This document shows, piece after piece, positions 1 through 64,000 of a stretch of DNA of 64,000 nt. The translations under genes and the position numbers were made by a program. The DNA lies in NCBI GenBank assembly GCA_017992765.1, contig JAGOOA010000001.1, positions 128,572 through 192,571 on the forward strand, given 5' to 3'. The notes beneath the pieces were generated by a model. It had not been told where the DNA came from, made no database searches, and worked only from the letters and a program-made list of their open reading frames with translations. This DNA is from Syntrophorhabdaceae bacterium. Its GTDB lineage: Bacteria; Desulfobacterota; Syntrophorhabdia; Syntrophorhabdales; Syntrophorhabdaceae. The first letter of the stretch is position 1. Each line of letters begins with the position of its first letter.

Positions 1-219
1 GCGGAGCCACCCCCTCTCGCTCAAGAATTCGCTATAGAATATTATATTATGTTTTTTGGGGCTTGCGTCGCCCCCTCCACGGGCAAAGCCCGCGGAGCCA
101 CCCCCTCTCGCTCAAGAATTCGCTATAGAATATTATATTATGTTTTTTGGGGCTTGCGTCGCCCCCTCCACGGGCAAAGCCCGCGGAGCCACCCCCTCTC
201 GCTCAAGAATTCGCTATAA
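1..219. repeat. 91-bp tandem repeat, about 2.4 copies
   Basis: A 91-base unit starts at 1, recurs at 92 and again at 183, where only about 37 bases match before the sequence diverges. Copies 1 and 2 look identical. Each unit carries an AT-rich stretch and two GC-rich palindromic pieces (GGGGC...GCCCC and GGGC-AAA-GCCC). The left edge lies outside the window, so the copy number is a minimum. The GC-rich part resembles a single related hairpin at about 36410-36441. I see no coding potential. Confidence 0.9.
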
Positions 220-335
220 AGTATTCTGCTCTCCGCTCTCTGCTCCATGCTCTCCGCTGCCTTTCTCCCCTTACGACTCACGGGTGTTCTGCGTTTCACG
301 TTGCCTTTCCCTGTGGATATGGTATATAAACTGTC
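220..335. repeat. Spacer with 7-base degenerate repeats
   Basis: Bases 228-262 read as five consecutive heptamers of the form GCTCTCC, GCTCTCT, GCTCCAT. A stretch of the 'cttacgactcacg' type follows near 278, also found near 5638. The remainder runs to the next gene; a TATATAAA-like stretch near 322-329 might be a -10 element but is not convincing. Confidence 0.6.
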
Positions 336-1535
336 ATGGAAAATCCGAAACTGAGATGGATCGAGGCACATCCGATCGTCCAGGACGGCAAAGAACTGAT
401 ACTGCTCAGGGACACGGAAGGGATAACGGAGCATGCATTCATTGTACAGAAAGAAGTGGCCTTCATAATCTCCCTCATGGACGGAACAAGGGCCCTCAGG
501 GATATTCAGGCAGAGTATATGCGGGTTTCCGGAGAACTGATCTACCTGGAAGATATACAGGGGCTTGTCGATGCCCTTGATTCCCACCTCCTCCTTTTCA
601 ATGAGCATTACGCGGATTGCCTCGCGCGGATGCGCGAGGAATACGCAAAGACCCCGGTAAGGGAGCCGTTTCTTGCCGGCAAGAGCTATGCGGCGAACAG
701 GATGGACCTTATCGCGTTCCTCGACGAGATGTTCAAGGGCACTGACGGCGGAAGCTATAAAGGCAGGGAGATAACCGGCATCCTCGCCCCTCACATAGAT
801 TATCCGAGAGGCCTGGAGGTCTACAGGGAGACCTACAGGCACCTCAGGTCTGTTGAAAAACCCCTCATCATTGTCCTGGGGACATGCCATCGACCCACAG
901 ACAGGATCTGGTGCATATCGGTGAAGGATTTTTCAACACCCCTTGATGTTATCCCCCACCCCGAGGGGCTGTGCAGCTTGATCCGCGAAAATGACGTTCT
1001 GAAACGATATATCGATGAGTGGCCGCACAGGAACGAGCATTCCATTGAGCTTCAGCTCCCCCTGATACAGTTCATGATGAACAATGATTTCGAGATGCTC
1101 CCCATCCTCACCGGCTCCATGCAGGAATACATAGAAGGCGAAAAAGGCATAGACGATGGAGAGATCGCCGCCATCGTGGAGAATTTCAGGGCAGTCCTTC
1201 AGGACTACGGCAGGCCATATGTCATTATTTCCGGCGCCGACCTCGCGCACATCGGTGCGCAATTCGGGGACCAATACGCCCTTGACATTGGTACCCTTGC
1301 CGTTTCAAAAGGAAAGGATGAGGCAATGCTCGGTTCCGTGAGCAACGTGGATCCGAAAGGATTTTTCGAGACGATAAGGACAGAGGGGGATTCGAGGAGG
1401 ATATGCGGCCTCACGCCGATCTTCTTCCAGCTCTGCCTGCTTAAGGACAGCGCCTGCGACGTAGTCAGCTATCAACAATGGACCGACGGAAAATCCTCGG
1501 TCAGCTTCGCAGGGGGGGTGTTCTATAAAGCATAA
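336..1535 (+). CDS. AmmeMemoRadiSam system protein B (Memo family)
   Basis: Protein of 399 residues. Residues about 148-399 form a Memo-like domain, recognised by APHIDYPRG (near 151), GTCHRP (near 182), HSIELQLPLIQ (near 235) and SGADLAHIG (near 310). Memo proteins are dioxygenase-fold proteins of uncertain chemistry, often linked to an AMMECR1 protein and a radical SAM enzyme; neither partner is visible here. The N-terminal 130 residues are an extra domain resembling a PqqD-like winged helix (my inference). The Cys found in the human MEMO1 metal site appears as Ala in DLAHIG. The first ATG is used; there is no clear Shine-Dalgarno. It stands alone, followed by a repeat-rich spacer. Confidence 0.8.
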   Translation: MENPKLRWIEAHPIVQDGKELILLRDTEGITEHAFIVQKEVAFIISLMDGTRALRDIQAEYMRVSGELIYLEDIQGLVDALDSHLLLFNEHYADCLARMREEYAKTPVREPFLAGKSYAANRMDLIAFLDEMFKGTDGGSYKGREITGILAPHIDYPRGLEVYRETYRHLRSVEKPLIIVLGTCHRPTDRIWCISVKDFSTPLDVIPHPEGLCSLIRENDVLKRYIDEWPHRNEHSIELQLPLIQFMMNNDFEMLPILTGSMQEYIEGEKGIDDGEIAAIVENFRAVLQDYGRPYVIISGADLAHIGAQFGDQYALDIGTLAVSKGKDEAMLGSVSNVDPKGFFETIRTEGDSRRICGLTPIFFQLCLLKDSACDVVSYQQWTDGKSSVSFAGGVFYKA

Positions 1536-1758
1536 GCGATCAGCTATCAGCAGTCAGCTTTCAGCTGAATAGTAAAAGGTGAAAGGTAAATCAGCTATCA
1601 GCAGTCAGCACACAGCTGTCAGCTGAAACAAAAAGAGTTTTATGCTGAAAGCTGATCGCTGATAGCTAAAAAGCTGTCAGTATCGAGTGGCCGGCATCTG
1701 CTTTTTTCGAACCTTGAACGTTGAACATAGAACGTTGAACAGTCTTTAGGGGTGGGAT
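1536..1758. repeat. Spacer of heptameric repeats in inverted arms
   Basis: Bases 1535-1565 and 1591-1625 are built from variants of AGCTATC/AGCAGTC/AGCTTTC. Bases 1644-1667 hold the inverse (GCTGAAA, GCTGATC, GCTGATA), so the arms could pair. A different family lies inside (GTAAAAG, GTGAAAG, 1572-1588), and a third at 1714-1740 (GAACGTT, GAACATA). A GGGGTGG Shine-Dalgarno-like run near 1749-1755 precedes cysK. Confidence 0.8.
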
Positions 1759-2712
1759 ATGAAGAGGATCTATGAGGACAACTCCTATTCGATCGGGAGG
1801 ACGCCCCTTGTGCGGCTCAATAAGGTGACCGGAGGCGCAAGGGCAACCGTCCTTGCCAAGATCGAAGGCAGGAACCCTGCCTATTCGGTGAAATGCCGCG
1901 TAGGCGCAGCAATGATCTGGGATGCCGAAAAGACTGGCAGGCTCAAGGCAGGCATGGAGATCATCGAGCCCACATCGGGGAACACCGGGATCGCACTCGC
2001 ATTCGTCGCCGCGGCGCGGGGCTACAAGATCACCCTTACCATGCCCGAGACGATGAGCATCGAACGCCGCAAGGTCTTAAAGGCCCTCGGCGCCGATATC
2101 ATTCTCACCGAGGGATCGAAGGGCATGAAGGGCGCAATCGATAAGGCCGAGGCGACGGCAATGGGCGATCCGTCGCGATACTTCCTCCCGCAGCAGTTTG
2201 AAAACCCCGCAAACCCGGCCATCCATGAGGCAACGACGGCGGTGGAGATATGGGACGATACGGAAGGGAAGATGGACATACTGGTCTGTGGCGTCGGCAC
2301 GGGCGGAACAATAACCGGGATAAGCCGCTATTTCAAGAAGGCCAGGGGCAAGGAGATCATCTCCGTTGCCGTGGAGCCGGTCCATTCACCGATACTCACC
2401 CAGACGAGAAACGGCGAGGAGCTGAAGCCGGGCCCCCACGTGATCCAGGGCATCGGCGCCGGCTTTGTGCCGAAGGTGCTTGACCTCTCTCTCATCGACA
2501 GGATCGAGACCGTAAGCAACGACGAGGCCATGGAAATGGCGCGCCGCCTGGCACGGGAAGAAGGCATCTTAAGCGGCATATCCTGCGGCGCTGCAGCGCA
2601 CGCGGCAACACGAATTGCCCATGAGCCGGAAAACGCAGGGAAGACGATCGTCGTCATCCTGCCGGATGCGGGGGAGCGCTATCTTTCCACGGAGCTGTTT
2701 GAACTCAGGTAA
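1759..2712 (+). CDS. cysK: Cysteine synthase (O-acetylserine sulfhydrylase)
   Basis: PLP enzyme of 317 residues that makes L-cysteine from O-acetylserine and sulfide in the cytoplasm. The PLP lysine is K45 in NPAYSVKCR. The substrate loop TSGNTG is at 72-77 and the phosphate-binding GTGGTITG at 180-187; SGISCGAA near 273 is also typical. Length matches CysK/CysM; CysK is preferred from the overall pattern. Most CysK proteins have SVKDR where this has SVKCR. It lies 7 bases before mnmA, so the two are probably co-transcribed, which pairs sulfur assimilation with tRNA thiolation. Confidence 0.92.
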
Positions 2713-2719
2713 GAACAGA

Positions 2720-3835
2720 ATGACCAGGACGGGACAAAAAATAGTCGCGGTAGGCATGAGCGGCGGGGTTGACTCTACGATGGCGGCCCTTCTCCTGCAA
2801 AGGCAGGGGCACGCAGTAGTGGGCCTGACGATGAAGATCTGGGACGATTCCGTGCAGCGTGCGACGACAAAAAGCGGGTGCTACGGCCCCGGTCAGGCAC
2901 ACAGCATAGCCGGCGCTCAGGCAACCGCCTTACAATTGGGGATTGAACACCATGTAATCGACCTCGGCGATGAGTTCCGGGAGACGGTCGTTGAATATTT
3001 CCGCAGGGAGTACATAAACGGAAAGACGCCAAATCCTTGCGTGACATGCAATTCGATGATCAAGTTCGGGGCGCTCCTTGAAAAGGCCGCGAAAAGCGGG
3101 ATCCTATTCGACCTTTTCGCAACAGGCCACTATGCAAGAATTGCCTATGATCCTGTTGAGCGCAGATACCTTTTGAAGCGCGGCATCGATAAGGCGAAAG
3201 ACCAGTCCTATTTTCTTTACAGGCTCTCGCAGCGGCAGCTTGAAAAGATCATCTTTCCCCTCGGTGATTACCGCAAGGACGAGATAATGGCCATCGCCCG
3301 GGAGGCGGGATTTACGGAGCATCTGGAAAAACCGGAAAGCCAGGATTTCCTGGAATGGGATGATTACGGCGTTCTCCTCGGCGGCAAGGGAAGGCCGGGC
3401 GATATAGTGGATGAAGCGGGCAACGTGATCGGCAAACATATCGGCGTCGGCCGCTATACCGTGGGACAGCGCAAGCTGCTCAACCTCGCGGGCATGAAGG
3501 AGCCCTTCTATGTCCTGAGCGTAGACGCCGGGCACAACGAGATCACTGCAGGGCCAAAAGGCTCTCTTCGCCGCACGGGGCTTGTTGCCGGAGACCTTCA
3601 TTGGATACTCCCGTTCGCCGCCCTGCGGGGCGAACGGCTCCAGGCGCAGATACGCTACAGGAGCACGCCTGCTCAGTGCACCCTCTACCCGGAAGGAGAT
3701 GGAACGGTCAGGGTTGAATTTGTTAAGCCCCAGGAGGCGATCGCCCCGGGCCAGTCGATCGTCTTTTACTCCGGTGACACGGTGGCAGGCGGCGGCATCA
3801 TACAAAAGTCCTTAAACGATAAAAGGGACGATTAA
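2720..3835 (+). CDS. mnmA: tRNA-specific 2-thiouridylase MnmA
   Basis: 371 residues from ATG 2720; the frame is open further upstream inside cysK, but family homology starts here. MnmA adds sulfur to U34 of Lys, Glu and Gln tRNAs. The PP-loop GMSGGVDST is at 12-20, ATGHYARI near 134 and KDQSYFLYRL near 160. The first catalytic region reads NPCVTCN (C107, C110), a CxxC form. The second catalytic Cys usually found in a '-ICFI-' motif is missing: the site reads PESQDFLEWDD (206-215). An extra Cys sits in SGCYGPG (C54). This is a recognisable variant subfamily rather than a broken gene. A possible iron-sulfur mode is inference. Confidence 0.9.
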   Translation: MTRTGQKIVAVGMSGGVDSTMAALLLQRQGHAVVGLTMKIWDDSVQRATTKSGCYGPGQAHSIAGAQATALQLGIEHHVIDLGDEFRETVVEYFRREYINGKTPNPCVTCNSMIKFGALLEKAAKSGILFDLFATGHYARIAYDPVERRYLLKRGIDKAKDQSYFLYRLSQRQLEKIIFPLGDYRKDEIMAIAREAGFTEHLEKPESQDFLEWDDYGVLLGGKGRPGDIVDEAGNVIGKHIGVGRYTVGQRKLLNLAGMKEPFYVLSVDAGHNEITAGPKGSLRRTGLVAGDLHWILPFAALRGERLQAQIRYRSTPAQCTLYPEGDGTVRVEFVKPQEAIAPGQSIVFYSGDTVAGGGIIQKSLNDKRDD

Positions 3836-3870
3836 ACGAGATGTGACCCTATCGGGGAGAGGCGGGAACT

Positions 3871-4698
3871 ATGAGTAGTTACGAATTTGCAGAAAAGACT
3901 GTGGAGATACTGCGTGAGGTCAGGAGGCGCAAGCCGCTGGTGCATCACATAACCAATTTCGTCGTAATGAACAGTACGGCGAATGCGACGCTTGCCGTCG
4001 GGGCATCGCCGATCATGGCCCATGCACACGAAGAGATGGAGGCCATGGCGGCGTTCGCCGATGCCCTGAACCTGAACATCGGGACGCTGACCCCTTATTG
4101 GGTGGATTCCATGATCCTGGCGGGAAAGGCCGCGGGCAAGCGGGGCATCCCTATCATATTGGACCCCGTCGGTTCCGGCGCGACCCCATTGCGGACGGAG
4201 GCTGCCAGGAGGATCCTGGAAGAGGTGCCCGTAACGGTGATACGGGGCAACGCATCGGAGGTGATGTCCTTGCTTTCCGTCGCCAAGGATGTCAGGATCA
4301 GGGGGGTCGATTCCCTCGAGACGGTTGACGCGGTGCGCGATGGCGCACACGCTCTGGCGAGGGAGTTGAAAAAGGTGATCGCCGTTACCGGCGAGATCGA
4401 CTTCATTACAAATGGAGAAAAGGCCATAGAGGTCCATAACGGGCATCCCATGTTCGGGCTCGTCACCGGGACGGGGTGCGCTGCGACAACGGTGATATCA
4501 TGCTTCTGCGCAGTCGAGCCCGATCCCCTTGTTGCGACGGCATGCGCCCTCGGATATTACGGGCTCGCAGGCGAAGAGGCGGCCCGCGCATCAAAGGGGC
4601 CGGGGAGCTTCCAGGTGGCGCTCTACGACGCGCTGCATGGCCTGTCCGAAGAGGCGATGATGGAAAGACTGAGGATCAGAATAGCTCATGGCTCATAG
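3871..4698 (+). CDS. thiM: Hydroxyethylthiazole kinase
   Basis: 275 residues. Phosphorylates 4-methyl-5-(2-hydroxyethyl)thiazole for thiamine salvage. Family signatures are HHITNFVVMN near the N-terminus, ASPIMAHAHEEM, LDPVGSGATPLR in the middle and GTGCAATTVIS with the active-site Cys near 205. A GGGGAGAGGCGGG run lies about 10 bases before ATG 3871. It is 36 bases after mnmA and about 180 before thiE. No TPP riboswitch is recognisable in the 36-base gap, and thiD is absent from the window. Confidence 0.93.
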   Translation: MSSYEFAEKTVEILREVRRRKPLVHHITNFVVMNSTANATLAVGASPIMAHAHEEMEAMAAFADALNLNIGTLTPYWVDSMILAGKAAGKRGIPIILDPVGSGATPLRTEAARRILEEVPVTVIRGNASEVMSLLSVAKDVRIRGVDSLETVDAVRDGAHALARELKKVIAVTGEIDFITNGEKAIEVHNGHPMFGLVTGTGCAATTVISCFCAVEPDPLVATACALGYYGLAGEEAARASKGPGSFQVALYDALHGLSEEAMMERLRIRIAHGS

Positions 4699-4878
4699 CA
4701 AATCGTATATCGTAGTTCGTATATCGTATATCGAAATACCCGGAAAACCATGAGGCGTTGGGAGATAAGGGATGATGAACGGGAAGCTACTATATACGAT
4801 ATACTATATACTATATACGACATACTGTTAGCTGTTTGCTGACGGCTGATGGCTGAAAGCTTGTATTGATTTTTTAAA
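4699..4878. repeat. Spacer of two heptameric repeat families
   Basis: Bases 4702-4737 consist of ATCGTAT/ATCGTAG/TTCGTAT units. The inverse family (ACGATAT, ACTATAT) is at 4788-4822, so the arms can form a long hairpin around a 50-base loop. The second family (GCTGTTT, GCTGACG, GCTGATG, GCTGAAA) follows at 4829-4859 just before thiE. No gene is visible. Confidence 0.8.
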
Positions 4879-5520
4879 ATGAAGAAACCGACTCTAAATG
4901 ATTACCGGTTGTATCTCGTGACCGATCCCCGCCTGCACAGGGGGTATACCGTGCTGGAGCAGGTGGGGCTTGCCCTTCGGGGCGGCGTAAAGATCATCCA
5001 GTTGAGAGAGAAGGAGATGCCCGCGCCTGATTACATAAGACTCGCCTCAGAGGCACTGAAGCTGACCCGCCCCCACGGCTCCTTCCTGATCATCAATGAT
5101 TCGGTGGAAGTGGCCAAGGCAACAGGCGCGGACGGGCTACACCTTGGACAGGAAGATGCGCCCGTTGCTGAAGCCCGCAAAATACTGGGACAGGATATCA
5201 TTATTGGCATCTCTGTAAAAACAGTGGGGGAAGCCGTCCGGGCGGAAAAAGACGGCGCCGATTACCTCGCCGTGAGCGGCGTGTTCCCTACCAGCACAAA
5301 AAAAGACCTTGGGCATTATCCAGGCCTTGACGGGGTCAGGCAGATACGGCAAAACACCCGCCTCCCCGTTATCGGGATCGGGGGGATCAACCCTGGCAAT
5401 TGCCGCAGCGTCATCGAGGCCGGGGCGCACGGCGTTGCGGTCGTGACGGCCATTACCATGTCGGAGGATATTCCAGGCACCTGCCGGGCGTTTCTCGAAC
5501 TGATAGCGAAACACCCGTGA
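4879..5520 (+). CDS. thiE: Thiamine-phosphate synthase
   Basis: 213 residues, TIM barrel. Joins HMP-pyrophosphate to thiazole phosphate to make thiamine monophosphate. Motifs in order: LYLVTDP (12-18), IQLREKEM near 40, LIINDSVEVAKATGADGLHLGQ near 75, GISVKTVGEA near 112, GVFPTSTKKD near 135 and GIGGI near 170. Length is normal. With thiM it gives the salvage half of the thiamine pathway. There is no clear Shine-Dalgarno before ATG 4879. Confidence 0.93.
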   Translation: MKKPTLNDYRLYLVTDPRLHRGYTVLEQVGLALRGGVKIIQLREKEMPAPDYIRLASEALKLTRPHGSFLIINDSVEVAKATGADGLHLGQEDAPVAEARKILGQDIIIGISVKTVGEAVRAEKDGADYLAVSGVFPTSTKKDLGHYPGLDGVRQIRQNTRLPVIGIGGINPGNCRSVIEAGAHGVAVVTAITMSEDIPGTCRAFLELIAKHP

Positions 5521-5686
5521 GGCGTGAATCGTAAGTCGTAAGAGGATATGAAACATGTAAAATGTGAAAGGCGAAAAGTAAAAGGTAAGAGACAAAGCGC
5601 AGCGGACGTCCCTCATCCCTCGGTCCTTATCCCTCGCCTTACGACTCACGGCCTTCTCGATATGCGACCTACGATATACGGTCTTA
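5521..5686. repeat. Repeat-rich spacer between thiE and tRNA-Pro
   Basis: Several 7-base-period families occur in sequence. GTAAGTC-like units lie near 5530, and GTGAAAG, GCGAAAA, GTAAAAG and GTAAGAG at about 5563-5590. The inverse type (CTTACGACTCACG) is near 5638 and a CGATATGCGACC/ACGATATACGG stretch at 5657-5681. No gene is seen. Confidence 0.65.
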
Positions 5687-5765
5687 TGGTCGGGATGACT
5701 GGATTTGAACCAGCGGCCTCTTGCTCCCGAAGCAAGCGCTCTACACCATGCTGAGCTACATCCCG
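5687..5765 (-). tRNA. tRNA-Pro (anticodon CGG), CCA encoded
   Basis: On the minus strand the cloverleaf closes fully. The acceptor CGGGATG pairs with CATCCCG, the D stem is GCTC/GAGC, and the anticodon stem CTTGC/GCAAG encloses loop TTCGGGA (anticodon CGG). The T arm has loop TTCAAAT. The discriminator is A and the 3' CCA is encoded. Length is 79 including CCA. The first base C1 with G72 pairing is characteristic of bacterial tRNA-Pro. Confidence 0.95.
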
Positions 5766-5858
5766 TGACCATTAAGATAGCAGACAAATCGGAAAAATTC
5801 CATTGATTTTTAACGGCAGACATGATACTTATTCACACTTTTCCCAAGGAGGTTGACG

Positions 5859-7235
5859 ATGCCGGGGACAAAACCCATCCGCATTACGGACCTGACGCTG
5901 AGAGACGGCCACCAGTCGCTCTTTGCGACGAGGATGACCACCGACGATATGCTCCCCATAGCCGCCGCAATGGACGGCATCGGCTTCTACTCTATGGAGG
6001 TATGGGGCGGCGCGACGTTCGATGTAATGACAAGGTTCCTGAACGAAGATCCATGGGAAAGGGTCAGGCGCCTCAGGAAAAAGATGCCCAATACAAAGCT
6101 GCAGATGCTCCTGCGCGGCCAGAACCTCGTGGGATACAGGAATTATGCCGATGACGTCGTCGACGCATTCGTCGAGAAGGCAGCCGAGGTGGGCATCGAT
6201 ATCTTTAGGGTCTTCGACGCGCTTAACGATGAGCGGAACTTCATCGCCGCGTTCAAGGCGATCAGGAAATGCGGCAAGCACATCCAGGGGGCGATCTCAT
6301 ACTCCCTGACAGAGAAAAGGCTCGGCGGGCCGATCTTCAACATAGACTACTATATAGGCAAGGCAAAGAAGATCGAGGACATGGGCGCCGACTCGCTCTG
6401 CATAAAGGATATGGCGGGGATCATCTCTCCCTATGACGCCTTCGAGCTGATCTCTCAGCTGAAGGCGAACCTCACGATCCCCATACACCTCCACACACAC
6501 TACACGAGCGGAATGGCCTCCATGTCTTTGCTGAAGGCAATCGAGGCGGGCGCGGACGGGATCGATACCTGCCTGGCCCCTTTCGCGCTCAGGTCCTCTC
6601 ACTGCGCGGTGGAGCCTTTCGTCGTAACCCTTAAGGGGACGCCCCAGGACCCGGGGTTTGATCTCGGGAAGATAGCCGAGATCGACGGTTACCTCGAGAC
6701 CATAATCCCCAAATATATGTCTTTTGCAGACACGACAAAGTTCTCCGTCATCGACATCGGCGTGCTGATGCACCAGATACCGGGAGGTATGATAAGCAAC
6801 CTCGTAAGCCAGCTCAAACAGGCAAAGGCGATCCACAGGCTGAAAGATGTCTACGAGGAGATACCGTCAACGCGAAAAGACATGGGGTTTCCGCCGCTCG
6901 TTACCCCTACGAGCCAGATCGTCGGCGTCCAGTCAGTCTTCAATGTCGTCGCGGGCCGCTATAAGATGATATCGAACGAGGTGAAAGACTACTTTTACGG
7001 GCTGTACGGGAAGCCTCCGGCGCCGGTAAGCGATGAAATAATGCAGAAGGCACTGAAAGGCTACGCAAAGGGACATACGCCGATCGAAACAAGGCCCGGC
7101 GACATCATCGAACCCGAGCTTCCCGGTGCGCGGGAGGCGCTGCAAGGCATCACAGACGATATGGGCGATATCCTGATCTATGCACTCTACCCCATGACAG
7201 GGCTGGAGTTCCTGAAGAAGAAGTATAACGTATAG
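5859..7235 (+). CDS. Pyruvate/oxaloacetate carboxyltransferase (OadA/PycB/5S type)
   Basis: 458 residues from ATG 5859, chosen because AAGGAGG (5846-5852) sits 6 bases before it; an in-frame TTG at 5853 abuts the Shine-Dalgarno. The HMGL-like TIM barrel shows DLTLRDGHQSLFATRM at the N-terminus (metal-binding Asp), LLRGQN, CIKDMAG (carbamylated-Lys region) and HLHTHYTSG (metal His). A PycB-type C-terminal domain follows. There is no biotinyl domain, so a separate biotin carrier is needed. It could be oxaloacetate decarboxylase alpha, pyruvate carboxylase B or transcarboxylase 5S; context does not decide. It is followed 14 bases later by the HolA-like gene. Confidence 0.85.
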   Translation: MPGTKPIRITDLTLRDGHQSLFATRMTTDDMLPIAAAMDGIGFYSMEVWGGATFDVMTRFLNEDPWERVRRLRKKMPNTKLQMLLRGQNLVGYRNYADDVVDAFVEKAAEVGIDIFRVFDALNDERNFIAAFKAIRKCGKHIQGAISYSLTEKRLGGPIFNIDYYIGKAKKIEDMGADSLCIKDMAGIISPYDAFELISQLKANLTIPIHLHTHYTSGMASMSLLKAIEAGADGIDTCLAPFALRSSHCAVEPFVVTLKGTPQDPGFDLGKIAEIDGYLETIIPKYMSFADTTKFSVIDIGVLMHQIPGGMISNLVSQLKQAKAIHRLKDVYEEIPSTRKDMGFPPLVTPTSQIVGVQSVFNVVAGRYKMISNEVKDYFYGLYGKPPAPVSDEIMQKALKGYAKGHTPIETRPGDIIEPELPGAREALQGITDDMGDILIYALYPMTGLEFLKKKYNV

Positions 7236-7249
7236 CAATCTGGCAACAC

Positions 7250-8212
7250 ATGAACAAACTCACCATAGCGGTCGGATCGAAAGACAATGTCCTTGAAGAT
7301 ATTCATGCCCTCGCAAAACGCTTCGTCAATGAACCTGAGCTGGTAATTGTTGCAGGGAAGGATGCGAGAAAGGCCATTATCGAACACGCGTCCAACCTGT
7401 TTCCCAACCCCCGCCGCGTTCTCGCGATCATTGATCCCGACAAGAGCTGCGTTGAAGAGCTTAAGGGACAGCTCGACGTCCTGAAAGAAAAGATCTTTGT
7501 GATCCTCTATTCGACCGGCAAGGCACCTGACCTCCATACGGCCACCGGGGGCGACCTGGTTGTGCTCGAGCAGGACAAGGAAAAGCGCATCCGGGAACAG
7601 GTCCTCAGCGTTGTGAGGTCCTACGGAAAGACGATGTCAAAAGAAGGCTTCGATCTTTTAAAAGAGAGGATCAGGGACGAGTCGATCCTTGGATCCGAGC
7701 TCCTTAAGCTTGTTCATTATGTAGGGAAAAGGAAGGAGATAGGGTCGAAGGACGTCCGCGCCATTGTCACGCAGACACACGAGGAGAGCTTCCTGAGGCT
7801 TTTTGAGGCCTTTGCGGCGCTCGACAGGCAGAAGATGATCGGCATCTTCGAAAACCTCCTTGAGAACGGTGAAGACATCCTCGCCATTCAGAGCTACCTC
7901 GTCAACCAGATACGGCTTTTGCTCCAGGCAAAGGACATGGAAGAGGTCTTTAGCGCAGGACAGGGGTTCCCATCTTTCAAGAAAACCTTTCTCAAGTGGA
8001 AGGAGGGGCTCGATCTTGAATCCTCGGAACAGAAGCGCTACCTCCCCTACAAACATCCTTATTATGCCTTCCAGCTTTCGCAAACAAGCCGGAAGATGTC
8101 TGCAAGGGATCTTATTTCCTTTCTCGATATGCTTGCGGGCTTTGACGTGAACGTAAAGAGGGGCACCAGGTACGACCGTACCCACCTCGAGTATGGCCTC
8201 CTGAGGAAATAG
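7250..8212 (+). CDS. holA: DNA polymerase III delta subunit-like (HolA)
   Basis: 320 residues, divergent. The three-domain architecture fits the clamp-loader delta subunit. The N-terminal part resembles a RecA-like fold with little motif conservation. The C-terminal half is more typical: SELLKLVHYVGKRKEIGSKD (about 150-169), then AFAALDRQKMIGIFENLLENGED, then QIRLLLQAKDMEE. It would open the beta clamp with gamma/tau and delta-prime. The stop codon TAG directly abuts the ATG of the next gene. Assignment rests on the C-terminal helices; without them I would call it hypothetical. Confidence 0.72.
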   Translation: MNKLTIAVGSKDNVLEDIHALAKRFVNEPELVIVAGKDARKAIIEHASNLFPNPRRVLAIIDPDKSCVEELKGQLDVLKEKIFVILYSTGKAPDLHTATGGDLVVLEQDKEKRIREQVLSVVRSYGKTMSKEGFDLLKERIRDESILGSELLKLVHYVGKRKEIGSKDVRAIVTQTHEESFLRLFEAFAALDRQKMIGIFENLLENGEDILAIQSYLVNQIRLLLQAKDMEEVFSAGQGFPSFKKTFLKWKEGLDLESSEQKRYLPYKHPYYAFQLSQTSRKMSARDLISFLDMLAGFDVNVKRGTRYDRTHLEYGLLRK

Positions 8213-9016
8213 ATGATACACATCGTACTTTTCGTTCTCACTATTGCCTCGACGGTCTTTGTAGGGGGAGTATTATACAGCGTCGCCGTTATGTCGATAC
8301 TGCTCGCCCATGAGATGGGCCACTATTGTATGAGCAGGCGGTATGGCATCCCCGCTACGCTTCCCTATTTTATTCCCTTTCCGCTCTCTCCGTTCGGCAC
8401 TTTCGGCGCGATCATCAAGATGAAAGGCGCTATGGCCGACAAAAGGGCTCTCTTCGATATCGGCATCGCGGGGCCGCTGTCAGGCTTTGTCATTGCCATA
8501 CCTTTTATCGTCGTCGGGATCAAATTGTCGCACGTTCAGCCCGTGCCGGAAAACATGTCATACCTGCAGCTCGGAGACCCGCTGCTGTTCAAGATCCTGC
8601 AGGAGATCCTCATAGGGGACATCCCCGGGGGCCACGACCTCGTGCTTCATCCCTGCGCCTATGCCGGATGGGTAGGGCTCTTTGTCACGGCGCTCAACCT
8701 TCTGCCCGTCGGGCAGCTCGACGGCGGACATGTTGCCTATGCGCTTTTCGGCGAGCGGAGCAAATGGATCTTCGGGGCATCGATCGTGCTGCTTGGCGTG
8801 CTTGCAGCCTTTTATAACCCAGGCTGGCTGACCCTTGTGGTCATCCTCCTCATCTTCGGCATGCGCCACCCGCACCCCATAGACACGGAAACGGAGCTCG
8901 ATGCAAAGAGAAAGGTTCTGGCCTTTATCATACTGGTCATATTTATCCTCTCCTTTACCCCGTCGCCGTTCCCGGGATTGAACATATCGACGACACAGGA
9001 AGGGGTCTTGACATGA
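8213..9016 (+). CDS. Site-2 protease family (M50) membrane metalloprotease
   Basis: 267 residues with about six hydrophobic segments. The zinc motif HEMGH (in LLAHEMGHY, near 31) and the distal LLPVGQLDGGHV (near 162) mark an intramembrane S2P protease; the Asp of LDGG is the third zinc ligand. There is no PDZ domain, so it is the short type common in bacteria. It starts one base after holA and overlaps the next gene by ATGA at 9013-9016, so the three genes are translationally coupled. Substrate unknown. Confidence 0.85.
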   Translation: MIHIVLFVLTIASTVFVGGVLYSVAVMSILLAHEMGHYCMSRRYGIPATLPYFIPFPLSPFGTFGAIIKMKGAMADKRALFDIGIAGPLSGFVIAIPFIVVGIKLSHVQPVPENMSYLQLGDPLLFKILQEILIGDIPGGHDLVLHPCAYAGWVGLFVTALNLLPVGQLDGGHVAYALFGERSKWIFGASIVLLGVLAAFYNPGWLTLVVILLIFGMRHPHPIDTETELDAKRKVLAFIILVIFILSFTPSPFPGLNISTTQEGVLT

Positions 9017-9450
9017 ACTACCAGGAGGTCATCTCATTTGCGCTGTTGTTCGTCACAATGCTTCTCTGGGGGACGACGCCGCTTTTTGAAAAGATAGGGC
9101 TGAAGGAAGTGGAGCCGCTCACCGGCGTTCTCATCCGGAGCGCGGCGATCACGGTCATACTGCTTCTCGTGTATATCTTTTCCGGAAGGGCCCACGAACT
9201 GACAAAGGTCTCCCTGAAGAACTATGCTCTCTTTACCGCAAGCGGCGTCATGGCGGGCCTTGTGGGCATGTGGACCTATTTCTATCTTCTCAGGTCGGGC
9301 ATGACCTCGAAGATCGTACCCATAGCCGCTTCCTACCCGCTGATAACGGCGATCCTCAGCATCGCCATACTGGGAGAGGCCGTGACCGTGCAGAGGGTTA
9401 TCGGGATCATCATGACGATAGTCGGCATCATCCTCATACAGCAGAGCTGA
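9013..9450 (+). CDS. Half-size EamA/DMT-family transporter
   Basis: 145 residues with five predicted membrane helices, a single EamA unit (LLWGTTPLFEKIGLK at the N-terminus, YPLITAILSIAILGE near the C-terminus). Most EamA proteins have two such units, so this half-size form would work as a dimer, as in EmrE-like proteins. Substrate cannot be predicted. It overlaps the protease gene by ATGA and ends the operon starting at about 5859 or 7250. Confidence 0.75.
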   Translation: MNYQEVISFALLFVTMLLWGTTPLFEKIGLKEVEPLTGVLIRSAAITVILLLVYIFSGRAHELTKVSLKNYALFTASGVMAGLVGMWTYFYLLRSGMTSKIVPIAASYPLITAILSIAILGEAVTVQRVIGIIMTIVGIILIQQS

Positions 9451-9526
9451 CAATAAAAACAGCTCATAGCAAGGCCTAAAGAGATCCCATAATAATTCTT
9501 GACAATAGTTTGCTAATAGTTTTCAA

Positions 9527-10126
9527 ATGTTCACAATGGAGAGGGTGGAGGAACAGGCGCGGAACATCTGCGTGGCCATCGGGAAACGTATTCGATCAAT
9601 AAGACAGGAAAAAGGGATGACTCTCGACGAGATGGCGACCAAGACCGGGTTCGCAAAAAGCTATCTCAGCCAGATAGAAACGCTGAAGAGGGAACCGCCT
9701 ATCAGCACCTTGACCAAGATTGCGTTTGTGCTCGGTGTAGATGTCTTCTTTCTCATAAGCGGTGAGGTCGGTCAAAACCAAAATCAGTCCATCACCATCG
9801 TAAGGGCATCAGAGAGGAAGGTCATTCCGAAGCCATCGGGAAGCCCCGCATACATGTATCAGCCGGTTAACGACAGGAAGGTCGATCGGCTCATGGACGG
9901 TTATGTAGTGACCGTCGGTTCCGACTTTCCTTCTGAACCACTGGTCCATGAGGGACAGGAACTAAGCTACGTGATCGAGGGTACGCAAGAGTTCTTTTAT
10001 GACGGGAGAATATACACCTTTAAGACAGGCGACAGCTACTACTTTGATTCAAACAAACCACATTATGCGAGAGCTGTCGGGAATAAACCGGCAAAGGTGT
10101 TGGTAGTCTTTGCATCAAAGAAATAG
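9527..10126 (+). CDS. XRE-family regulator with cupin sensor domain
   Basis: 199 residues. A helix-turn-helix domain lies at about 17-72 (KRIRSIRQEKGMTLDEMATK, AKSYLSQIETLKREPP) and a C-terminal cupin barrel at about 120-195 (SEPLVHEGQELSYVIEG, FKTGDSYYFDSNKPH). Such proteins sense a small ligand in the cupin and control nearby catabolic or transport genes. A TTGACA at 9499-9504 is a possible -35 element. There is no Shine-Dalgarno at ATG 9527 or at the alternative ATG 9536. Likely targets are the adjacent TRAP operon and the ruined lyase gene between them. Confidence 0.85.
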   Translation: MFTMERVEEQARNICVAIGKRIRSIRQEKGMTLDEMATKTGFAKSYLSQIETLKREPPISTLTKIAFVLGVDVFFLISGEVGQNQNQSITIVRASERKVIPKPSGSPAYMYQPVNDRKVDRLMDGYVVTVGSDFPSEPLVHEGQELSYVIEGTQEFFYDGRIYTFKTGDSYYFDSNKPHYARAVGNKPAKVLVVFASKK

Positions 10127-10127
10127 G

Positions 10128-10525
10128 CGGGATGACCTGGTGATATTGACCCGGACGGACGCCCCGGCGGTCCACGGTATCGACGAAGCTATCGAAAGGG
10201 GCAGCAGGTACAAAGAGGCGGGCGCCGACCTCATATTCATCGAGGCGCCGGTATCGGTGGAAGCGCCGATCCTCACCGCAAAGGAGATGCAGGACATATA
10301 GGGTACAGCGTCGCCACTTTCCCGCTCTCAACGATCTATGCTGCTGCCTATGGGGTAAAAGCAGTGCTGGAGGAACTCGCTGCCACCGGCACTACCGCAG
10401 GGTGTATTGACAGGATGATCGCTTTCAGCGATTTCAATGCTCTTGTGGGCCTCGCAAAGGTGAGAGAGGCAGAGGCGTTCTACTGCGCCGGCCTTTTTGA
10501 GGTCCTGCAAAAGACAAATAAATAG
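10128..10525 (+). pseudogene. Remnant of a PEP mutase/isocitrate lyase family gene
   Basis: Two pieces of one family are readable in two frames. In the first frame, up to 10298, residues read DDLVILTRTDAPAVHGIDEA and AGADLIFIEAP, the conserved middle of PEP mutase/2-methylisocitrate lyase proteins. From 10301 another frame reads GYSVATFPLSTIYAA, LEELAATGTTAG and AFSDFNALVGLAKV, their C-terminus. Removing the two bases TA at 10299-10300 restores DI-GYS. The N-terminal ~130 residues are gone and ~25 residues are deleted after the EAP motif. It follows the regulator by one base and ends 15 bases before dctP, so the operon once contained an intact lyase. Confidence 0.8.
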
Positions 10526-10540
10526 GAAAAGGAGAGAGAC

Positions 10541-11536
10541 ATGAAGACGACGAAGATGCTTTTGGTTGTGATCGTATCAATCCTGCTGGCGCTGCCTGCC
10601 GGCGCGGCTACGTACAAGATGCGCCTCACCCATCAGCTGCCCGAGACCCATCATATTGCCGTTGACATCAAGTACTTTAAGGGCCTGGTAGAGCAGAAGA
10701 CGGGAGGCAAGGTCGAAGTGGAGATCTACCCCGCGGCGCAGGCCTTCAAGCCGAAAGAGGTCATCAATGCCGTGGCTACCGGCGCGATCGAGGCTGGGGT
10801 GACCACAAACTTCGAGTGGGCCGGCGTACTCCCGGTGATGGACGTCTTTATCGTGCCTTTTCTCATTACCGAACTGCCCGTGATCGAAAAGGCGCTGAGC
10901 GGTGAAGTGGGGGCGACGCTTTTCAAAAAAATGGAAACGAAAGGCGTGGTGCCCCTTATGTGGGTATTGCAGTGCCGTACCAACGTATATACCTCCAACA
11001 ATGCCCCTCTGATTCAGCCGAAGGATTTTAAAGGAAAGAAGATGCGGGGAACCTCGAAGATCATGAACCTCGGTTCGGAAGCCCTGGGCGCCTCAACAAT
11101 GCCCATCAGCGGCCCTGAGGTCTATACTGCCCTCCAGAGGGGCACCATAGACGCAGGGCTCACAGGCATCGATGCGGCGCTTGCCCGCCACTTTTACGAG
11201 GTCCAGAAGTACGGAACCGTGTCGAACAACTTCACCGTTGCGCACTGCGTCTTCGTCAACCCGAAGTTCTGGAACTCCCTTCCCGCCGATCTGCGCAAGG
11301 CCATCAAGGATGCCGGGCTGGCAACCCAGAAGAAGAGCATAGAAGACAGCGAACAGGCAAAAGATATTGCCGTGAAAGAGCTGAGGAACAAGAAGATGGT
11401 TATCCACATTCAGACGGCGGAGGAGGCAAAGGCGTGGAAAGAGGTCATGCAGAAACCTGTGCTGAATTATTTCCTCGAAAAGACCGGCAAGGACGGCAAA
11501 GAGCTCGTGGACCTCATCACAAAGATCGGAAAATAA
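10541..11536 (+). CDS. dctP: TRAP transporter substrate-binding protein DctP
   Basis: 331 residues. An N-terminal signal peptide (about 1-23, ending PAGAATYK) directs it to the periplasm. Family features: LTHQLPETHHIAVDIKYFK near the start, GGKVEVEIYPAAQ, GAIEAG, GKKMRGTSKI near 165 (the carboxylate-binding Arg region), and TALQRGTIDAG near 190. An AAAGGAGAGAG Shine-Dalgarno lies before ATG 10541. It captures a solute, probably a carboxylate, for the DctQM permease encoded next. The ruined lyase upstream hints that the original substrate was a 2-hydroxy or methylated dicarboxylic acid; that is speculative. Confidence 0.92.
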   Translation: MKTTKMLLVVIVSILLALPAGAATYKMRLTHQLPETHHIAVDIKYFKGLVEQKTGGKVEVEIYPAAQAFKPKEVINAVATGAIEAGVTTNFEWAGVLPVMDVFIVPFLITELPVIEKALSGEVGATLFKKMETKGVVPLMWVLQCRTNVYTSNNAPLIQPKDFKGKKMRGTSKIMNLGSEALGASTMPISGPEVYTALQRGTIDAGLTGIDAALARHFYEVQKYGTVSNNFTVAHCVFVNPKFWNSLPADLRKAIKDAGLATQKKSIEDSEQAKDIAVKELRNKKMVIHIQTAEEAKAWKEVMQKPVLNYFLEKTGKDGKELVDLITKIGK

Positions 11537-11551
11537 CGGAGGTATGTCAGG

Positions 11552-12034
11552 ATGCGTCTCCTGGAGCGGATTATCGACAGGGTCACCGGCTTGGCGGCGG
11601 TTATCGGGGGCGTGTTTACCGGCATCATGACGTTGATAGTCGGCTACGCGGTTATAGCCCGGTATATCTTCAACCGTCCCATCGGATGGTCCGAGGAGAT
11701 ATCCGTCTATCTCATGGTCTGGGCGGTATTTCTTGGCGCCGCGTACACGCTGAAAGAGGACGCACACATAGGGGTCGACATCCTGATCACCAAGGCGCCA
11801 GTGCGGATAAGGAGGGCCTTGCTGCTTTTCCACTACCTTGTGGGGATCATCTTCATGTCGATCCTTTTTTACCACGGGATCGACATGGTCGCGCTTACGC
11901 TTAAGATGGGCAGCCGCTCCCTCGCCATCGATTTTCCTCTCGTTCTGTCGCACCTGGCTGTGCCCGTGGGGTCGGGCATCCTTATCCTCCAGCTTATCAA
12001 CAAGCTTATATTGCTGGCGGCGGGGAGGCATTGA
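11552..12034 (+). CDS. dctQ: TRAP transporter small permease DctQ
   Basis: 160 residues with four membrane helices, the usual DctQ layout. Motifs: RYIFNRPIGWSEEISVYLMV (about 37-56), EDAHIGVDIL near 74 and a final helix near 130-155. GGAGG lies before ATG 11552. It forms the membrane complex with DctM, whose ATG overlaps this stop as TGATG (12032-12036). Confidence 0.9.
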   Translation: MRLLERIIDRVTGLAAVIGGVFTGIMTLIVGYAVIARYIFNRPIGWSEEISVYLMVWAVFLGAAYTLKEDAHIGVDILITKAPVRIRRALLLFHYLVGIIFMSILFYHGIDMVALTLKMGSRSLAIDFPLVLSHLAVPVGSGILILQLINKLILLAAGRH

Positions 12035-13311
12035 TGGAGATAATGCTCATTTTCGCAATACTCCTCGTGGTCCTCGCCACCGGGCTTCCTGTTTTCATAT
12101 CGCTCGCCTCTCTTGCCACGGGGATCCTCCTTTTAACCGGGCAGAGCCTCTCCACCCTTCCCTCGACAATGTATGCCGCCATGGACAACTTCGTGCTGCT
12201 GGCGGTGCCCCTTTTCATGCTCATGGCACATATAATGACAAAAGGCGGGGTCGGGGACGACCTTTTCGATTTTGTCCATGTCTGGCTGAAGCACCTGCCC
12301 GGAGGGATAGCGATGACCGCCGTGGTCACCTGCTCCATATTCGCAGCCATCTGCGGCTCCAGCGCGGCCACGGCCGTGACCATAGGCATTGCGGCCATAC
12401 CTGCCATGCTGCGCTACAAGTACGGAAAGCCATTCGTGCTTGGTTTGGTGGCAGCCGGGGGGACGCTGGGGATATTGATCCCGCCCAGCGGGCCGATGAT
12501 CATCTACGGCGCCATCACAGATACGTCTGTGGGAAAGCTTTTCATAGCGGGGATAGTTCCGGGCATCCTCATATCGATATTTTTTCTCTTTTACTGCTGG
12601 TTCTACGCATCACGCACGCCGGGCCTTCAGGGCGATGTCCCGTCGTCATGGCTGGAGCGGTGGAAGGCGTTCAAGCGTGCCGCACTTTCGCTCATTATGC
12701 CCCCGGTGATCATCGGGGGCATCTACCTTGGAATATTCACGCCTACGGAAGCAGCCGGCATCGGGGCTCTCATGGCCTTTGTCATCTGCTTCCTGATCTA
12801 CCGGCGGCTCGGCATTAAAGATATCCCGGCCATCATGAAGGATACTGTGAAGACGACGGCCATGATATTCATGATCATCGGCGCCGCGGTCTTCTTCGGC
12901 CAGGTGCTTACCATTAACCAGATACCCCAGAAGATAGTCAATTTCGCCGTCCAGATGGAACTGGGCAAGTGGACGTTCCTTATCCTGGTCAATGTCCTTC
13001 TCCTCTTTCTCGGATGTTTTCTTGAGGTGGTCTCCATCATCCTTATAGTGGTGCCCATATTCTTTCCTGTCATTGAAAAGCTGGGGATCGACCCCGTCTG
13101 GTTCGGGATCATCTTTACGATAAACATGGAGCTTGCGCTTATCACGCCGCCCGTGGGAATGAACCTTTACGTGATCATGGGGATCTCTGACGGCAGCCTG
13201 AAAGAGATCGTAAAGGGCGTGTGGCCATTCATACTGATGCTTGTGGCGGGGCTGGTCCTGGTGATGCTTGTGCCCGACCTGAGCTTGTGGCTAACCCGCT
13301 TCGTAGGCTGA
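12034..13311 (+). CDS. dctM: TRAP transporter large permease DctM
   Basis: 425 residues with about 12 hydrophobic segments. Signature stretches are VLLAVPLFMLMAHIMTKGG near 52, GSSAATAVTIG near 110, GTLGILIPPSGPMIIYG (about 145-161) and NMELALITPPVGMNLYV near 367. It is the channel subunit that couples solute uptake to a sodium or proton gradient. ATG 12034 is taken because it couples to the dctQ stop; an in-frame TTG lies at 12031. Last gene of the TRAP operon. Confidence 0.92.
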   Translation: MEIMLIFAILLVVLATGLPVFISLASLATGILLLTGQSLSTLPSTMYAAMDNFVLLAVPLFMLMAHIMTKGGVGDDLFDFVHVWLKHLPGGIAMTAVVTCSIFAAICGSSAATAVTIGIAAIPAMLRYKYGKPFVLGLVAAGGTLGILIPPSGPMIIYGAITDTSVGKLFIAGIVPGILISIFFLFYCWFYASRTPGLQGDVPSSWLERWKAFKRAALSLIMPPVIIGGIYLGIFTPTEAAGIGALMAFVICFLIYRRLGIKDIPAIMKDTVKTTAMIFMIIGAAVFFGQVLTINQIPQKIVNFAVQMELGKWTFLILVNVLLLFLGCFLEVVSIILIVVPIFFPVIEKLGIDPVWFGIIFTINMELALITPPVGMNLYVIMGISDGSLKEIVKGVWPFILMLVAGLVLVMLVPDLSLWLTRFVG

Positions 13312-13429
13312 CCACTGCCGGGTCCGGCTGTGCAAACTGCGGTTCCCCAGCCTCACCGGGGGTTCATAGCTTGCCGCAAGTATCCGCCATCGAGCATCCG
13401 GTATTTGGTTTGCTATCAGTTATAAGCTT

Positions 13430-14053
13430 TTAAAAGACCGGCCTCACGCTCTTTGCGGGCTTAAGGTCAAGGCTGGTGATGATCTCCACGTCCTCCTTCA
13501 AGCTGTCAGCGTATGGCACCCTTCCCTCAAGGACATCCTGAGCGTCATTCTTCCTGAAGTAGACGTGAATGTATTCGATGAATCCGCCATAGGTATTGCA
13601 CTGGGAGTAATCACGGACGGGCCAGTATATCCCGAAGGCCAGCCCCTCGATGTCATCACGGTCAAGGTCGCTGCTTTTGATGAACTGTAGATATTTCGGG
13701 AATGCGGTCATGAGAACTTGGGAGAAACGGCCTTCCGGTTTTGTTGAATTCTCATCGAAGTATACGTCCGAAGGCCTGATATTTACCATGAGGTAGTGAA
13801 GCTGCTTATTGTTTTGATCTGTCAGGGTCGCTATGCCGATGCCTCTCCGGTAGATGCCCACGTTGGACTGGATCAACCTCCAGTAGATATCCCTGATAAG
13901 GTCTGAGTTCTTCTGATGCAATGACTGAACCCGTGGATCATTATAGGTGCTTTCGATGCTCTCTGATTCTGTTTTTGCTATATAGACAGTTCCGGTTCCG
14001 GCGGCGCAGCCAAAAATGAAAAGGGCAAGGCTGGCGGCAATAATGATCTTCAA
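13430..14053 (-). CDS. Hypothetical lipoprotein
   Basis: 207 residues, start TTG 14053 with AAGGAGG seven bases upstream. The N-terminus is a lipoprotein signal: KIIIAASLALFIFGC with the lipidated Cys near 16. The rest is a soluble periplasmic domain with no motif I recognise. It starts two bases after the merR-like stop, so it is the last member of the translation-factor cluster, though functionally unrelated as far as can be seen. Confidence 0.7.
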   Translation of the reverse strand: MKIIIAASLALFIFGCAAGTGTVYIAKTESESIESTYNDPRVQSLHQKNSDLIRDIYWRLIQSNVGIYRRGIGIATLTDQNNKQLHYLMVNIRPSDVYFDENSTKPEGRFSQVLMTAFPKYLQFIKSSDLDRDDIEGLAFGIYWPVRDYSQCNTYGGFIEYIHVYFRKNDAQDVLEGRVPYADSLKEDVEIITSLDLKPAKSVRPVF

Positions 14054-14055
14054 TG

Positions 14056-14367
14056 TTATTCCTCCTTCTTCAGTATCTCCACGATCTCCGTCAGGTCTTC
14101 CCTGATCTCGTTGAGGATGCGCTTGTGGTTGGCGAGGTACTGCTTTGCCCCGTCGATGGTGAAGCGTTTCTCGTGAAGCAGTTTCTTGATCGTAAAGATT
14201 ATCTCGAGGTCTTTCTTCTTATACAACCGCTGTCCCGTAGGACTCTTAACGGGCTTGATATCTTTGAACTCCTGCTCCCAGTACCTGAGAACGTGCGGTT
14301 TCAGGCCCGTTAACGTACAGACCTCTTTTATTCTGTAGAATACCCTATCGGGAATATCCCTGTTCAT
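14056..14367 (-). CDS. MerR-family regulator, minimal form
   Basis: 103 residues: an N-terminal winged-helix MerR domain (FYRIKEVCTLTGLKPHVLRY at 10-29, then WEQEF and GQRLYKKKDLEII) and a short helical tail instead of an effector domain. This short type is regularly found next to ihfA and pheT in deltaproteobacteria. It overlaps the ihfA stop by ATGA (14364-14367), so the pair is co-translated. Target genes unknown. Confidence 0.85.
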   Translation of the reverse strand: MNRDIPDRVFYRIKEVCTLTGLKPHVLRYWEQEFKDIKPVKSPTGQRLYKKKDLEIIFTIKKLLHEKRFTIDGAKQYLANHKRILNEIREDLTEIVEILKKEE

Positions 14368-14651
14368 TTTTTACTTTTGTTGTTAATTTCGTCCTTCAAA
14401 ACCTGGCTGAGCCGAAAGCTGAGGACCTGCCGTTCGGTGATCTTGATCTCTTCGCCTGTCTGAGGGTTTCTGCCACGCCGGGCCTTTTTCTTTCTCACAA
14501 AGAAATTGCCGAACCCGGATATCTTCACATTATCTCCTTTCTCAAGGGTATCCTTGATGATCTCGAAAAAGGTGTCAACGATATTTGCGCACTCCCTCTT
14601 GGAAAATCCGAGTTTCTCATAAAGATTTGTAACGATATCTATCTTGGTCAT
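14364..14651 (-). CDS. ihfA: Integration host factor alpha subunit / HU family
   Basis: 95 residues, small basic DNA-bending protein. Typical stretches: SKRECANIVDTFFEIIKDTL, GDNVKISGFGNFFVRKKKAR and GRNPQTGEEIKITERQVLSF. The RNPQTG arm contains the Pro that intercalates into DNA. The pheT-ihfA order is the same as in Escherichia coli, which favours IHF-alpha over plain HU. Its ATG is 9 bases after the pheT stop. Confidence 0.9.
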   Translation of the reverse strand: MTKIDIVTNLYEKLGFSKRECANIVDTFFEIIKDTLEKGDNVKISGFGNFFVRKKKARRGRNPQTGEEIKITERQVLSFRLSQVLKDEINNKSKK

Positions 14652-14660
14652 ACGCCCTCC

Positions 14661-17042
14661 TTATGCCCTTAACGAAATTCCATCTATATTTGTAAGCTCT
14701 TTAATGATAGTCTCCTGCAAGCGGTTTACCTCTTCATCTGTCAGGGTGTCCTCGTAAGACTGGAAGATGACACGGAAGGATACGCTCCTCTTCTCTTTTT
14801 TGAACATGTCAAAAATATCTACAGACGTAATAAGCGGCGAAACCCCCCTGATCTTGTCTGTAAGCATCCCCACAGGCAGCGAATCGTCTATAAAGAAGGA
14901 AAAATCTCTCGTGACCTGAGGGAACCTCGGTATAGAACGGTACTGTACCTCCAGTTTCACCTTTTGTAAGATTATATCAAATTGCAACTCAGCACAATAG
15001 ATACTTTGTTCTATTTCATAGGATTTCAGGACTTCTTCCCTGAGTTCGCCGATCCACCCTGCCTGTACCCCGTCAACGAGAATATCTGCCCCCCTCTGCG
15101 GATTGAGAAAAGGTTCCACGGTATTCCTCAAAGAAAAGGTAACACCGAAGGCCCCCATCAGTCCCTCCATTATACCCTTTATATCAAAAAAATCATAGTC
15201 GCTATATTTATCACGCCAGAAAAACTCCGCCTCCCGGCCCGTGATCGCAAAGCAGATCGCAGTGCGCTCGTATGGCTTGCCTTCTCCGGAAAGGAAGAAG
15301 ACCTTGCCCTTCTCGAAAAACCTGAGATTTCTCGCGCCCCTGTTGATGTTGTACGCAACGCTCTTCAACACGCCGGGCGCGATAAAGGTCCTCATTACGG
15401 CGTACTCCCTGGAGATAGGGTTTACTATGCCCGCAAAGGATGCCCTCTCGTCCGATGGGGGGATCAGAAAGTTTGCCGCATCTTTCTCGCTGAAAAAGGC
15501 AAAGTTTATCAATTCAAAGAACCCCGCCCCCTTGAAGAATTCCCTTGCGGCGCCGAGGGAGACCTCCCGGGCGGTCCGCTTCTGTCCCGAAAGGGCCGCA
15601 ACGGGCCTTGTGGCAGGGATGCGCTCATAGCCGTACAGCCTGGATATCTCCTCGACGATATCGGCAGGCTCGTCGATATCGTGGCGAAAATTCGGTATCG
15701 TAATGAGGAGCCCTTCCTCGCCTTCCTTTTTGATATGGATGTCGATGGACCGCAGTATCTTTGTAATATCCTGCTGCGATATGTGAGTGCCGAGCAGTCC
15801 GTTAATGTAGCTGTAAGTAACGAAGAGCGTCTTCAGCTCCTTCTTTTCGTGAACCTCCCGCTCGCCCTTCATGACCTTGCCGCCTGAAAGCATGTTCATA
15901 AGAAAAATGGCCCTTTCAGCGGCAAAGCCGACATTGTCGATGTCGATGCCTTTTTCGAAGCGAAGCGATGCCTCTGATTTGATCCCAAGCCTTCTCGTCG
16001 TCTTCCTGATGTAGAGGGGATTAAAGTAAGCGCTTTCCAGAGCCACGTCCTCCGTGGCTTCTGAGATCTCCGAGTTTTCTCCTCCCATGATGCCGGCAAG
16101 GGCCACAGGTCCTTCTCCGTCGCAGATGAGGATATCTCCCTGAAGGAGCTTCTGCTCCTGGCCGTCCAGCGTCCTGAAGGCCGCTTCCTTGTCGGCAAGC
16201 CTCACCTCTATCCTTTTTCCGCGTATCCTGTGGTAATCGAAGGCATGGAGGGGCTGCCCGAGCTCCAGCATGACGTAATTCGTGACGTCTACTATGGTAT
16301 TGATCGGCCTCATCCCGCATTTAATGAGCCTGTTTCTCATCCAGAACGGTGATCTCCCGATGGATATGCCGTTTATCAACCGGAGGACATACCGGGGGCA
16401 GGCGTCGGTATTGAGGACCGTCAGCGACATATGGTCCTTTACCTTCTTGCCCGAGTCTGTTTCGAGGTTGAAAACAGGCAGCTTTGCCCTCTGGCCAAGG
16501 ATGCTGCCGACTTCTCTGGCGATGCCGTATATGGAGAGACAATCCCCTCTGTTGGGCGGGATGTTGATATCCAGGATCACGTCCCAGACAAGATCCTCTT
16601 CGTGGAGCCAGTGACCTACCCTGCATTCGTCCGGGAGTATGAAGATGCCGCTGTGGTCGTCAGTAAGGCCGAGTTCCCTTTCGGAGCAAAGCATGCCGAG
16701 GGATTCGATGCCGCGGATCTTTTTCTTTTCGATGACAGAACCGTCTTTCAGCCTGGCGCCTGCCGGTGCCAGGGGGACCTTGTCTCCCACGGCAATATTT
16801 TTTGCCCCGCAGACGACCGGCAGCATTTCCATGCCCGCATCGACCGTACACAGGACAAGGTTCTCTGAGTCAGGGTGTTTATCGATGCCGATGATCCTGC
16901 CCACGACAACGCCGTCGAAAGACGGTTCCAGTGCTTCCGTCCCCTCCACTTCCAACCCGCACATGGTCAGTTTCACCGCAAGGTCCTGCGGATCCATATC
17001 GATAACGACAAATTCACGAAGCCACTCGAAAGGGACCTTCAC
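14661..17042 (-). CDS. pheT: Phenylalanyl-tRNA synthetase beta chain
   Basis: 793 residues, GTG start. Domains in order: N-terminal B1 and tRNA-binding OB domain (VVVGRIIGIDKHPDSENLVL near 45), B3/B4 editing domain (LGQPLHAFDYHRI near 257), B5 near 400-480, a synthetase-like core and the C-terminal anticodon-binding FDX-ACB domain (YRSIPRFPQVTRDFSF near 705). It forms an alpha2-beta2 enzyme with PheS. A 179-base spacer separates it from pheS, unusually long for this pair; it holds no gene, only AT-rich sequence with the repeated words 'tagtgctt' and 'aagcacta'. Confidence 0.95.
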   Translation of the reverse strand: MKVPFEWLREFVVIDMDPQDLAVKLTMCGLEVEGTEALEPSFDGVVVGRIIGIDKHPDSENLVLCTVDAGMEMLPVVCGAKNIAVGDKVPLAPAGARLKDGSVIEKKKIRGIESLGMLCSERELGLTDDHSGIFILPDECRVGHWLHEEDLVWDVILDINIPPNRGDCLSIYGIAREVGSILGQRAKLPVFNLETDSGKKVKDHMSLTVLNTDACPRYVLRLINGISIGRSPFWMRNRLIKCGMRPINTIVDVTNYVMLELGQPLHAFDYHRIRGKRIEVRLADKEAAFRTLDGQEQKLLQGDILICDGEGPVALAGIMGGENSEISEATEDVALESAYFNPLYIRKTTRRLGIKSEASLRFEKGIDIDNVGFAAERAIFLMNMLSGGKVMKGEREVHEKKELKTLFVTYSYINGLLGTHISQQDITKILRSIDIHIKKEGEEGLLITIPNFRHDIDEPADIVEEISRLYGYERIPATRPVAALSGQKRTAREVSLGAAREFFKGAGFFELINFAFFSEKDAANFLIPPSDERASFAGIVNPISREYAVMRTFIAPGVLKSVAYNINRGARNLRFFEKGKVFFLSGEGKPYERTAICFAITGREAEFFWRDKYSDYDFFDIKGIMEGLMGAFGVTFSLRNTVEPFLNPQRGADILVDGVQAGWIGELREEVLKSYEIEQSIYCAELQFDIILQKVKLEVQYRSIPRFPQVTRDFSFFIDDSLPVGMLTDKIRGVSPLITSVDIFDMFKKEKRSVSFRVIFQSYEDTLTDEEVNRLQETIIKELTNIDGISLRA

Positions 17043-17221
17043 TGTGCAATACCTGTAGATATATAATTTCTAGATCCTAAGCACCAAGCACTAAACAATA
17101 TCAAAATACAAATATCGAATGCCTGAAACAGATGCATGTTTCTTAGCGTTTTGGGTTTTGAACATTTGAATTTGTTTAGTGCTTCGATATTCGGATTTAG
17201 AGTTTTCATTTCCATGTTATC

Positions 17222-18232
17222 TCAAAACTGCGAAAGGAACCTGACATCGTTATAATAGAACTGCCTGATATCATCGATGCCGTATCTGATCATCGCAACC
17301 CTCTCAACGCCCATTCCAAAAGCGAATCCCGTGATCTCTTCCTGGTCATAGCCGACGTTCCTGAACACCTGCGGGTGCACCATGCCGGAGCCGATGATCT
17401 CGATCCAGCCGGTATTCTTGCAGACCCTGCACCCGGTCCCGCCGCAGATGACGCAGCCGATATCAACCTCTGCAGACGGTTCGGTGAACGGGAAATAGCT
17501 CGGCCTGAAACGAAGCGGCGTGTCCTTGCCGAACATATCCTGAACGAACATGCTGAGGATGCCTTTCAGGTCCGAGAACCTTACATTTTTGTCTACCATA
17601 AGTCCTTCGACCTGGTGGAACATCGGGGTGTGCGATATGTCATTATCGCACCGGTAGACGGTGCCCGGTGCGATGATCTTCACCGGGGGGAGCTGCGACT
17701 CCATCACCCGTATCTGCACCGGCGACGTGTGGGTCCTTAACACAACTCCGTTCTGAACGTAGAACGTGTCCTGCATATCCCGCGCCGGATGGTCTGCCGG
17801 GATGTTGAGCGCCTCGAAGTTGTAATACTCGAGCTCAATGTCGGGGCCTTCGGCGACTGAAAAACCGAGCGTGGTGAAGATCCTGATCATCTCATCGAGC
17901 GTCTGGGTGAGAGGATGCTTTTTCCCCGCCAGGGGCATCTTGCCGGGCATCGTGATATCGATCCGCGATGCCGCCTCCCGCTTCTTCTTCTCCTCTTCGA
18001 CGTAGAGATCTTCCAGTTCCCGAAGCCTGCCCTCCGTATGCACCTTGAGGGCATTGATCTCCTGGCCTGCCCCTTTACGTTCCCCTTTATCGAGGAGCTT
18101 GATATTTTCGATGTATTCGGAAAAGACACCCTTCCTTCCAAGGAGCGATACCTTTACCTTCCTGACATCGTCTATCGTTTTTATGGAGGATAGTTCTTTA
18201 TCGACCCTCTTTTGTAAGACGCCAATATCCAA
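17222..18232 (-). CDS. pheS: Phenylalanyl-tRNA synthetase alpha chain
   Basis: 336 residues, TTG start 18232 with GAGGGTGA upstream. An N-terminal coiled-coil arm (about 1-85) precedes the class II catalytic core: DTFYVQNGVVLRTHTSPVQI (motif 2 region near 155), MFHQVEGLMVDKNVRF near 205 and GFAFGMGVERVAMIRYGIDD (motif 3, about 308-327). Charges tRNA-Phe together with PheT. It starts 9 bases after rplT stops. Confidence 0.96.
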   Translation of the reverse strand: MDIGVLQKRVDKELSSIKTIDDVRKVKVSLLGRKGVFSEYIENIKLLDKGERKGAGQEINALKVHTEGRLRELEDLYVEEEKKKREAASRIDITMPGKMPLAGKKHPLTQTLDEMIRIFTTLGFSVAEGPDIELEYYNFEALNIPADHPARDMQDTFYVQNGVVLRTHTSPVQIRVMESQLPPVKIIAPGTVYRCDNDISHTPMFHQVEGLMVDKNVRFSDLKGILSMFVQDMFGKDTPLRFRPSYFPFTEPSAEVDIGCVICGGTGCRVCKNTGWIEIIGSGMVHPQVFRNVGYDQEEITGFAFGMGVERVAMIRYGIDDIRQFYYNDVRFLSQF

Positions 18233-18241
18233 GGATCACCC

Positions 18242-18601
18242 TCAGTTAACCATTGCCTCTTTAACCTTTGTCACCACGGTCTCGAACCCGGACGGATCGT
18301 TTACCGCCATCTCGGCAAGAGACTTTCTGTCCAGCGCTATGTTGGCGGCTTTCAGGCCATGGATGAACCTGCTGTAAGGGATGCCCTGCGCCCTGCAGGC
18401 CGCGTTGATCCTCACTATCCATAAGGACCTGAAATCCCTCTTCCTCTGTTTTCGCCCGGCGTAGGCATACTTGAGGGCTTTGAAAACGGCCCTCTTCGCG
18501 ACGCTGTAAACATTCTTCCTGGTCCCATACATGCCCCGCGCCAGCTTTAATAGCTTTTTACGTCTTCTTCTTGCTTTAAATCCTCGTTTTGCCCTTGGCA
18601 T
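18242..18601 (-). CDS. rplT: Ribosomal protein bL20
   Basis: 119 residues, full length. Strongly basic N-terminal extension ([19 protein letters not shown]), then [20 protein letters not shown] and [20 protein letters not shown]. An early 50S assembly protein. In other bacteria L20 represses its own operon by binding mRNA; no such mimic was identified here. Part of infC-rpmI-rplT. Confidence 0.97.
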
Positions 18602-18622
18602 TTTACTGTACCTCTATTTTTC

Positions 18623-18820
18623 TTATGAGTATGGTAATAATGTCTTGATCCTCTTCAGATCTGTGGGATGAACAGTGTCAGATTTCGATAGCCTTCTTTT
18701 CATCTTCGGTGTTTTTGAGGAAAGAAGATGGCTGTGAAATGCCTTTGCCCTTTTCACCTTGCCTTTTGCTGTTATCTTAACCCGCTTTGCCAATCCTCGG
18801 TGCGTCTTCATCTTCGGCAT
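18623..18820 (-). CDS. rpmI: Ribosomal protein bL35
   Basis: 65 residues: PKMKTHRGLAKRVKITAKGK, then AFHSHLLSSKTPKMKRRL. AGGAGGTTGAT precedes ATG 18820. Located 11 bases after infC and 21 bases before rplT, the standard order. Confidence 0.97.
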   Translation of the reverse strand: MPKMKTHRGLAKRVKITAKGKVKRAKAFHSHLLSSKTPKMKRRLSKSDTVHPTDLKRIKTLLPYS

Positions 18821-18831
18821 ATCAACCTCCT

Positions 18832-19347
18832 TTACAGCGGGGCGAAGATCATTACGATATTCCTACCGTCAAATCTCAATTTCTGCTCCAGCGCCCCTGC
18901 GTCTTTTACTGACTCGATAACCTTCTGGGCAAGTTTTTCTCCCATGTCTATATGGAGCACCTCCCTGCCCTTAAACATAATAATCACCTTGACCTTGTAC
19001 CCGTCGCCGAGAAACTCTTTCATGTGCTTCATCTTGAACGTCAGGTCATGCTCCTCGATCTTAAGGCCCAGCTTCATCTCTTTGATCTGGATCACCGCCT
19101 GTTTTTTCTTTGCCTCATGGGCCTTCTTGGCAAGCTGGTATTTGAACTTGCCGTAATCCATGATCTTGCAAACCGGCGGGTTTGTCTTGGGAGAAACCTC
19201 CACCAGGTCAAGGTCCTGTTCCCGCGCCATCCTGAGAGCTTCAACCGTTGCCACAATACCCAGCTGTTTCCCGCTGTCGTCAATGAGCCGAACCTCTCTG
19301 ACGCGTATCTTCTCATTGATATTTACGTCCTTAGTGTCCTTTCCTAT
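18832..19347 (-). CDS. infC: Translation initiation factor IF-3 (probable AUA start)
   Basis: About 171 residues. Motifs: INEKIRVREVRLIDDSGKQL at the N-terminus, VSPKTNPPVCKIMDYGKFKY in the middle, and IMFKGREVLHIDMG in the C-terminal domain. IF-3 checks the initiator tRNA and start codon on the 30S subunit. The usual short N-terminus begins at ATA 19347-19345. The Shine-Dalgarno AGGAGG (19361-19356) lies 8 bases before it, whereas the nearest canonical codon, GTG 19356, overlaps the Shine-Dalgarno itself. IF-3 genes elsewhere start with AUU and are self-regulated because IF-3 rejects non-AUG codons; an AUA start would serve the same purpose. If GTG is used the protein has three extra residues. 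Confidence 0.88.
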   Translation of the reverse strand: MGKDTKDVNINEKIRVREVRLIDDSGKQLGIVATVEALRMAREQDLDLVEVSPKTNPPVCKIMDYGKFKYQLAKKAHEAKKKQAVIQIKEMKLGLKIEEHDLTFKMKHMKEFLGDGYKVKVIIMFKGREVLHIDMGEKLAQKVIESVKDAGALEQKLRFDGRNIVMIFAPL

Positions 19348-19352
19348 AGGGC

Positions 19353-21089
19353 TCACCTCCTGAGTGTATTATCCTCATTTATCCTGCTTATGAGATCCTG
19401 TACCGTGATGTCCTTCAGCTCGGCGCCTTCTCTTGTCCTGACGGTAATGGATCTTTTCTCCATTTCCTTTTTGCCGACTATTACCATATAGGGGACCTTT
19501 TTTACAGCGCCCTCCCGTATCTTGAGGCTCAGCTTTTCATTTCTCGAGTCGGCTTCCACCCTGATGCCTTCCTGCGCCATGGCGTCATAAATCTCCCTTA
19601 CATACGGCTCCTGGTCATCGGTGATGTTCATGATCACTGCCTGCGTAGGCGACAGCCAGACCGGGAAGCGCCCGCCGTAATGTTCGATGAGGACGCCGAT
19701 GAACCGTTCGATGGCCCCGAGGACGACCCTGTGGAGCATAACGGGCCTCTTCCTTTTCCCATCGCTGTCCACGTAGTGGAGGTCAAAGCGTTCGGGAAGG
19801 GCGAAGTCGCACTGTATCGTTGCGCACTGCCATTTTCTTCCGATGGCGTCTTTCAGCTTTACGTCGATCTTGGGCCCGTAGAACGCCCCATCTCCTTCGT
19901 TTATCTCATATGGGAGCTTCTGGTCATCGAGAACTTCCTTCAACGCCTTTTCCGCCTTGTCCCAATCCTCGTCCGTGCCTATCGACTTTTCAGGCCGCGT
20001 GCTTATCTCCATCTCATAATCAAAGCCGAAGATGCCCATCACATCCTGCACAAACCGAATTATGCCCAGTATCTCCTGGTGAAGCTGGTCGGGGCGAAGG
20101 AAGATGTGGGCATCGTCCTGGGTAAACTCCCGCACCCTCATGAGGCCATGAAGGACGCCGGATTTTTCATGCCGGGATACGGTGCCGAGCTCAAAGTAGC
20201 GGAGCGGGAGGTCCCTGTAGCTCCTTACCTTTGAATTGTACACCATGATATGGGAGAGGCAGTTCATCGGCTTGATGCCGTAATCCACGTCATCTATCTT
20301 TGTAAAATACATGAAATCCCTGTAGTTGTCGAAATGGCCCGACCTTTTCCACATGTCGAGCTTCAGGATGTGAGGGCCTACTACGAACTGGTAGCCCCTC
20401 TTCAGGTGTTCCTTTCTTTCGAAGTCTTCAAGGAGGTAACGGAGCAGGGCGCCGTTCGGGTGGTATATGACAAGCCCTGCGCCGACATCATCGGAGATGC
20501 TGAAAAGCTCGAGCTCTTTGCCAAGCTTGCGGTGGTCTCTCTTTTTCACCTCTTCAAGAAAATTGAGGTATTTGTTGAGCGATTCCTCATCAGGGAAGGC
20601 TGTCCCGTATATCCTGGTGAGCATCTTGTTCTTCTCGTCGCCCCTCCAGTAAGCGCCGGCAAGGCTTAAAAGCTTGAATGCCCTTATCTTTCCTGTTGAC
20701 GGAAGGTGCGGCCCGCGGCAGAGGTCCGTAAAGGAACCCTGGGTGTAGGTATTTACTTCGGGGTCGTCGATCGCCTCCAAAAGTTCCACCTTGTATGTCT
20801 CGCCCATCTTCTCGAACATATCCATGGCCTCGTCCTTTTTCAGGACCCTTTTTTCAATAGGGATATCCTTCTTGACGAGCTCCTTCATCTTTGCCTCTAT
20901 CTTCGGCAGGTCCTCTTCGGTAAAGCCCGGTTCGTAGTCAAAATCGTAATAAAAACCATTCTCTATGGACGGCCCGATGGCCACTTTGACCCCCGGGAAA
21001 AGCTCCCGTACGGCCTGTGCCATGAGGTGGGAGGTGCTGTGGCGCAGCATCTCAAGGTCTTCTGCGGTGTGTGTTTCCTTATTTTGCAT
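19353..21089 (-). CDS. thrS: Threonyl-tRNA synthetase lacking the TGS domain
   Basis: 578 residues against about 640 for E. coli ThrS. The N-terminal TGS domain (about 60 residues) is absent; an in-frame stop lies just upstream of ATG 21089, so it is not a wrong start. The editing domain begins at once ([19 protein letters not shown] at 15-33, then [15 protein letters not shown]). The class II core has zinc ligands in [19 protein letters not shown] and PVMLHRV. The anticodon domain closes the protein ([11 protein letters not shown]). First gene of the translation cluster; its stop overlaps the Shine-Dalgarno of infC. Confidence 0.96.
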
Positions 21090-21137
21090 AGCTATTTCAA
21101 TTTACCACTTTAAGAACATTCTCCAAACAAGAAGATA

Positions 21138-21167
21138 TTATTACCATTTTTATCTTTCCCTTGTCAA
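21138..21167 (-). promoter_or_regulatory. Putative sigma-70 promoter for thrS-infC-rpmI-rplT-pheST
   Basis: On the minus strand TTGACA (21167-21162), an 18-base spacer, then TAATAA (21143-21138), about 50 bases before the thrS ATG. The surrounding DNA is AT-rich, as expected for a strong promoter. Confidence 0.5.
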
Positions 21168-21270
21168 TTCTTATAGTTAAAAAAGAATGAATTTTTTTAA
21201 TTCCGGATATTCCTTAAGGACGAGCATCGATGCCGGTGCCCTTGTGGCGTATCCTGGATTAAATAATTCT

Positions 21271-21579
21271 TTACGTCCTGCAGCGCGGCTGATTCTGTTT
21301 TCGCGGTCTTTTGTGGGGTTGCAAGGCGCCGCTTTTCTGTTGTGAAATCATGTTCTTGCATTCAGGGCAGACGATGCCTGCGCCATCCGGCGGGATCACG
21401 AAAAGCCTCCCGCAAAAGTAGCATACCTCCTCGTTGCCGCCTCTTCTGGGGTAGTCAGGATACACCCTGTAAAGGCAGGTAGGCTTGGTGCAGACCAGCA
21501 CCTTTACCTTGTTGATGTAATCGTAATCCGGCGCCATCTCAAAACCGCAGTGTGGACAGGTGGTGGTTGTATAAGCCAT
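21271..21579 (-). CDS. Small zinc-ribbon protein
   Basis: 102 residues. Cysteine pairs CPHCG (near 8), CTKPTC (near 31), CYFCG (near 53) and CPEC (near 71) suggest two zinc-binding ribbons. The C-terminus is basic and probably unstructured (KRPRKQNQPRCRT). I do not recognise a named family. It lies alone between thrS and the rubrerythrin-like gene on the same strand. Confidence 0.65.
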   Translation of the reverse strand: MAYTTTTCPHCGFEMAPDYDYINKVKVLVCTKPTCLYRVYPDYPRRGGNEEVCYFCGRLFVIPPDGAGIVCPECKNMISQQKSGALQPHKRPRKQNQPRCRT

Positions 21580-21672
21580 ATCGTTCCCTTATACGTATTA
21601 TCGGCTCTTTTCGCCCTTTACTTTAAAAGAAACCACATAAAGGGCGCGGCCGCGGGCAACCTCCCGAGAATG

Positions 21673-22137
21673 TCATCCGCCCTCTAATTGAGGAAAGGCG
21701 GTATTGGAGTAGAGGTACTCCACCTTTTCTTTATGTTTCAGTTCCTCGTTGGCCATACGCAGGAGCATTGTCTTAGTCTCGCCATCGGCATGCTCCCCGG
21801 CGAGGGCCGTATAAAAATTGTACGAATTGGTCTCCCTGTGTGCGGCGACGAGATATACATCCTTGCTCGCCATATCTTTTGTGATGTCAGGTTTTTCGAG
21901 GTATTCCGCTATTTTGTAGTTCACGACGCTGCTCATGCGAAGACCGCTCTCACCATATTCCCCGTTTTTGTATTTGACGAGAAATTCCTTATGCCTTTTT
22001 TCTTCCTCTGCAAGAAATCTGAGTGTCTCTTTTGCCTCTTTATCCGCAACCTTATTGTGAATGTCCGTGTAGAATACAAATGCCTCCTCTTCTCTTTTGA
22101 TCGCCAGATCGATAACGTCTTCCAGTCTTTTTTCCAT
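21673..22137 (-). CDS. Ferritin-like diiron protein (rubrerythrin family)
   Basis: 154 residues in a four-helix pattern. Paired metal-binding motifs are E-x-E-A-F-V-F-Y (near 17), EEEKRHKEF (near 45), the HRETNSYNFY stretch (near 100) and NEELKHKEKVEYL (near 130). There is no C-terminal rubredoxin domain, so it belongs to the short erythrin-like group linked to oxidative stress and iron handling in anaerobes. GGAGGTG lies before the ATG. Confidence 0.85.
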   Translation of the reverse strand: MEKRLEDVIDLAIKREEEAFVFYTDIHNKVADKEAKETLRFLAEEEKRHKEFLVKYKNGEYGESGLRMSSVVNYKIAEYLEKPDITKDMASKDVYLVAAHRETNSYNFYTALAGEHADGETKTMLLRMANEELKHKEKVEYLYSNTAFPQLEGG

Positions 22138-22196
22138 TTTTCACCTCCGTATTTGTTTTTTGTTTAATAATACTTTAAGATGGCCGCGTCAATAGC

Positions 22197-23939
22197 CTAA
22201 AACAACTTCATCTGCTTTCGATGACGTCTTTTTGCCCTATCAGGGACCGTTATCGCGTGCGTGAACGCCCCCGGTATCTCCCTGACAAATGGTGACGGCC
22301 GCGGGGTCGTTCTTTTACCGTAGAGGAACCTGGTGCGTGCATGAAGGAGGAAAAGCTCCTCTTTCGCCCTCGTCATGCCCATATAGAGAAGCCTCCTTTC
22401 TTCTTCCGCGTCTCCATATCCCTCGCCGCGGGCGTAGGGCATCAACCCCTCCTCTACCCCTGCAATGAACACAACCTTGAACTCGAGCCCCTTTGCCATG
22501 TGGAGGGTCATAAGGGCAACGGAATCCGCTCTGGGATCAAAATCGTCGGATGGCAGAAGAAGCTGCACCATATTTACGGCATCAAGAAGGGTTTGTATGC
22601 CAGGGCCATCATTATGGGGGATGATGTTTACGAGCAACCGGCAGAGGAAGCTATTGTCATCGGCGCCAAGTTCGCTGAACGCAGACCTGATAAGTTCTTC
22701 AACGGAGAATGCATTCACAAGCTTCCCGGGGTCTATATCCGCCGCACGATCCTTCAGGGCCCCGATAATGTCTGAATATGTTCCTTTCTCCGAAAGGCGG
22801 CGGCTGCCAATCACCTGGCAGGGAATACCTGATGCCTGGAAAACCTCCTCGATTATTTCTGCCTGCGCGTTTGTCCTGTAGATCACAGCAAAATCGGAAA
22901 AGCTGCACGCACCGTCAGGGGAATCATGCCGGTGCGGCGCGTGCATCAATTGATAATGGCTCGTGCCGCCGATCCTTGCCTCTATCTCGCCAACCACCAG
23001 TTCGGCCTCTGCGCGTTCGTCGGGCACAGAGACAATCGTGATCGGCTTCCCATTTCCCCTTACGGGAAGAAGTTCACGTTCGATCCTTCGGGCATTGTTG
23101 CAGATCATCCTGTCCGACGCCCTGATGATGCCGGCAGTGGAGCGGTAATTATGCGACAGGGTGATCCTCCGGGCGGCTGGAAAATCGTTCCCGAAGTTAA
23201 GAAAGTTTGTCACATCAGCGCCCCGGAAGGCATAGATCGCCTGGTCGGCATCGCCGACAACGCAGATATTTCCACTGTCCCCCGTAAGAAGCCTTAAGAG
23301 CCTGTATTGGGCGGGGTTGATGTCCTGGTACTCATCGACCATGATATGTTGGAACCTGTCTTTATATGTCCGCAGCAATAAATGATCGCGCAGCATTTCT
23401 ATTGGCATAAGGATGAGATCGTCAAGGTCAAGGGCCTTCTTTTCGTGGAGCGCTGCCTGATACTGATCGTAGACGGCCTGCATGTCTTCGTCTCCGTCCT
23501 CAAGGAAATTTTTTATCCGCGATATTGTTTCGGCTGTTTCGTTTGCCTCCCTTCTACGAGCCGTTTCCTGAAGAATGGCCATCAGAAGGTTGACCTGATC
23601 GCTTCTTGTGCAGATGATAAAGTCGTGTGGTGTGTTGTCGCGGATGATCTGAAGCCCCAACATGTGAAAGGTGCCGATAAACACCTTTGTTGCATCTTTT
23701 CCAAGCAGCGCGATAGTGCGTTCGCGCATCTCCTGCGCGGCACGGTTTGTGAATGTCACGGCGAGGATATGTTCCGGCCTCACCCCGCGATGAACAAGGC
23801 AAGCTATCCTCCTGACGATGGTCAGCGTTTTGCCTGTCCCCGGGCCCGCAACGACCATGAGCGGGCCATCGGCGGCTGTGACCGCCTCCTTCTGCGATCC
23901 GTTCAGGCCATCCAGTATCCTTGCTTTAATGTCCATCAT
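22197..23939 (-). CDS. UvrD/PcrA-like superfamily 1 DNA helicase
   Basis: 580 residues, shorter than UvrD (about 720). Helicase motifs in order: GPGTGKTLTIVRRIA (Walker A, near 33), AVTFTNRAAQEMRER (Ia), MVDEYQDINPAQY (II, near 205), VVGDADQAIYAFRGAD (III), LSHNYRST (IV), LMTLHMAKGLEFKVVFIAG (V) and LLYMGMTRAKEELFLL (VI). It starts 7 bases after the EndoQ-like gene and is probably co-transcribed with it, pointing to a repair role. A second UvrD-like helicase is at 40861-42843. Confidence 0.9.
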   Translation of the reverse strand: MMDIKARILDGLNGSQKEAVTAADGPLMVVAGPGTGKTLTIVRRIACLVHRGVRPEHILAVTFTNRAAQEMRERTIALLGKDATKVFIGTFHMLGLQIIRDNTPHDFIICTRSDQVNLLMAILQETARRREANETAETISRIKNFLEDGDEDMQAVYDQYQAALHEKKALDLDDLILMPIEMLRDHLLLRTYKDRFQHIMVDEYQDINPAQYRLLRLLTGDSGNICVVGDADQAIYAFRGADVTNFLNFGNDFPAARRITLSHNYRSTAGIIRASDRMICNNARRIERELLPVRGNGKPITIVSVPDERAEAELVVGEIEARIGGTSHYQLMHAPHRHDSPDGACSFSDFAVIYRTNAQAEIIEEVFQASGIPCQVIGSRRLSEKGTYSDIIGALKDRAADIDPGKLVNAFSVEELIRSAFSELGADDNSFLCRLLVNIIPHNDGPGIQTLLDAVNMVQLLLPSDDFDPRADSVALMTLHMAKGLEFKVVFIAGVEEGLMPYARGEGYGDAEEERRLLYMGMTRAKEELFLLHARTRFLYGKRTTPRPSPFVREIPGAFTHAITVPDRAKRRHRKQMKLF

Positions 23940-23945
23940 GCTTCT

Positions 23946-25217
23946 TTAGAAGAGAGCTGCCTGTCCCTTGATCTGTCTCCGTTCCGCGGCTTCGAATATC
24001 CTGATCTTGCCGTATTCGCCGTCAAAGCCGGGAACGATATTGACCTTTCCATTGCGCACCCTCGAGATCGCCTCGCGTATCAGCGGCGAGCCTGCCTTCT
24101 CGATGTCCGGAAGGGCAGCGTCCATGAGTATCCTGAGCTCGTTGCCGAGCTGATGGATGAGCCTCCGGTATTCTGCGTCGACCCTTTTGCTGGCAACACC
24201 GATGCCCATGGTTTCGGCAAGGACCTCCGGCAGGGGGATCAGGGAAAAGAAGGGCTTTGCGCTGTCAGGCCTGAACCCGTGAGCCCTGTCGGCAAGCCTG
24301 TTCACCCTGTGCAGTACCCCAACGGTCACCTTTTTCCCGCAGACAGGACAGAGGTGATCGTTCTTTATTGTTTCATCGGGGGCAAGGTTGACGCCGCATG
24401 CCCTGTGGCCGTCATAGTGGTATTTTCCTTCCTCGGGAAAGAACTCTATAGTGTTGAGAAAACCCTTTCCGGTCTCAATCGCATTCTTTATTGATTCGTA
24501 TGAGGTGTCGACATCAAGGATGTTCGCTTCCCTGCCCATTTTTGCCGGTGAGTGGGCGTCCGAGTTCGATATGAGCGTCAGCCCGTCGAGGGCGGAGAGG
24601 CGCCAGTTCATCATCGGGTCAGAGGAAAGGCCCGTTTCGATTGCCTTGATATGGGGGGCAAGATCTTCGAAGCACTCCTCGAGGGAATCAAAGCCCGATA
24701 CAGCGCCAAATACGGAGAAATGAGGTGTCCACGCATGCGCCGGGACGAAAAGGGCGTGCGGGCATTCATCAAGGACGATCTTCAGAAGTTCTTTTACGTC
24801 GAGCCCGAGTATGGGCCTCCCGTCAGCGTTCAGGTTCCCTATCTTTGACAGCGCGAGGCTGAGCTTCAGGGCGTCGGAGACCTGCGGTACAAAGATGATG
24901 GAGTGAACCTTTCTTGTCTTCCCGTTCTTGCTGTATATGGTGCTGATCTCCGAAGAGAGCATGAAGAAGACGTCGGCCCTGCACGAGTCGGGGACATCGC
25001 CGGCCTCGAATTCTCTTTTGAGCCTCAGCAGTCCGTTGCCTGTCGGTTCGGTCTTTTTACTGAGCTCGGCAATCCATGCGGGATGGGTAAAATCGCCGGT
25101 GCCGACCACGGTAATGCCCTTTATCTGGGCCCACTTCCACAGCGCCTCGGGGACCATGTCCCTGCTCGTTGCCCGGGAATAGCTGGAATGGATATGGAGA
25201 TCAGCGATGAACCGCAT
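23946..25217 (-). CDS. Endonuclease Q family protein (PHP domain, TIGR00375 type)
   Basis: 423 residues from ATG 25217, chosen because the family begins at RFIADLHIHSSYSRA. PHP metal motifs: DLHIHSSYS (5-13), GTGDFTH near 43, SSEIST near 85, PAHAWTP near 155 and SNSDAHSP near 220. A zinc ribbon follows: a Cys in HRACGVNLAP and a CPVCGKK pair. EndoQ cuts 5' of deaminated bases (hypoxanthine, uracil) and abasic sites in archaea and a few bacteria. The adjacent helicase suggests a two-gene repair operon. The exact substrate here is inferred. Confidence 0.82.
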   Translation of the reverse strand: MRFIADLHIHSSYSRATSRDMVPEALWKWAQIKGITVVGTGDFTHPAWIAELSKKTEPTGNGLLRLKREFEAGDVPDSCRADVFFMLSSEISTIYSKNGKTRKVHSIIFVPQVSDALKLSLALSKIGNLNADGRPILGLDVKELLKIVLDECPHALFVPAHAWTPHFSVFGAVSGFDSLEECFEDLAPHIKAIETGLSSDPMMNWRLSALDGLTLISNSDAHSPAKMGREANILDVDTSYESIKNAIETGKGFLNTIEFFPEEGKYHYDGHRACGVNLAPDETIKNDHLCPVCGKKVTVGVLHRVNRLADRAHGFRPDSAKPFFSLIPLPEVLAETMGIGVASKRVDAEYRRLIHQLGNELRILMDAALPDIEKAGSPLIREAISRVRNGKVNIVPGFDGEYGKIRIFEAAERRQIKGQAALF

Positions 25218-25690
25218 GGACAATTTGTATAGCATGGGCAACGGTAAGTCAAGCGGCAAATTAACCGGATGCCGGCGATAAGAATAGAAGATGCGAGGAT
25301 GGGGAAATGCGAGGATGAGAGGATGCGGTGCTGGTCGCTCGATAATTGTCGCTGGAGTATAGCGCAAAGCGCATGGCGCATAGCGGAACAACCGTGAGGT
25401 GTCAAGGGAAACCTGTTCAGCGTTCAACGTTAAAACATGACAGATTAAAGACGTCAGATGTGTGGGGAATATGTCCTCGCGATGACAATACTTGTTCCAC
25501 GCACCTCGTTCCTCAATATACCTGACCTACATCAAGCGACCAGCACCGCATCCTCCCATCTTCCCATCCTCTCATCCTCCCATCTTCCCATCCCCCCATC
25601 TCCCGCTCGTACGTCCGCCTTTCTGGATTACCTTCTGTCGATGTGGTATAGTGGAGACTCATTTATTCTAAAAGGGATATTGAGAGAACA
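25218..25690. repeat. 473-base spacer of 7- and 8-base repeats
   Basis: No gene seen. Bases 25286-25331 read as GATG-led octamers (GATGCGAG, GATGAGAG). Bases 25546-25610 are the inverse: a run of CATC-led octamers such as CATCTTCC and CATCCTCT. The two stretches can pair around a 200-base loop. Within the loop are heptamers GCGCAAA, GCGCATG and GCGCATA (25364-25384), and a GTTCAACGTT word. A similar octamer block recurs near 52998-53040. Confidence 0.8.
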
Positions 25691-26437
25691 ATGAACAGCT
25701 TATTCGGTTTGGCCATCGGTCTCGCGGGCGGCTTTCTCGGCGCCCTCATCGGCCTCGGGGGCGGGGTGGTCATGATCCCGCTCATGACCATGCTGCTCAA
25801 GCTCGCGCAGCTTAAGGCCCACGGAACGAGCCTGGTGGCCGTTGTTTTCACTGCCCTCGCGGGCGCCATAACGTATTACTTCCACGGGACAGCGGATTGG
25901 AAGGTTGCCGCACTGATTGCGGCGACCGCCATGATCACCGCCCGGTTTGGCGCGCTGTATGCCAACTCTCTGCCTGAAAAGAAACTGAAGAGGGCCTTTG
26001 GCGTAATGCTTATCTGTGTGGCGCTTCTTCTTTTCATAAGAGGTTTTTTGCCGAGGTCAACTGCCCAGCTTGGGCCTGCGGCGTACGTTATCATCTTCCT
26101 TGGCACAGGGGTCGTTACCGGCTTCATCTCCGGGATGATGGGCGGCGGCGGCGGCGTTGTAATGATCCCTCCGATGGTGCTCCTGGCGGGCATGCCCCAG
26201 CAACTCGCCCAGGGCACATCCCTTCTTGCCATGATGCCCGTCTGCCTGATCGGCGCCTTTACCCATTACAGGCTCGGCAACGTACAGCTCAATGTAGCGG
26301 CAGGCATTTCTGTCGGGGCCATTGTGGGAGGCTACATCGGGGGAACCGTAGCGAACATCCTCCCCGAGCTGCACCTGAAGATCATCTTCAGCTTTGTTCT
26401 TATATGGATGGGACAACGGTACATCCAGACGAAGTGA
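25691..26437 (+). CDS. TauE/SafE family sulfite/anion exporter
   Basis: 248 residues, about eight membrane helices in two homologous halves. Each half has a glycine-rich repeat: GLGGGVVMIPLM (near 17) and GMMGGGGGVVMIPPM (near 148). HGTSLVA and QGTSLLA occur at equivalent places in the halves. The family exports sulfite, sulfoacetate or related anions. It is monocistronic; the ATG has only a weak Shine-Dalgarno. Confidence 0.85.
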   Translation: MNSLFGLAIGLAGGFLGALIGLGGGVVMIPLMTMLLKLAQLKAHGTSLVAVVFTALAGAITYYFHGTADWKVAALIAATAMITARFGALYANSLPEKKLKRAFGVMLICVALLLFIRGFLPRSTAQLGPAAYVIIFLGTGVVTGFISGMMGGGGGVVMIPPMVLLAGMPQQLAQGTSLLAMMPVCLIGAFTHYRLGNVQLNVAAGISVGAIVGGYIGGTVANILPELHLKIIFSFVLIWMGQRYIQTK

Positions 26438-26579
26438 AAGTAGCCCATAGTTCATAGCAAGAAGAATCAGGTTGAGGTTAAGGTTGAGACTGAGGAGAAT
26501 CGGCAGTTTGCTTAACCTTAGCCTGAACCTTAGCCTGCATTTTTTGTTTGCTGAAAGCTGATCGCTGATAGCTGAATCT
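26438..26579. repeat. Spacer with inverted 6-base repeats
   Basis: Bases 26469-26497 are hexamers AGGTTG, AGGTTA, AGACTG; bases 26512-26537 are the inverse (TTAACC, TTAGCC, TGAACC), a potential hairpin between the converging exporter and lipoprotein genes. A GCTGAAA/GCTGATC/GCTGATA heptamer run follows at 26551-26575. Confidence 0.75.
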
Positions 26580-27317
26580 TTACTGTAGTTTCATAATAAG
26601 GGTATGGAAAGCCCCCGTATCCTTTTCCTTCAGCTTAAGCCGGAGCCCTACCGGTCTTGCCGATTCACCGGGAAAGAATACAAAGCTGTAGGCCAGGTCG
26701 CCGGGGTTGATCGTCTTGTTCTCAAGAGACCTTTTCTGGAGGTCTCCCCTTATCTTTTCCTTTACGTCTGATTCAAGAAGTCCTTTCGCTCCGCCCATCG
26801 TTGCGCCTGCCGCTGCGCCGAGGGCAGCGCCGCTCAGCGTCGCCTCGCCGACATTCGTTCCCGTGACCACGCCGATGGCAGCCCCTATCATGGCGCCGGC
26901 AATGCCGGTAAGGGCGCCGAATTTTGTCGCCTCAGGCGCAACCCTGCCGAGCTCTGTCTTCTTTGCTATACGGTCGTATGCAAGGCTCGATTCAAGGATA
27001 GGCCACAGGTTGTCATCGCTGTCGGTGAGAAAGGTCTGGTCGGGGATGATCTCGATCGGATGCTCGCCCTTGTTGTCGAAGAGGACCTGTACGGGTACAA
27101 CGCCTGCGCCGACTATATCAAAACCGAACACCGCCTGCGCCTCCTGGCTGTCGTATGACCTTGAGGCGATGATGGCCCCGGCAGCCCCGGTGGCGTTGGG
27201 ATAAGCGGCAGGCATCTTGAACGGCACGACCTGTCTCTGGTAGCTCTGGCAGGCGGCAAAGGCAACAACTATGAAACATATCAAAACTATGGAGATGCTT
27301 TTGATGGTCATATTCAT
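26580..27317 (-). CDS. Glycine-zipper lipoprotein, hypothetical
   Basis: 245 residues. The lipoprotein signal ends at VVAFAAC (Cys near 23). A soluble domain of unknown fold is followed by a glycine/alanine-rich segment (about 135-180: GAMIGAAIGVVTG, SGAALGAAAGATMGGAKG), a glycine zipper that may insert in the outer membrane. The C-terminal domain has no recognised motif. GGGGAGG precedes ATG 27317. Divergently oriented from the hcr operon. Confidence 0.7.
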   Translation of the reverse strand: MNMTIKSISIVLICFIVVAFAACQSYQRQVVPFKMPAAYPNATGAAGAIIASRSYDSQEAQAVFGFDIVGAGVVPVQVLFDNKGEHPIEIIPDQTFLTDSDDNLWPILESSLAYDRIAKKTELGRVAPEATKFGALTGIAGAMIGAAIGVVTGTNVGEATLSGAALGAAAGATMGGAKGLLESDVKEKIRGDLQKRSLENKTINPGDLAYSFVFFPGESARPVGLRLKLKEKDTGAFHTLIMKLQ

Positions 27318-27399
27318 ATTAAACCTCCCCTATGGGTACGCTTACGATGAATCTATAATAGCGGCGATATAATGTCAATGGGGATACGCCGTACCCCCC

Positions 27400-27428
27400 T
27401 TGATATAAACGCACAGGAGTGGTATATT
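27400..27428 (+). promoter_or_regulatory. Putative promoter of the hcrCAB-type operon
   Basis: TTGATA (27400-27405), a 17-base spacer, TATATT (27423-27428), about 57 bases before the ATG of the first subunit. A palindromic GGGGATACGCCGTACCCCC stretch lies just upstream (27380-27398) and could be an operator or part of the divergent promoter region. Confidence 0.45.
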
Positions 27429-27484
27429 GCCTGTACTACGCACATCAAATAACGGGTGTTTTCACGGCAGGACAAGGAGCATTT

Positions 27485-27991
27485 ATGAAGAGGGGCGATG
27501 TCAAAGATCTTGAGAAGGAGAAGCGTTCGGGAAGGATCATCACCCTTACCGTGAACGGCGAGGAGCGCCCCGTTACGGTGGAGGACAGGGACACGCTTCT
27601 CGACGTGTTAAGGAACAAGCTTTCCCTCACGGGCGCCAAGGAAGGATGCGGCACCGGGGAATGCGGCTCCTGCACGGTGCTTCTGGACGGCCAGCCGGTG
27701 CTTGCCTGCCTGACGCTCGCCGTCGGCGCGGTGGGGAAGAAGATCACGACCATTGAAGGCATTGCCGCCGGCGGAAAGCTGAGCCCCCTGCAGAAAGCAT
27801 TTATCGATCACGGCGCAGTCCAGTGCGGGTTCTGTTCGCCGGGCATGATCGTTTCGGCAACGGCCCTGCTCTCTGCCAATGCAAAGCCGTCACGGCAGGA
27901 GATCCAGAGGGCCCTGGAGGGAAATCTCTGCCGGTGTACAGGCTATAACAAGATCATCGAGGCCATCGAGAGCGTAAAGGACCAGAAATGA
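27485..27991 (+). CDS. hcrC: 4-Hydroxybenzoyl-CoA reductase-type small subunit (2x 2Fe-2S)
   Basis: 168 residues from ATG 27485, preceded by AAGGAG. The N-terminal plant-ferredoxin-like cluster is bound by GCGTGECGSC (near 53) plus a Cys at LACLTLA. The second cluster is in CGFCSPGM (near 113) and CRCTGY (near 147). This is the electron-transfer subunit of xanthine-oxidase-family enzymes. The neighbouring FAD subunit identifies the complex as 4-hydroxybenzoyl-CoA reductase-like. It overlaps the large subunit by ATGA (27988-27991). The N-terminal 18 residues are charged and not shared with most relatives. Confidence 0.85.
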   Translation: MKRGDVKDLEKEKRSGRIITLTVNGEERPVTVEDRDTLLDVLRNKLSLTGAKEGCGTGECGSCTVLLDGQPVLACLTLAVGAVGKKITTIEGIAAGGKLSPLQKAFIDHGAVQCGFCSPGMIVSATALLSANAKPSRQEIQRALEGNLCRCTGYNKIIEAIESVKDQK

Positions 27992-30309
27992 TGGAAACGA
28001 TAATAGGAAAACGCGTACCCAGGATCGACGGCCCGACCAAGGTAACGGGAGAGGCACAATACACGGTTGATATCCAGATGCCCGGCATGCTCTGCGCAAA
28101 GATACTGAGGAGCCCCCTTCCCCATGCGCGTATCCTGAACATCGATACCGCCAAGGCCACGAAAATACCAGGGGTGAAGGCGGTGATCACCGGGCGGGAC
28201 GCGTGGGATGTCCGCCACGGTTTTGTCGAGACGCCGCGATACCCGGCAGACCAGTATGTGCTGGCGAACGACAGGGTCCGCTATCTCGGCGAGGAGGTGG
28301 CCGCCGTTGCAGCCGCTGATGAGGACGCCGCCATGGAGGCCCTGGACGCCATCGAAGTCACCTACGAGGAGCTTCCCGCTGTCTTTGATGTCTTCGATGC
28401 AATGAGGCCGGGGGCCCCCGAGATCCATCCCGTCGAGATCCCCGACCTGATCGGTGATTTCAGGAACATCGGTGGGCAGTGCGCGAACAGCTATGGCGAT
28501 GTTGATGCCGCCTTTGCCCGCGCCCACCTGGTAAGAAAAGACCGGTTCGAGCCGGAATTGAGGACGCACTGCTACCTGGAGCCCCAGGCGACCGTGGCGC
28601 ACTACGATGCAGCGGGGATACTGCATGTCTGGACATCGGGCATGGGGACCTTTCGCAAGCGAATGCAGCTTTCCCGTATCCTCAACATCCCTGCGAGCCG
28701 AGTCCACGTCCATAAATCCTGGGTGGGAGGCGCGTTCGGGGGAAAGATCGACCTCTTTTCCCATGAGTTCTGCACGTCCCTCCTCTCCATGAAGACCGGC
28801 AAGCCTGTCCGCTACGCGGCTGAACGGGAGGAGGTCTTTGCGTACTTCCGCCACAGCCAGAACATGATCGTGGACCTTGAGACCGCCGTGGACAAAGAAG
28901 GTGTGATCCTCGGCCAGCGCGTGCGCTGCTATAATGATTGCGGCGCCTACCGGGGCAGCGGCGTTGTCATGATCTTCACCACCTGGGGTTATCTTGTTCT
29001 CCCTTACCGGATGCCCGCCCTCGATTACATCGGCTACTCCGTGTACACAAACAACCCGGTGCGGGCTCCCCAGCGGGGACACGCAGCACCAAAGATACGG
29101 TTTGCCGGCGAGACCCAGATGGATATGATCGCCGCAGACCTCGGCATCGACCCCATCGAACTCAGGCTCCGGAACGCAAGGAGGCCCGGGGAGACGCTTC
29201 CCAACGGCGACAACATCAGAAAGGCCGGCCTCATCGAATGCATCCTGCAGGCGGCAAAAGAGACGGACTTTGCAAGAAAGTACGAGGAGAACAGGACGCT
29301 GCAAAAGGCTCCATCCCGCTTAAAGCACGGCATCGGAATGGGGGCAAGCGGGTACTTTACGGGCACCCTCATATACCCCAACAATTCAGCGGCTGTGGTC
29401 AAATTCAACGACGACGGGACCGCCCATCTCCTGACGGGCGCCCTCGATATCGGTCAGGGCGCCGAGACGATACTCGCCCAGATCGTGGCCCAGGAACTCG
29501 GCCTCGGCATGGAGGACATTCAGGTCGTGTCCGGCGATACGGATTCCACACCAGTGGATATCGGTTCATGGATAAGCGGCCTGACGCTCGTGACGGGAAA
29601 CGCGGTGAAGAAGGCGGCCGAGGACGCGCGAAAGGTGCTCCTTGCATCGGCATCGAAGGTGCTCCAGGCGGCCCCCGAAGACCTTGAGCTGAGATCGAGG
29701 CAGATCTTCATCAAAGGGACCGGCCGATCCATATCCTTTGCGCAGGCCGTTGCCCGCCACATCCGCGACAACGACGGCGACCCGATCGTCGGCAGGGGCT
29801 ATTCCAGGGCCCTCAAAGAGGCCGAATTCGGGCCGAGCCTGAAGAACGCGAAGGGGACGTGGAGCGAAAGCTATGCCTTTGACGCCCAGGTTGCCGAGGT
29901 CGAGGTCGACACGATGACCGGGCAGATCAGGATCACCAAGGCCTTCACCGCCCACGACTGCGGCTTTCCGATCAACCCCCTCCTCGTTGAGGGCCAGATC
30001 GACGGCCAGGCGTCCATGGCCGCAGGACAGGCCCTCGCAGAAGAGGTCACCGTGAAAGAAGGGGTCACCCTGAACCCGTCATTCCTCGATTACAAGCTCC
30101 CGACGGCGCACGAGATGGTAGAAGCCCAGTACGTCGACGTTATCACGGAGGCATACGAAAGGGATCGTGAGTTTGTGACCAAAGAGGTCGGCGAAGGCTA
30201 CGTCTCCGGCATCCTCGGCGCCATAAGCAACGCCGTGGCCAACGCAACGGGGAAGTGGAGCACGAAGCTGCCTATAAAGATAGCGCCCCGCAAGGAGGAC
30301 GAAGAATGA
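27988..30309 (+). CDS. hcrA: 4-Hydroxybenzoyl-CoA reductase-type molybdenum subunit
   Basis: 773 residues, close to the ~770 of Thauera HcrA. Begins with IGKRVPRIDGPTKVTGEA (6-23), as in molybdenum hydroxylases. Molybdopterin contacts: SWVGGAFGGKID near 248, GALDIGQGAETILAQ near 485, and GEGY near 740 holding the Glu at the catalytic position. There is no signal peptide, so it is cytoplasmic. It overlaps both neighbours by ATGA. Known function of the family is reductive removal of the para-hydroxyl from 4-hydroxybenzoyl-CoA, giving benzoyl-CoA. Substrate here is inferred from the third subunit. Confidence 0.82.
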   Translation: MMETIIGKRVPRIDGPTKVTGEAQYTVDIQMPGMLCAKILRSPLPHARILNIDTAKATKIPGVKAVITGRDAWDVRHGFVETPRYPADQYVLANDRVRYLGEEVAAVAAADEDAAMEALDAIEVTYEELPAVFDVFDAMRPGAPEIHPVEIPDLIGDFRNIGGQCANSYGDVDAAFARAHLVRKDRFEPELRTHCYLEPQATVAHYDAAGILHVWTSGMGTFRKRMQLSRILNIPASRVHVHKSWVGGAFGGKIDLFSHEFCTSLLSMKTGKPVRYAAEREEVFAYFRHSQNMIVDLETAVDKEGVILGQRVRCYNDCGAYRGSGVVMIFTTWGYLVLPYRMPALDYIGYSVYTNNPVRAPQRGHAAPKIRFAGETQMDMIAADLGIDPIELRLRNARRPGETLPNGDNIRKAGLIECILQAAKETDFARKYEENRTLQKAPSRLKHGIGMGASGYFTGTLIYPNNSAAVVKFNDDGTAHLLTGALDIGQGAETILAQIVAQELGLGMEDIQVVSGDTDSTPVDIGSWISGLTLVTGNAVKKAAEDARKVLLASASKVLQAAPEDLELRSRQIFIKGTGRSISFAQAVARHIRDNDGDPIVGRGYSRALKEAEFGPSLKNAKGTWSESYAFDAQVAEVEVDTMTGQIRITKAFTAHDCGFPINPLLVEGQIDGQASMAAGQALAEEVTVKEGVTLNPSFLDYKLPTAHEMVEAQYVDVITEAYERDREFVTKEVGEGYVSGILGAISNAVANATGKWSTKLPIKIAPRKEDEE

Positions 30310-31286
30310 ACCTCCCCCGTTTTATCCATCACAGCCCGGGCTCGCTGAAAGAATGCATCGCGATCCTTGCCGATAAAAAGAACGGCGCGCAGGTGCTTGC
30401 AGGAGGGAGCGACCTCCTCGTGAGGATGAAGCTCCGCCTTGAGACGCCGGGCCGTCTTGTATCGCTTGCCGATATCCCCGCGTTGAAGGATATCGCCTGC
30501 CTGCCGGGAAGAGGTCTGACCATAGGGGCCGGGGTTACCCTTTCCCTTCTTGCATCCGATGCCGTAATACGCGAGAAATGCCCCGCCCTTGCGGACGCGG
30601 CAGGGCTTGTTGCGACGAACCAGATCAGGTCCGTTGCCACGGTGGGAGGCAATATCTTCCAGAACACCCGGTGCCGCCATTACAACAGGTCGCCCGTGTG
30701 GGGCAAGGCGGTCGCTCCGTGCTTCAAGCGAAACGGAGAGCTCTGCCACGTTGTTCCCAAGGGCAAGAAGTGCTTTGCCGTTTACCAGGGCGATCTGGCG
30801 CCTTTGCTGATAGCACTCAACGCAACCATCACGATCGTTTCGAAGAAGGGCTCCGAAGAGGTCCCCGTCGAATCGCTCTACTCCGGCGACGGCAAAGCGC
30901 CGTTCAATAATATGGCGGGCAAGGTCGCCACGGGATTCACCATCCCCGAAGGCTCGCTCGGCATGCAGGCCGCTTACAGGAAATACCGCTTAAGGGGCGG
31001 GATAGATTTTCCCCTTGCCGGGGTGGCAGCTGCCCTGAAGCTCAACAAGGGGCTGGTGGAAGACCTGAAGCTCTGTCTTACAGGCGTTGCCTCTCGCCCT
31101 GTTGCGGTGCCGAAAGCCAAGGAGGCAGCAAAAGGCAAACCTCTCAGCCGTGAGATCGCCAGGGAGGTGGGGAAGCTGGCATATGCCGCGGCCCATCCGC
31201 TTGAGAACCTTGAAGGCGACCCCGCGACGCGCCGCTCCATGATCCGCATCATGACCGAGGATATACTGGCGTCATTTATGGTGTGA
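30306..31286 (+). CDS. hcrB: 4-Hydroxybenzoyl-CoA reductase-type FAD / 4Fe-4S subunit
   Basis: 326 residues from ATG 30306. FAD motifs: AGGSDLLVRMK (32-42) and the ATVGGNIFQN loop (111-120). Just after that, four cysteines C123, C139, C147 and C156 are spaced x15, x7, x8, the same spacing recalled for the extra 4Fe-4S loop of Thauera 4-hydroxybenzoyl-CoA reductase. Ordinary xanthine or aldehyde oxidases lack it. The extra cluster is thought to reverse electron flow toward substrate reduction. Gene order small-large-medium equals hcrCAB. Confidence 0.82.
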   Translation: MNLPRFIHHSPGSLKECIAILADKKNGAQVLAGGSDLLVRMKLRLETPGRLVSLADIPALKDIACLPGRGLTIGAGVTLSLLASDAVIREKCPALADAAGLVATNQIRSVATVGGNIFQNTRCRHYNRSPVWGKAVAPCFKRNGELCHVVPKGKKCFAVYQGDLAPLLIALNATITIVSKKGSEEVPVESLYSGDGKAPFNNMAGKVATGFTIPEGSLGMQAAYRKYRLRGGIDFPLAGVAAALKLNKGLVEDLKLCLTGVASRPVAVPKAKEAAKGKPLSREIAREVGKLAYAAAHPLENLEGDPATRRSMIRIMTEDILASFMV

Positions 31287-31308
31287 ACGGCCCTTTCCTG
31301 TTATGCTG

Positions 31309-32958
31309 TTATCGGCCTTTTTGTATCTTCAATACCTGCCCTACATATACTTTATCTGTTTTCAGGTTATTCAATTGCCTGATCTTAGCGGGCGTCGTTT
31401 CAAAACGACCGGCAATGGACGAAAGCGTATCGCCCCTTTTAACCTTGTACCTGCTGTATTTGCCTGAAGATGCTGTTCTTGTTTTCTTCACGTTTAATGC
31501 TGCGTAGCTCCCCCTGCTTGTTGTGGGGATCTTAAGGACCTGCCCTTGAACCAGCTTATTTTTATTTTTTATCTTGTTGTTCGACATTATTTTTGCAGAA
31601 GAAACATGGTACTTTCTGGCAATGGAGGCAACCGTTTCGCCTTTTTTTACTTTGTGCTTTATGAACTCGGAGCTTGCGGAAGCAAATCGAGGCTTCCCGC
31701 CCTGGGGGATGCTGTCGGCTATTAAGCGAAACTTCTCTGCATATCCCTCGGGAACCTTTAAATTGTACCCGCGGTCCGGCGTCAGCTTGTGTCGCAATTC
31801 CGAATTAAGCAGGTTCAGCACCTCTTCAGATACCTCTATTTTTTCCGCAATATCCTGAAGCTTCATTACCTTGTTCACTTTGACCGTTTCAAAGGAAACA
31901 AGATTGTCTGCTGCGCTTAAAGCAAATCCATATTTTTGTGGATCTTTAACAATATGCAGCGTGGCAAGAAACCGGGGAACATAGCGGGCGGTTTCGTTGG
32001 GCAGCTGCCTGTATAGATCCCAAAAACTGTCCAGGTAGTTTATGTGCTGCCTGGAGATCACCCTGAGGACCCTTCCTTCGCCGCAGTTGTAAGCAGCGAG
32101 CGCTGTAAGCCAGTCGCCGAACATGCTGTGCAATTCTTTTAAATAAGCGATCGCCGCCCGGGTGGATTTTTGCACATCCATGCGCTCATCGATCCATTCA
32201 TCGCGGCTGAGGCCGAATTTATAACCCGTTGAAGGAATGAATTGCCACAGGCCAAGGGCTCGTGCGCGGGAGTAGGCGTTAATCTTGAAGAAGCTTTCTA
32301 CCAGCGGAAGCCAGAAAAGCTCTTCCGGGATCCCCGCTTCTTTTAATGCGTTCACTATAGCAGAACGGTACATGCCGGAACGCTGATAGGCTGCGATAAA
32401 TTTATCCCGTTCTATACCTTGAAAAGACCTGATCTCCTTTTCGATGTCAGCGTTCATGGTCAATGGTATCTCGCTGTTCTTTCCATCAAGGACGGTCCTC
32501 TTGGAGGAATAAACGGCCAAGATGCGCCGGGCAATTAAAAAGCGTAAATTATCCTTCTCCTGGGAGATCGCACCATCGCCATCGGCGTCCAGGAGCAAAG
32601 AATACGCTTCATCGAGGGCGTTTAATGTTTCCTCTATATCTCCTTTCTCCCAAAGCTTATCCGCGCCTTCCAGTAATTCCAATGCATGCTCCATCGTGTC
32701 CCGTTTTTCATCACTGCCATTGCCTTCTTCCGTTGAATAGTCATCCGGATCAAGGTCAAAAGAACCGCCCCTTTTTTCCTGACCATCAACTGCACCGTCT
32801 TTATTCCTTGCCTGTTCTGTTATCCTGGGGCCGGCGGCGATTGAAGGTTTTTGATCAGCCGTATTTTGAATATTTTGGGCGCAGCAAAAGAAAGGAAGGG
32901 AATAGATCAGGCCAAAGATTATAATACAGGCAACGCAACTGCTTCTTATCTTTTTCAT
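31309..32958 (-). CDS. mltD: Membrane-bound lytic transglycosylase D with LysM repeats
   Basis: 549 residues from ATG 32958 (AAAGGAG upstream). A signal peptide (KKIRSSCVACIIIFGLIYS) is followed by an acidic low-complexity region to about 120. The transglycosylase domain has the catalytic Glu in LVESFFKINAYSRA, then LGLWQFIPSTGYKFGL and LAAYNCGEGRVLR. Two C-terminal LysM modules (HKVKKGETVASIARKYHVS and YKVKRGDTLSSIAGRFETT) bind peptidoglycan. Converges with hcrB, leaving 22 bases. Confidence 0.92.
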   Translation of the reverse strand: MKKIRSSCVACIIIFGLIYSLPFFCCAQNIQNTADQKPSIAAGPRITEQARNKDGAVDGQEKRGGSFDLDPDDYSTEEGNGSDEKRDTMEHALELLEGADKLWEKGDIEETLNALDEAYSLLLDADGDGAISQEKDNLRFLIARRILAVYSSKRTVLDGKNSEIPLTMNADIEKEIRSFQGIERDKFIAAYQRSGMYRSAIVNALKEAGIPEELFWLPLVESFFKINAYSRARALGLWQFIPSTGYKFGLSRDEWIDERMDVQKSTRAAIAYLKELHSMFGDWLTALAAYNCGEGRVLRVISRQHINYLDSFWDLYRQLPNETARYVPRFLATLHIVKDPQKYGFALSAADNLVSFETVKVNKVMKLQDIAEKIEVSEEVLNLLNSELRHKLTPDRGYNLKVPEGYAEKFRLIADSIPQGGKPRFASASSEFIKHKVKKGETVASIARKYHVSSAKIMSNNKIKNKNKLVQGQVLKIPTTSRGSYAALNVKKTRTASSGKYSRYKVKRGDTLSSIAGRFETTPAKIRQLNNLKTDKVYVGQVLKIQKGR

Positions 32959-33304
32959 TTGAACAGCTCCTTTATACGGCACACCCCAAAGCGCTGCATT
33001 CGATCATAGCGAACTGCCACGCGGCACGCTGCGGGGGATCAGAGGATAGAAACGGCATAATTATGCCCCCTCACCCTACCCTCTCCCGCAGGGGGAGAGG
33101 GAACAATGTCGCCACACGGCGGGGTGGCATCCGGATTCAAATAAAACGCCGCAACCGGAAGATCTCTCCTCTGGTAGCGGCCCGGCCACTCTCCAACTGC
33201 CTTTCAGAACCTTCAAGCTCCTCTTTTGGGTATGTGATTTACAAATATACGTTTTTTTGCAGGCAATAGTCAAGTCATTGCATTTGCTTGTGGGCGTTAA
33301 AAAA
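32959..33304. repeat. Spacer with hairpin module, no gene
   Basis: A perfect palindrome GGCATAATTATGCC lies at 33053-33066. A hairpin of CCCTCTCCC / GGAGAGGG type follows at about 33079-33100, ending in AACAATGTCGCC. The same module is repeated at 36460-36584. The tract near 32985-33010 shares the word AAGCGCTGC with the hairpin at 36585. No coding sequence is visible. Confidence 0.65.
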
Positions 33305-33379
33305 TGGTAGGCGCACGGGGTTTTGAACCCCGGACCTCTACCGTGTCAGGGTAGCGCTCCCCCACTGAGCTATGCGCCT
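33305..33379 (-). tRNA. tRNA-Val (anticodon GAC), CCA encoded
   Basis: On the minus strand AGGCGCA pairs with TGCGCCT, the D stem is GCTC/GAGC, the anticodon stem CTACC/GGTAG encloses CTGACAC (anticodon GAC), and the T arm CGGGG/CCCCG encloses TTCAAAA. Discriminator A and CCA are encoded; 75 bases in total. Confidence 0.95.
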
Positions 33380-33630
33380 ACAGTGATTCGATTATATACC
33401 AGCAATTTCGAGGTGTTGTCAAGGAAAAATAGTACATAGTATATCGTAGTTCGTATATCGAGATTACAAAAAACGTTCGGCGTAAAGATACAGTAAATAG
33501 TAGCATGTCATATACAGTGAACTGCAAAAGAACTCGGAACATCCGTAAGGCGCGAATGTATGTCGTAAGGAGATGAACTTGAAGTTACGATATACGATAT
33601 ACTAATCGGCTGTATGCTGACGGCTGATAG
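33380..33630. repeat. Spacer with inverted ATCGTAT-type heptamers
   Basis: Bases 33431-33462 contain ATAGTAC, ATAGTAT, ATCGTAG, TTCGTAT units; the inverse (ACGATAT, ACGATAT, ACTAATC) is at 33586-33606. Between them are CGTAAGG-type words (33547-33574). GCTGTAT, GCTGACG, GCTGATA units run into the end of clpB (33608-33631). Confidence 0.75.
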
Positions 33631-36219
33631 CTATTTATCTGTCTTGAACGTCACCTCTCCTTTCGCGTTGGCGTCGATGGTGATCTTCTGGCCGTCCTTT
33701 ACCTCGCCTTTCAGTATCATAAGCGCCAGCGCGTCCTGTATCTTCTTCTGGATGATCCGCTTCAGCGGGCGCGCCCCGTACGTTGGGTCGTAGCCTTCCT
33801 TTGCGATCATGTCCTTAAGCTTGTCGGTATATGCAAGCGCGATATTTCTTTCTGCCGCGCGCTTCGTGAGGTAATTGAGCTGGAGCTTCACGATCTCCTT
33901 GATATTTTCAGCAGAGAGGGACCTGAATATGATGATGTCGTCGATCCTGTTGATGAATTCGGGCTTAAAGTGCGTCTTCACTGCCTCGGAGACCCTCCGC
34001 TTCATCTCGTCGTAATCCTTGTCGGTGAGGTCGGTGATCCATTGGCTTCCGATGTTGGACGTCATGATGATGACGGCATTTTTGAAATCCACGGTCCTGC
34101 CCTGGCCGTCCGTCAGCCTCCCGTCGTCGAGGACCTGGAGGAGGACGTTGAATACCTCGGGGTGCGCCTTTTCCACCTCGTCGAGGAGGATAATGGAGTA
34201 AGGCCTTCTCCGGACGGCCTCGGTGAGGTAGCCGCCTTCTTCGTAGCCCACGTATCCCGGGGGCGCCCCGATGAGCCTCGACACGGAGTGCTTTTCCATG
34301 AATTCGCTCATATCGATGCGGACGATAGCCTGCTCGTCGTCAAAGAGGAATTCGGCGAGCGCCCGCGCAAGCTCTGTCTTGCCTACGCCTGTCGGCCCCA
34401 GGAAGAGAAAAGAGCCAAGCGGCCTGTTGGGGTCCTGCAGTCCTGCCCTGGCGCGCCGTATCGTGCTCGAGACCGCCTCTATTGCTTCTTCCTGGCCGAT
34501 GACGCGCCGGTGGATCCGGTCTTCCATGGTGACGAGCTTTTCCATCTCGCCCTCGAGCATCTTCGATACGGGGATGCCCGTCCACTTCGAGACGACCTTC
34601 GCGATGTCCTCTTCATCCACCTCTTCCTTGAGCATCTTCCTGCCTTTCTGGAGCTCGGCGAGCTCCCTGTTCCTGGCCTCCAGCTCCTGTTCTAAGGACG
34701 AAATGGTACCGTAGCGAATCTCTGCGACCTTACCGAAATCGCCTTTTCTCTCGAGATCATCCGCCTCGGTCCTGGCGCGGTCGATCTTTTCCTTGACCTC
34801 TCCGATGCCCATAATGAGGGCCTTTTCCTTTTCCCAGTGTTTTCTTTTCTCCCCGACCTCTTTTTTAAGCTCTTTCAGCTCTTCCTCGAGCTTTTTCTTC
34901 CTGTCCTTCGATGCCTCATCCTTTTCTTTCTTGAGCGCCTCGATCTCTATCTGGGCCTGGATGACCTTCCGCTCAACCTCGTCGATCTCCGTGGGGACGC
35001 TGTCGATCTCCATCCTTAGCTTCGATGATGACTCGTCGATAAGGTCTATCGCCTTGTCGGGAAGGAACCTGTCGGTAATATACCTGTGGGAGAGCGTGGC
35101 TGCGGCGATGAGGGCGGAGTCCTTTATCCGCACGCCGTGGTGGAGCTCATATCGTTCCTTCAGGCCCCTGAGGATCGCGATCGTTTCTTCCACCGACGGT
35201 TCACCGACCAAGACCGGCTGGAACCGCCTCTCGAGTGCGGCGTCCTTCTCGATATACTTACGGTATTCGTCAAGTGTCGTGGCACCGATGCAGCGGAGCT
35301 CGCCGCGCGCCAGCGCCGGCTTCAGCATGTTCGACGCGTCCACGGCGCCCTGTGCGCCCCCTGCCCCGACGATCGTATGGAGCTCGTCGATGAAGAGGAC
35401 CACCGTTCCGGCGGCCTCGCCGATCTCCTTGAGCACCGCCTTCAGCCTGTCCTCGAACTCGCCACGGTATTTTGCGCCCGCCAATAGCGCGCCGAGGTCA
35501 AGGGAAAGCACCCGCTTGTTCTTCAGCGTCTCCGGTATGTCGCCGCTTATGATCCTCTGGGCGAGGCCTTCAACGATAGCCGTCTTCCCGACCCCCGGCT
35601 CGCCGATGATCACGGGGTTGTTCTTCGTCCTCCTGGAGAGCACCTGCATGACCCTGCGCACCTCTTCGTCGCGGCCGATGACCGGATCGAGCTTTCCCTT
35701 CCTCGCCTCTTCCGTCAGGTCGCGGCAGTACCTCTGAAGCGCCTGGTATTTCTCTTCCGGCGCCTGGTCCGTGATGCGCTGGCTACCCCGTATGTCTTTC
35801 AGCACGGCGTAGATGCTGTCCTTGGTGACGCCGTTATTCTTCAGTATCTGGGCGGCAGAGCCCTCCTTGACCTCTGCGATGCCGATGAGGAGGTGTTCGG
35901 TGCTGACGTATTCATCCTTCAGGCGCGATGCCTCTTCGAAGGCGATGTCAACGGCGCGCTTCAATCCCGTCGAGATATAGACCTGTGCGGACCCCTCGAC
36001 GCGGGGCTTCTTCTTCAGCTCGCGGTCGAGGTCGTTGAGGATCGCGTTGGCGCTTGCGCCGAGCTTGTCGAGGAGCGGCTTTATTACCCCTTCCTTCTGC
36101 GCGACGAGCGCGTAGAGAAGGTGCTCGTTCTCGATCTGCTGATGGCCCATCGATTCCGCCTTCTTCTGCGCCTCGGCTACGGCCTCCTGTGCCTTTATGG
36201 TCAACTTTTCCCAGTTCAT
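33631..36219 (-). CDS. clpB: Disaggregating chaperone ClpB
   Basis: 862 residues. N-terminal Clp repeats ([20 protein letters not shown]), first AAA module with [17 protein letters not shown] (near 205) and [14 protein letters not shown], a long coiled-coil middle domain (about 410-525, rich in K and E) that distinguishes ClpB from ClpA/ClpC, and a second AAA module with [17 protein letters not shown] (near 605) and [14 protein letters not shown]. Works with DnaK to rescue aggregated proteins. AGAGGTGACC lies before the ATG. No CIRCE or sigma-32 promoter was recognised upstream. Confidence 0.96.
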
Positions 36220-36759
36220 ATGGTCACCTCTGTAGATTTACGCTTTCAGCTCACAGCGATCAGCCAACAGGTAAAGACAATATTTATGCGGTTCTGTTGC
36301 AAGCTGACTGCCGAAAGCTAATAGCTGATAACTATCTTTAATATAAACACGATTTCGGGAAAAGCAATATAAAGGCATGATTGCCGGACCTGCTATTCCA
36401 GAGACTCACGTCGTCCCCTACACGAGCAGAAGCTCGTGGAGTCTTCCCCCTCACCCTGACCCTCTCCCGCCGAGGGGAGAGGGGATATTATTGCTATGAC
36501 TTTTTCCCGCCAATGGGAGGGAACAATATTGCCATGTCGCCTGTACCCTAGCCCTTTTCTTCAAGGGTAGAGGGATATTGTTGCCCTGAAGCGCTGCTTC
36601 AGGGGATCTGTTGATCGAGCGTGTTTGCGGGGACATCGCGACACAGATGCCCATCTTGGGTTGGAGAATCAGGGTTTATCAGAGACTGAGGACTGATAGC
36701 TGTTTGCTGACAGCCCGGACGCTCTTTACAACACATGCCCCATATGCTATGAATTAGCC
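36220..36759. repeat. 540-base spacer with heptamers and hairpin modules
   Basis: No gene is seen. Bases 36240-36275 and 36300-36335 are AGCTCAC/AGCGATC and GCTGACT/GCTAATA heptamers that can pair with each other. Bases 36418-36613 are a run of hairpin modules described separately. Bases 36684-36716 again hold GCTG-led heptamers. GC-rich and AT-rich patches alternate. Confidence 0.75.
36418..36613. repeat. Array of hairpin modules with a shared tail
   Basis: Five consecutive hairpins. The first has ACGAGC-AGA-AGCTCGT (36422-36437). The second is CCCTCTCCC/GGGGAGAGG with tail GATATTATTGC (36484-36494). The third is a CCC...GGG stem with tail GAACAATATTGCC (36521-36533). The fourth has TACCCT/AGGGTA with tail GATATTGTTGCC (36573-36584). 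The fifth has CCTGAAGC-GCT-GCTTCAGG (36585-36603) with tail GATCTGTTG. Stems differ but the tail is conserved, so the unit is hairpin plus tail. The CCCTCACCCTGACCCTCTCCC-like word resembles dispersed repeats seen in other proteobacteria. Confidence 0.65.
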
Positions 36760-36948
36760 ATGAAGGTCGAGTGCGAAGGGAACAATTACGAATTCGAGAG
36801 GCCGATGCTGGCCTCGAAGCTGCTGGAACAGCTTTCGCTGAGCAGGGAGACGCACCTCGTCGTCGTCAACCAAAAGCTCGTAACTGAGGATCATAAGATA
36901 GAGAGAGACGATGAAGTAAAACTGATAAGGGTCGTATCGGGCGGATGA
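36760..36948 (+). CDS. Ubiquitin-like sulfur carrier (MoaD/ThiS/TtuB type)
   Basis: 62 residues, beta-grasp length, ending in GG (RVVSGG), the C-terminus needed for adenylation and thiocarboxylate formation. Contains LLEQLSLSRETHLVVVNQKL. It overlaps the next gene by ATGA (36945-36948). That neighbour is a TtuA-like tRNA thiolase, so the best guess is a TtuB-like carrier feeding sulfur to tRNA thiolation rather than thiamine or molybdopterin synthesis. Confidence 0.8.
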   Translation: MKVECEGNNYEFERPMLASKLLEQLSLSRETHLVVVNQKLVTEDHKIERDDEVKLIRVVSGG

Positions 36949-37874
36949 AATGCAGGGTCTGCGGAAAACCGGCTAGCATCAACCTCCGGTCATATAAGAC
37001 CGCCCTCTGCGAAGAGGATTTCATCGCCTTCTTAGAGAAGAGGGTCTCCACCACCATAAAGAAATACAGCCTCATTGATGAAGCCGACAAGCCGGTCGTG
37101 GCGGTATCCGGCGGCAAAGACAGCCTGTCCCTGTGGTACATGATGAACAGGCTCGGGTATGCCGCGGACGGGATCTACGTCGACCTCGGCATAGAGGGCT
37201 ATTCCGCGCGGTCGTTTGAGAAGATCATGCAGATGGCGGATATGCTGCAGCGGAAGGTCTACATCTTCCATGTCCGCAATACGTTGCAGAAGGGGATAGA
37301 CGGCGTCGCAAAGGTCATCAGGAGACCCACGTGTTCTGCCTGCGGGACGATAAAGCGGTACATCATGAACAGGGTATGCATCGACAAAGGGTATACGCTC
37401 CTCGCCACAGGCCACAACCTCGACGACGAGGCATCGGCCCTTTTCGGGAATGTCCTCTACTGGAAGAAGGAGTATCTCTGGAAGAAAAACGTCGTCCTTG
37501 AGGGCAAAGACGACCATCTCGTGAAAAAGATAAAGCCCTTCTTTTTATGTTCCGAGAGGGAGATCGCGGCCTATGCGATCATGAAGGGCATCGATTACAT
37601 CTACGAGGAATGCCCTTTCTCCAAAGACGCGAAGACCCTCGCCTACAAAGGCATCCTGAACCGCATCGAGGAGTCGTCGCCGGGCACGAAAATAATGTTT
37701 GTGAAAGGCTACCTCAACGTGGTAAAGGAAAAAGGTGACGAAAAGGAAGACAGCAGTGAAGGCCGCTACTGCCAGCAATGCGGCTACCCTACGTTCAGCG
37801 ATAAATGCAGCTTCTGCCGGCTCCTCGACAAGTTCGGGACGGGGCGTTACGTGGAGTTCGACCGATATGGCTGA
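36945..37874 (+). CDS. TtuA/Ncs6-type tRNA 2-thiolation protein
   Basis: 309 residues. An N-terminal zinc finger (CRVCG near 3, then ALCEEDF) precedes the ATP PP-loop VVAVSGGKDSLS (about 50-61). The catalytic region includes RRPTCSACGTIKR near 128, TGHNLDDEA near 155 and EECPFS near 225. A second zinc finger (CQQCG, CSFC) closes the protein. This is the TtuA group (s2T54 in thermophiles, cytosolic U34 thiolation in eukaryotes), which uses a 4Fe-4S cluster. MnmA in the same window covers U34, so this one probably modifies a different position. Translationally coupled to the sulfur carrier. Confidence 0.85.
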   Translation: MKCRVCGKPASINLRSYKTALCEEDFIAFLEKRVSTTIKKYSLIDEADKPVVAVSGGKDSLSLWYMMNRLGYAADGIYVDLGIEGYSARSFEKIMQMADMLQRKVYIFHVRNTLQKGIDGVAKVIRRPTCSACGTIKRYIMNRVCIDKGYTLLATGHNLDDEASALFGNVLYWKKEYLWKKNVVLEGKDDHLVKKIKPFFLCSEREIAAYAIMKGIDYIYEECPFSKDAKTLAYKGILNRIEESSPGTKIMFVKGYLNVVKEKGDEKEDSSEGRYCQQCGYPTFSDKCSFCRLLDKFGTGRYVEFDRYG

Positions 37875-37913
37875 TATGCGATTGACTTCGGGCAGGGGGA
37901 ATGACATAATTCC

Positions 37914-39290
37914 ATGAGCATGATAGACGGCATTTCCCAGCTCCTTTTCAATGTCTACGAGGCCTTTACCGTTGCCCTCTACGTGAAGGGCAACGAACAC
38001 CTGAACTGCATCTCATCTGTCACCTTTGCAAAAAGCTTTGACAAGGACAGGCACATCCCCATAGAGGGAACGCTCCCCGGCTGGGTCATAAAACACAATG
38101 AGCCGCTGATAATACCAAATTTTGACAAGGACGAGGACGCGCTCGGCTACTATGGCGCCTCCGAAGGGATCAAATCCTTCATGGGATTCCCCGTGGATGC
38201 CGATGCCGTCGTCATTGTGGACAGCAAGAAGAAATATGTTTTTACAGACAGGGAAAAAAAGATCCTCGGTTTTTTTGTCTCTGTTATCCGCGAAGAGATC
38301 GAAAGGGCAAGCAGGGAGCGGGAGGTTGAAGAGGCCATTGAAGATTTCTATGCAGAGAAGCGCATCATGGGCCTCTTTAACGGGCTCAACCTTGGGAAGA
38401 TCGCTGTCGACGAGATCCTGAAAGAGGTTTTAAGCATCTCCGGCGGAGATTTTTGTTTCGTCGGAGTGGAAAAGAACGGGAGGCTGTCTATCACGGATGT
38501 ATACGGGGTGGACCGCCCCGATGAGCTGAAAAGGGACTGCCAGCCGGGCGCCAGCATCGCATCGATGGTAATGGAGGGGGGGCGGGAGCTCCTGCTTCCT
38601 TACAACAGCGGCTACCTGAGGGAAAAACCCCTTTTTTTTTCCAATGAACCGATCAAGGCACGGCAGTTCTTCGGTTTCCCTCTTGCGACAGACGACGCGA
38701 TCCTCGGCGTCCTGGGGTTTGTCTCGCTCATCGATGTGAAGCTGAAAGAACAGTTTATCGGCGTCCTGAGAAATGTTTCAACGTTCTTGTCGCTCTATTA
38801 CTCATCGCGATGGATGAAGGAGCACATCAACAGGTTAAAGGATTTCGAACCGGTAACGGGGGCTATACAGTTCTCGTCGTTCCTTGGCATAATCGATAAG
38901 ATGATAAAAAAGAATGAAAAATTTTCGCTGCTGTCCGTAAAGGTCCTGCACGTGAAAACATATAACAAAAGGATGGGATATGAATTTACTCATAACCTTC
39001 TGCGGCGGATATTTCAGGTCATCCAGTATTCTGCGGGGCCGCAGGCCTACATCTCGCGGAAGGGCGGAGGCCGCTTCTATATCGCGGTGAAAGGAAGTGA
39101 TATGGTTGAGGTGCGAAATATGATAAAACTTATACAGTATACCGGCCACAAGATCCTGTCGGAAGAGCGGGCCTTTGACAGAGGCGACCTCATTGAATGC
39201 AACACGAGCATGTTCCCCGAGGACAGCAAAGACCTCTGGGAACTTCTTGAGAAAGCAAAGGACGGGAAGCATAGAAAGATCATTGAATAA
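37914..39290 (+). CDS. GAF-domain protein with degenerate GGDEF domain
   Basis: 458 residues. A first GAF-like domain spans about 1-125, a short helix about 125-150, and a second GAF-like domain about 150-300 (SISGGDFCFVGVEKNGRL, FFGFPLATDDAILGVLGF). The C-terminal 155 residues look like a diguanylate cyclase fold. The signature position reads RKGGGRF (near 381), so it probably cannot make c-di-GMP. It ends 16 bases before mreB and is likely in the same operon. No signal peptide or membrane segment. Confidence 0.65.
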   Translation: MSMIDGISQLLFNVYEAFTVALYVKGNEHLNCISSVTFAKSFDKDRHIPIEGTLPGWVIKHNEPLIIPNFDKDEDALGYYGASEGIKSFMGFPVDADAVVIVDSKKKYVFTDREKKILGFFVSVIREEIERASREREVEEAIEDFYAEKRIMGLFNGLNLGKIAVDEILKEVLSISGGDFCFVGVEKNGRLSITDVYGVDRPDELKRDCQPGASIASMVMEGGRELLLPYNSGYLREKPLFFSNEPIKARQFFGFPLATDDAILGVLGFVSLIDVKLKEQFIGVLRNVSTFLSLYYSSRWMKEHINRLKDFEPVTGAIQFSSFLGIIDKMIKKNEKFSLLSVKVLHVKTYNKRMGYEFTHNLLRRIFQVIQYSAGPQAYISRKGGGRFYIAVKGSDMVEVRNMIKLIQYTGHKILSEERAFDRGDLIECNTSMFPEDSKDLWELLEKAKDGKHRKIIE

Positions 39291-39306
39291 ATAAAGGAGG
39301 GTGGTA

Positions 39307-40338
39307 ATGAGTTTTTTAAGAAAATTATTTGGAATGCTACATACCCATCTTGCTATGGACCTTGGTACAGCGAACACCCTCATATACATGAAAGGAGAGG
39401 GCATCATCCTGAACCAACCTTCGGTCGTCGCCATTGACAACAACTCCGGCAAGGTCATCGCGGTGGGTAAAGAGGCAAAGGAATATATCGGAAGGACGCC
39501 TCCCAACATCAGCGCGATAAGGCCTTTAAAAGACGGCGTCATTGCCGATTTCGAGGTTGCCAAGGCGATGATCAAATACTTTTTAAAGGCCGCCAGCACC
39601 GAGCGGAAGATATCGAGGCCAAAGATGGTCGTGGGGGTCCCCTCGGGGATTACGCAGGTTGAGAAGAAAGCGGTCATAGACGCCTGTTTTCAGGTCGGCA
39701 TAAGGGATGTCTATCTTATCGAAGAACCGATGGCCGCAGCCATAGGGGCCGGGATGCCCATTGAGCTTCCGAAGGGGAATATGATCATAGATATCGGCGG
39801 AGGCACCACGGAGGTTGCCATTATCAGCCTCTCGGCCATTGCGTACAGCGAATCGCTAAGGGTCGCCGGGGATGAACTCGATGAAGCGATCGTCAGGTAT
39901 CTTCAGAAAAAGCTTCAGCTTGCCGTGGGGGTGATCGCCGCAGAAAAGATAAAGATCGAAGGGGCGTCGGCATTCCCCATCGATTCGCTGAGCGACTCTA
40001 TAAACGTTGTCGGGAAAGACCTTCTCACCAGCATACCGAAAACGGTCAAGATCCAGAAAGAGGACGTGAGGGAGGCGATCGAGGAGCCTGTGGCGGCGAT
40101 CATCGATGCCGTCAGAAGGGCGCTGGAGAAACTGCCGGCGGAGTTTATCTCCGACCTCAATGAATCAGGGATCGTTTTAACAGGCGGGGGGGCGCTCCTG
40201 AAGGGGCTTGCCCAGAGGATAGAGAACGAAACAGGGGTTGTGGTCACCATCGCCGATGACCCCCTTACCTCGGTTACCATGGGCTGCGGCAGGGCCCTTG
40301 AGGACATGGCAAAATATAAGAAGGTATTCATCAACTAA
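39307..40338 (+). CDS. mreB: Rod-shape-determining protein MreB
   Basis: 343 residues from ATG 39307; AAAGGAGGG lies 6 bases upstream, and the in-frame GTG 39301 overlaps it. Actin fold: phosphate 1 loop AMDLGTANTLIY (17-28), VVGVPSGITQVEK near 110, connect/phosphate 2 MIIDIGGGTTEVAIISL near 160, adenosine loop GIVLTGGGALLKGL near 290. N-terminal SFLRKLFGMLHTH is a likely amphipathic membrane anchor. Guides lateral cell-wall synthesis with MreCD and RodA, none of which are in the window. Confidence 0.96.
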   Translation: MSFLRKLFGMLHTHLAMDLGTANTLIYMKGEGIILNQPSVVAIDNNSGKVIAVGKEAKEYIGRTPPNISAIRPLKDGVIADFEVAKAMIKYFLKAASTERKISRPKMVVGVPSGITQVEKKAVIDACFQVGIRDVYLIEEPMAAAIGAGMPIELPKGNMIIDIGGGTTEVAIISLSAIAYSESLRVAGDELDEAIVRYLQKKLQLAVGVIAAEKIKIEGASAFPIDSLSDSINVVGKDLLTSIPKTVKIQKEDVREAIEEPVAAIIDAVRRALEKLPAEFISDLNESGIVLTGGGALLKGLAQRIENETGVVVTIADDPLTSVTMGCGRALEDMAKYKKVFIN

Positions 40339-40393
40339 GCGCAGAAAGACGAAGGACGAATAATAGAGATAAAGAACAAATGGCCAGGTATAA

Positions 40394-40789
40394 ATGTCTA
40401 ATGACGGGAAGAAAAAGCTTCTTCAAAGTGTAAACGACCTGGAGGTATATAAAATTGCCTTTGAGACTTCAATGGCAATTTTCGAAATCTCAAAGACTTT
40501 TCCAAAAGAAGAAAGATATTCGCTTACTGATCAGGTCCGCAGATCATCACGATCAGTATGTGCGAATCTTGCTGAGGGGTGGCGAAAACGAAGATATAAG
40601 GCTGTTTTCATAAACAAATTACTCGATGCCGCACAGGAAGCGGCAGAGACCCAGACATGGCTGGAATTTGCTTTGGCAAGTAACTATATGAATAAAGAAC
40701 AATATAATGCTTTGAACGAACATTATGAGCACATCTTCGCAATGCTAAACAGCATGGAAAAGAAGGCAGATACTTTCTGCAGACAATGA
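40394..40789 (+). CDS. Four-helix bundle protein (S23/IVP family)
   Basis: 131 residues: LEVYKIAFETSMAIFEISKT, SLTDQVRRSSRSVCANLAEG, WLEFALAS. This family is often encoded in intervening sequences of 23S rRNA genes but also occurs as free genes; there is no rRNA here. Base composition is more AT-rich than its neighbours, suggesting recent arrival. Function unknown. Confidence 0.85.
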   Translation: MSNDGKKKLLQSVNDLEVYKIAFETSMAIFEISKTFPKEERYSLTDQVRRSSRSVCANLAEGWRKRRYKAVFINKLLDAAQEAAETQTWLEFALASNYMNKEQYNALNEHYEHIFAMLNSMEKKADTFCRQ

Positions 40790-40860
40790 TTTTATCGTCT
40801 TTCGTCCCAGCGATCCTGCTTTAGCGGGAGAGCGGTCGTCCCTCGTCCTTCCGTCTTTTC

Positions 40861-42843
40861 TCAGTATTCCGTTATCTGCCATTCGTCGTAATGGCTGCCG
40901 CTTAATTCCGAAATGAACCGCGACGGCTTCAGGATCACATGCCCTACCTGCCTGTCAAAAACAAGCATGGGATAGCAGAGGTAAAGCTCGTCCATGGCCC
41001 TCGTGGCAGCCACATAGAACAGCCTCCTCTCTTCTTCCAGCCCGCCGTCTTCAATGGCTTTGGGGTTGGGGAACCTCCCCTCGGCGCACCATATTATGAA
41101 CACCACCTTCCACTCAAGCCCCTTTGCCTGATGGATCGTGCTCAGGATGACCCGCTCTTCGTCCCTGTCCGCAGCAATGATCTCTTCTCCGCTTATGCCG
41201 CTCATCAGGGAAAGCTCGCTCAAAAAATTTTCCAGCGACTGGTATTTTGTGGAGAAATTGATCAGCTGCCCAAGGTCTTCGAGCCTCGATTCATAATTGG
41301 GATAATTGAATTTCAGGTATTCCGTGTAGCCGTGCTTGAGGACGGCGGTGATCATATCTGAGAGGGCCTCCTGTTCGTAAAGGTCCGTGAGCTCCCTGAA
41401 CAGCCTTGACCATGTCTCGAGGGTGTCTTTCTGGATGTTCTTGAACTGGCCGGCTATCTTTTTCGAGACCAAAAGGTCAAAGGGGTTGCCGGAGGCCTTC
41501 ATATAGGCATATATCCTTTCCGCCGTCTTCCTGCCTATCTTTGGGAATATCCTGAGCATCCTCAGCCACGAGACCTCGTCGTCGGGGTTTACCATGACAC
41601 GCAGGAACGAGACAACGTCCTTGATGTGGGCCTGTTCGAAGAAGCGAAGGCCGCTTCTTATCTCAAAGGAAATATCCCTTCTCGTGAGCTCCATCTGCAG
41701 TTCCATGCAGTGGTAATGGGCCCTGTAGAGGACGGCTACATGGTCGAGCGGCACCCCTTCGTCCCGCAGCTCAAGTATGCGCTGGACAACGAATTCGGCC
41801 TGTTGGATCACGTCCCTGGAAGGCGCTACGACAGGTATGACGCCGCTTTTTTTTATGCTCCGGAGGACCTTGAAGAACTGCTGCTTGTTGTGCGATATGG
41901 AGTTGTTTGCAAGCCCCAGTATCTCCGGGGTGCTCCTGTAATTTGTCTCGAGCTTGAAGATCTTTGCCTCTTCATACTTTTTCGGGAACTCGAATATGTT
42001 CTGAAAATTCGCGCCCCTGAATGAATAGATGCTCTGAGCGTCATCGCCGACGACCATGACGTTGCGGTTGATGAGGCCCATGAAGTCCACGATCTCAGAC
42101 TGTATCCTGTTCGTGTCCTGGTACTCATCGACGAGGATGTGGGTGAACGTGCCGGCGTAGAGCCTTCGAAGGTGCTCGTTCTCGGCAAGCACCCTGTGCC
42201 AGTAATAGAGGAGGTCATCGAAATCCATGGCGTTGGTGAGCCTCTTCTTCTCCGTGTAGAGCCGGTAAACCTGCGAGATCTCATCGACGATGTCGCAGAA
42301 ATAAGGGGTCTTTTCCCCGATAGACTCCTCGATGCTGCTCATCGTGTTGACGCAGTAGCTGAATATCTCTTTCAGCACCCCTCCCTTCGGGAACATCCGC
42401 GCCTTCGTGTCTATCTTTGATTCTTTAAGGACGACCTCGACGAGGTCCTTTGCGTCCTCGTTGTCAAGTATGGTGAAGTTCTTTTTAAAACCCGCCAGCT
42501 CGCAGTTCTGCCGCAGGATCATGTTCCCGATGTGGTGGAACGTCCCCCCCCAGATATACCGGGTGTCGATCTTCAGCAGGTGCTCTACCCTGTGGAGCAT
42601 TTCACGGGCAGCCTTGTTTGTAAAGGTGAGGAGGAGTATGCCGTTGGGGGATGCGCCCTTTTCAAGCAGCCTCGCGACCCTGTATGTTACAACCCGCGTC
42701 TTTCCGCTCCCTGCCCCCGCGATGACGAGTATGGGGCCGCCCTCGTCCATTACAACCTTAAGCTGCTCTTCGTTGAGCTCCTTTTCATAGTCGATGCGCG
42801 GCGTGGAAGGCGCGACGTCCCTGTGGATGGTATATCGCTTCAT
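40861..42843 (-). CDS. UvrD/PcrA-type ATP-dependent DNA helicase
   Basis: About 660 residues from ATG 42843, where family homology begins (MKRYTIHRD, then IDYEKELNEEQL). An in-frame ATG at 42897 has a better Shine-Dalgarno (GAAGG) and would add 18 residues. Motifs: IAGAGSGKTRVVTYRVARLL (Walker A), LLTFTNKAAREML, LVDEYQDTNRIQSEIV, VVGDDAQSIYSFRGANFQN, LETNYRSTPEIL, STIHQAKGLEWKVVFIIW and LFYVAATRAMDELYLC. A 3'-5' helicase for repair or replication restart. The second SF1A helicase in the window; this one is the more standard. Confidence 0.9.
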   Translation of the reverse strand: MKRYTIHRDVAPSTPRIDYEKELNEEQLKVVMDEGGPILVIAGAGSGKTRVVTYRVARLLEKGASPNGILLLTFTNKAAREMLHRVEHLLKIDTRYIWGGTFHHIGNMILRQNCELAGFKKNFTILDNEDAKDLVEVVLKESKIDTKARMFPKGGVLKEIFSYCVNTMSSIEESIGEKTPYFCDIVDEISQVYRLYTEKKRLTNAMDFDDLLYYWHRVLAENEHLRRLYAGTFTHILVDEYQDTNRIQSEIVDFMGLINRNVMVVGDDAQSIYSFRGANFQNIFEFPKKYEEAKIFKLETNYRSTPEILGLANNSISHNKQQFFKVLRSIKKSGVIPVVAPSRDVIQQAEFVVQRILELRDEGVPLDHVAVLYRAHYHCMELQMELTRRDISFEIRSGLRFFEQAHIKDVVSFLRVMVNPDDEVSWLRMLRIFPKIGRKTAERIYAYMKASGNPFDLLVSKKIAGQFKNIQKDTLETWSRLFRELTDLYEQEALSDMITAVLKHGYTEYLKFNYPNYESRLEDLGQLINFSTKYQSLENFLSELSLMSGISGEEIIAADRDEERVILSTIHQAKGLEWKVVFIIWCAEGRFPNPKAIEDGGLEEERRLFYVAATRAMDELYLCYPMLVFDRQVGHVILKPSRFISELSGSHYDEWQITEY

Positions 42844-43151
42844 CGGCGTAACATTATCCTGCATGGGAGGGTGGAAGTCAAGGAACAGATAGGGCATAGC
42901 AAAACCTTCGTGAGGCGTAAGTCGTAAGGCGTGAGAGGAAAAGACGAGATACGAGGCAAGAGACACGAGGATGCTGCGGAGAATTTCGTGTTTATTGTTT
43001 ATGTTGGTTTTTATCAATGATTTTTTTCGCTTTTTTTGGTAGACTCAAATATTAGTTCTTTGTTCATGGCTGATGGCTCATAGTGAACAGCACTGCTTAC
43101 TTTGTTTAGTTTCTGCTGTCAGCTAATGAGCTGATTTTACAGGAGGGTGTT
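42844..43151. repeat. 308-base spacer, heptamers and AT-rich run
   Basis: Bases 42910-42932 hold GTGAGGC/GTAAGTC/GTAAGGC heptamers and 42943-42970 an ACGAGAT/ACGAGGC/ACACGAGG run. An AT-rich, T-run-containing stretch follows (42985-43060). GCTGATG/GCTCATA units lie at 43068-43084 and CTGTCAGCTAATGAGCTG at 43118-43135. AGGAGG at 43141-43146 serves the small gene below. Confidence 0.65.
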
Positions 43152-43244
43152 ATGGCAGAAAAAAATAAACAAAAAAGAGAAACCAAAAAAGCCCCAAAGA
43201 AATCTTTGAAAGAAAAAAGGAAAGAGAAGCAGGAAAAAAGGTAA
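43152..43244 (+). CDS. 30-residue lysine-rich peptide
   Basis: ATG 43152 to TAA 43242-43244, with AGGAGG five bases before the start. The 30-residue product is almost entirely K, E, R, Q and A (it starts MAEKNKQKRETKKAP and ends KEKRKEKQEKR). The good Shine-Dalgarno, upstream spacer and position 40 bases before adk support a real gene. It would be an extremely basic disordered peptide, perhaps RNA- or ribosome-associated. Function unknown. Confidence 0.65.
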   Translation: MAEKNKQKRETKKAPKKSLKEKRKEKQEKR

Positions 43245-43284
43245 TAGATCTTTTTATAACAATTTGTCATAAGGAGGACGTGAG

Positions 43285-43929
43285 ATGAGAATCGTATTAT
43301 TGGGAGCCCCCGGTGCCGGGAAGGGCACAGTGGCAAAGATGCTGACGGATTATGACGGTTCGGTGCAGATATCGACAGGAGATATTCTGAGAAACGCCGT
43401 TAAGGCGGGAAGCGAGCTTGGTAAAAAGGCGCAGGGTTTTATGGAGCGCGGCGAGCTTGTCCCCGACGACCTCATCATGGATATCATGGAGGCAAGGCTG
43501 CAGGAGCCGGATTGCGCGAAGGGATTTCTTCTTGACGGTTTTCCGAGAACGATCCCTCAGGCAGAGGCGCTGAAAAAATTGCTGGTGAAGATCAACCTGA
43601 AGCTCGACAGGGTTATAAACCTCGATGTCCCCAAAGATGTCATACTGGACAGGCTGACGACCAGGAGGACCTGCTCTAACCCTGATTGCCAGGAGATATA
43701 TAACATCAAGAGCAAACCGCCGAAACCGGACGGGACCTGCGTGAAATGCGGAGCCCCCGCTGTCCAGCGCGCCGACGAGACGGTAGAGGCAATTACAAAA
43801 CGCCTTGAAACATATAATGAAAAGACCGCACCCCTCATCGATTTTTACAAGAAAGAAGGCCTTGCAACGACCATCAGCTCATTGAGCAGCGAAGAGATCG
43901 TTGACCAGATAAAGAAAGCCGTAAAATAG
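43285..43929 (+). CDS. adk: Adenylate kinase with zinc-type LID
   Basis: 214 residues. P-loop GAPGAGKGT (7-15), QISTGDILR near 30, LDGFPRTIPQAEAL near 82. The LID has four Cys (TCSNPDC near 130, then CVKCGAP near 152), so it is a structural zinc site. Interconverts ATP+AMP and 2 ADP. AAGGAGG precedes ATG 43285. Confidence 0.97.
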   Translation: MRIVLLGAPGAGKGTVAKMLTDYDGSVQISTGDILRNAVKAGSELGKKAQGFMERGELVPDDLIMDIMEARLQEPDCAKGFLLDGFPRTIPQAEALKKLLVKINLKLDRVINLDVPKDVILDRLTTRRTCSNPDCQEIYNIKSKPPKPDGTCVKCGAPAVQRADETVEAITKRLETYNEKTAPLIDFYKKEGLATTISSLSSEEIVDQIKKAVK

Positions 43930-43937
43930 TAAGATAC

Positions 43938-44034
43938 AGGTGATAGGTCATAGGTCACGGGTGATGGGGGGATCAAAAAAAAGATCCCCCTGGAATCCAT
44001 AACCCTTTTTTCCCGTCACCTATGACCTATCACC
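43938..44034. terminator. Long inverted repeat with nested stem-loop after adk
   Basis: Outer arms 43938-43961 and 44012-44034 are heptamers (GGTGATA, GGTCATA, GGTCACG and their inverse) and pair over about 23 bases with one mismatch. Nested inside is GGGGGATC (43967-43974), an A8 loop and GATCCCCC (43983-43990). No T-run directly follows, so termination is plausible but not certain. Located 8 bases after the adk stop. Confidence 0.6.
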
Positions 44035-44052
44035 CATAACCTTATTTTATCC

Positions 44053-44871
44053 ATGCAATTCGGCTTCTCTACATATTTCTGCATGCACAAGCCCATCGGG
44101 CAGATAGTCGGTGAGCTCGCCCAGAAAGGGGTCGGGACGATCGAGCTGTCCTATGAGCTGCCCCATGTCCTGGCCATGGACGAACCTTTTATCGCACAGG
44201 CCAACGGGCTCCGGGAAAATGGCGTAGCGTTCTCCATGCACGGCCCTTTCTTTGAGATCAACCTTGGAAGCTACATTGAAGAGATAAGGGCCATATCGAA
44301 AGAGCGGCACAAGAAGGCCGTTGTCCTGGCAGCGAAGATCGGCTGCGATCCTCTTGTCGTCCATCCCGGCTATTCTTTTTTGACAAAGAGGGTGAAGAAG
44401 ATCGAGGACCGGCTGAGGATGAAATTTATCGAAGATCTGCGGGAGATAACCGACTATGCACGTCAACAGGGGGTGAGGATCGCCCTTGAAAACGTCCACA
44501 TGCCCTATTTCTTTTTCTGCGACCCTGGCGAGTTTCCTGAATTGCAGCAATCCGCGCCTGGCATAGGGATGACCCTTGACCTCGGCCATGCCTACATCAC
44601 AAAGCGCACAAACGGCTCGAAGGACCCTGAAGGCGAAATTTTAGCCGATGTGCGCACCATCGGCATAGAAAACATCTTTCACGTCCATCTCCATAACAAT
44701 ACGGGAGAGAAGGATGACCACCAGTTCCTCGGAGGCGACATGGATATGAAAAGGCTCGTCGGCGGCCTCAAGGACCTTGGCTACGACGGGAAGATCATTG
44801 TCGAGAGCTTTGAGATAGAGCAGTACGGCGTTGAACCATTGCTGGAGAGGCTCAAATCGATCTCAGCGTAA
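44053..44871 (+). CDS. Sugar phosphate isomerase/epimerase-like TIM barrel
   Basis: 272 residues of the xylose isomerase-like/endonuclease IV-like fold. Metal-binding stretches: VAFSMHGPFFEINLG near 60, DPLVVHPGYS near 98, IALENVHMP near 145, GMTLDLGHAY near 175, HVHLHNNTGEKDDHQFLGGD near 215 and IIVESFE near 250. Could be an isomerase, an epimerase or an AP endonuclease relative. No Shine-Dalgarno is visible before ATG 44053. Confidence 0.75.
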   Translation: MQFGFSTYFCMHKPIGQIVGELAQKGVGTIELSYELPHVLAMDEPFIAQANGLRENGVAFSMHGPFFEINLGSYIEEIRAISKERHKKAVVLAAKIGCDPLVVHPGYSFLTKRVKKIEDRLRMKFIEDLREITDYARQQGVRIALENVHMPYFFFCDPGEFPELQQSAPGIGMTLDLGHAYITKRTNGSKDPEGEILADVRTIGIENIFHVHLHNNTGEKDDHQFLGGDMDMKRLVGGLKDLGYDGKIIVESFEIEQYGVEPLLERLKSISA

Positions 44872-45069
44872 TAATCCCAGATTTTCCATTAGGATTAGCA
44901 CAGTGTCAGGCTCTTCCCCGCAAACACGCTCATTTAAGCTCCTGCGGCTAAATTCGCTCGCGTTCGGCTTCGGAACTTTTGCTTACGCAAAAGACCGAGC
45001 TTCCTCGCCTCACGACGGTTTGCTAAAGGAGAGCCCGACACCGTGCTAATGACTTATCTGGGATAATTA
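44869..45069. repeat. 201-bp imperfect palindromic element
   Basis: Ends are inverted: TAATAATCCCAGAT (44869-44882) against ATCTGGGATAATTA (45056-45069). An inner pair follows, AGCACAGTGTCAGGCTC against GAGCCCGACACCGTGCT, nearly complementary. The centre contains TTTTGC-TTAC-GCAAAA (44986-45001). The outer arms include the stop codons of both converging genes. It could be a small non-autonomous mobile element, or a bidirectional terminator. Confidence 0.7.
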
Positions 45070-45975
45070 CTGCAGAATTGATGCCCAGAAGATGAACGTA
45101 AGGGGCGATGCGAGGGTGGACAGGGTAACTGCCCCCGAAGCAATATCGGCGTTGCCGCCGATCTCGCGCGCCAGGATATAGGATGTTGTGGCCGTCGGCG
45201 TTGCAAGAAGTATGACGCCGGGAAGCATCTCCTTGAGGGGGATGCCTAAAAGCTTACAGAGCAAAAGGGAGGATGCCGGAAGCGCAACGAGCTTGAGGAA
45301 TGAGATAGCGCCTGAAAGCGCAAAGGACTTTTTGATCGTCCCCACGGTGATTGACGCGCCGATGATGATAAGCGCCATGGGGAGGGCAATGTTTGCCAGG
45401 ATGCCCATGCTCTTCAGGAGCACGCCCGGGATGGATATCTTGAGGTAAAGAACGGCAATGCCGCAGAACGTGGCAATAATCACAGGCGTCTTGATGATCG
45501 GCAGGAACAATTTCAGGATGTTCTTCTGCTGATGCTGCGTCCAGGAGAGCACTGCTATCGCAAGTATGTTGTTGAGAAGGATCAGGAAGCCGATGAGGAT
45601 GCTGCCCCTTTTTAGCCCTTCCTCGCCGAGCATATAGAAGAGAACGGCCAAACCGATGTAGGAAACATTTCCATGAAAGGTGGTCTGGACAAAACTTCCG
45701 AGCCTGCCCTGCTTTAAGCCGATCACAAGCCCGGCCGCAAGCGACACGCACAATATCATGACCGTCGGGAGCAGCACCGAAAGAATATGGGCGAACTCCA
45801 CATCCCCGGGATTCGACCTGACGATCCCGCCGAAGATCAGAACGGGAAGGGGGAAGAGAAAGATAAACCTGTTCATCTCCTGGATGAAATGTTCCTTCAG
45901 AAAACCCTTCCTCTGGATCATGTATCCAAAAGCAATGATCAGGAATATCGGTACTATCGTTTCAATTACGGCCAT
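45067..45975 (-). CDS. AEC-family (auxin efflux carrier-like) transporter
   Basis: 302 residues from ATG 45975, chosen because the first helix starts at VIETIVPIFLIIAFGYMIQR; the frame is open upstream through repeat sequence. About ten membrane segments in two five-helix halves. FLFPLPVLIFGGIVRS near 45 is a typical AEC first-half stretch and LATPTATTSYILAREIGGN near 260 a second-half one. Family members carry malate, malonate or other organic anions. No Shine-Dalgarno is clear. Confidence 0.8.
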   Translation of the reverse strand: MAVIETIVPIFLIIAFGYMIQRKGFLKEHFIQEMNRFIFLFPLPVLIFGGIVRSNPGDVEFAHILSVLLPTVMILCVSLAAGLVIGLKQGRLGSFVQTTFHGNVSYIGLAVLFYMLGEEGLKRGSILIGFLILLNNILAIAVLSWTQHQQKNILKLFLPIIKTPVIIATFCGIAVLYLKISIPGVLLKSMGILANIALPMALIIIGASITVGTIKKSFALSGAISFLKLVALPASSLLLCKLLGIPLKEMLPGVILLATPTATTSYILAREIGGNADIASGAVTLSTLASPLTFIFWASILQ

Positions 45976-45990
45976 AATGTTAGCCCATGG

Positions 45991-46030
45991 CAGATCGTAT
46001 ATCGTAGCTCGTATATCGTATATCGGGATT
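45991..46030. repeat. ATCGTAT-type heptamer block
   Basis: Units ATCGTAT, ATCGTAG, CTCGTAT, ATCGTAT, ATCGGGA in phase, upstream of the AEC gene. Same family as at 4702, 33431 and 52126. No inverted partner is nearby. The rest of the spacer to 46237 shows nothing further. Confidence 0.7.
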
Positions 46031-46237
46031 GAAAAGAGGGCTGTTCGGCGTGATGCGTTCGGCGTTCGGCGATAAATACAACTCATGGCCCACGAGGATT
46101 AACGGCCTGTGGACATGAAATAGAAAGCGCTTTTCGTCTGTTTGATGAGTGAAAAACATTATGTACTACTTATCACGTCAATAGGCCATGTTCAACAGGA
46201 TTGTGCTATCAGAAAAGCGTTCACAATAGAGAACAAA

Positions 46238-46293
46238 AACAGTTCGGAATTGTTCACATTTTCTTGACAAAATTATAGAGAAAAAGATATAAA
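46238..46293 (+). promoter_or_regulatory. Promoter and putative operator of glcD-glcF-ligase
   Basis: TTGACA (46264-46269), an 18-base spacer and TATAAA (46288-46293) form a good sigma-70 promoter about 50 bases before glcD. Ten bases upstream of the -35 is a 17-base near-palindrome, AACAGTTCGGAATTGTT (46238-46254). A related GTTCACAATAGAGAAC lies at 46219-46234. The paired words suggest a regulator site; the regulator is unknown. Confidence 0.5.
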
Positions 46294-46342
46294 TGTGAAA
46301 CATGTAACAATAAAAATCCGTTTAAAATTAGAGGGGGTAGTG

Positions 46343-47722
46343 ATGCTAAAAGAATCGATAGTAGCAGAACTCCAAAAAATCGTTGGTAAGGAAAATGCCC
46401 TTACGTCCCCGGAGGCGTTGAAGGCGTATTCCTACGATGGGACGACAAGCTGGGTTCACGAACCGGATATCGTTGTTTTTCCGACAAGCACACAGCAAGT
46501 CTCTGATATTATGAAGCTCGCCAATGCTGAGAAGATTCCAGTTACGCCAAGGGGCGGCGGTACAAACGTAAGCGGCGGTTCGATACCGATCATGGGCGGG
46601 ATCGTCCTTTGTACCACAAAGATGAACAAGATACTGAAGGTTGACAAAGAGAACCTTACCGCAACGGTGGAGCCTGGCGTTGTCCTCCAGGATCTGACAA
46701 TAAGGCTCATGAAGGATGGGCTCTTCTTCCCGCCGGATCCGCAGAGCTTCCTCGGCGCTACGCTGGGCGGGATCGTCGCGGAAAATGCCGGCGGCCCTGC
46801 CTGTGTAAAGTACGGCGTTACCAAACAGTACATTCTCGGCGTTGAGGTGGTTCTTCCCAACGGCGAGGTCGTCCATCTCGGCGGCAGGACGCTCAAGAAT
46901 GTTGTAGGGTATGACCTGCTTCATATCTTTATCAGCTCTGAAGGCACGCTCGGCGTGGTAACAAAAGCAGAGCTGAAACTGAACCCGATCCCCCCGGCGA
47001 AGAAGACGATCATGGTAGTATACGCAGATGTCGCCGTTGCAGGAGAAAGTGTCTTCAGGGTCCTCGAAAATGGCGTAATACCTGACAAGATAGAGCTTCT
47101 CGATAACTGGGTGATCAACAGGATAGAAGAGATGATGCCCATGGGACTTCCCAAGGACGCGGACGCGGTACTCCTTTTTGAGGTCGACGGGATCCCTGAG
47201 GGCGTAGAGAAAGAAACGGAAAAGATCGTTGAGATCGTGAAAAAATATGGCGCTGTCGATGCGAGGGTCGCGAAGGACCAGGCCGAGGCAGACAAGTACT
47301 GGATGGGGAGAAAGGCAGGCTTTGCCGCGGTCTTCGGCAAGGCAAAGACTGTCTTTGCAGAAGATGTGACCGTGCCGAGAGGACAGATCCCCGCGCTGAT
47401 AAACAAATGCAAGGAGCTGGCGAAGAAATACAACGTTGAGATCGTTGTTCTTGGCCACGCGGGCGACGGGAACCTGCACCCGGCGATCCTGACCGATATC
47501 AACAACAAAGACCACTACGACAGGGCGGTAAAGGCGATGGATGAGATCATCGAGGGCGCGGTTGAGCTCGGCGGTGTGCTCTCAGGTGAACACGGGATAG
47601 GTCTTGAAAAGCAGAAATTTCTGAAGAGGCAACTGGAGCCTGCCGTTATCGAGATGATGAAGAAGGTGAAGGCGCTCTTTGATCCAAATAACATCATGAA
47701 CCCGGGCAAGATCTGGGAATAG
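46343..47722 (+). CDS. glcD: FAD-linked 2-hydroxyacid oxidase subunit GlcD
   Basis: 459 residues from ATG 46343 with GAGGGGG upstream. The PCMH-type FAD domain has VTPRGGGTNVSGGSIPIMGG (about 76-95), LGATLGGIVAENAGGP and TLKNVVGYDLLHIFISSEGT. The C-terminal cap has GHAGDGNLHPAIL (near 370) and SGEHGIGLEKQKFL (near 415), typical of glycolate or D-lactate dehydrogenases. It works with the Fe-S protein encoded next, passing electrons to quinone or an electron-transfer flavoprotein. The exact hydroxyacid is not determined. Confidence 0.9.
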   Translation: MLKESIVAELQKIVGKENALTSPEALKAYSYDGTTSWVHEPDIVVFPTSTQQVSDIMKLANAEKIPVTPRGGGTNVSGGSIPIMGGIVLCTTKMNKILKVDKENLTATVEPGVVLQDLTIRLMKDGLFFPPDPQSFLGATLGGIVAENAGGPACVKYGVTKQYILGVEVVLPNGEVVHLGGRTLKNVVGYDLLHIFISSEGTLGVVTKAELKLNPIPPAKKTIMVVYADVAVAGESVFRVLENGVIPDKIELLDNWVINRIEEMMPMGLPKDADAVLLFEVDGIPEGVEKETEKIVEIVKKYGAVDARVAKDQAEADKYWMGRKAGFAAVFGKAKTVFAEDVTVPRGQIPALINKCKELAKKYNVEIVVLGHAGDGNLHPAILTDINNKDHYDRAVKAMDEIIEGAVELGGVLSGEHGIGLEKQKFLKRQLEPAVIEMMKKVKALFDPNNIMNPGKIWE

Positions 47723-47740
47723 TGGATAAGGGGGTTGAGC

Positions 47741-49009
47741 TTGAAAGACCTAAAAGAGCTTAAAAAAATAGAACAGTATGCTGATCAGTGCATGAAGTGC
47801 GGTTTCTGCAGCTTTTTTTGCCCTGTTTATCAGGAAGAGAGGACCGAGATATCTGTCGCGCGGGGGAAGAACTACCTCGTTAAAGAGATCCTCAAAGGAA
47901 ACCAGGAATTCACCAAAGAGATGGGCGATATCATTGGCCTATGCCTTCTCTGCAAGCGGTGTGTCGCGATGTGCCCTGCAAAGACGCAGATCGACAGGGT
48001 CGTCGTCGGGGCAAGGGCGCAGATGGTCAGCGAGAAAGGCCTCGGCGCTATCAAGAATTTTGCCTTCAGGAAGGTCATGTCAGACCGCAAGGCATTCGGG
48101 AACTACGTTAAGCTTGCGAAGGCGTTTCAGTGGCTCCTGCCGAAGACTGAGGGGAATATCAGGCACCTCCCTGATTTTCTGAAGGCCCTCGGGCAGGGAA
48201 GGAACATCCCGGCCCTTGCAGATAAATTCTTGCGTGAAATAGTAAAGCCGGTATATAAACCGCAAAACGGTGAAAAGCCCAAGATGAAGGTCGGTTATTT
48301 CATGGGCTGCGCAACCGATTTCATGTACCCTGAGCTGGGGCTTAAGTTTATCGACTTCCTCACAAAGAGAGGGATAGAGGTCGTTGTTCCCGAGAGCCAG
48401 AGCTGCTGCGGGGCTGCGATGTATTTCAGCGGCGATTTTGAAACAGGGAGGCAGCAGGCAGAGAAGAACATCGCGGCCTTCAAGGATGTCGACTACATCG
48501 TGACCGCCTGCGGCACATGCAGCTCAACGCTGAAAGATTACCAGAAATATCTCCCCGACACGGAAGACCAGAAGAAGCGCTTTGAAGAGTTTGAGAAGAA
48601 GGTCAAAGACTCTATGGAATTTATCATCGATATCATGAAGGTCAAGCCCGAAGAGCTGACATTGAAAAAGGAATTCGAAGGCAAGACCGCAACATGGCAC
48701 GATCCCTGCCACCTTGTACGGTACCAGAACATAAAGGACCAGCCGCGGGCGATCCTCAAGGGGCTGAAAGGACTGAAATACGTGGAGATGCCCAACGCGG
48801 ACCTCTGCTGCGGCATGGGCGGCTCCTTCAGCGTCTACCATTATGACATTACAAAGAAGATAGCAGGGAAAAAGATGGACGGTATCAAGGCAACCGGGGC
48901 GGACATCGTTGTAACAGCCTGTCCGGGCTGTATGGTAAACCTCACCGATAACGTCCTGCAGAACAAGATGCCCCAGAAGGTTTATCATCTCCTGGAGCTT
49001 GTGGAGTAA
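47741..49009 (+). CDS. glcF: GlcF/HdrD-like Fe-S oxidoreductase
   Basis: 422 residues from TTG 47741, 6 bases after AAGGGGG; another in-frame TTG at 47735 abuts the Shine-Dalgarno. Two 4Fe-4S motifs, CMKCGFCSFFCPVY (near 15) and CLLCKRCVAMCP (near 68), are followed by two CCG domains (GCATDFMYPEL with ESQSCCGAAMYF; HDPCHLVRYQ with NADLCCGMGGSF). Passes electrons from GlcD. It sits 18 bases after glcD. The acyl-CoA ligase follows 39 bases later. Confidence 0.9.
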   Translation: MKDLKELKKIEQYADQCMKCGFCSFFCPVYQEERTEISVARGKNYLVKEILKGNQEFTKEMGDIIGLCLLCKRCVAMCPAKTQIDRVVVGARAQMVSEKGLGAIKNFAFRKVMSDRKAFGNYVKLAKAFQWLLPKTEGNIRHLPDFLKALGQGRNIPALADKFLREIVKPVYKPQNGEKPKMKVGYFMGCATDFMYPELGLKFIDFLTKRGIEVVVPESQSCCGAAMYFSGDFETGRQQAEKNIAAFKDVDYIVTACGTCSSTLKDYQKYLPDTEDQKKRFEEFEKKVKDSMEFIIDIMKVKPEELTLKKEFEGKTATWHDPCHLVRYQNIKDQPRAILKGLKGLKYVEMPNADLCCGMGGSFSVYHYDITKKIAGKKMDGIKATGADIVVTACPGCMVNLTDNVLQNKMPQKVYHLLELVE

Positions 49010-49048
49010 AAAAACGATTTATCACTAAAAATTGGAGGAGGATGCATT

Positions 49049-50656
49049 ATGAAAAACGGTCACTGGATGACGGCAAAAGATGTTTTAAGGGTAAACGCCT
49101 TTAAATGGCCGGACAAGATCGGGATTAAAGACTTGTACAAGGCTTACACATTCAAACAATGGAATGAGAGAGCCTGCAGGCTTGCGAACGCCCTTGCGGA
49201 CATGGGCATGAAAAAGGGCGACAGGTTTGCAGTCCTTGCTTACAACTGCGTGGAATGGCTTGAGATCTATGCAGCAGCAGCAAAAGGTGGATTTATATGT
49301 GTGCCCCTTATGTTCAGGCTTGCACCTGTGGAGATGGAATACAACATCAATCACAGCGAATGCAAGGTTTTCATCGTTCAGGGTGGATCGGATCCCTCTG
49401 ACAACAAGGAATTCCCATGGATAAAGCAGGTGGATGGGATGAAGAAAAACCTGCCTACCGTGGCAAAATACGTTTCTTTTGCCTTCGACAACCCGCACTA
49501 CGATGGTTTTATCTCCTACGAGGATGCCCTCGCAAAGGCAAGCCCCGAAGAACCGGCAACGGCAGTGAACGCTGATGATCCGTGGGTCATCATGTATACC
49601 GGCGGAACAACGGGAAAACCAAAAGGGGTTGTGAAGACGCACGCATCCTTGTTTGCCCAGTATTTCATCATGATCTTTGACCACCAGTTCAACGTTGACG
49701 ATTGCAATCTTCTTGTCATGCCGTGCTGCCACGTCAATTCACTCTTCTATTCCTTCGTGGCAACCTGGGTGGGCGGCACCGTTATGGCATACAACATGAT
49801 AAGTTTTAATCCCGAGAACCTCTTGAAAACCTTCTCTGACCATAAAGTCACCTTCACATCCCTCGTGCCAACCCACTACATCATGATGCTTGCTCTGCCG
49901 GATGATGTAAAGAAGAAATACGATCTGAGCACTGTTAAGAAACTCCTCATTTCCTCTGCGCCGGCAAGAAGGGATACGAAGCTCGGCGTATTGAAGATGT
50001 TTCCGAATTCAGAGCTCAATGAGGCCTACGGCTCAACAGAGGCGGGCATCGTCACCGTTCTTAAGCCCAATGAACAGCTTACAAAACTTGGTTCCTGCGG
50101 CCGTGAGGTTATCGGTACGGACCTGATCAGATTTTATGATGAAGAAGGCAATCTCGTAACCGAGCCCAACGTGGTCGGCGAACTCTATTCAAGGAGCCCG
50201 ATGCTCTTCGAGGAATACTGGAAAGACCCGGAAAAGACCGCTGCGGCGATGAAAGGCGAATACTTCAGCGCGGGCGATATGGGCTACAGGGACGAGGAAG
50301 GCTATGTCTACCTCGTTGACAGAAAGGCCAACATGATCATTTCCGGCGGCGAGAACATCTTCCCTTCCGAGGTCGAAAATTGTGTTGGCGGGAACCCGAA
50401 GGTAAAAGACGTTGCGGTCATCGGCGTGCCGCATGAGAAATGGGGCGAACAGGTGACTGCTGTTGTCGTTCTCCATGAAGGACAGACCGCAACACCGGAA
50501 GAGATCACCGCCCACTGCAAGGGCAAAATAGCCGGCTTCAAGGTACCTAAGAATATCATTTTCATTAAAGATGAGGAGATGCCAAGAAGCGGCGCTGGCA
50601 AGATACTTCACAGGATGCTTAGAGAAAAATACGGAAAGTGGGCTGACCACCAGTAG
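49049..50656 (+). CDS. AMP-forming acyl-CoA ligase
   Basis: 535 residues of the ANL superfamily. AMP-binding motif MYTGGTTGKPKGVVK (near 177), ATP-binding NEAYGSTEAG (near 327), GDMGYRDEEGYVYLVDRKAN near 410, and the catalytic Lys region PRSGAGKILHR near 512. Activates a carboxylic acid to its CoA thioester. Substrate unclear: fatty acid, aromatic acid or a 2-hydroxyacid-derived acid. GGAGGAGG precedes the ATG. A strong terminator follows. Confidence 0.9.
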   Translation: MKNGHWMTAKDVLRVNAFKWPDKIGIKDLYKAYTFKQWNERACRLANALADMGMKKGDRFAVLAYNCVEWLEIYAAAAKGGFICVPLMFRLAPVEMEYNINHSECKVFIVQGGSDPSDNKEFPWIKQVDGMKKNLPTVAKYVSFAFDNPHYDGFISYEDALAKASPEEPATAVNADDPWVIMYTGGTTGKPKGVVKTHASLFAQYFIMIFDHQFNVDDCNLLVMPCCHVNSLFYSFVATWVGGTVMAYNMISFNPENLLKTFSDHKVTFTSLVPTHYIMMLALPDDVKKKYDLSTVKKLLISSAPARRDTKLGVLKMFPNSELNEAYGSTEAGIVTVLKPNEQLTKLGSCGREVIGTDLIRFYDEEGNLVTEPNVVGELYSRSPMLFEEYWKDPEKTAAAMKGEYFSAGDMGYRDEEGYVYLVDRKANMIISGGENIFPSEVENCVGGNPKVKDVAVIGVPHEKWGEQVTAVVVLHEGQTATPEEITAHCKGKIAGFKVPKNIIFIKDEEMPRSGAGKILHRMLREKYGKWADHQ

Positions 50657-50675
50657 ATTAAGGTATTGTTACAGA

Positions 50676-50706
50676 AAAACGGGGGCTTTCATGCCCCCGT
50701 TTTTTT
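50676..50706 (+). terminator. Rho-independent terminator after the ligase gene
   Basis: AAAACGGGGGC (50676-50686), loop TTTCAT, GCCCCCGTTTT (50693-50703) and a run of Ts to 50706. Eleven base pairs, about 20 bases after the ligase stop. The clearest intrinsic terminator in the window. Confidence 0.92.
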
Positions 50707-50763
50707 ATGTGCAGCAGGCTCTTTTGGTTGTTAGATGGTTCGGAGGTATGCTATAAATACACT

Positions 50764-51075
50764 ATGGTAAAGGATTACTCGCTTTATTTGCAGGTAGGCG
50801 ACAGGGTATACCACAAGTACTATAAGCGGTGGGGTCTCGGCATCGTTGTGGAAGAGCGGAGGTCTGAGCTCCCCGGCGGCTTCTGCTACGTACGGATAGA
50901 TTTTCAGGACGGGAAATTGCGGGTCTTCGACAATAATTTCAAAAGCGGGGGCTGCTGCTATTATGCGGGCATAGAGAAGGTCGATGACCGCAAGTTCAAG
51001 ATACAGTTCTTCGAGGACAGGCGCAGCGGAAACCCCAGGCCCGCCAGAAAGGCTTTGTTGAAAGGTGAGGAATAG
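50764..51075 (+). CDS. DUF3553-like small protein
   Basis: 103 residues from ATG 50764. Starts KDYSLYLQVGDRVYHKYYKRWGLGIVVEE, resembling the DUF3553/CarD-like barrel, with LPGGFCYVRIDFQDGKLRVF following. A TATAAA at 50752-50757 with TTGTTA 18 bases upstream would place transcription start at or near the ATG, so the mRNA may be leaderless. It lies 21 bases before selD. Function unknown. Confidence 0.6.
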   Translation: MVKDYSLYLQVGDRVYHKYYKRWGLGIVVEERRSELPGGFCYVRIDFQDGKLRVFDNNFKSGGCCYYAGIEKVDDRKFKIQFFEDRRSGNPRPARKALLKGEE

Positions 51076-51096
51076 TTCACTGCAACAGGAGAAGAT

Positions 51097-52125
51097 ATGG
51101 ATATAGAATTAACAAAATACGTCCGCGGAGCAGGGTGAGCGTCAAAGATAGGTCCGGGCGACCTTGCTAATATCCTTTGCGGAATAGAGATCCCGGGGGA
51201 CAAAAACGTGATAGTCGGCATAGAGGGCTTCGAGGACGCCGGCGTCTACAAGATCACCGACGAGATCGCCCTCGTCCAGACCATAGATTTTTTTACACCC
51301 ATTGTGGACGACCCCTACTGGTTCGGGCAGATCGCCGCGGCGAATGCCTTGAGCGATATATACGCCATGGGCGCCGTGCCGAAGACGGCATTGAACATGG
51401 TATGTTTTTCCCTGAAGAAATTTGATATGGCCGTTCTCAGGGAGATCATCAGGGGAGGTGTGGACAAGATACGGGAGGCGGGCGTGAGCCTCCTGGGAGG
51501 ACACAGCGTAGACGACGAAGAGATCAAGTATGGTCTTTCAGTGACCGGCGTTGTCCACCCCGACAGGGTCATCCTGAATCAAGGGGCGCTCCCCGGCGAT
51601 GTCCTGATCCTGACGAAGCCGCTCGGCACAGGCATTTTAAACACGGGGATCAAAGGGAAGATCCTCGGTGAAGGCTCTATCAAAAAATTGGTCGAGATAA
51701 TGGCGCGGCTCAACAGAAGGGCCTCGGAGGCGATGCTTTCCGTGAAAACCCACGCATGTACGGATGTAACTGGTTTCGGGCTCGCGGGCCACCTGAAGGA
51801 GATGATCGGGGAATCCATCGGCGTTGAGATATTCGGGGACAGGATCCCCTATTTCACAGAGGCGGTGGATCTCGTAAAATCCGGCTTTGCGCCCGGCGGC
51901 CTTTACAGCAACAGGGACTTCTACAAAACGCACGTTATAAGCGGCGCGCAGGACTTCTTCTACGATATTATCTTCGACCCCCAGACATCGGGCGGCCTGC
52001 TTTTCGCGGTGGCGGAGGAAGATCTGCCGTTATTTGAGAAGAACGCGAAAGGCCTGAAGGTTGACTATTGGACCATAGGGAAGTTCCTCGCGGAACCGAA
52101 AGGGAAGATATTATTAAGGCCGTAG
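51097..52125 (+). CDS. selD: Selenide, water dikinase, selenocysteine-containing
   Basis: 342 residues with Sec14 encoded by in-frame TGA at 51136-51138. The N-terminus reads M-DIELTKYVRGAG-U-ASKIGPGDL; U14 and K17 match the catalytic Cys and Lys of E. coli SelD (Cys17, Lys20). AGGAG lies before ATG 51097. Downstream: DEIALVQTIDFFTPIVDDPY, GVSLLGGHSVDDEEIKYGLS, TDVTGFGLAGHLKEM and DPQTSGGLLFAV. It makes selenophosphate from selenide and ATP. A hairpin 12 bases after the TGA fits a bacterial SECIS. Ordinary gene callers would start it at ATG 51208 and lose 37 residues with the active site. Confidence 0.93.
51150..51164 (+). promoter_or_regulatory. Putative bacterial SECIS hairpin in selD
   Basis: AGGTC (51150-51154), loop CGGGC, GACCT (51160-51164), starting 12 bases after the Sec TGA. 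Position and stem-loop size fit the SelB-binding element of bacterial selenoprotein mRNAs. Lower stem pairing is not obvious by eye. Confidence 0.55.
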
Positions 52126-52271
52126 TTCGTATATAGTATATAGTATATCGAAAAAATATTTAGATCCGAGATAGTCAAAGAAACTGTCAGCACACATCTG
52201 TCAGCATCCAGCATCAGTATTGTGTCTTCTTTGTATTTCGATATACGATATACGAACTACGATATACGGCT
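52126..52271. repeat. Inverted heptamer arms between converging genes
   Basis: Left arm 52123-52155 is GTAGTTCG followed by TATATAG/TATATCG units. The right arm 52236-52266 is its inverse (TTTCGATATACG, ATATACG, AACTACG). They pair over about 25 bases around an 80-base loop holding CTGTCAGC-type words. Lies exactly between the 3' ends of selD and the DUF3786 gene. Confidence 0.8.
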
Positions 52272-52928
52272 TTACTCTGTACTGAAGTCTTCCTCCATAT
52301 GCTGCTTCCTTGCTGTCTTCAGGATCCTCGCTGCGGCAAGCTTTGATATAACCACAATGTCTTCGAGCGGAAGATAGCCGGCGATCGAAGGATCGAAGAG
52401 GACCCTGACAAGAGGAGCGAACTCTTCGTCGCCTTCCCAAAGGATAAAGGTTATGGGCACTCTCGGGAGGGCGCAGAGGGTTATCGACGCATCTCCGTAT
52501 TCCTCCTTCTTTCCACCCATGGCCATGCCCGCCTCAAGAAACGCGTATCTGTCACGGGCGAATGCAGACTGCAAAGGCTTTGCGACCCTTTTTTCGAAAA
52601 CAGGCCGGTAATGCCTGCAGCCCGGTATGTCCTCGTATGCCACTATGCTGCCTCCAGGCGCGCTGCCGTTCGCGGTATTGATATAATGTAAAATGATGAT
52701 CTTTGTTACGAGTGTTACATTGTTTCCTTGCGCGCTTTTGAAAACAAACCCGGGCAAGTCGAGGGATATCACCTCATCAAAGAAGGGTATGTTGACCATA
52801 AATGTGCCGCTCCCCGCTTCGTATTGCAGGGCCGCATTCCCGAGCTGTTGTTCGATATTGGATCCGAGCAGCCTCTCGCACGCCGCATCATAAACGTTCT
52901 TGTAAGTTTTCTGTTTTTGCAGCAACAT
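52272..52928 (-). CDS. DUF3786 domain protein
   Basis: 218 residues. The C-terminal part carries the recognisable block PITFILWEGDEEFAPLVRVL, DPSIAGYLPLEDIVVISKL. DUF3786 proteins are found mainly in anaerobes, often near corrinoid or CO-metabolism genes; none are adjacent here. No signal peptide. Function unknown. Confidence 0.75.
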   Translation of the reverse strand: MLLQKQKTYKNVYDAACERLLGSNIEQQLGNAALQYEAGSGTFMVNIPFFDEVISLDLPGFVFKSAQGNNVTLVTKIIILHYINTANGSAPGGSIVAYEDIPGCRHYRPVFEKRVAKPLQSAFARDRYAFLEAGMAMGGKKEEYGDASITLCALPRVPITFILWEGDEEFAPLVRVLFDPSIAGYLPLEDIVVISKLAAARILKTARKQHMEEDFSTE

Positions 52929-53033
52929 GATATCAAAACCCGCTGACAGCTATCAGCAGACAGCCATCAGTGTCGATAATCGATCATCGAGTATCGAGCG
53001 ACCATCTTCCCATCCTCTCATCTTCCCATTCCC

Positions 53034-53696
53034 TCATGCTCCCACCTTCTTCCTCACTTCCTCTATTGTCTTTTTATAATCCTTTGTGTGGAAGATGCCG
53101 GTGCCCAGGACAAGGATGTTCGCGCCCGCATCGACTGCCCTTTTTGCGTTCTCTGTTTTTATGCCGCCATCGACCTCAAGGTCTATTGACCGTCCGGATC
53201 CCTCTATCATCTGCCTTGCCTTTTTTATCTTCTCATCCATGGCAGCGATATATCGCTGACCGCCAAAGCCCGGGTTGACGCTCATGATCAGCACCATGTC
53301 CACCTCGCTGATGATATGGTCGAGCTTTGAAAGCGGGGTTGACGGGTTCAGGGAGACGCCCGCCTTTTTCCCCGCCGATCTTATAACGTCGACCGTCCTG
53401 AAGAGATGGTAGTCTGCTTCAACGTGCACCGTTACGATGTCAGCGCCCGCAGAAATAAAGTCTTCCGCGTACCTTGCCGGGCTTTCGATCATAAGATGAA
53501 CGTCAAGCGGTTTTGTGGCGACCCTTTTTACCGCTTCAACGATCATAGGGCCGATGGTGATATTGGGAACAAAATGGCCGTCCATGACGTCGATATGTAT
53601 CAAGTCTGCGCCGGCCCTTTCCACGTCCTTTATCTCCTTCTCAAGCGTGAGAAAATTACATGACAGAATAGAAGGAGCTATGAAGACTCTGCTCAT
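53034..53696 (-). CDS. rpe: Ribulose-phosphate 3-epimerase
   Basis: 220 residues, TIM barrel. APSILSCNFLTLEKEI near 7, HIDVMDGHFVPNITIGP near 35 (metal His and Asp), DVHLMIESP near 64, DMVLIMSVNPGFGGQRYI near 137, LEVDGGIKTENA near 175. The ATG overlaps the PASTA gene by ATGA, with GGAGGG five bases upstream. Interconverts ribulose-5-P and xylulose-5-P. Confidence 0.96.
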   Translation of the reverse strand: MSRVFIAPSILSCNFLTLEKEIKDVERAGADLIHIDVMDGHFVPNITIGPMIVEAVKRVATKPLDVHLMIESPARYAEDFISAGADIVTVHVEADYHLFRTVDVIRSAGKKAGVSLNPSTPLSKLDHIISEVDMVLIMSVNPGFGGQRYIAAMDEKIKKARQMIEGSGRSIDLEVDGGIKTENAKRAVDAGANILVLGTGIFHTKDYKKTIEEVRKKVGA

Positions 53697-54403
53697 ATTT
53701 GCCCTCCGGTATTTATTTTGATGATCAATTCATTATCGTTGTTGAAGATAGTCTTTGGCGGTATCGATGTTTTGATGTCCGTCCTGCCGGGGGCATGTCC
53801 ATTGCTCCCGTATTGTATTGTGTACCTGATCTTTTTCATTTCCATTTCATCCAGCAGTGCGTCTATGTTGGCATCCGTCATGACAGGCAGCATATAGAAA
53901 GGCCTTTGTGCGCTCCCCACGACGAGGGTTACCCCGCCCTGTTCGAGAATGGTGCTGCCCCCCTTTGGCACCTGGGCTATCACCCTTCCTGTTTTTTCAT
54001 GCGGTATATATATGGTTTTCCTGATGGTGATAAGCTTTTCGCCAAGTATCTCGGCAGCCTTTTCCAACGGTTGGCCCGTAAGGGCCGGCACTTCAACGAG
54101 CTGGGGGCCCTCTGAGACGATGACGTAGAGTATCCTGCCCTTCCTGATGGCAATGTTTGCGTCCGGTTTTTGTACGGTAATATGGTTGTACGGGACGTCG
54201 TTTCTTCTTTCATAGCGGAGGATGATCAGGCTAAGCCCTTTGTTCCTGGCCATCTCTTTTGCCTCCTCGACCTTTTTCCCTCTCACGTCGGGGCACACGG
54301 TGGTCTCCTGCCCCTTGAGAACTATGTCAATGGTAAAATACATGGACAAGATAAATGCCGATATGGGGACAAGGAAGTAGAGTGAGTTTTTAAGCCACTT
54401 CAT
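53693..54403 (-). CDS. Membrane-anchored PASTA-domain protein
   Basis: 236 residues. One N-terminal membrane helix (about 6-28: LYFLVPISAFILSMYF) is followed by three PASTA modules of about 68 residues (TVCPDVRGKKVEEAKEMARN, VEVPALTGQPLEKAAEILGE, YMLPVMTDANIDALLDEMEM). There is no kinase or transpeptidase domain. PASTA modules sense muropeptides or the cell wall. The rsmB-PASTA-rpe order is known from other deltaproteobacteria; both junctions overlap by four bases. Confidence 0.85.
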   Translation of the reverse strand: MKWLKNSLYFLVPISAFILSMYFTIDIVLKGQETTVCPDVRGKKVEEAKEMARNKGLSLIILRYERRNDVPYNHITVQKPDANIAIRKGRILYVIVSEGPQLVEVPALTGQPLEKAAEILGEKLITIRKTIYIPHEKTGRVIAQVPKGGSTILEQGGVTLVVGSAQRPFYMLPVMTDANIDALLDEMEMKKIRYTIQYGSNGHAPGRTDIKTSIPPKTIFNNDNELIIKINTGGQI

Positions 54404-55686
54404 AATTTTCTCAGTTTAGCGATAAAGAACCCGTCCATGCCTGTCTCGTGCGGAAGCGATAAAAAGTATTCCTTATTAAACAGAAACGGCAAGGGATTTT
54501 CAAGGGTAAACTTCTCCGACCTTCTGAGCCTTTCAATGACGCCCGTCGTTTCCTCCGGCTCGAAGGAGCAGACGCTGTACACCATGCGGCCGCCTGTTTT
54601 CAGGGTGCCCCAGAGGGTTTTAAGCAGCTGCACCTGGGAGTCGCCAAGCGCGCTGATGTCTTTTTCCCTTTTGTGCCATTTGATCTCAGGGTGCTTGCGT
54701 ATGATCCCGAGCGATGAACAGGGCGCGTCGACCAGTATAACGTCGAAGGATCCTTCTCTGAAAGGAGGGCGTGATGCATCGCCGAGAACGCGGTTTCCTT
54801 CGTTGCGGACAAGCTCCAGCCTTTTGGCCTCCCTGTCCATTGAGACTATCAACGCATGTGCTGCAATGTCCTTTATATGATGGGTCTTTGTCCCTGAACC
54901 CGCGCAGGCATCAAGTATCCTATCCCCCGCCCGTGGGACGATGGACAGGCTGACAAGCTGGGACGCCTCGTCCTGGACCGTTACCATGCCATGTTGAAAC
55001 AGCCTGTGCTTCAAAACCGGCGTCAGCTTTCCGACATGCAGGGCGGCCGGCGATAAAACTCCTCTCTTTGTCTCTATGCCGTCCTTTTCGAGCTGCCTGG
55101 CCGCTTCCTCAACAGAGATCTTCTTTTCGTTCACCCGGAGCGCAAAGTCGGGTGTTTTGTTGAGGGCGGTAAGAAGCTCTGTGGTTTTTTGCCTGCCGAA
55201 CCTTTTATGCCATCTTACCGTGATCCATTCAGGGAAGGAATGCCGGACCGACAGGTTGTCTGCAACAAGCCGCGAGGTCCCGCCGTCCCGGAGGGCATCT
55301 CTGTCTCTCAGGTACTGCCGTAAAATCGCGTTGATGAAATTTGCGGCTCCCTTCCCTTTCTCCTTTTTCACGTAGCTTACGACCTCGTTGACAACATGGT
55401 ACGGGGCTTTTTGCATGAAGGATATCTGATAAAGGCTGAGCCACAACAGGTACCGCAGGTCGCTCCCGATAGGCCTTTTCGTGTAAAGGGAGAGGGCCCA
55501 GTTAAAATATGACTTCCATCGTATCGCCCCCGCGGCCATCTCGTATATAAGCCCTTTTTGCGATTCCGGCAAAGGGTGCTTTGAAAAAAAATAGCCTATG
55601 GCCTCATCAAGAAATGCGCCTTTTTCAACCTTCTTAATGATCCTGACGGACAGCTCCCGTGCGGCGTTTGCGGAATTATCTTCTAT
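54400..55686 (-). CDS. rsmB: 16S rRNA m5C967 methyltransferase RsmB (probable AUA start)
   Basis: 428 residues if begun at ATA 55686. The NusB-like N-terminal domain (ARELSVRIIKKVEKGAFLDE, then GLIYEMAAGAIRWK) is present in frame, but no ATG, GTG or TTG occurs between the upstream in-frame stop (55722) and TTG 55572, which would cut into that domain. ATA 55686 has GGAGG nine bases upstream and gives normal RsmB length. Catalytic parts: SAM site ILDACAGSGTKTHHI, DAPCSSLGIIRKHPE and YSVCSFEPEE with the two active-site Cys. It overlaps the end of htpX. Confidence 0.88.
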   Translation of the reverse strand: MEDNSANAARELSVRIIKKVEKGAFLDEAIGYFFSKHPLPESQKGLIYEMAAGAIRWKSYFNWALSLYTKRPIGSDLRYLLWLSLYQISFMQKAPYHVVNEVVSYVKKEKGKGAANFINAILRQYLRDRDALRDGGTSRLVADNLSVRHSFPEWITVRWHKRFGRQKTTELLTALNKTPDFALRVNEKKISVEEAARQLEKDGIETKRGVLSPAALHVGKLTPVLKHRLFQHGMVTVQDEASQLVSLSIVPRAGDRILDACAGSGTKTHHIKDIAAHALIVSMDREAKRLELVRNEGNRVLGDASRPPFREGSFDVILVDAPCSSLGIIRKHPEIKWHKREKDISALGDSQVQLLKTLWGTLKTGGRMVYSVCSFEPEETTGVIERLRRSEKFTLENPLPFLFNKEYFLSLPHETGMDGFFIAKLRKL

Positions 55687-56530
55687 GTGCCATATCCTCC
55701 AATCTCTTGATACGCTCTTCTATTGGAGGATGAGTGCTGAAAAGAGACAGGATGCCTTTTGCGCTGAAGGGGTTGACGATGAACAGCGGCGCCGTTGAAG
55801 GATTCGCATCGTTCATCGGGGTGCGTGCGACACCGGCGTGAAGCTTTTTTAATGCACCGGAAAGAAAGAGCGGGTTCCCGGAAAGCCTCGCGCCGCCGTC
55901 GTCGGCAAGATACTCTCTGGACCGCGAAATTGCAAGCTGTATAAGCATAGCGGCAAAAGCGGCGATCATGGAAAAGATGATCACGCTGAAGATGTTGCCT
56001 CCACCTTCGTCGTCGTCACTGTGTGAACCGCCGAAGAATGCTGCGAAGCGCGCTATGTTCGCGATCATCGTAATCGCCCCCGCGAGCGTTGCGGCAACGC
56101 TCTGGATCAGGATGTCCCTGTGCTTTATGTGCGATATCTCGTGCGCGAGGACGCCCTCCAGCTCGTCCCTGCTCAGTATTCTCATGATGCCCGTCGTAAC
56201 GGCGACGACCCCGTGGGACGGGTCCCTTCCTGTCGCAAATGCGTTCGGGCTGTCATTCTCTATGATATAGACCTTCGGCATTGGTATGGACGCCTTCTGG
56301 GCAAGAGACGCAATTGCGGCGTATAGCTGAGGGGCCTCGTTCTCCGAGACCTGCTTTGCCCTATACATGGCGAGGACGATCCTGTCGGAAAACCAGTAGC
56401 TCACAAAATTCATAACAACAGCAATGGAAAAGGCTATATATGCGCCTGAACTTCCTCCGATCATGCTTCCAATGGCGACAAATATTACTGTCAGCACCAC
56501 CATCAGAAAAAATGTCTTTGCCTGATTCAT
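55676..56530 (-). CDS. htpX: HtpX-type zinc metalloprotease
   Basis: 284 residues. Two N-terminal membrane helices (about 7-50), zinc motif HEISHIKHRD (near 131), a second hydrophobic pair near 150-200, and the third ligand region REYLADDGGA near 210. Membrane-protein quality control. The ATG has GGAGGCACGA upstream. The 3' end overlaps the rsmB start and supplies its Shine-Dalgarno. Confidence 0.93.
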   Translation of the reverse strand: MNQAKTFFLMVVLTVIFVAIGSMIGGSSGAYIAFSIAVVMNFVSYWFSDRIVLAMYRAKQVSENEAPQLYAAIASLAQKASIPMPKVYIIENDSPNAFATGRDPSHGVVAVTTGIMRILSRDELEGVLAHEISHIKHRDILIQSVAATLAGAITMIANIARFAAFFGGSHSDDDEGGGNIFSVIIFSMIAAFAAMLIQLAISRSREYLADDGGARLSGNPLFLSGALKKLHAGVARTPMNDANPSTAPLFIVNPFSAKGILSLFSTHPPIEERIKRLEDMAHRR

Positions 56531-56579
56531 TCGTGCCTCCGTTCTCGGATACTTATCATTAGTATAAGCATTTTCATGC

Positions 56580-56750
56580 TTTAATCAAGAGATACCGCAA
56601 CTGACAGCCCTCAGCTTTCAGCAGACAGCTAACAGCAATGTACCCGCAGGTTGTTAGTTGTGAAATGTAAAAGATGAAACATAGAATGTTTAAACTTTTC
56701 ACGTTTCACGATATTGGCTGATAGCTGTTGGCTGATAGCTGAAAGCTGAT
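56580..56750. repeat. Spacer of heptameric repeats, several families
   Basis: AGCCCTC/AGCTTTC/AGCAGAC/AGCTAAC units lie at 56606-56634. GTGAAAT, GTAAAAG, ATGAAAC, ATAGAAT follow at 56659-56686, and GCTGATA, GCTGTTG, GCTGATA, GCTGAAA at 56715-56748. The first and last blocks are inverted relative to each other. Confidence 0.8.
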
Positions 56751-57629
56751 TTATCTTGTCAGCTTCATTACTTCCGCGAACCTGGCGGTTCGGGTCTGGA
56801 TCGATTGCGGATCTGCCGAACCTGACGGGGCCTTGCCTGCAATATTGTCTATCCTGTCGGCTGTTTCGGGGTGGGTCGCCGTTATGCCTCCGCCCGAAGG
56901 ACTGCCCCTGCCGGCAAGGCGCTTCAGAAAGGCATTGAGGGATTCGGGATCGTACCCGCTGCGGAGGAGATACTGCAACGCAGACTCGTCGGCGGCAAAT
57001 TCCTGCGATCTGCTGTAGCCGTTGACGACGAGGGTCTTGAATACGTCATCGATGCTTCCTTCAAATATGGCCACGAGCTTCGCCACGTCCGATGAGCTGT
57101 ATGTCCGCGCAGCTTCTGTTCCTATCACGGCAAGCGCCTCTGTCCATCGCGAGCTTTTTATCGCCGCTATGCCGTCACGCTTGTTGATGTGCGCGATCTC
57201 GTGCGCGAGCACAGCGGCAAGCTCTTCCTCGTTTGTTGTCATGCCCGCCATGCCTTTCGTTACGAAGATGATGCCGCCGGGACAGGCAAATGCGTTGATC
57301 TCGTCCGTTTCGAGGACGGCAAAATGGTATCCTCCATAGGTGAACGGTTTATCGGAGGACAAGGAAACCGCCTTCCCGATCAGGTTTACATACTTCGTCA
57401 GGCCTTTGTCGTTCGAGAGCGGGTAGGTTCCGAGGATGCGTGCGGCCACAGCCCTGCCGAGATAGTATTCCTCTTCGTCGGAGATCGGCCGGGCGGCCTT
57501 TGTTGTGGCGCCCACCACTGTTTTCAACGTATCGAGATGTTTTGTGATCCCGCGAAGATCGATCGCATGGCTTGCCGGGTGAAGCACAAAGAACATCAAA
57601 AGAACAAAAACGGTTATCCTCTTCGTCAC
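56751..57629 (-). CDS. Periplasmic M48-family metalloprotease
   Basis: 292 residues, GTG start overlapping the SH3 gene stop as GTGA. Signal peptide (about 1-22, ending HPASHA). Zinc motif AHEIAHINKRD near 140; third ligand region SQEFAADESALQYLLRSGYD near 210. Related to BepA/LoiP-type periplasmic proteases that handle outer-membrane proteins. Last gene of the fakA-to-M48 operon. Confidence 0.88.
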   Translation of the reverse strand: MTKRITVFVLLMFFVLHPASHAIDLRGITKHLDTLKTVVGATTKAARPISDEEEYYLGRAVAARILGTYPLSNDKGLTKYVNLIGKAVSLSSDKPFTYGGYHFAVLETDEINAFACPGGIIFVTKGMAGMTTNEEELAAVLAHEIAHINKRDGIAAIKSSRWTEALAVIGTEAARTYSSSDVAKLVAIFEGSIDDVFKTLVVNGYSRSQEFAADESALQYLLRSGYDPESLNAFLKRLAGRGSPSGGGITATHPETADRIDNIAGKAPSGSADPQSIQTRTARFAEVMKLTR

Positions 57630-58090
57630 GGCTTGTTGAGCCCTCCGCTGGTGATAAAAAAGGCAATCTCTTTTTCAGAAACCTTATCATGTTCTATGCT
57701 GTCAACAAGGCTGTATCTCATTGCGGGATATTTTTTTCTATACGATGCCTCAACCTGGGGATTGAAGCCTTTCCCGGCCAGCGCCGCCTCGCTCTCCGAT
57801 ACGGCGCCTGCCCCCGGCAGCGCTGCGCCTGAAAATGAAGCGGTCCTCTTTTCTATGGCAGCCTTATGGATGCACCCTTCTATCTCCTTATACCTGACCT
57901 TGAACCAGTCGCCCTGCGGAGAAACGATCTCAAGAACGTCTTTGTATCTCACCGGCGCAACAACGGGCGCAAAAAATCTGCAATATTCGCGGACGGCATT
58001 CTCTTTTGTGATGACGGAGGCCTGTTCGGCAAAGACCAGGACAGGCGCAAGGAGGATGATCGAGATGACCGCTGCCGTTCCGTTCTTCAT
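57626..58090 (-). CDS. Secreted SH3-like domain protein
   Basis: 154 residues. Signal peptide (about 1-21: AAVISIILLAPVLVFA), then a bacterial SH3-like segment (APVVAPVRYKDVLEIVSP, GDWFKVRY) at about 40-75, and a C-terminal part without recognised motif. Start overlaps the cyclase stop as ATGA. Perhaps binds cell wall or regulates the downstream protease. Confidence 0.65.
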   Translation of the reverse strand: MKNGTAAVISIILLAPVLVFAEQASVITKENAVREYCRFFAPVVAPVRYKDVLEIVSPQGDWFKVRYKEIEGCIHKAAIEKRTASFSGAALPGAGAVSESEAALAGKGFNPQVEASYRKKYPAMRYSLVDSIEHDKVSEKEIAFFITSGGLNKP

Positions 58091-60165
58091 TTCTCAGTCA
58101 TTGTAAGGATGTCCCACGATTTTGTCAAAGGAAAATGCGCCATGAGGTCCTCGCACCTCTTTTTGTAAAATGCGGCAGGCCCGTCTTCCGGATAGCGTTC
58201 GAGGATGGAGCCGAACGAGGCCGTCGCGTCAGCGAACCCCTCCTGCCTGTAAAGCGCCAGGGCCTCATGGAAAAGCGCCGCCTTTTCTTTCAGGTCCTCG
58301 TCGGCGCCTTCGGCCTCCGCCATCAGCTCATAGATGCGGACAGGCTCCCTTTTTCCCTTTACCTCAATAAGGCCAAGCTCCCTGGCAAGGAAAAGGTCGC
58401 CGGTCTTTTCAAGGGTCTTCTCGCTTGCGATGATGCCCGTGCGGAAGACCTTGTTGACGGATTCAAGCCTCGAGGCAGTATTGACCGTATCGCCGACAAC
58501 GGTATAATCAAAGAGCCTCGTACTTCCCAGGTTGCCGGCTATGGCATCGCCTGAGTGGATCCCGATCCTTATAGATATGCGGGGCATGCCTCCGCCCTGA
58601 AACCCCTCATTGATGCTGTCGAGTTCCGCGGCGCAGTTAAGGGCAGCCCGGCAGGCGTTGATCTCGTCGTTCTCGGTATGGAGCGGGGCGCCCCAGAATG
58701 CCATAACGCAGTCGCCTATATACTTGTCGATAACCCCCTTTTCTTTTATAACGACCTCTGTGAGCGAATCGAGGACGGCGTGCAGCATCTTCGCTGTTTC
58801 TTCAGGGGGGTTCTGCTCCGATATGGTCGTAAAGCCGGCGATATCGGCGAAGAATACCGTTACCCGCAGCCTGCTGCCGCCGGGCTTGATGATCTCAGGA
58901 TTTTGCAGGACATGGTCAACAAGCGTCTTGTCCATATACTGCGAGAAGGTGCGCCTGATAAAGATGCGCTCTTTCCCTTCCGCCGCGTAGCTGAACGCCA
59001 CGGAAAGGATAAAGCTTATCACAAGGGCAACAACGGGATAGACGACGGGGAAATAGCGGGCGTTGAGAAAAAGCAGGGACGTCCCCCCGAGTATTATAAA
59101 AAGCGTGCCCAGGAACAGGGCAAGATTTTTCACAATTGTATGATGGAAAAGGACAAAGGCGCATACAAAGGCGGCGATCGAAAACATGGCCAGCACAACG
59201 AAGAAGGGGTGAACCGCCCTCATGAAATCTCGTTCCCGGAGATTGTCGAAGAGGGTGGCGTGAATATGGACCCCTGTTGAGACCGGGGAGACAGGCGTCG
59301 GCTTCAGGTCGTACAGCCCTGCCGCCGTCATCCCGATAAATACGACCTTGCCCTTGAAGGATCCTTTTTTTACGCGCATGGATTGCATGGGGTCTTTGCC
59401 GATCGCAGCGTTCAGGATGTCCACCGCCGAAAAGGACCGAAAGGGCCTCGGCTCCCGGAAATAGCGCAGCAGGACATTTTCTGCGGTAGAGGCCTGTTTC
59501 ACAATATCCCCTTTCGCCTGCCTGATAAAATAAGAGAATACGAGATTCGGCACAACCTTTTCCTGGAACTGGAAAAGAAGGGGGATGGTGCGGTAGACGC
59601 CGTCTTCATCGGGGCCGATCGCGACATTCCCCGCCCCGGCCACATGCGCCCTCAGGGGCTCGATGGGGACGGCGGCAGAGCGGTATGGCGAGGGTTTGTC
59701 GTGTATTTCACCGGCCGAATATTTCTTTATGAACAGCACGTCTTCCGGGGATATCCTCCCGGGATTTTTCGAGAGGAAAAAAGGGAGGTAGACGTTGGAT
59801 GCCCTTCCGATAGCCTCCGCAAGGACAAGGTCGTCTTCCTGCCCGTATGACGACGGCTCGGTGAAGAGGATATCGATAAAGACGGCCTCGGCCTCTGAGA
59901 GATACTCAACGATCGGGGCGTACATCTGCCGCGGCCACGGCCAGTTGATATTCTCCCCGCTCAGCGCATCAATGCTTCGCTGGTCTACCTCAACGATCGC
60001 GATCCTGTCGGTTGAGCGGGCGGGGTTGAAAATTCGGGAGTAGAGGTCGAAGGCCTTCAGCTCAAAGAGGTGCAGCGTGTTCGTTCCGTACAGAGCAAGT
60101 GAAACAGCAAACGCAGCAACCGCCAGGACAACAATGTTCCTGATGCGGTTCTTTTGTTCAGCCAA
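58087..60165 (-). CDS. CHASE2-domain class III adenylate/guanylate cyclase
   Basis: 692 residues, TTG start directly after the fadL stop (TAATTG), suggesting re-initiation. An N-terminal helix (about 10-28), a periplasmic CHASE2 sensor (about 35-320: IAIVEVDQRSIDAL, INWPWPRQMYAPIVEYL), and three membrane helices (about 325-400) precede the cyclase domain: VTVFFADIAGFTTISEQNPP, VIDKYIGDCVMAFWGAP, GIHSGDAIAGNLGS, TVVGDTVNTASRLE. The two metal Asp residues and the Lys typical of adenine selection (VIDKY) are present, so cAMP is likely. A short C-terminal TPR-like tail follows. Confidence 0.88.
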   Translation of the reverse strand: MAEQKNRIRNIVVLAVAAFAVSLALYGTNTLHLFELKAFDLYSRIFNPARSTDRIAIVEVDQRSIDALSGENINWPWPRQMYAPIVEYLSEAEAVFIDILFTEPSSYGQEDDLVLAEAIGRASNVYLPFFLSKNPGRISPEDVLFIKKYSAGEIHDKPSPYRSAAVPIEPLRAHVAGAGNVAIGPDEDGVYRTIPLLFQFQEKVVPNLVFSYFIRQAKGDIVKQASTAENVLLRYFREPRPFRSFSAVDILNAAIGKDPMQSMRVKKGSFKGKVVFIGMTAAGLYDLKPTPVSPVSTGVHIHATLFDNLRERDFMRAVHPFFVVLAMFSIAAFVCAFVLFHHTIVKNLALFLGTLFIILGGTSLLFLNARYFPVVYPVVALVISFILSVAFSYAAEGKERIFIRRTFSQYMDKTLVDHVLQNPEIIKPGGSRLRVTVFFADIAGFTTISEQNPPEETAKMLHAVLDSLTEVVIKEKGVIDKYIGDCVMAFWGAPLHTENDEINACRAALNCAAELDSINEGFQGGGMPRISIRIGIHSGDAIAGNLGSTRLFDYTVVGDTVNTASRLESVNKVFRTGIIASEKTLEKTGDLFLARELGLIEVKGKREPVRIYELMAEAEGADEDLKEKAALFHEALALYRQEGFADATASFGSILERYPEDGPAAFYKKRCEDLMAHFPLTKSWDILTMTEK

Positions 60166-61470
60166 TTAAAAAACCCATTTCAGCTCCGCGCTGATGATGT
60201 TCACTGATCCGCTGTAAGTGCCCAGCAGCCCTCCTCTTCGGTTATCCTCAGGATCGACGGTCGACTTGGTGATCTTCGTGTCGTCGATAAAGAGGTGCAC
60301 ATACGCGAAATTGAGCTTTAATGCATCGGTGAACCCGTACCCCGCGCCGAGGGCAAGCCATAAACGGTCCGCATCGGGGATCCTCGCCGTCCTCCTCCTG
60401 TTGCTGGGAACGGGAGCCTGATCGTAGGCGGTGCCGGCACGGAAGGTCCAGGTCTTGTTCGGTGTGTACGTCGCGCCAAGGGAATAGCGTAATACCTGTT
60501 TCCAATCGGTCGTTACAACGGAATCTGTGCGCCCGTTGTTAAAGCGGATGCGGAGCTCGTCGAAGGTGTTCCAGTTCGTCCAGGTGACATCGCCCATGAC
60601 CGACCACCTGGGATTGAGGCCGTGGAAGAAGCTCATTGACAGGGAATCGGGGGTGGTCAGGTGCGCGCTGATCTTGTCGTTCTTGAAGTTCGGCAAGGCG
60701 AGCAGGACGCCGGGGACATTGGAGAACTTCGCGGTCCCCTCAAGGGTGTACTTGATCTTCGAGCGATAGGCTACCCCGACCCGCGTCTGCTTGGTAAACT
60801 CATAGAGGAGGCCCAGGTTCCATCCCGCACCCCATGCATCGCCCTGGAGCTTTACAAAACCGTCGGCATTCTGCGGGGCCACCACTATGATGGACCCAAA
60901 ATCAACGGCGTTGGTCAGCACCGCCTTGACATAGCCGATGTTTATCCCTCCGCCCACGCTCAGCTTCTCGTTGAAGCGGTAGGCGGCGGAAGGGTTGATA
61001 TTGATATTGGTAAGATCCGACTCGATGGCATGATATCTTCCGACCCACCTGTTGTCGTATTTCGTGGCAAGGCCGAAGGGGGCATTGATGCCTATGCCGA
61101 GGGCGAGCTTGTCGATCTTCTTGACATAGTAAATGTTCGGAACGAGCTTCGTGACGCCCGCGTCCCCGCCGTAGTTGCCGATAAGGGCAGTTCCGGTGGA
61201 GTGGGTCGAGCCTTGGTTCCTGAACGTGAAGGTCGGCTTTATAATGTTCGCCGCGGCGACGAACTGCGTCGGGACCCTCGTCATGCCGGCGGGGTTGTAA
61301 AAGACCGTTGTGGCGTCCTCAGCCGAGGCCGCGCCGCCCGCGAACGCGTTCCCGAGGCCGCTCACGCCCTGTTCAATGAGGGCAAAACCCGCCCCTGAAA
61401 CCGACCCGGCCGACACCAGCACCAGGCAGAACACACCGATAAATACAGATCTGATCGTTCTTAAATCCAT
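60166..61470 (-). CDS. fadL: FadL/OmpP1-type outer membrane transporter
   Basis: 434 residues. Signal peptide (about 1-27), then the FadL N-terminal hatch motif GFALIEQGVSGLGNAFAGGA and TVFYNPAGMTRV (near 55), a beta-barrel pattern of alternating residues, and a terminal aromatic Phe (ELKWVF). AAAGGAGGGGG precedes ATG 61470. Transports long-chain fatty acids or other hydrophobic compounds such as aromatics. Located between fakB and the cyclase on one strand. Confidence 0.92.
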   Translation of the reverse strand: MDLRTIRSVFIGVFCLVLVSAGSVSGAGFALIEQGVSGLGNAFAGGAASAEDATTVFYNPAGMTRVPTQFVAAANIIKPTFTFRNQGSTHSTGTALIGNYGGDAGVTKLVPNIYYVKKIDKLALGIGINAPFGLATKYDNRWVGRYHAIESDLTNININPSAAYRFNEKLSVGGGINIGYVKAVLTNAVDFGSIIVVAPQNADGFVKLQGDAWGAGWNLGLLYEFTKQTRVGVAYRSKIKYTLEGTAKFSNVPGVLLALPNFKNDKISAHLTTPDSLSMSFFHGLNPRWSVMGDVTWTNWNTFDELRIRFNNGRTDSVVTTDWKQVLRYSLGATYTPNKTWTFRAGTAYDQAPVPSNRRRTARIPDADRLWLALGAGYGFTDALKLNFAYVHLFIDDTKITKSTVDPEDNRRGGLLGTYSGSVNIISAELKWVF

Positions 61471-61512
61471 TCCCCCTCCTTTGACAAAATTTTTTTATGA
61501 AAAAAGTATGGA

Positions 61513-62358
61513 CTACTCATCGGTTACCTTCAGGAAAGAAACGCCGAGCCCTCCCGGACCGACATGGGATGCGATCACGCCGCCGATCTTGCCCCGGTAG
61601 ACAAGGGAAAGGCCGGGAATTTTCAGGAACCTCTGAAGCAGCTCGGTCGCAGCTTCGCCGTTCCCAATGTCTGCCATTGACAGCAGGATGTGCGAATGCC
61701 CTCCGGCTTCTTCTCCCACGATCTCCACAAACCGGTTCAGCAGCCTCTCGGTGGTGCGTATCTTCTCGACAGGCAGGACCTCCCCTTCCACTAAGTGCAA
61801 GAGAGGCTTTACCTTCATGAGAGCGCCCAGGAAGGCCTGGGCCTTTCCTATCCTGCCTCCCCGCTGCAGATAATCTAAAGAATCGACGGAAAAGTAGGTC
61901 TCCACCTTCCGGGCGAGTTCTCCGGCAAAGCCTGCCACATCTTCAAAGGAAGCCCCCCGGTTGGCCTTCCTGGCGCATAACAGAATGATCAGGCCAAGCC
62001 CCATAGAGGCCTGGAGGGAATCCACCACCTCTATCCGGGCGCCGGGGAAGTGGTCTTTGGCAAGGAGCGCGGACTGGTAGGTGCCGCTCAGTCTTGACGC
62101 AAGATTCACGCAGAGCACAGGCTCACCCTGTGCAGCGAAGGGGGCGAAGGCGTTGATAAAATCCTGGGGAGATGGCTGCGATGTCGTCGGGAAGTCCGTT
62201 GACCTTCTCAAGAGCGAACAGTATTCATCGGGCTGGATCTCATAAAAGTCCTTCCAGCTTTTTTCTCCCAGGTGAATGGTCAGCGGTACGATGCCTATAT
62301 CGTATTCCTGTACCAGGTCCTGCGGCAGGTCAACAGTGCTGTCTGTAATGATCTTTAT
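61513..62358 (-). CDS. fakB: DegV-family fatty acid-binding protein FakB (probable AUA start)
   Basis: 281 residues from ATA 62358. The N-terminus KIITDSTVDLPQDLV is the conserved DegV start, yet upstream of it there is only ATA before an in-frame TAG; the first canonical start is TTG 62211, which would delete 49 residues including that motif. AAGGAG lies five bases before the ATA. Other signatures: DFPTTSQPSPQDF, NLASRLSGTYQSA and VGPGGLGVSFL. It binds a fatty acid for phosphorylation by FakA, encoded 13 bases upstream. Confidence 0.88.
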   Translation of the reverse strand: MKIITDSTVDLPQDLVQEYDIGIVPLTIHLGEKSWKDFYEIQPDEYCSLLRRSTDFPTTSQPSPQDFINAFAPFAAQGEPVLCVNLASRLSGTYQSALLAKDHFPGARIEVVDSLQASMGLGLIILLCARKANRGASFEDVAGFAGELARKVETYFSVDSLDYLQRGGRIGKAQAFLGALMKVKPLLHLVEGEVLPVEKIRTTERLLNRFVEIVGEEAGGHSHILLSMADIGNGEAATELLQRFLKIPGLSLVYRGKIGGVIASHVGPGGLGVSFLKVTDE

Positions 62359-62371
62359 GGCCTCTCCTTTC

Positions 62372-63973
62372 CTACTCTACCGAAATGATATATTGTGCAT
62401 ACGGCTGCCCGCCGTAATAGAGCTCAACTGTTTTGCCGTTAAAACGCTGCTGCATCTCTGCCTGTAATTCTTCCGCATCCTGCTTTCCGATAGGATCACC
62501 ATAAAAAAGGGTGATGATCTCGTCGGCGGCATCGAGCATGGACGCCGCAAGGTTCATAACGGCCTCTCCCGCAGATGCTGAAGAGCACCGGATCTCGCCC
62601 CTGTAGATGCCTATCGAATCGCCGGGTTTGACCTCGACATCCCCTGTGGTGACGCTTCTCGACGCCTGCGCCACCTCCCCGCTTTTCACGCCTTTCCATG
62701 CCCCTTCCATGTTGCTGATATTCTTCTCAAAGGAGGCGTCGTCCATATAGGCCAGCAATGCGGACAGGCCTTCCGGGGCAGATGATGTCCTCAAGACCCT
62801 GACCTCCTTTGACGTCATATCCGCTGCCTGTATCGCCGCAGGGTAGACGTTTTTATGGTTGGGCAGGACTATCACGTTCGATGACTCCACCGTCTCTATT
62901 GCGGACACGATGTCAGATGTGCTTGGGTTTTGGGTCGGACCTCCGTCTATCACAAGCTCGCTGCCAGCGTTATAGAATATCTCCTTGAAGCCGTCGCCCA
63001 GCACGACAGCAACGACGGAGGTGGCCTTTTTGCTCTTCCGGTCAGAAAAGCGCGACGTATGCTGAACGAGCATATCGTCCACTTTGATCGACGAGACCTG
63101 TCCCAGGGAAGAGGCGTAACGCAGGACCTCGTCGGGCTGGCCGGTATGGATATGTATCCTCGCGAGGCGAGTATCTCCTACCAGTATGATGGAATCGCCC
63201 ATCCTGACAAGATTCTCTTTTATGTCATCCCCCGAGATCTGGCTTCCCTTGAGGATGAACTCTGTACAATAGCGGTAGTTCCAGTGATGCTCCACCGGCT
63301 CGGCCGCCGCGCCGTCGAGCTCATCTTCGTCGTTGATGACTGCGCCGGTATTCAAGGTGCCTCGGATCAGGCGCACCATACCCTCCAGGAAATAGAAGAA
63401 GCCAAGCCCCCCCGCGTCAACGACGCCGGCCTCTTTCAGCTTCGGGAGGAGAAGCGGTGTCCGCTCCACGGAAGACCACGCTGCCTTGCCCATCTCGTCA
63501 AGAAGGACTGCGAGGTCCTGCTCGGTCCTGACAACCCTCTCCGCGGCCTCCGCCGTCTCCCGGACAACGGTGAGGATCGTCCCCTCTGCCGGATGGAGGA
63601 TCGCCTTATATGCCTTCTGCACGGCGCAGGAAAAGGCGAAAACAATGTCTGCCGCGAAGATACGTTCCCGCCCCTCTATCGCTTCGGCCATCCCTGCCAG
63701 GATCTGTGCCAGAATGATCCCGGAATTGCCCCTGGCACCCATCAATGATCCCCAGGCTGCAGCCTTGACGGTCGTTTCCAGGGAGACCTCCTGCAGGGCC
63801 TCGATCTCGCGGACGGCGGCGATGAGCGTCATGGACATATTGCTCCCCGTATCACCATCCGGTACGGGAAATACGTTGATCTTGTTCAGGTGGCTGCGGT
63901 TGCTTAACACCCAGTCCGCCCCGGCCAGGATAACCTGCTTAAAACGCTTTGCGCCGCAATAGAGTATTGCCAT
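62372..63973 (-). CDS. fakA: Fatty acid kinase FakA-like (DAK2/YloV family)
   Basis: 533 residues. N-terminal DAK2 ATP-binding domain: NVFPVPDGDTGSNMSMTL (34-51, Asp cluster for Mg) and WGSLMGARGNSGIILAQILA near 74. A middle domain follows, then a C-terminal region (VIVLPNHKNVYPAA near 370). With FakB it phosphorylates fatty acids to acyl-phosphates. First readable gene of the operon; ATG 63973 lies 27 bases from the window edge, so its promoter may be outside. Confidence 0.9.
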   Translation of the reverse strand: MAILYCGAKRFKQVILAGADWVLSNRSHLNKINVFPVPDGDTGSNMSMTLIAAVREIEALQEVSLETTVKAAAWGSLMGARGNSGIILAQILAGMAEAIEGRERIFAADIVFAFSCAVQKAYKAILHPAEGTILTVVRETAEAAERVVRTEQDLAVLLDEMGKAAWSSVERTPLLLPKLKEAGVVDAGGLGFFYFLEGMVRLIRGTLNTGAVINDEDELDGAAAEPVEHHWNYRYCTEFILKGSQISGDDIKENLVRMGDSIILVGDTRLARIHIHTGQPDEVLRYASSLGQVSSIKVDDMLVQHTSRFSDRKSKKATSVVAVVLGDGFKEIFYNAGSELVIDGGPTQNPSTSDIVSAIETVESSNVIVLPNHKNVYPAAIQAADMTSKEVRVLRTSSAPEGLSALLAYMDDASFEKNISNMEGAWKGVKSGEVAQASRSVTTGDVEVKPGDSIGIYRGEIRCSSASAGEAVMNLAASMLDAADEIITLFYGDPIGKQDAEELQAEMQQRFNGKTVELYYGGQPYAQYIISVE

Positions 63974-64000
63974 CTATCGTTATACCCTTCTTCGACATTA

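What the first reader, a model, noticed from the sequence alone, without database searches (positions are those of the whole stretch)
1536..56750. Spacers filled with degenerate 6-8 base tandem repeats of many families
Seen at 228, 1535-1740, 4702-4859, 5563, 25286-25610, 26469-26575, 33431-33631, 36240-36716, 42910-42970, 43938-44034, 45991, 52123-52266, 52940-53040 and 56606-56748. Most families differ in sequence (GCTGATA, ATCGTAT, GAACGTT, GTGAAAG, GTAAGTC, GCGCATA, GCTCTCC) but share a period near 7; a few are 6 or 8. Blocks often come as inverted arms around a loop, mostly at operon ends. A shared period with unrelated sequence suggests a common generating process (slippage or template copying) or a shared reader. 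I know of no described system matching it.
Basis: partly seen in the sequence, partly recalled or inferred. Interest (0 to 1): 0.72.

Follow-up and report, generated by a model that had tools for sequence, protein, structure and literature searches.

The report
Fast-swapping heptamer hairpins between genes
The gaps between genes in this Syntrophorhabdus-like bacterium are filled with hundreds of hairpin-shaped repeats built from 7-letter units of many unrelated sequences, and between close relatives these hairpins are swapped wholesale while the genes beside them hardly change.

Summary
In the window's spacers lag 7 and its multiples stand out (z = 14). In 814 kb of the same genome there are 262 period-7 arrays in 149 of 390 spacers; in a 464 kb subset, spacers had 159 arrays against about 5 in shuffles, and coding DNA 50 times fewer per base. 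The arrays are not independent slippage tracts: ordered strings of unit variants recur at many loci, and 93% of heptamer spacers match another spacer (22% of the others), often over about 100-150 bp. Same-family arrays pair as inverted arms of one hairpin. Genus relatives (95.9 to 83% nt identity) show wholesale replacement: 17% of heptamer spacers stay alignable against 81% of other spacers. At one site different species carry hairpins of unrelated heptamer families, and some sites are almost empty. Arrays favour gene 3' ends, but most lack a T-tract, so they are not ordinary intrinsic terminators. Best reading: dispersed, nested, palindromic small repeats spread by short-tract copying or template switching, with arms extended in 7-nt steps. 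Intergenic heptamer repeats are already described, so this is a new variant of a known kind; why 7, and what copies them, remains open.

The parts
225..252 (.). GCTCTCC-type heptamer array
1536..1740 (.). Composite: GCTGATA-family arms (1536-1566, 1590-1625, 1644-1667) and GAACGTT array (1709-1740); its GCTGATA hairpin matches another locus over 118 bp at 89%; absent from orthologous site in G004, which has CGTAAGG/CTTTCAC arms
4702..4861 (.). ATCGTAT arm (4702-4733), inverted partner (4788-4825), GCTGATA array (4825-4861); 96 bp at 92% to another locus; replaced by CGTAAGG arms in G004
5548..5591 (.). GTGAAAG/GTAAAAG heptamer array beside tRNA-Pro gene
25286..25604 (.). Octamer arms GATGCGAG (25290-25327) and its inverse CATCCTCC (25549-25604), with a short ATAGCGC heptamer array between (25359-25385)
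26469..26575 (.). Period 6/12 inverted arms (AGGTTGAGGTTA / AACCTTAGCCTG) plus GCTGATA heptamers (26550-26575); different modules in G004 and G005
33429..33630 (.). Composite ATCGTAT hairpin with internal CGTAAGG and terminal GCTGACG modules; replaced by GCTATCA/GCTGACG arms in G002
36240..36716 (.). Weak CAGC/GCTGA hairpin (partly conserved in G002 and G004) plus other dispersed hairpins
43052..43081 (.). GGCTGAT/GCTCAT outer arm; interior module differs in G002 (CGTAAGG arms) and G004 (CGATAAT array)
43938..44041 (.). GGTCATA inverted arms between convergent genes, fold z -7.8; GCTGACA arms in G002 and G004, another family in G005, GGTCATA in G001
45994..46025 (.). ATCGTAT array, followed by GTTCGGC units; different content in G002, G004 and G005
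52123..52268 (.). ATCGTAT inverted arms (52129-52148, 52239-52268) between convergent stop codons; different families in G002/G004, G003 and G006; site almost empty in G005
52940..53044 (.). GCTGACA heptamers, CGATAAT palindromic heptamers, then CATCTTCC octamers; graded states in G006, G005, G003
56606..56749 (.). GCTGATA outer arms with GTGAAA/TTTCAC inner hairpin, fold z -6.1; CGATAAT module in G002, CGTAAGG composite in G004

Best explanation
The spacers hold a population of dispersed, apparently non-autonomous, palindromic small repeats (hairpins of about 70-200 bp, often nested) whose arms are degenerate tandem heptamers from about a dozen sequence families. SHOWN: period-7 excess, inverted arms, copying of ordered modules between loci, wholesale replacement between species at fixed spacer positions, hairpin potential kept although sequence is not, bias to gene 3' ends. 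INFERRED: new alleles are written by short-tract copying (template switching or gene conversion) from other copies in the genome, seeded by microhomology between the flank or an old arm and a heptamer module; arms then grow or shrink in 7-nt register by slippage, a minor contribution. INFERRED and weak: gene 3' ends tolerate or favour any hairpin (transcript end or protection), which keeps structure while sequence changes. The copying enzyme, and why the step is 7, are not identified.
For: Period 7. Inverted arms. Ordered unit strings shared between loci beyond 500 shuffles for the ATCGTAT and GCTG families. 93% of heptamer versus 22% of other spacers match another spacer (reversed control 3%), with matches of 96-152 bp at 88-96% that span arms and loop. 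Replacement: 13 of 78 heptamer versus 117 of 145 other orthologous spacers still align at 84% or more flank identity. Structure kept across non-homologous alleles. 3'-end bias. Mini-palindromes and partial matches at near-empty sites.
Against: No recent event was caught with its donor; no machinery was found; gene calls are home-made; comparisons among seven related genomes are not independent. Two spacer states (43930 and 52126) conflict with the species tree, so import of spacers by recombination between species could explain part of the swapping. The microhomology seeds rest on three sites.
Confidence: 0.55

Rival explanations
1. Pure replication slippage in place: the DNA polymerase favours 7-nt misalignment and each locus generates its own array.
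For: One dominant period with many sequences; a polymerase-footprint idea for heptamers is cited in the literature; a 7-nt peak, though small, among indels.
Against: Ordered variant strings and whole 100-150 bp hairpins recur at distant loci; most change between species is replacement, not copy number; slippage does not make inverted arms.
Confidence: 0.12
2. MITE/REPIN-like elements moved by a transposase, for example Y1/TnpA_REP (RAYT) enzymes, with heptamer arms as the ends.
For: Dispersed palindromes with many copies; Y1 transposase genes in all seven genus genomes; some nearly empty sites.
Against: The three Y1 genes of G000 have GGGGACG-type borders and no heptamer arrays at their ends; Y1 genes also occur in genomes without GCTGATA arrays; no target duplication seen at the empty sites; many unrelated families would need one enzyme each.
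Confidence: 0.15
3. Spacer alleles are exchanged between species by homologous recombination, heptamer spacers being hotspots; the arrays are old and merely shuffled.
For: At 43930 and 52126 the window shares boundary features with more distant genomes (G001; G003 and G005) against its closest relative.
Against: Flanks show no imported tract: G000-G002 identity stays near 0.95-0.98 on both sides of 43930; does not explain within-genome copies or period 7.
Confidence: 0.1
4. A shared reader: a single-strand nucleic acid binding protein with a footprint of about 7 nt (cold-shock type) selects heptamer arrays of loose sequence.
For: One period, many sequences; CspB binding of heptamer repeats is discussed for TAACTGA repeats.
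Against: No direct evidence here; arrays prefer 3' ends of genes rather than start codons; does not explain copying of modules.
Confidence: 0.05

Closest known systems
Heptanucleotide P6b stem-loop of the cyanobacterial tRNA-Leu(UAA) intron (Class I TDNGATT / Class II NNTGAGT; PMC4476775)
   Same: Hairpin arms made of degenerate heptamers; one site switches between unrelated heptamer classes while pairing is kept.
   Different: One site in an intron and two classes there; here about 150 spacers in a third of the genome and about a dozen families, nested and copied between loci.
Paired tandem hepta-/octanucleotide 'putative global regulator binding sites' of Geobacter metallireducens (PMC2700814)
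   Same: Tandem 7- and 8-mers in pairs on opposite strands, dozens of copies, mostly intergenic; also a deltaproteobacterium in the older sense.
   Different: Few classes, read there as regulator sites; no swapping between species was reported in the passages read.
Intergenic heptamer repeats: TAACTGA in Beggiatoaceae, Cyanobacteria and Bacteroidetes (PMC4679880); GGGAATC / GGGGA(C/T)T in Xanthomonas and Nostoc (PMC4692102); STRR of Calothrix (cited there)
   Same: Period 7, intergenic, patchy across taxa, mechanism unknown.
   Different: One or few near-perfect families, TAACTGA mostly direct repeats near start codons; here many degenerate families in inverted arms biased to gene 3' ends.
REP/BIME/REPIN and MITE elements
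   Same: Short extragenic dispersed palindromes.
   Different: Defined ends tied to a transposase and no 7-nt period (general knowledge); heptamers here are not found at the ends of the genome's Y1 transposase genes.

Membership tests
Intergenic heptanucleotide repeats (STRR/LSSR kind) | Head-to-tail 7-nt units in excess over shuffles | tested here: met
Intergenic heptanucleotide repeats (STRR/LSSR kind) | Mainly non-coding location | tested here: met
   0.56 versus 28 arrays per 10 kb, coding versus spacer
Intergenic heptanucleotide repeats (STRR/LSSR kind) | Near-perfect copies of one or a few units | tested here: not met
   Units are degenerate; 52 canonical consensus words among 154 arrays
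P6b-like heptamer hairpin | Complementary heptamer arms forming a stem | tested here: met
P6b-like heptamer hairpin | Replacement of one heptamer class by another at one site with structure kept | tested here: met
P6b-like heptamer hairpin | Location in a group I intron stem of tRNA-Leu | tested here: not met
   Arrays lie in protein-gene spacers; Rfam scan of the window finds only two tRNAs
REPIN/RAYT system | Repeats flank a cognate Y1 transposase gene | tested here: not met
   (three genes of G000)
MITE | Terminal inverted repeats with target-site duplication | tested here: inconclusive
   Inverted arms present; no duplication recognised at near-empty sites, but few sites
Intrinsic terminators | Stem followed by a T-tract | tested here: not met
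   Only 13% of heptamer stems have 5 or more T in the next 8 nt, against 6% background
CRISPR array | Regular repeats separated by unique spacers | tested here: not met
   Units are head-to-tail 7-mers

The most novel reading that the evidence does not exclude
One unidentified copying activity with a fixed 7-nt step (for instance a hairpin-primed or template-switching polymerase) writes palindromic heptamer arrays of arbitrary sequence into gaps next to gene ends, so that spacers are continually overwritten by hairpins alike in structure and unrelated in sequence; the same activity would underlie heptamer repeats in Nostoc, Geobacter, Beggiatoaceae and Planctomycetota.
Probability: 0.13. Interest if true: 0.88.

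Novelty: new variant of a known kind. Interest (0 to 1): 0.62.

Why it matters
Heptamer excess in bacterial spacers has been noted for years without a mechanism. Here a genus with sequenced relatives from about 96 to 83% identity shows the outcome of the events: same site, conserved flanks, unrelated heptamer hairpins. That makes the generating process directly testable and shows that spacer DNA can turn over far faster than the genes beside it. It also warns that comparative searches for conserved regulatory spacers, and small ORFs annotated across such arrays, will mislead in these genomes.

Tried and rejected
Y1/TnpA_REP transposases as the mobiliser: present genus-wide, but the borders of the three G000 genes are not heptamers.
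Viral carriage: two family-specific 20/21-mers have 0 hits in IMG/VR; three perfect GCTGATA units hit 42 viral stretches, which is not specific to this set of families.
One dictionary shared across phyla: the exact 20-mer ATCGTAGTTCGTATATCGTA also occurs in a planctomycete and a patescibacterial MAG. The planctomycete genome has 108 CGTAT-type matches, but with different variants, and neither MAG has GCTGATA arrays; this looks like an independent heptamer-rich genome rather than transfer.
The exact 21-mer GTTGAACATAGAACGTTGAAC is in 4 of 297 genomes of the phylum, one of them in a distant family; left open.
Terminator reading: weak T-tract signal; the window scan finds terminator-like sites near the shuffled number (24 versus 19.2 +/- 4.5).
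RNA families: only two tRNAs.
Limits: gene calls come from a simple codon-score caller of my own; the positional entropies are biased by the search patterns and were not used; period-7 density across other genera could not be compared well because the sampled contigs were short.

Full report
WHAT WAS CHECKED. The window is G000:C70:128572-192571 of a 2.42-Mb, 71-contig draft genome. Its relatives can be named by matching pattern counts, a contig length or nucleotide identity: G002 = USCA_metabat.30 (95.9% nt), G004 = UBA6106 (89.8%), G001 = UBA7527, G006 = Syntrophorhabdus sp. PtaU1.Bin058 (83.2%). The host is therefore a Syntrophorhabdus-like deltaproteobacterium (inference; taxonomy).

THE PERIODICITY IS REAL. 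In 28 window spacers lag 7 has z = 14.2, lag 14 10.1 and lag 21 6.2, while lags 5, 6 and 8-13 stay at or below 1.6. In 464 kb of the same genome, spacers hold 159 period-7 arrays against about 5 in dinucleotide shuffles (a floor due to runs of N). Period 6 gives 14, 8 gives 15 and 12 gives 22. Coding DNA has 0.56 arrays per 10 kb against 28 in spacers. With N masked there are 154 arrays and 52 canonical consensus words, led by ATCGTAT/ATAGTAT, GCTGATA, GTTCAAC, CGTAAGG/CGTAAGT/CGTGAGG, GCTCATA, GTTCGGC, GCTCTCC and CTTTCAC families. In 814 kb there are 262 arrays in 149 of 390 spacers. One family alone (ATCGTAT, three units, up to 3 mismatches) has 343 matches genome-wide against 6 for the reversed pattern.

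ANATOMY. Arrays in one spacer pair as inverted repeats more often than as direct repeats (26% versus 9%; unrelated spacers 7%; arms mostly 5-90 bp apart; p = 5e-5). Heptamer spacers fold far better than shuffles (median z -2.9, against -0.35 for other spacers). Structures are often nested, with one family's arms outside and another's inside. Arrays favour gene 3' ends: 56% of convergent, 40% of co-directional and 22% of divergent spacers hold one, and in co-directional spacers 67 arrays lie within 30 nt of the upstream stop against 25 within 30 nt of the downstream start. Few stems are followed by a T-tract (13%).

COPYING BETWEEN LOCI. Beyond the family consensus, the order of unit variants recurs at different loci more than in any of 500 unit shuffles for the two large families (83 versus mean 30, max 67; 22 versus mean 2.7, max 11). 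93% of heptamer spacers match another spacer at 36 bits or more (median 20 partners) against 22% of other spacers; the reversed-sequence control gives 3%. Several matches span arms and loop over 96-152 bp at 88-96% identity. These are dispersed repeats with an internal period of 7, not independent microsatellites.

TURNOVER. Alignments of the window to its relatives break at heptamer spacers while the flanking genes align at about 76-97%. Over all genus comparisons with at least 84% flank identity, 13 of 78 heptamer spacers but 117 of 145 other spacers remain alignable (p = 7e-21, though the comparisons are not independent). Against G002 (95.9% nt) all seven spacers with an array in either genome were replaced. 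Window 43930-44046 has GGTCATA arms, shared with G001; G002 and G004 have GCTGACA arms; G005 has GGCTGAGGCTCA arms; every allele folds with z between -5 and -8.2. Window 52126-52271 has ATCGTAT arms; G002 and G004 have GCTCATA plus AAATCC nested arms, G003 CGTAATT, G006 CGTAAGG, and G005 has almost nothing between the two stop codons. G002 and G004 keep orthologous arrays at these sites, which argues against assembly error. In the few alignable heptamer spacers, 5 of 44 indels are 7 nt long, so unit slippage occurs but is minor.

SEEDS. Near-empty sites suggest how arrays start. G005 has the mini-palindrome TTAGCTCACAGCTAA where G002 and G004 have long GCTCATA-type hairpins. G006 has GGCTATTAGCC where G005 has five in-register heptamers that begin with GC. 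The G000 array at 52123 begins on the gene's own CCGTAG stop, which matches the CGTAGTT unit. This fits microhomology-seeded copying; it is an inference from three sites.

WHAT MOVES THEM. No enzyme is identified. Y1 transposase genes are present in all seven genus genomes, but the three in G000 are bordered by GGGGACG-type sequences, not heptamers. A conventional miniature element does occur in the window (44876-45062, CCCAGAT ends, apparent ATAAT duplication, 15 partner spacers), so ordinary transposition looks different here. Two spacer states conflict with the species tree, so recombination of spacers between species may contribute.

KNOWN RELATIVES. Heptamer excess among long simple repeats, with a proposed polymerase footprint of 7 nt, is described or cited in PMC4679880 and PMC4692102. 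Geobacter metallireducens has classes of tandem 7- and 8-mers in pairs on opposite strands, read there as regulator sites (PMC2700814). The Nostoc trnL intron P6b stem is built from one of two heptamer classes, one of which has repeatedly replaced the other while structure is kept (PMC4476775); it is the closest match in behaviour. I found no report of a genome-wide, many-family, nested and swapping system, but only an open-access library was searched. A planctomycete MAG carries its own CGTAT-type heptamer arrays with different variants and no GCTGATA, so the kind recurs in other phyla.

VERDICT. Observation confirmed; interpretation partly supported. This is a new variant of a known kind. 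The open questions are the copying machinery and the reason for 7.

Noticed in passing
window 44876-45062: MITE-like element with CCCAGAT...ATCTGGG ends and an apparent 5-bp ATAAT target duplication, absent from G002; 15 other spacers in the sample match it, the best over 187 bp at 94%.
   Followed up: partly
window 36440-36490; also about 33065-33110: GC-rich dispersed hairpin of the type CCCTGACCCTCTCCCGCNNGGGGAGAGGG; related 16-mers occur at 10 loci of the own-genome sample.
   Followed up: no
window 1-225: 2.5 copies of a 91-bp direct repeat (98% match) next to the GCTCTCC heptamers.
   Followed up: no
L145 (G000:C62), just upstream of and into the Y1 transposase frame at 3731: The start region of a Y1 transposase gene (AAAGGGGGACGCCCTTCAATATTTCAATTAACGATCATTTTTCATCAAGG) is tandemly repeated upstream of it.
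   Followed up: no
window 17043-17221 and G002/G004 alleles at 52126: Another dispersed nested hairpin family (AAATCCTAAATCC...GGATTTGGTGCTTAGG), without a clean period 7; 14 partner spacers.
   Followed up: partly
L019 genome (G331, Planctomycetota): Long degenerate heptamer arrays with a CGTAT core (108 matches, reversed control 0), some of twenty units, in an unrelated phylum.
   Followed up: partly
G003, G006, G023: The reversed control of the GCTGATA pattern hits 28, 100 and 35 times; a read array in G023 is AGTCGATAGTC-like, so these genomes seem to carry a further heptamer family ATAGTCG.
   Followed up: no

Follow-up and report, generated by a model that had tools for sequence, protein, structure and literature searches.

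Near-cognate start codons have been described for a handful of bacterial genes. In Staphylococcus aureus, AUA serves as the start codon of infC, ccpN, and citZ, and the non-canonical fusions tested yielded about 10% of the AUG output, with ccpN reaching up to 30% in rich medium (PMC13009471). In Streptomyces, sigR has a GTC start and is repressed by IF3 (PMC5472188). With regard to the ribosome, C967 of the 16S rRNA stacks together with G966 on C34 of the initiator tRNA, and the loss of RsmB relaxes initiation (PMC7949028); HflX splits 70S ribosomes, and IF3 stops the free 30S subunits from rejoining the 50S (PMC9067457). Both AUA starts and the control of near-cognate starts by IF3 are already known.

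Here we describe AUA starts in a 64-kb window and elsewhere in the same 2.42-Mb draft genome of 71 contigs, which belongs to an uncultured Syntrophorhabdaceae bacterium (order Syntrophorhabdales) and whose named neighbors are Syntrophorhabdus sp. PtaU1.Bin058 and UBA genomes. The genes resemble those of S. aureus (PMC13009471) in their AUA start and extended Shine-Dalgarno (SD) sequence, in having infC in common, and in a presumed low output relative to AUG; however, they belong to another phylum, include hflX, rsmB, fakB, and a radical-SAM gene, and are described from evolutionary evidence. As for infC and pcnB of Escherichia coli, which both start at AUU, the start is an AUN near-cognate of the type discriminated by IF3 and the logic of infC autoregulation would apply, whereas the codon is AUA and the gene set is larger, different, and kept across the order. 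The likeness to sigR (PMC5472188) lies in a non-canonical start, which there couples a gene other than infC to IF3 by experiment; the sigR codon is GUC and its product a stress sigma factor, while the present case is sequence-based. Searches of a literature library found no paper on a non-canonical hflX start and none on start-codon use in Syntrophorhabdales.

The fakB start codon at the locus and in the genus

Reading of the locus bore out the proposal of an earlier note that fakB, encoding a DegV-family protein, begins at ATA with AAGGAG and an in-frame TAG 5′ of it (Table 1). The minus-strand leader reads TAG AGT AGG AAA GGA GAG GCC ATA AAG ATC ATT ACA GAC AGC, with zero ATG, GTG, or TTG codons between the in-frame TAG and the ATA. 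Downstream, the frame first offers a canonical codon at TTG 62211 (codon 50), and a start there would remove the first 49 residues, including the conserved ITDST strand. The note had also described a full-length DegV match, which was confirmed at 286.7 bits against TIGR00762 (cut-off 99.7) over profile positions 1-275 of 276, with solved DegV/FakB chains in the PDB matching the product from residue 1. Of the span it had assigned, 61513-62374, the end at 61513 stands, while 62374 falls 16 bases 5′ of this codon and the coding sequence (CDS) reaches 62358. Against the FakB1 equivalog NF038249, the product scored 170.7 bits, below the curated cut-off of 350; a suitable name is thus DegV-family, FakB-like. 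In keeping with a FakA-FakB pairing, fakB adjoins the gene of a FakA-like DAK2 protein, which scored 549.4 bits against TIGR03599 (cut-off 396.1) and stayed under the FakA equivalog cut-off (383 vs 975). The locus resembles the described FakB/DegV family (TIGR00762, NF038249) in placing a full-length DegV-family sequence beside a FakA-like YloV gene, and differs from it in the missed FakB1 cut-off and the AUA start.

When the genus was compared, the fakB ATA was found at the identical position in six of the seven species-level genomes, at 85-98% protein identity; the exception was G005, which has ATG. No canonical start was found between the in-frame stop and the ATA or ATG in any of the seven, and in the congeners with ATA the stop lies 7-23 codons upstream. 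The A/G-rich SD element was kept among the genus members, while the first downstream canonical codon varied by species (codon 16, 24, or 50). The recurrence of the same codon at the same position shows that the start is neither chance nor a sequencing error. Outside the genus, the aligned start was ATG in G012, UBA1163, and G039 and GTG in G016. Since these nearest outside relatives have ATG or GTG, the fakB ATA is most simply read as a derived state, which would represent a recent, genus-level change.

Table 1. Positions of the start codons, SD sequences, and genes in the 64-kb window
Feature	Position in window	Strand	Basis
fakB (DegV family) ATA start codon	62358..62356	minus	locus reading and genus comparison
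fakB SD AAGGAG, 5 nt gap to ATA	62369..62364	minus	locus reading
In-frame TAG, seven codons 5′ of fakB ATA	62379..62377	minus	locus reading
fakB CDS, 281 aa counted from ATA	61513-62358	minus	TIGR00762 and PDB matches
fakA-like gene (YloV DAK2-fusion family), ATG start, 5′ of fakB	62372..63973	minus	TIGR03599
infC ATA start codon	19347..19345	minus	7/7 genus members; 17 ATA and 1 ATT of 18 genomes in order
infC CDS, 171 aa from ATA (IF3)	18832..19347	minus	TIGR00168, 212.8 bits (cut-off 60)
infC SD AGGAGGTGA, 5 nt before ATA	19353..19361	minus	locus reading
rsmB ATA start codon, within 3′ end of htpX	55686..55684	minus	genus and order comparison
rsmB CDS, 428 aa from ATA (16S rRNA C967 methyltransferase)	54400..55686	minus	NF011494, TIGR00563
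htpX	55676..56530	minus	NF002826, 383.7 bits (cut-off 369)

Near-cognate starts of infC, hflX, and rsmB across the order

The ATA starts that the earlier note had given for infC and rsmB were likewise upheld by comparison within the genus. For infC, as would be expected at the center of an IF3 regulon, a near-cognate start was found in every genome read, and ATT replaced ATA in a single relative (Table 1). A GTG inside the infC SD, three codons 5′ of the ATA and in frame in this genome, was considered as the true start and ruled out, since it is in frame in 14 of the 18 relatives and out of frame in the other four (G001, G006, G009, and G042) and thus cannot be the general start. Due to this in-frame GTG, a gene caller would slightly extend infC; the note's expectation that callers would truncate fakB, infC, and rsmB alike therefore holds for fakB and rsmB, while infC would be mis-started in the opposite direction. 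Callers restricted to ATG, GTG, and TTG mis-start infC, hflX, and rsmB across the lineage.

As judged by genome comparison, hflX is the most strongly conserved AUA-start case of the set. Its ATA is located outside the window (L208:1501, equivalent to G000:C11:47890) and was found in 34 of 34 clear genomes from 15 genera and 3 families, with a search pattern that left the first codon open to ATN, GTN, and TTN alike and gave no recognizable match in 11 of 46 genomes. G024, in which the sequence reads VMMYGNTAGL, is a probable ATG exception, and G090, from an outgroup family, has ATG at the position of the ATA. Within the genus, the ATA was retained in 6/6 genomes despite otherwise diverged upstream sequence, and a purine-rich SD was positioned 8-14 nt 5′ of the ATA in 28/28 cases, again with the rest of the upstream sequence diverged. 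As ATA accounts for only 29% of the Ile codons in the genome, the invariant hflX ATA is not ordinary Ile codon usage. An ATT start of hflX in family f22 was considered as a second lineage and set aside, as canonical codons lie upstream in frame and the ATT is probably internal. For infC, hflX, and rsmB, the start codons outside the genus were read from pattern matches, which diverged N-termini escape.

The rsmB product scored 332.8 bits against NF011494 (cut-off 319) and 293.4 against TIGR00563 (cut-off 269), and its start, preceded by GGAGG at 9 nt, was ATA in all six readable genus members. Across the order, where rsmB was identified by position and first residues (often [E/G]DN.G) rather than by whole sequence, 18 of 33 genomes had ATA as the start and the other 15 had ATC. 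The last codons of htpX, CAT AGA AGA TAA, overlap the rsmB start (window 55676-55700, minus strand), and the htpX end reads Y/H-R-R-stop. An htpX Arg or Leu codon begins with the third base of the rsmB start, and the alternation of ATA and ATC tracks this codon (AGA vs CGN/CTC). The third start base is fixed by the htpX codon, which ties the rsmB start to the overlap; the non-canonical start may thus be a by-product of that overlap.

For fakB, hflX, and rsmB, all readable genus loci combined an aligned N-terminus at the near-cognate codon with no canonical start back to the in-frame stop, and an SD at proper spacing was found for these three genes and for infC. The nearly invariant hflX AUA, the rsmB AUA/AUC, and the infC AUA/AUU form a small, named, testable, and functionally linked gene set.

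Frequency of AUA starts in the genome

A screen of 2.06 Mb (85% of the genome) containing 1,822 coding open reading frames (ORFs) was performed. An unsupervised EM start model with no codon prior placed ATG at 21×, TTG at 5×, and GTG at 2.7× background, and found no excess of ATA (0.9× codon background); this estimate is noisy, since rare codons accumulate at the edge of the coding region. Among ORFs with coding signal far 5′ of any canonical start, ATA was found at fakB, rsmB, hflX, and a radical-SAM gene, and infC was added by reading its locus rather than from this screen, which can miss AUA genes that have a canonical codon close downstream. In total, about five strong cases (approximately 0.3% of genes) were identified. 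The wider scan that the note had called for thus recovered hflX and the radical-SAM gene as new cases, but its suggestion that AUA is a regular minor start codon of this genome was not sustained; with about five cases in 85% of the genome, the three within 64 kb form a local cluster. The radical-SAM gene (G000:C7:23824; L201) has ATA after GGAGGTG in three of the seven congeners and, in the other four genus genomes, ATG two codons further on.

Comparison with the congener G004 revealed no hidden ATA start beyond rsmB and fakB among 342 genes with matches, and no credible ATG/ATA exchange among 276 orthologue starts. The remaining ATA matches appear fortuitous, being located either 5′ of an ordinary start or within a degenerate ORF. 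A match at selD was rejected as a hidden ATA start, as it reflects an upstream selenocysteine TGA. This selD (window 51097-52125, plus strand) encodes selenocysteine, with ATG at 51097 and an in-frame TGA at 51136 (MDIELTKYVRGAGUASKIGPGD).

Initiation machinery and alternative readings

The initiator tRNA offers no special reader of AUA. A changed initiator, for which the note had proposed a comparison with relatives, was not found: the anticodon is an ordinary CAU, the loop CTCATAA is of the normal kind across the family, and the normal anticodon arm GGGCTCATAACCC was present in 33 of 39 family genomes, among them the one under study (C62:3-21, at a contig end). Two CAT tRNAs labeled Met by ARAGORN are not initiators, as judged by their acceptor stems. 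With a normal initiator anticodon, CAU must decode AUA through a mismatch at position 3. Starts of this kind are weak, and studies of other bacteria show that IF3 restrains them. The parallel comparison of IF3 did reveal a difference, with K replacing the R131 of E. coli in 7/7 genus members, but the change is conservative; R131 is a site of fidelity mutants. A search for mRNA structure hiding the starts found none stronger than in shuffled sequences.

We consider it probable, with room for doubt, that fakB is translated from AUA with a low, IF3-sensitive output, and that it is a later addition to an ancestral feedback set of infC, hflX, and rsmB. A strong SD helix would set the fakB AUA in the P site, where the CAU initiator tRNA would read it through a C-A mismatch at the third codon position, and output would be low and dependent on the 30S subunit and on the strictness of IF3 toward near-cognate starts. 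We infer that AUA is used to keep expression low and IF3-sensitive. In the order, the ancestral set would comprise infC (IF3), hflX (the ribosome-splitting GTPase), and rsmB (the 16S C967 methylase), whose AUA-type starts suggest a feedback control of start-codon strictness; lower initiation stringency would lead to more synthesis of the factors that restore stringency or refill the pool of free 30S subunits. Such an IF3-sensed set is plausible because each of the three proteins (IF3, HflX, and RsmB) has a role in initiation fidelity or ribosome recycling, and we infer their co-regulation by start-codon stringency. The note's suggestion of a possible regulon set by IF-3 gains indirect support from the order-wide AUA, AUC, or AUU starts of the three genes. 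fakB and, in three congeners, the radical-SAM gene would have gained AUA later, within the genus. The regulation of fakB by IF3 is the weakest link in this explanation, because its AUA is limited to one genus of which one member has ATG. The simplest and, in our view, most likely role for the codon would be a reduction of FakB output in relation to that of the FakA-like protein encoded upstream; alternatively, it would have no role.

The latter alternative, that the fakB AUA is a tolerated G-to-A transition of an ancestral AUG for which a strong SD suffices and which has no regulatory role, has a real though lesser chance of being correct. The ATG or GTG of outside relatives, the ATG of congener G005, and the strength of the fakB SD are all consistent with it, as are the similarly recent ATG/ATA polymorphism of the radical-SAM gene and the precedent of S. 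aureus citZ, whose AUA is confined to one strain lineage (PMC13009471). Yet the ATA has been kept in six of seven species-level genomes, although one transition would restore ATG, and the order-wide hflX AUA is left unexplained. Translation from a downstream canonical codon or an unseen upstream site is very unlikely; although no canonical start precedes TTG 62211 in the frame, its use would cost the 49 conserved residues, the corresponding codon differs among species, and no canonical upstream start exists in any of the seven genus genomes. Even less likely is a recoding of AUA as a general start via a changed initiator tRNA or a relaxed IF3. The existence of several AUA-start genes and the IF3 substitution point in this direction, but they are opposed by the normal initiator loop, by the service of ATA as an ordinary Ile codon, by the rarity of AUA starts among the 1,822 ORFs, and by the unexchanged G000-G004 orthologue starts. 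An assembly or sequencing error could be suspected in a metagenome-assembled draft, but it has next to no likelihood and is refuted by the presence of the same codon in independently assembled genomes.

Beyond the preferred reading of fakB as an AUA-started gene, we tentatively propose that infC, rsmB, and hflX may form an order-wide homeostat of initiation stringency, in which a loss of stringency would raise all three. Both IF3 and the methylation of C967 by RsmB would control the rejection of AUA while themselves depending on AUA or AUC starts; C967 stacks on C34, the initiator base that faces codon position 3, and HflX, the one kept on AUA in particular, splits 70S ribosomes and thereby supplies the free 30S subunits held by IF3.

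Three further ORFs were recorded. A korA-like gene for the alpha subunit of a 2-oxoacid:acceptor oxidoreductase (G000:C6:36119, minus strand) has an apparent CTG start after GGAGG. An ORF at window 10136-10525 (plus strand) has no plausible start and is possibly frameshifted or a remnant, its C-terminal part resembling a lyase/mutase (IGYSVATFPLSTIYAAAYGV). The frame of a peroxiredoxin-like ORF (G000:C63:59684, minus strand) opens right after a stop codon (PTELAAVAVKYEEIK), and its product is probably a selenocysteine protein.
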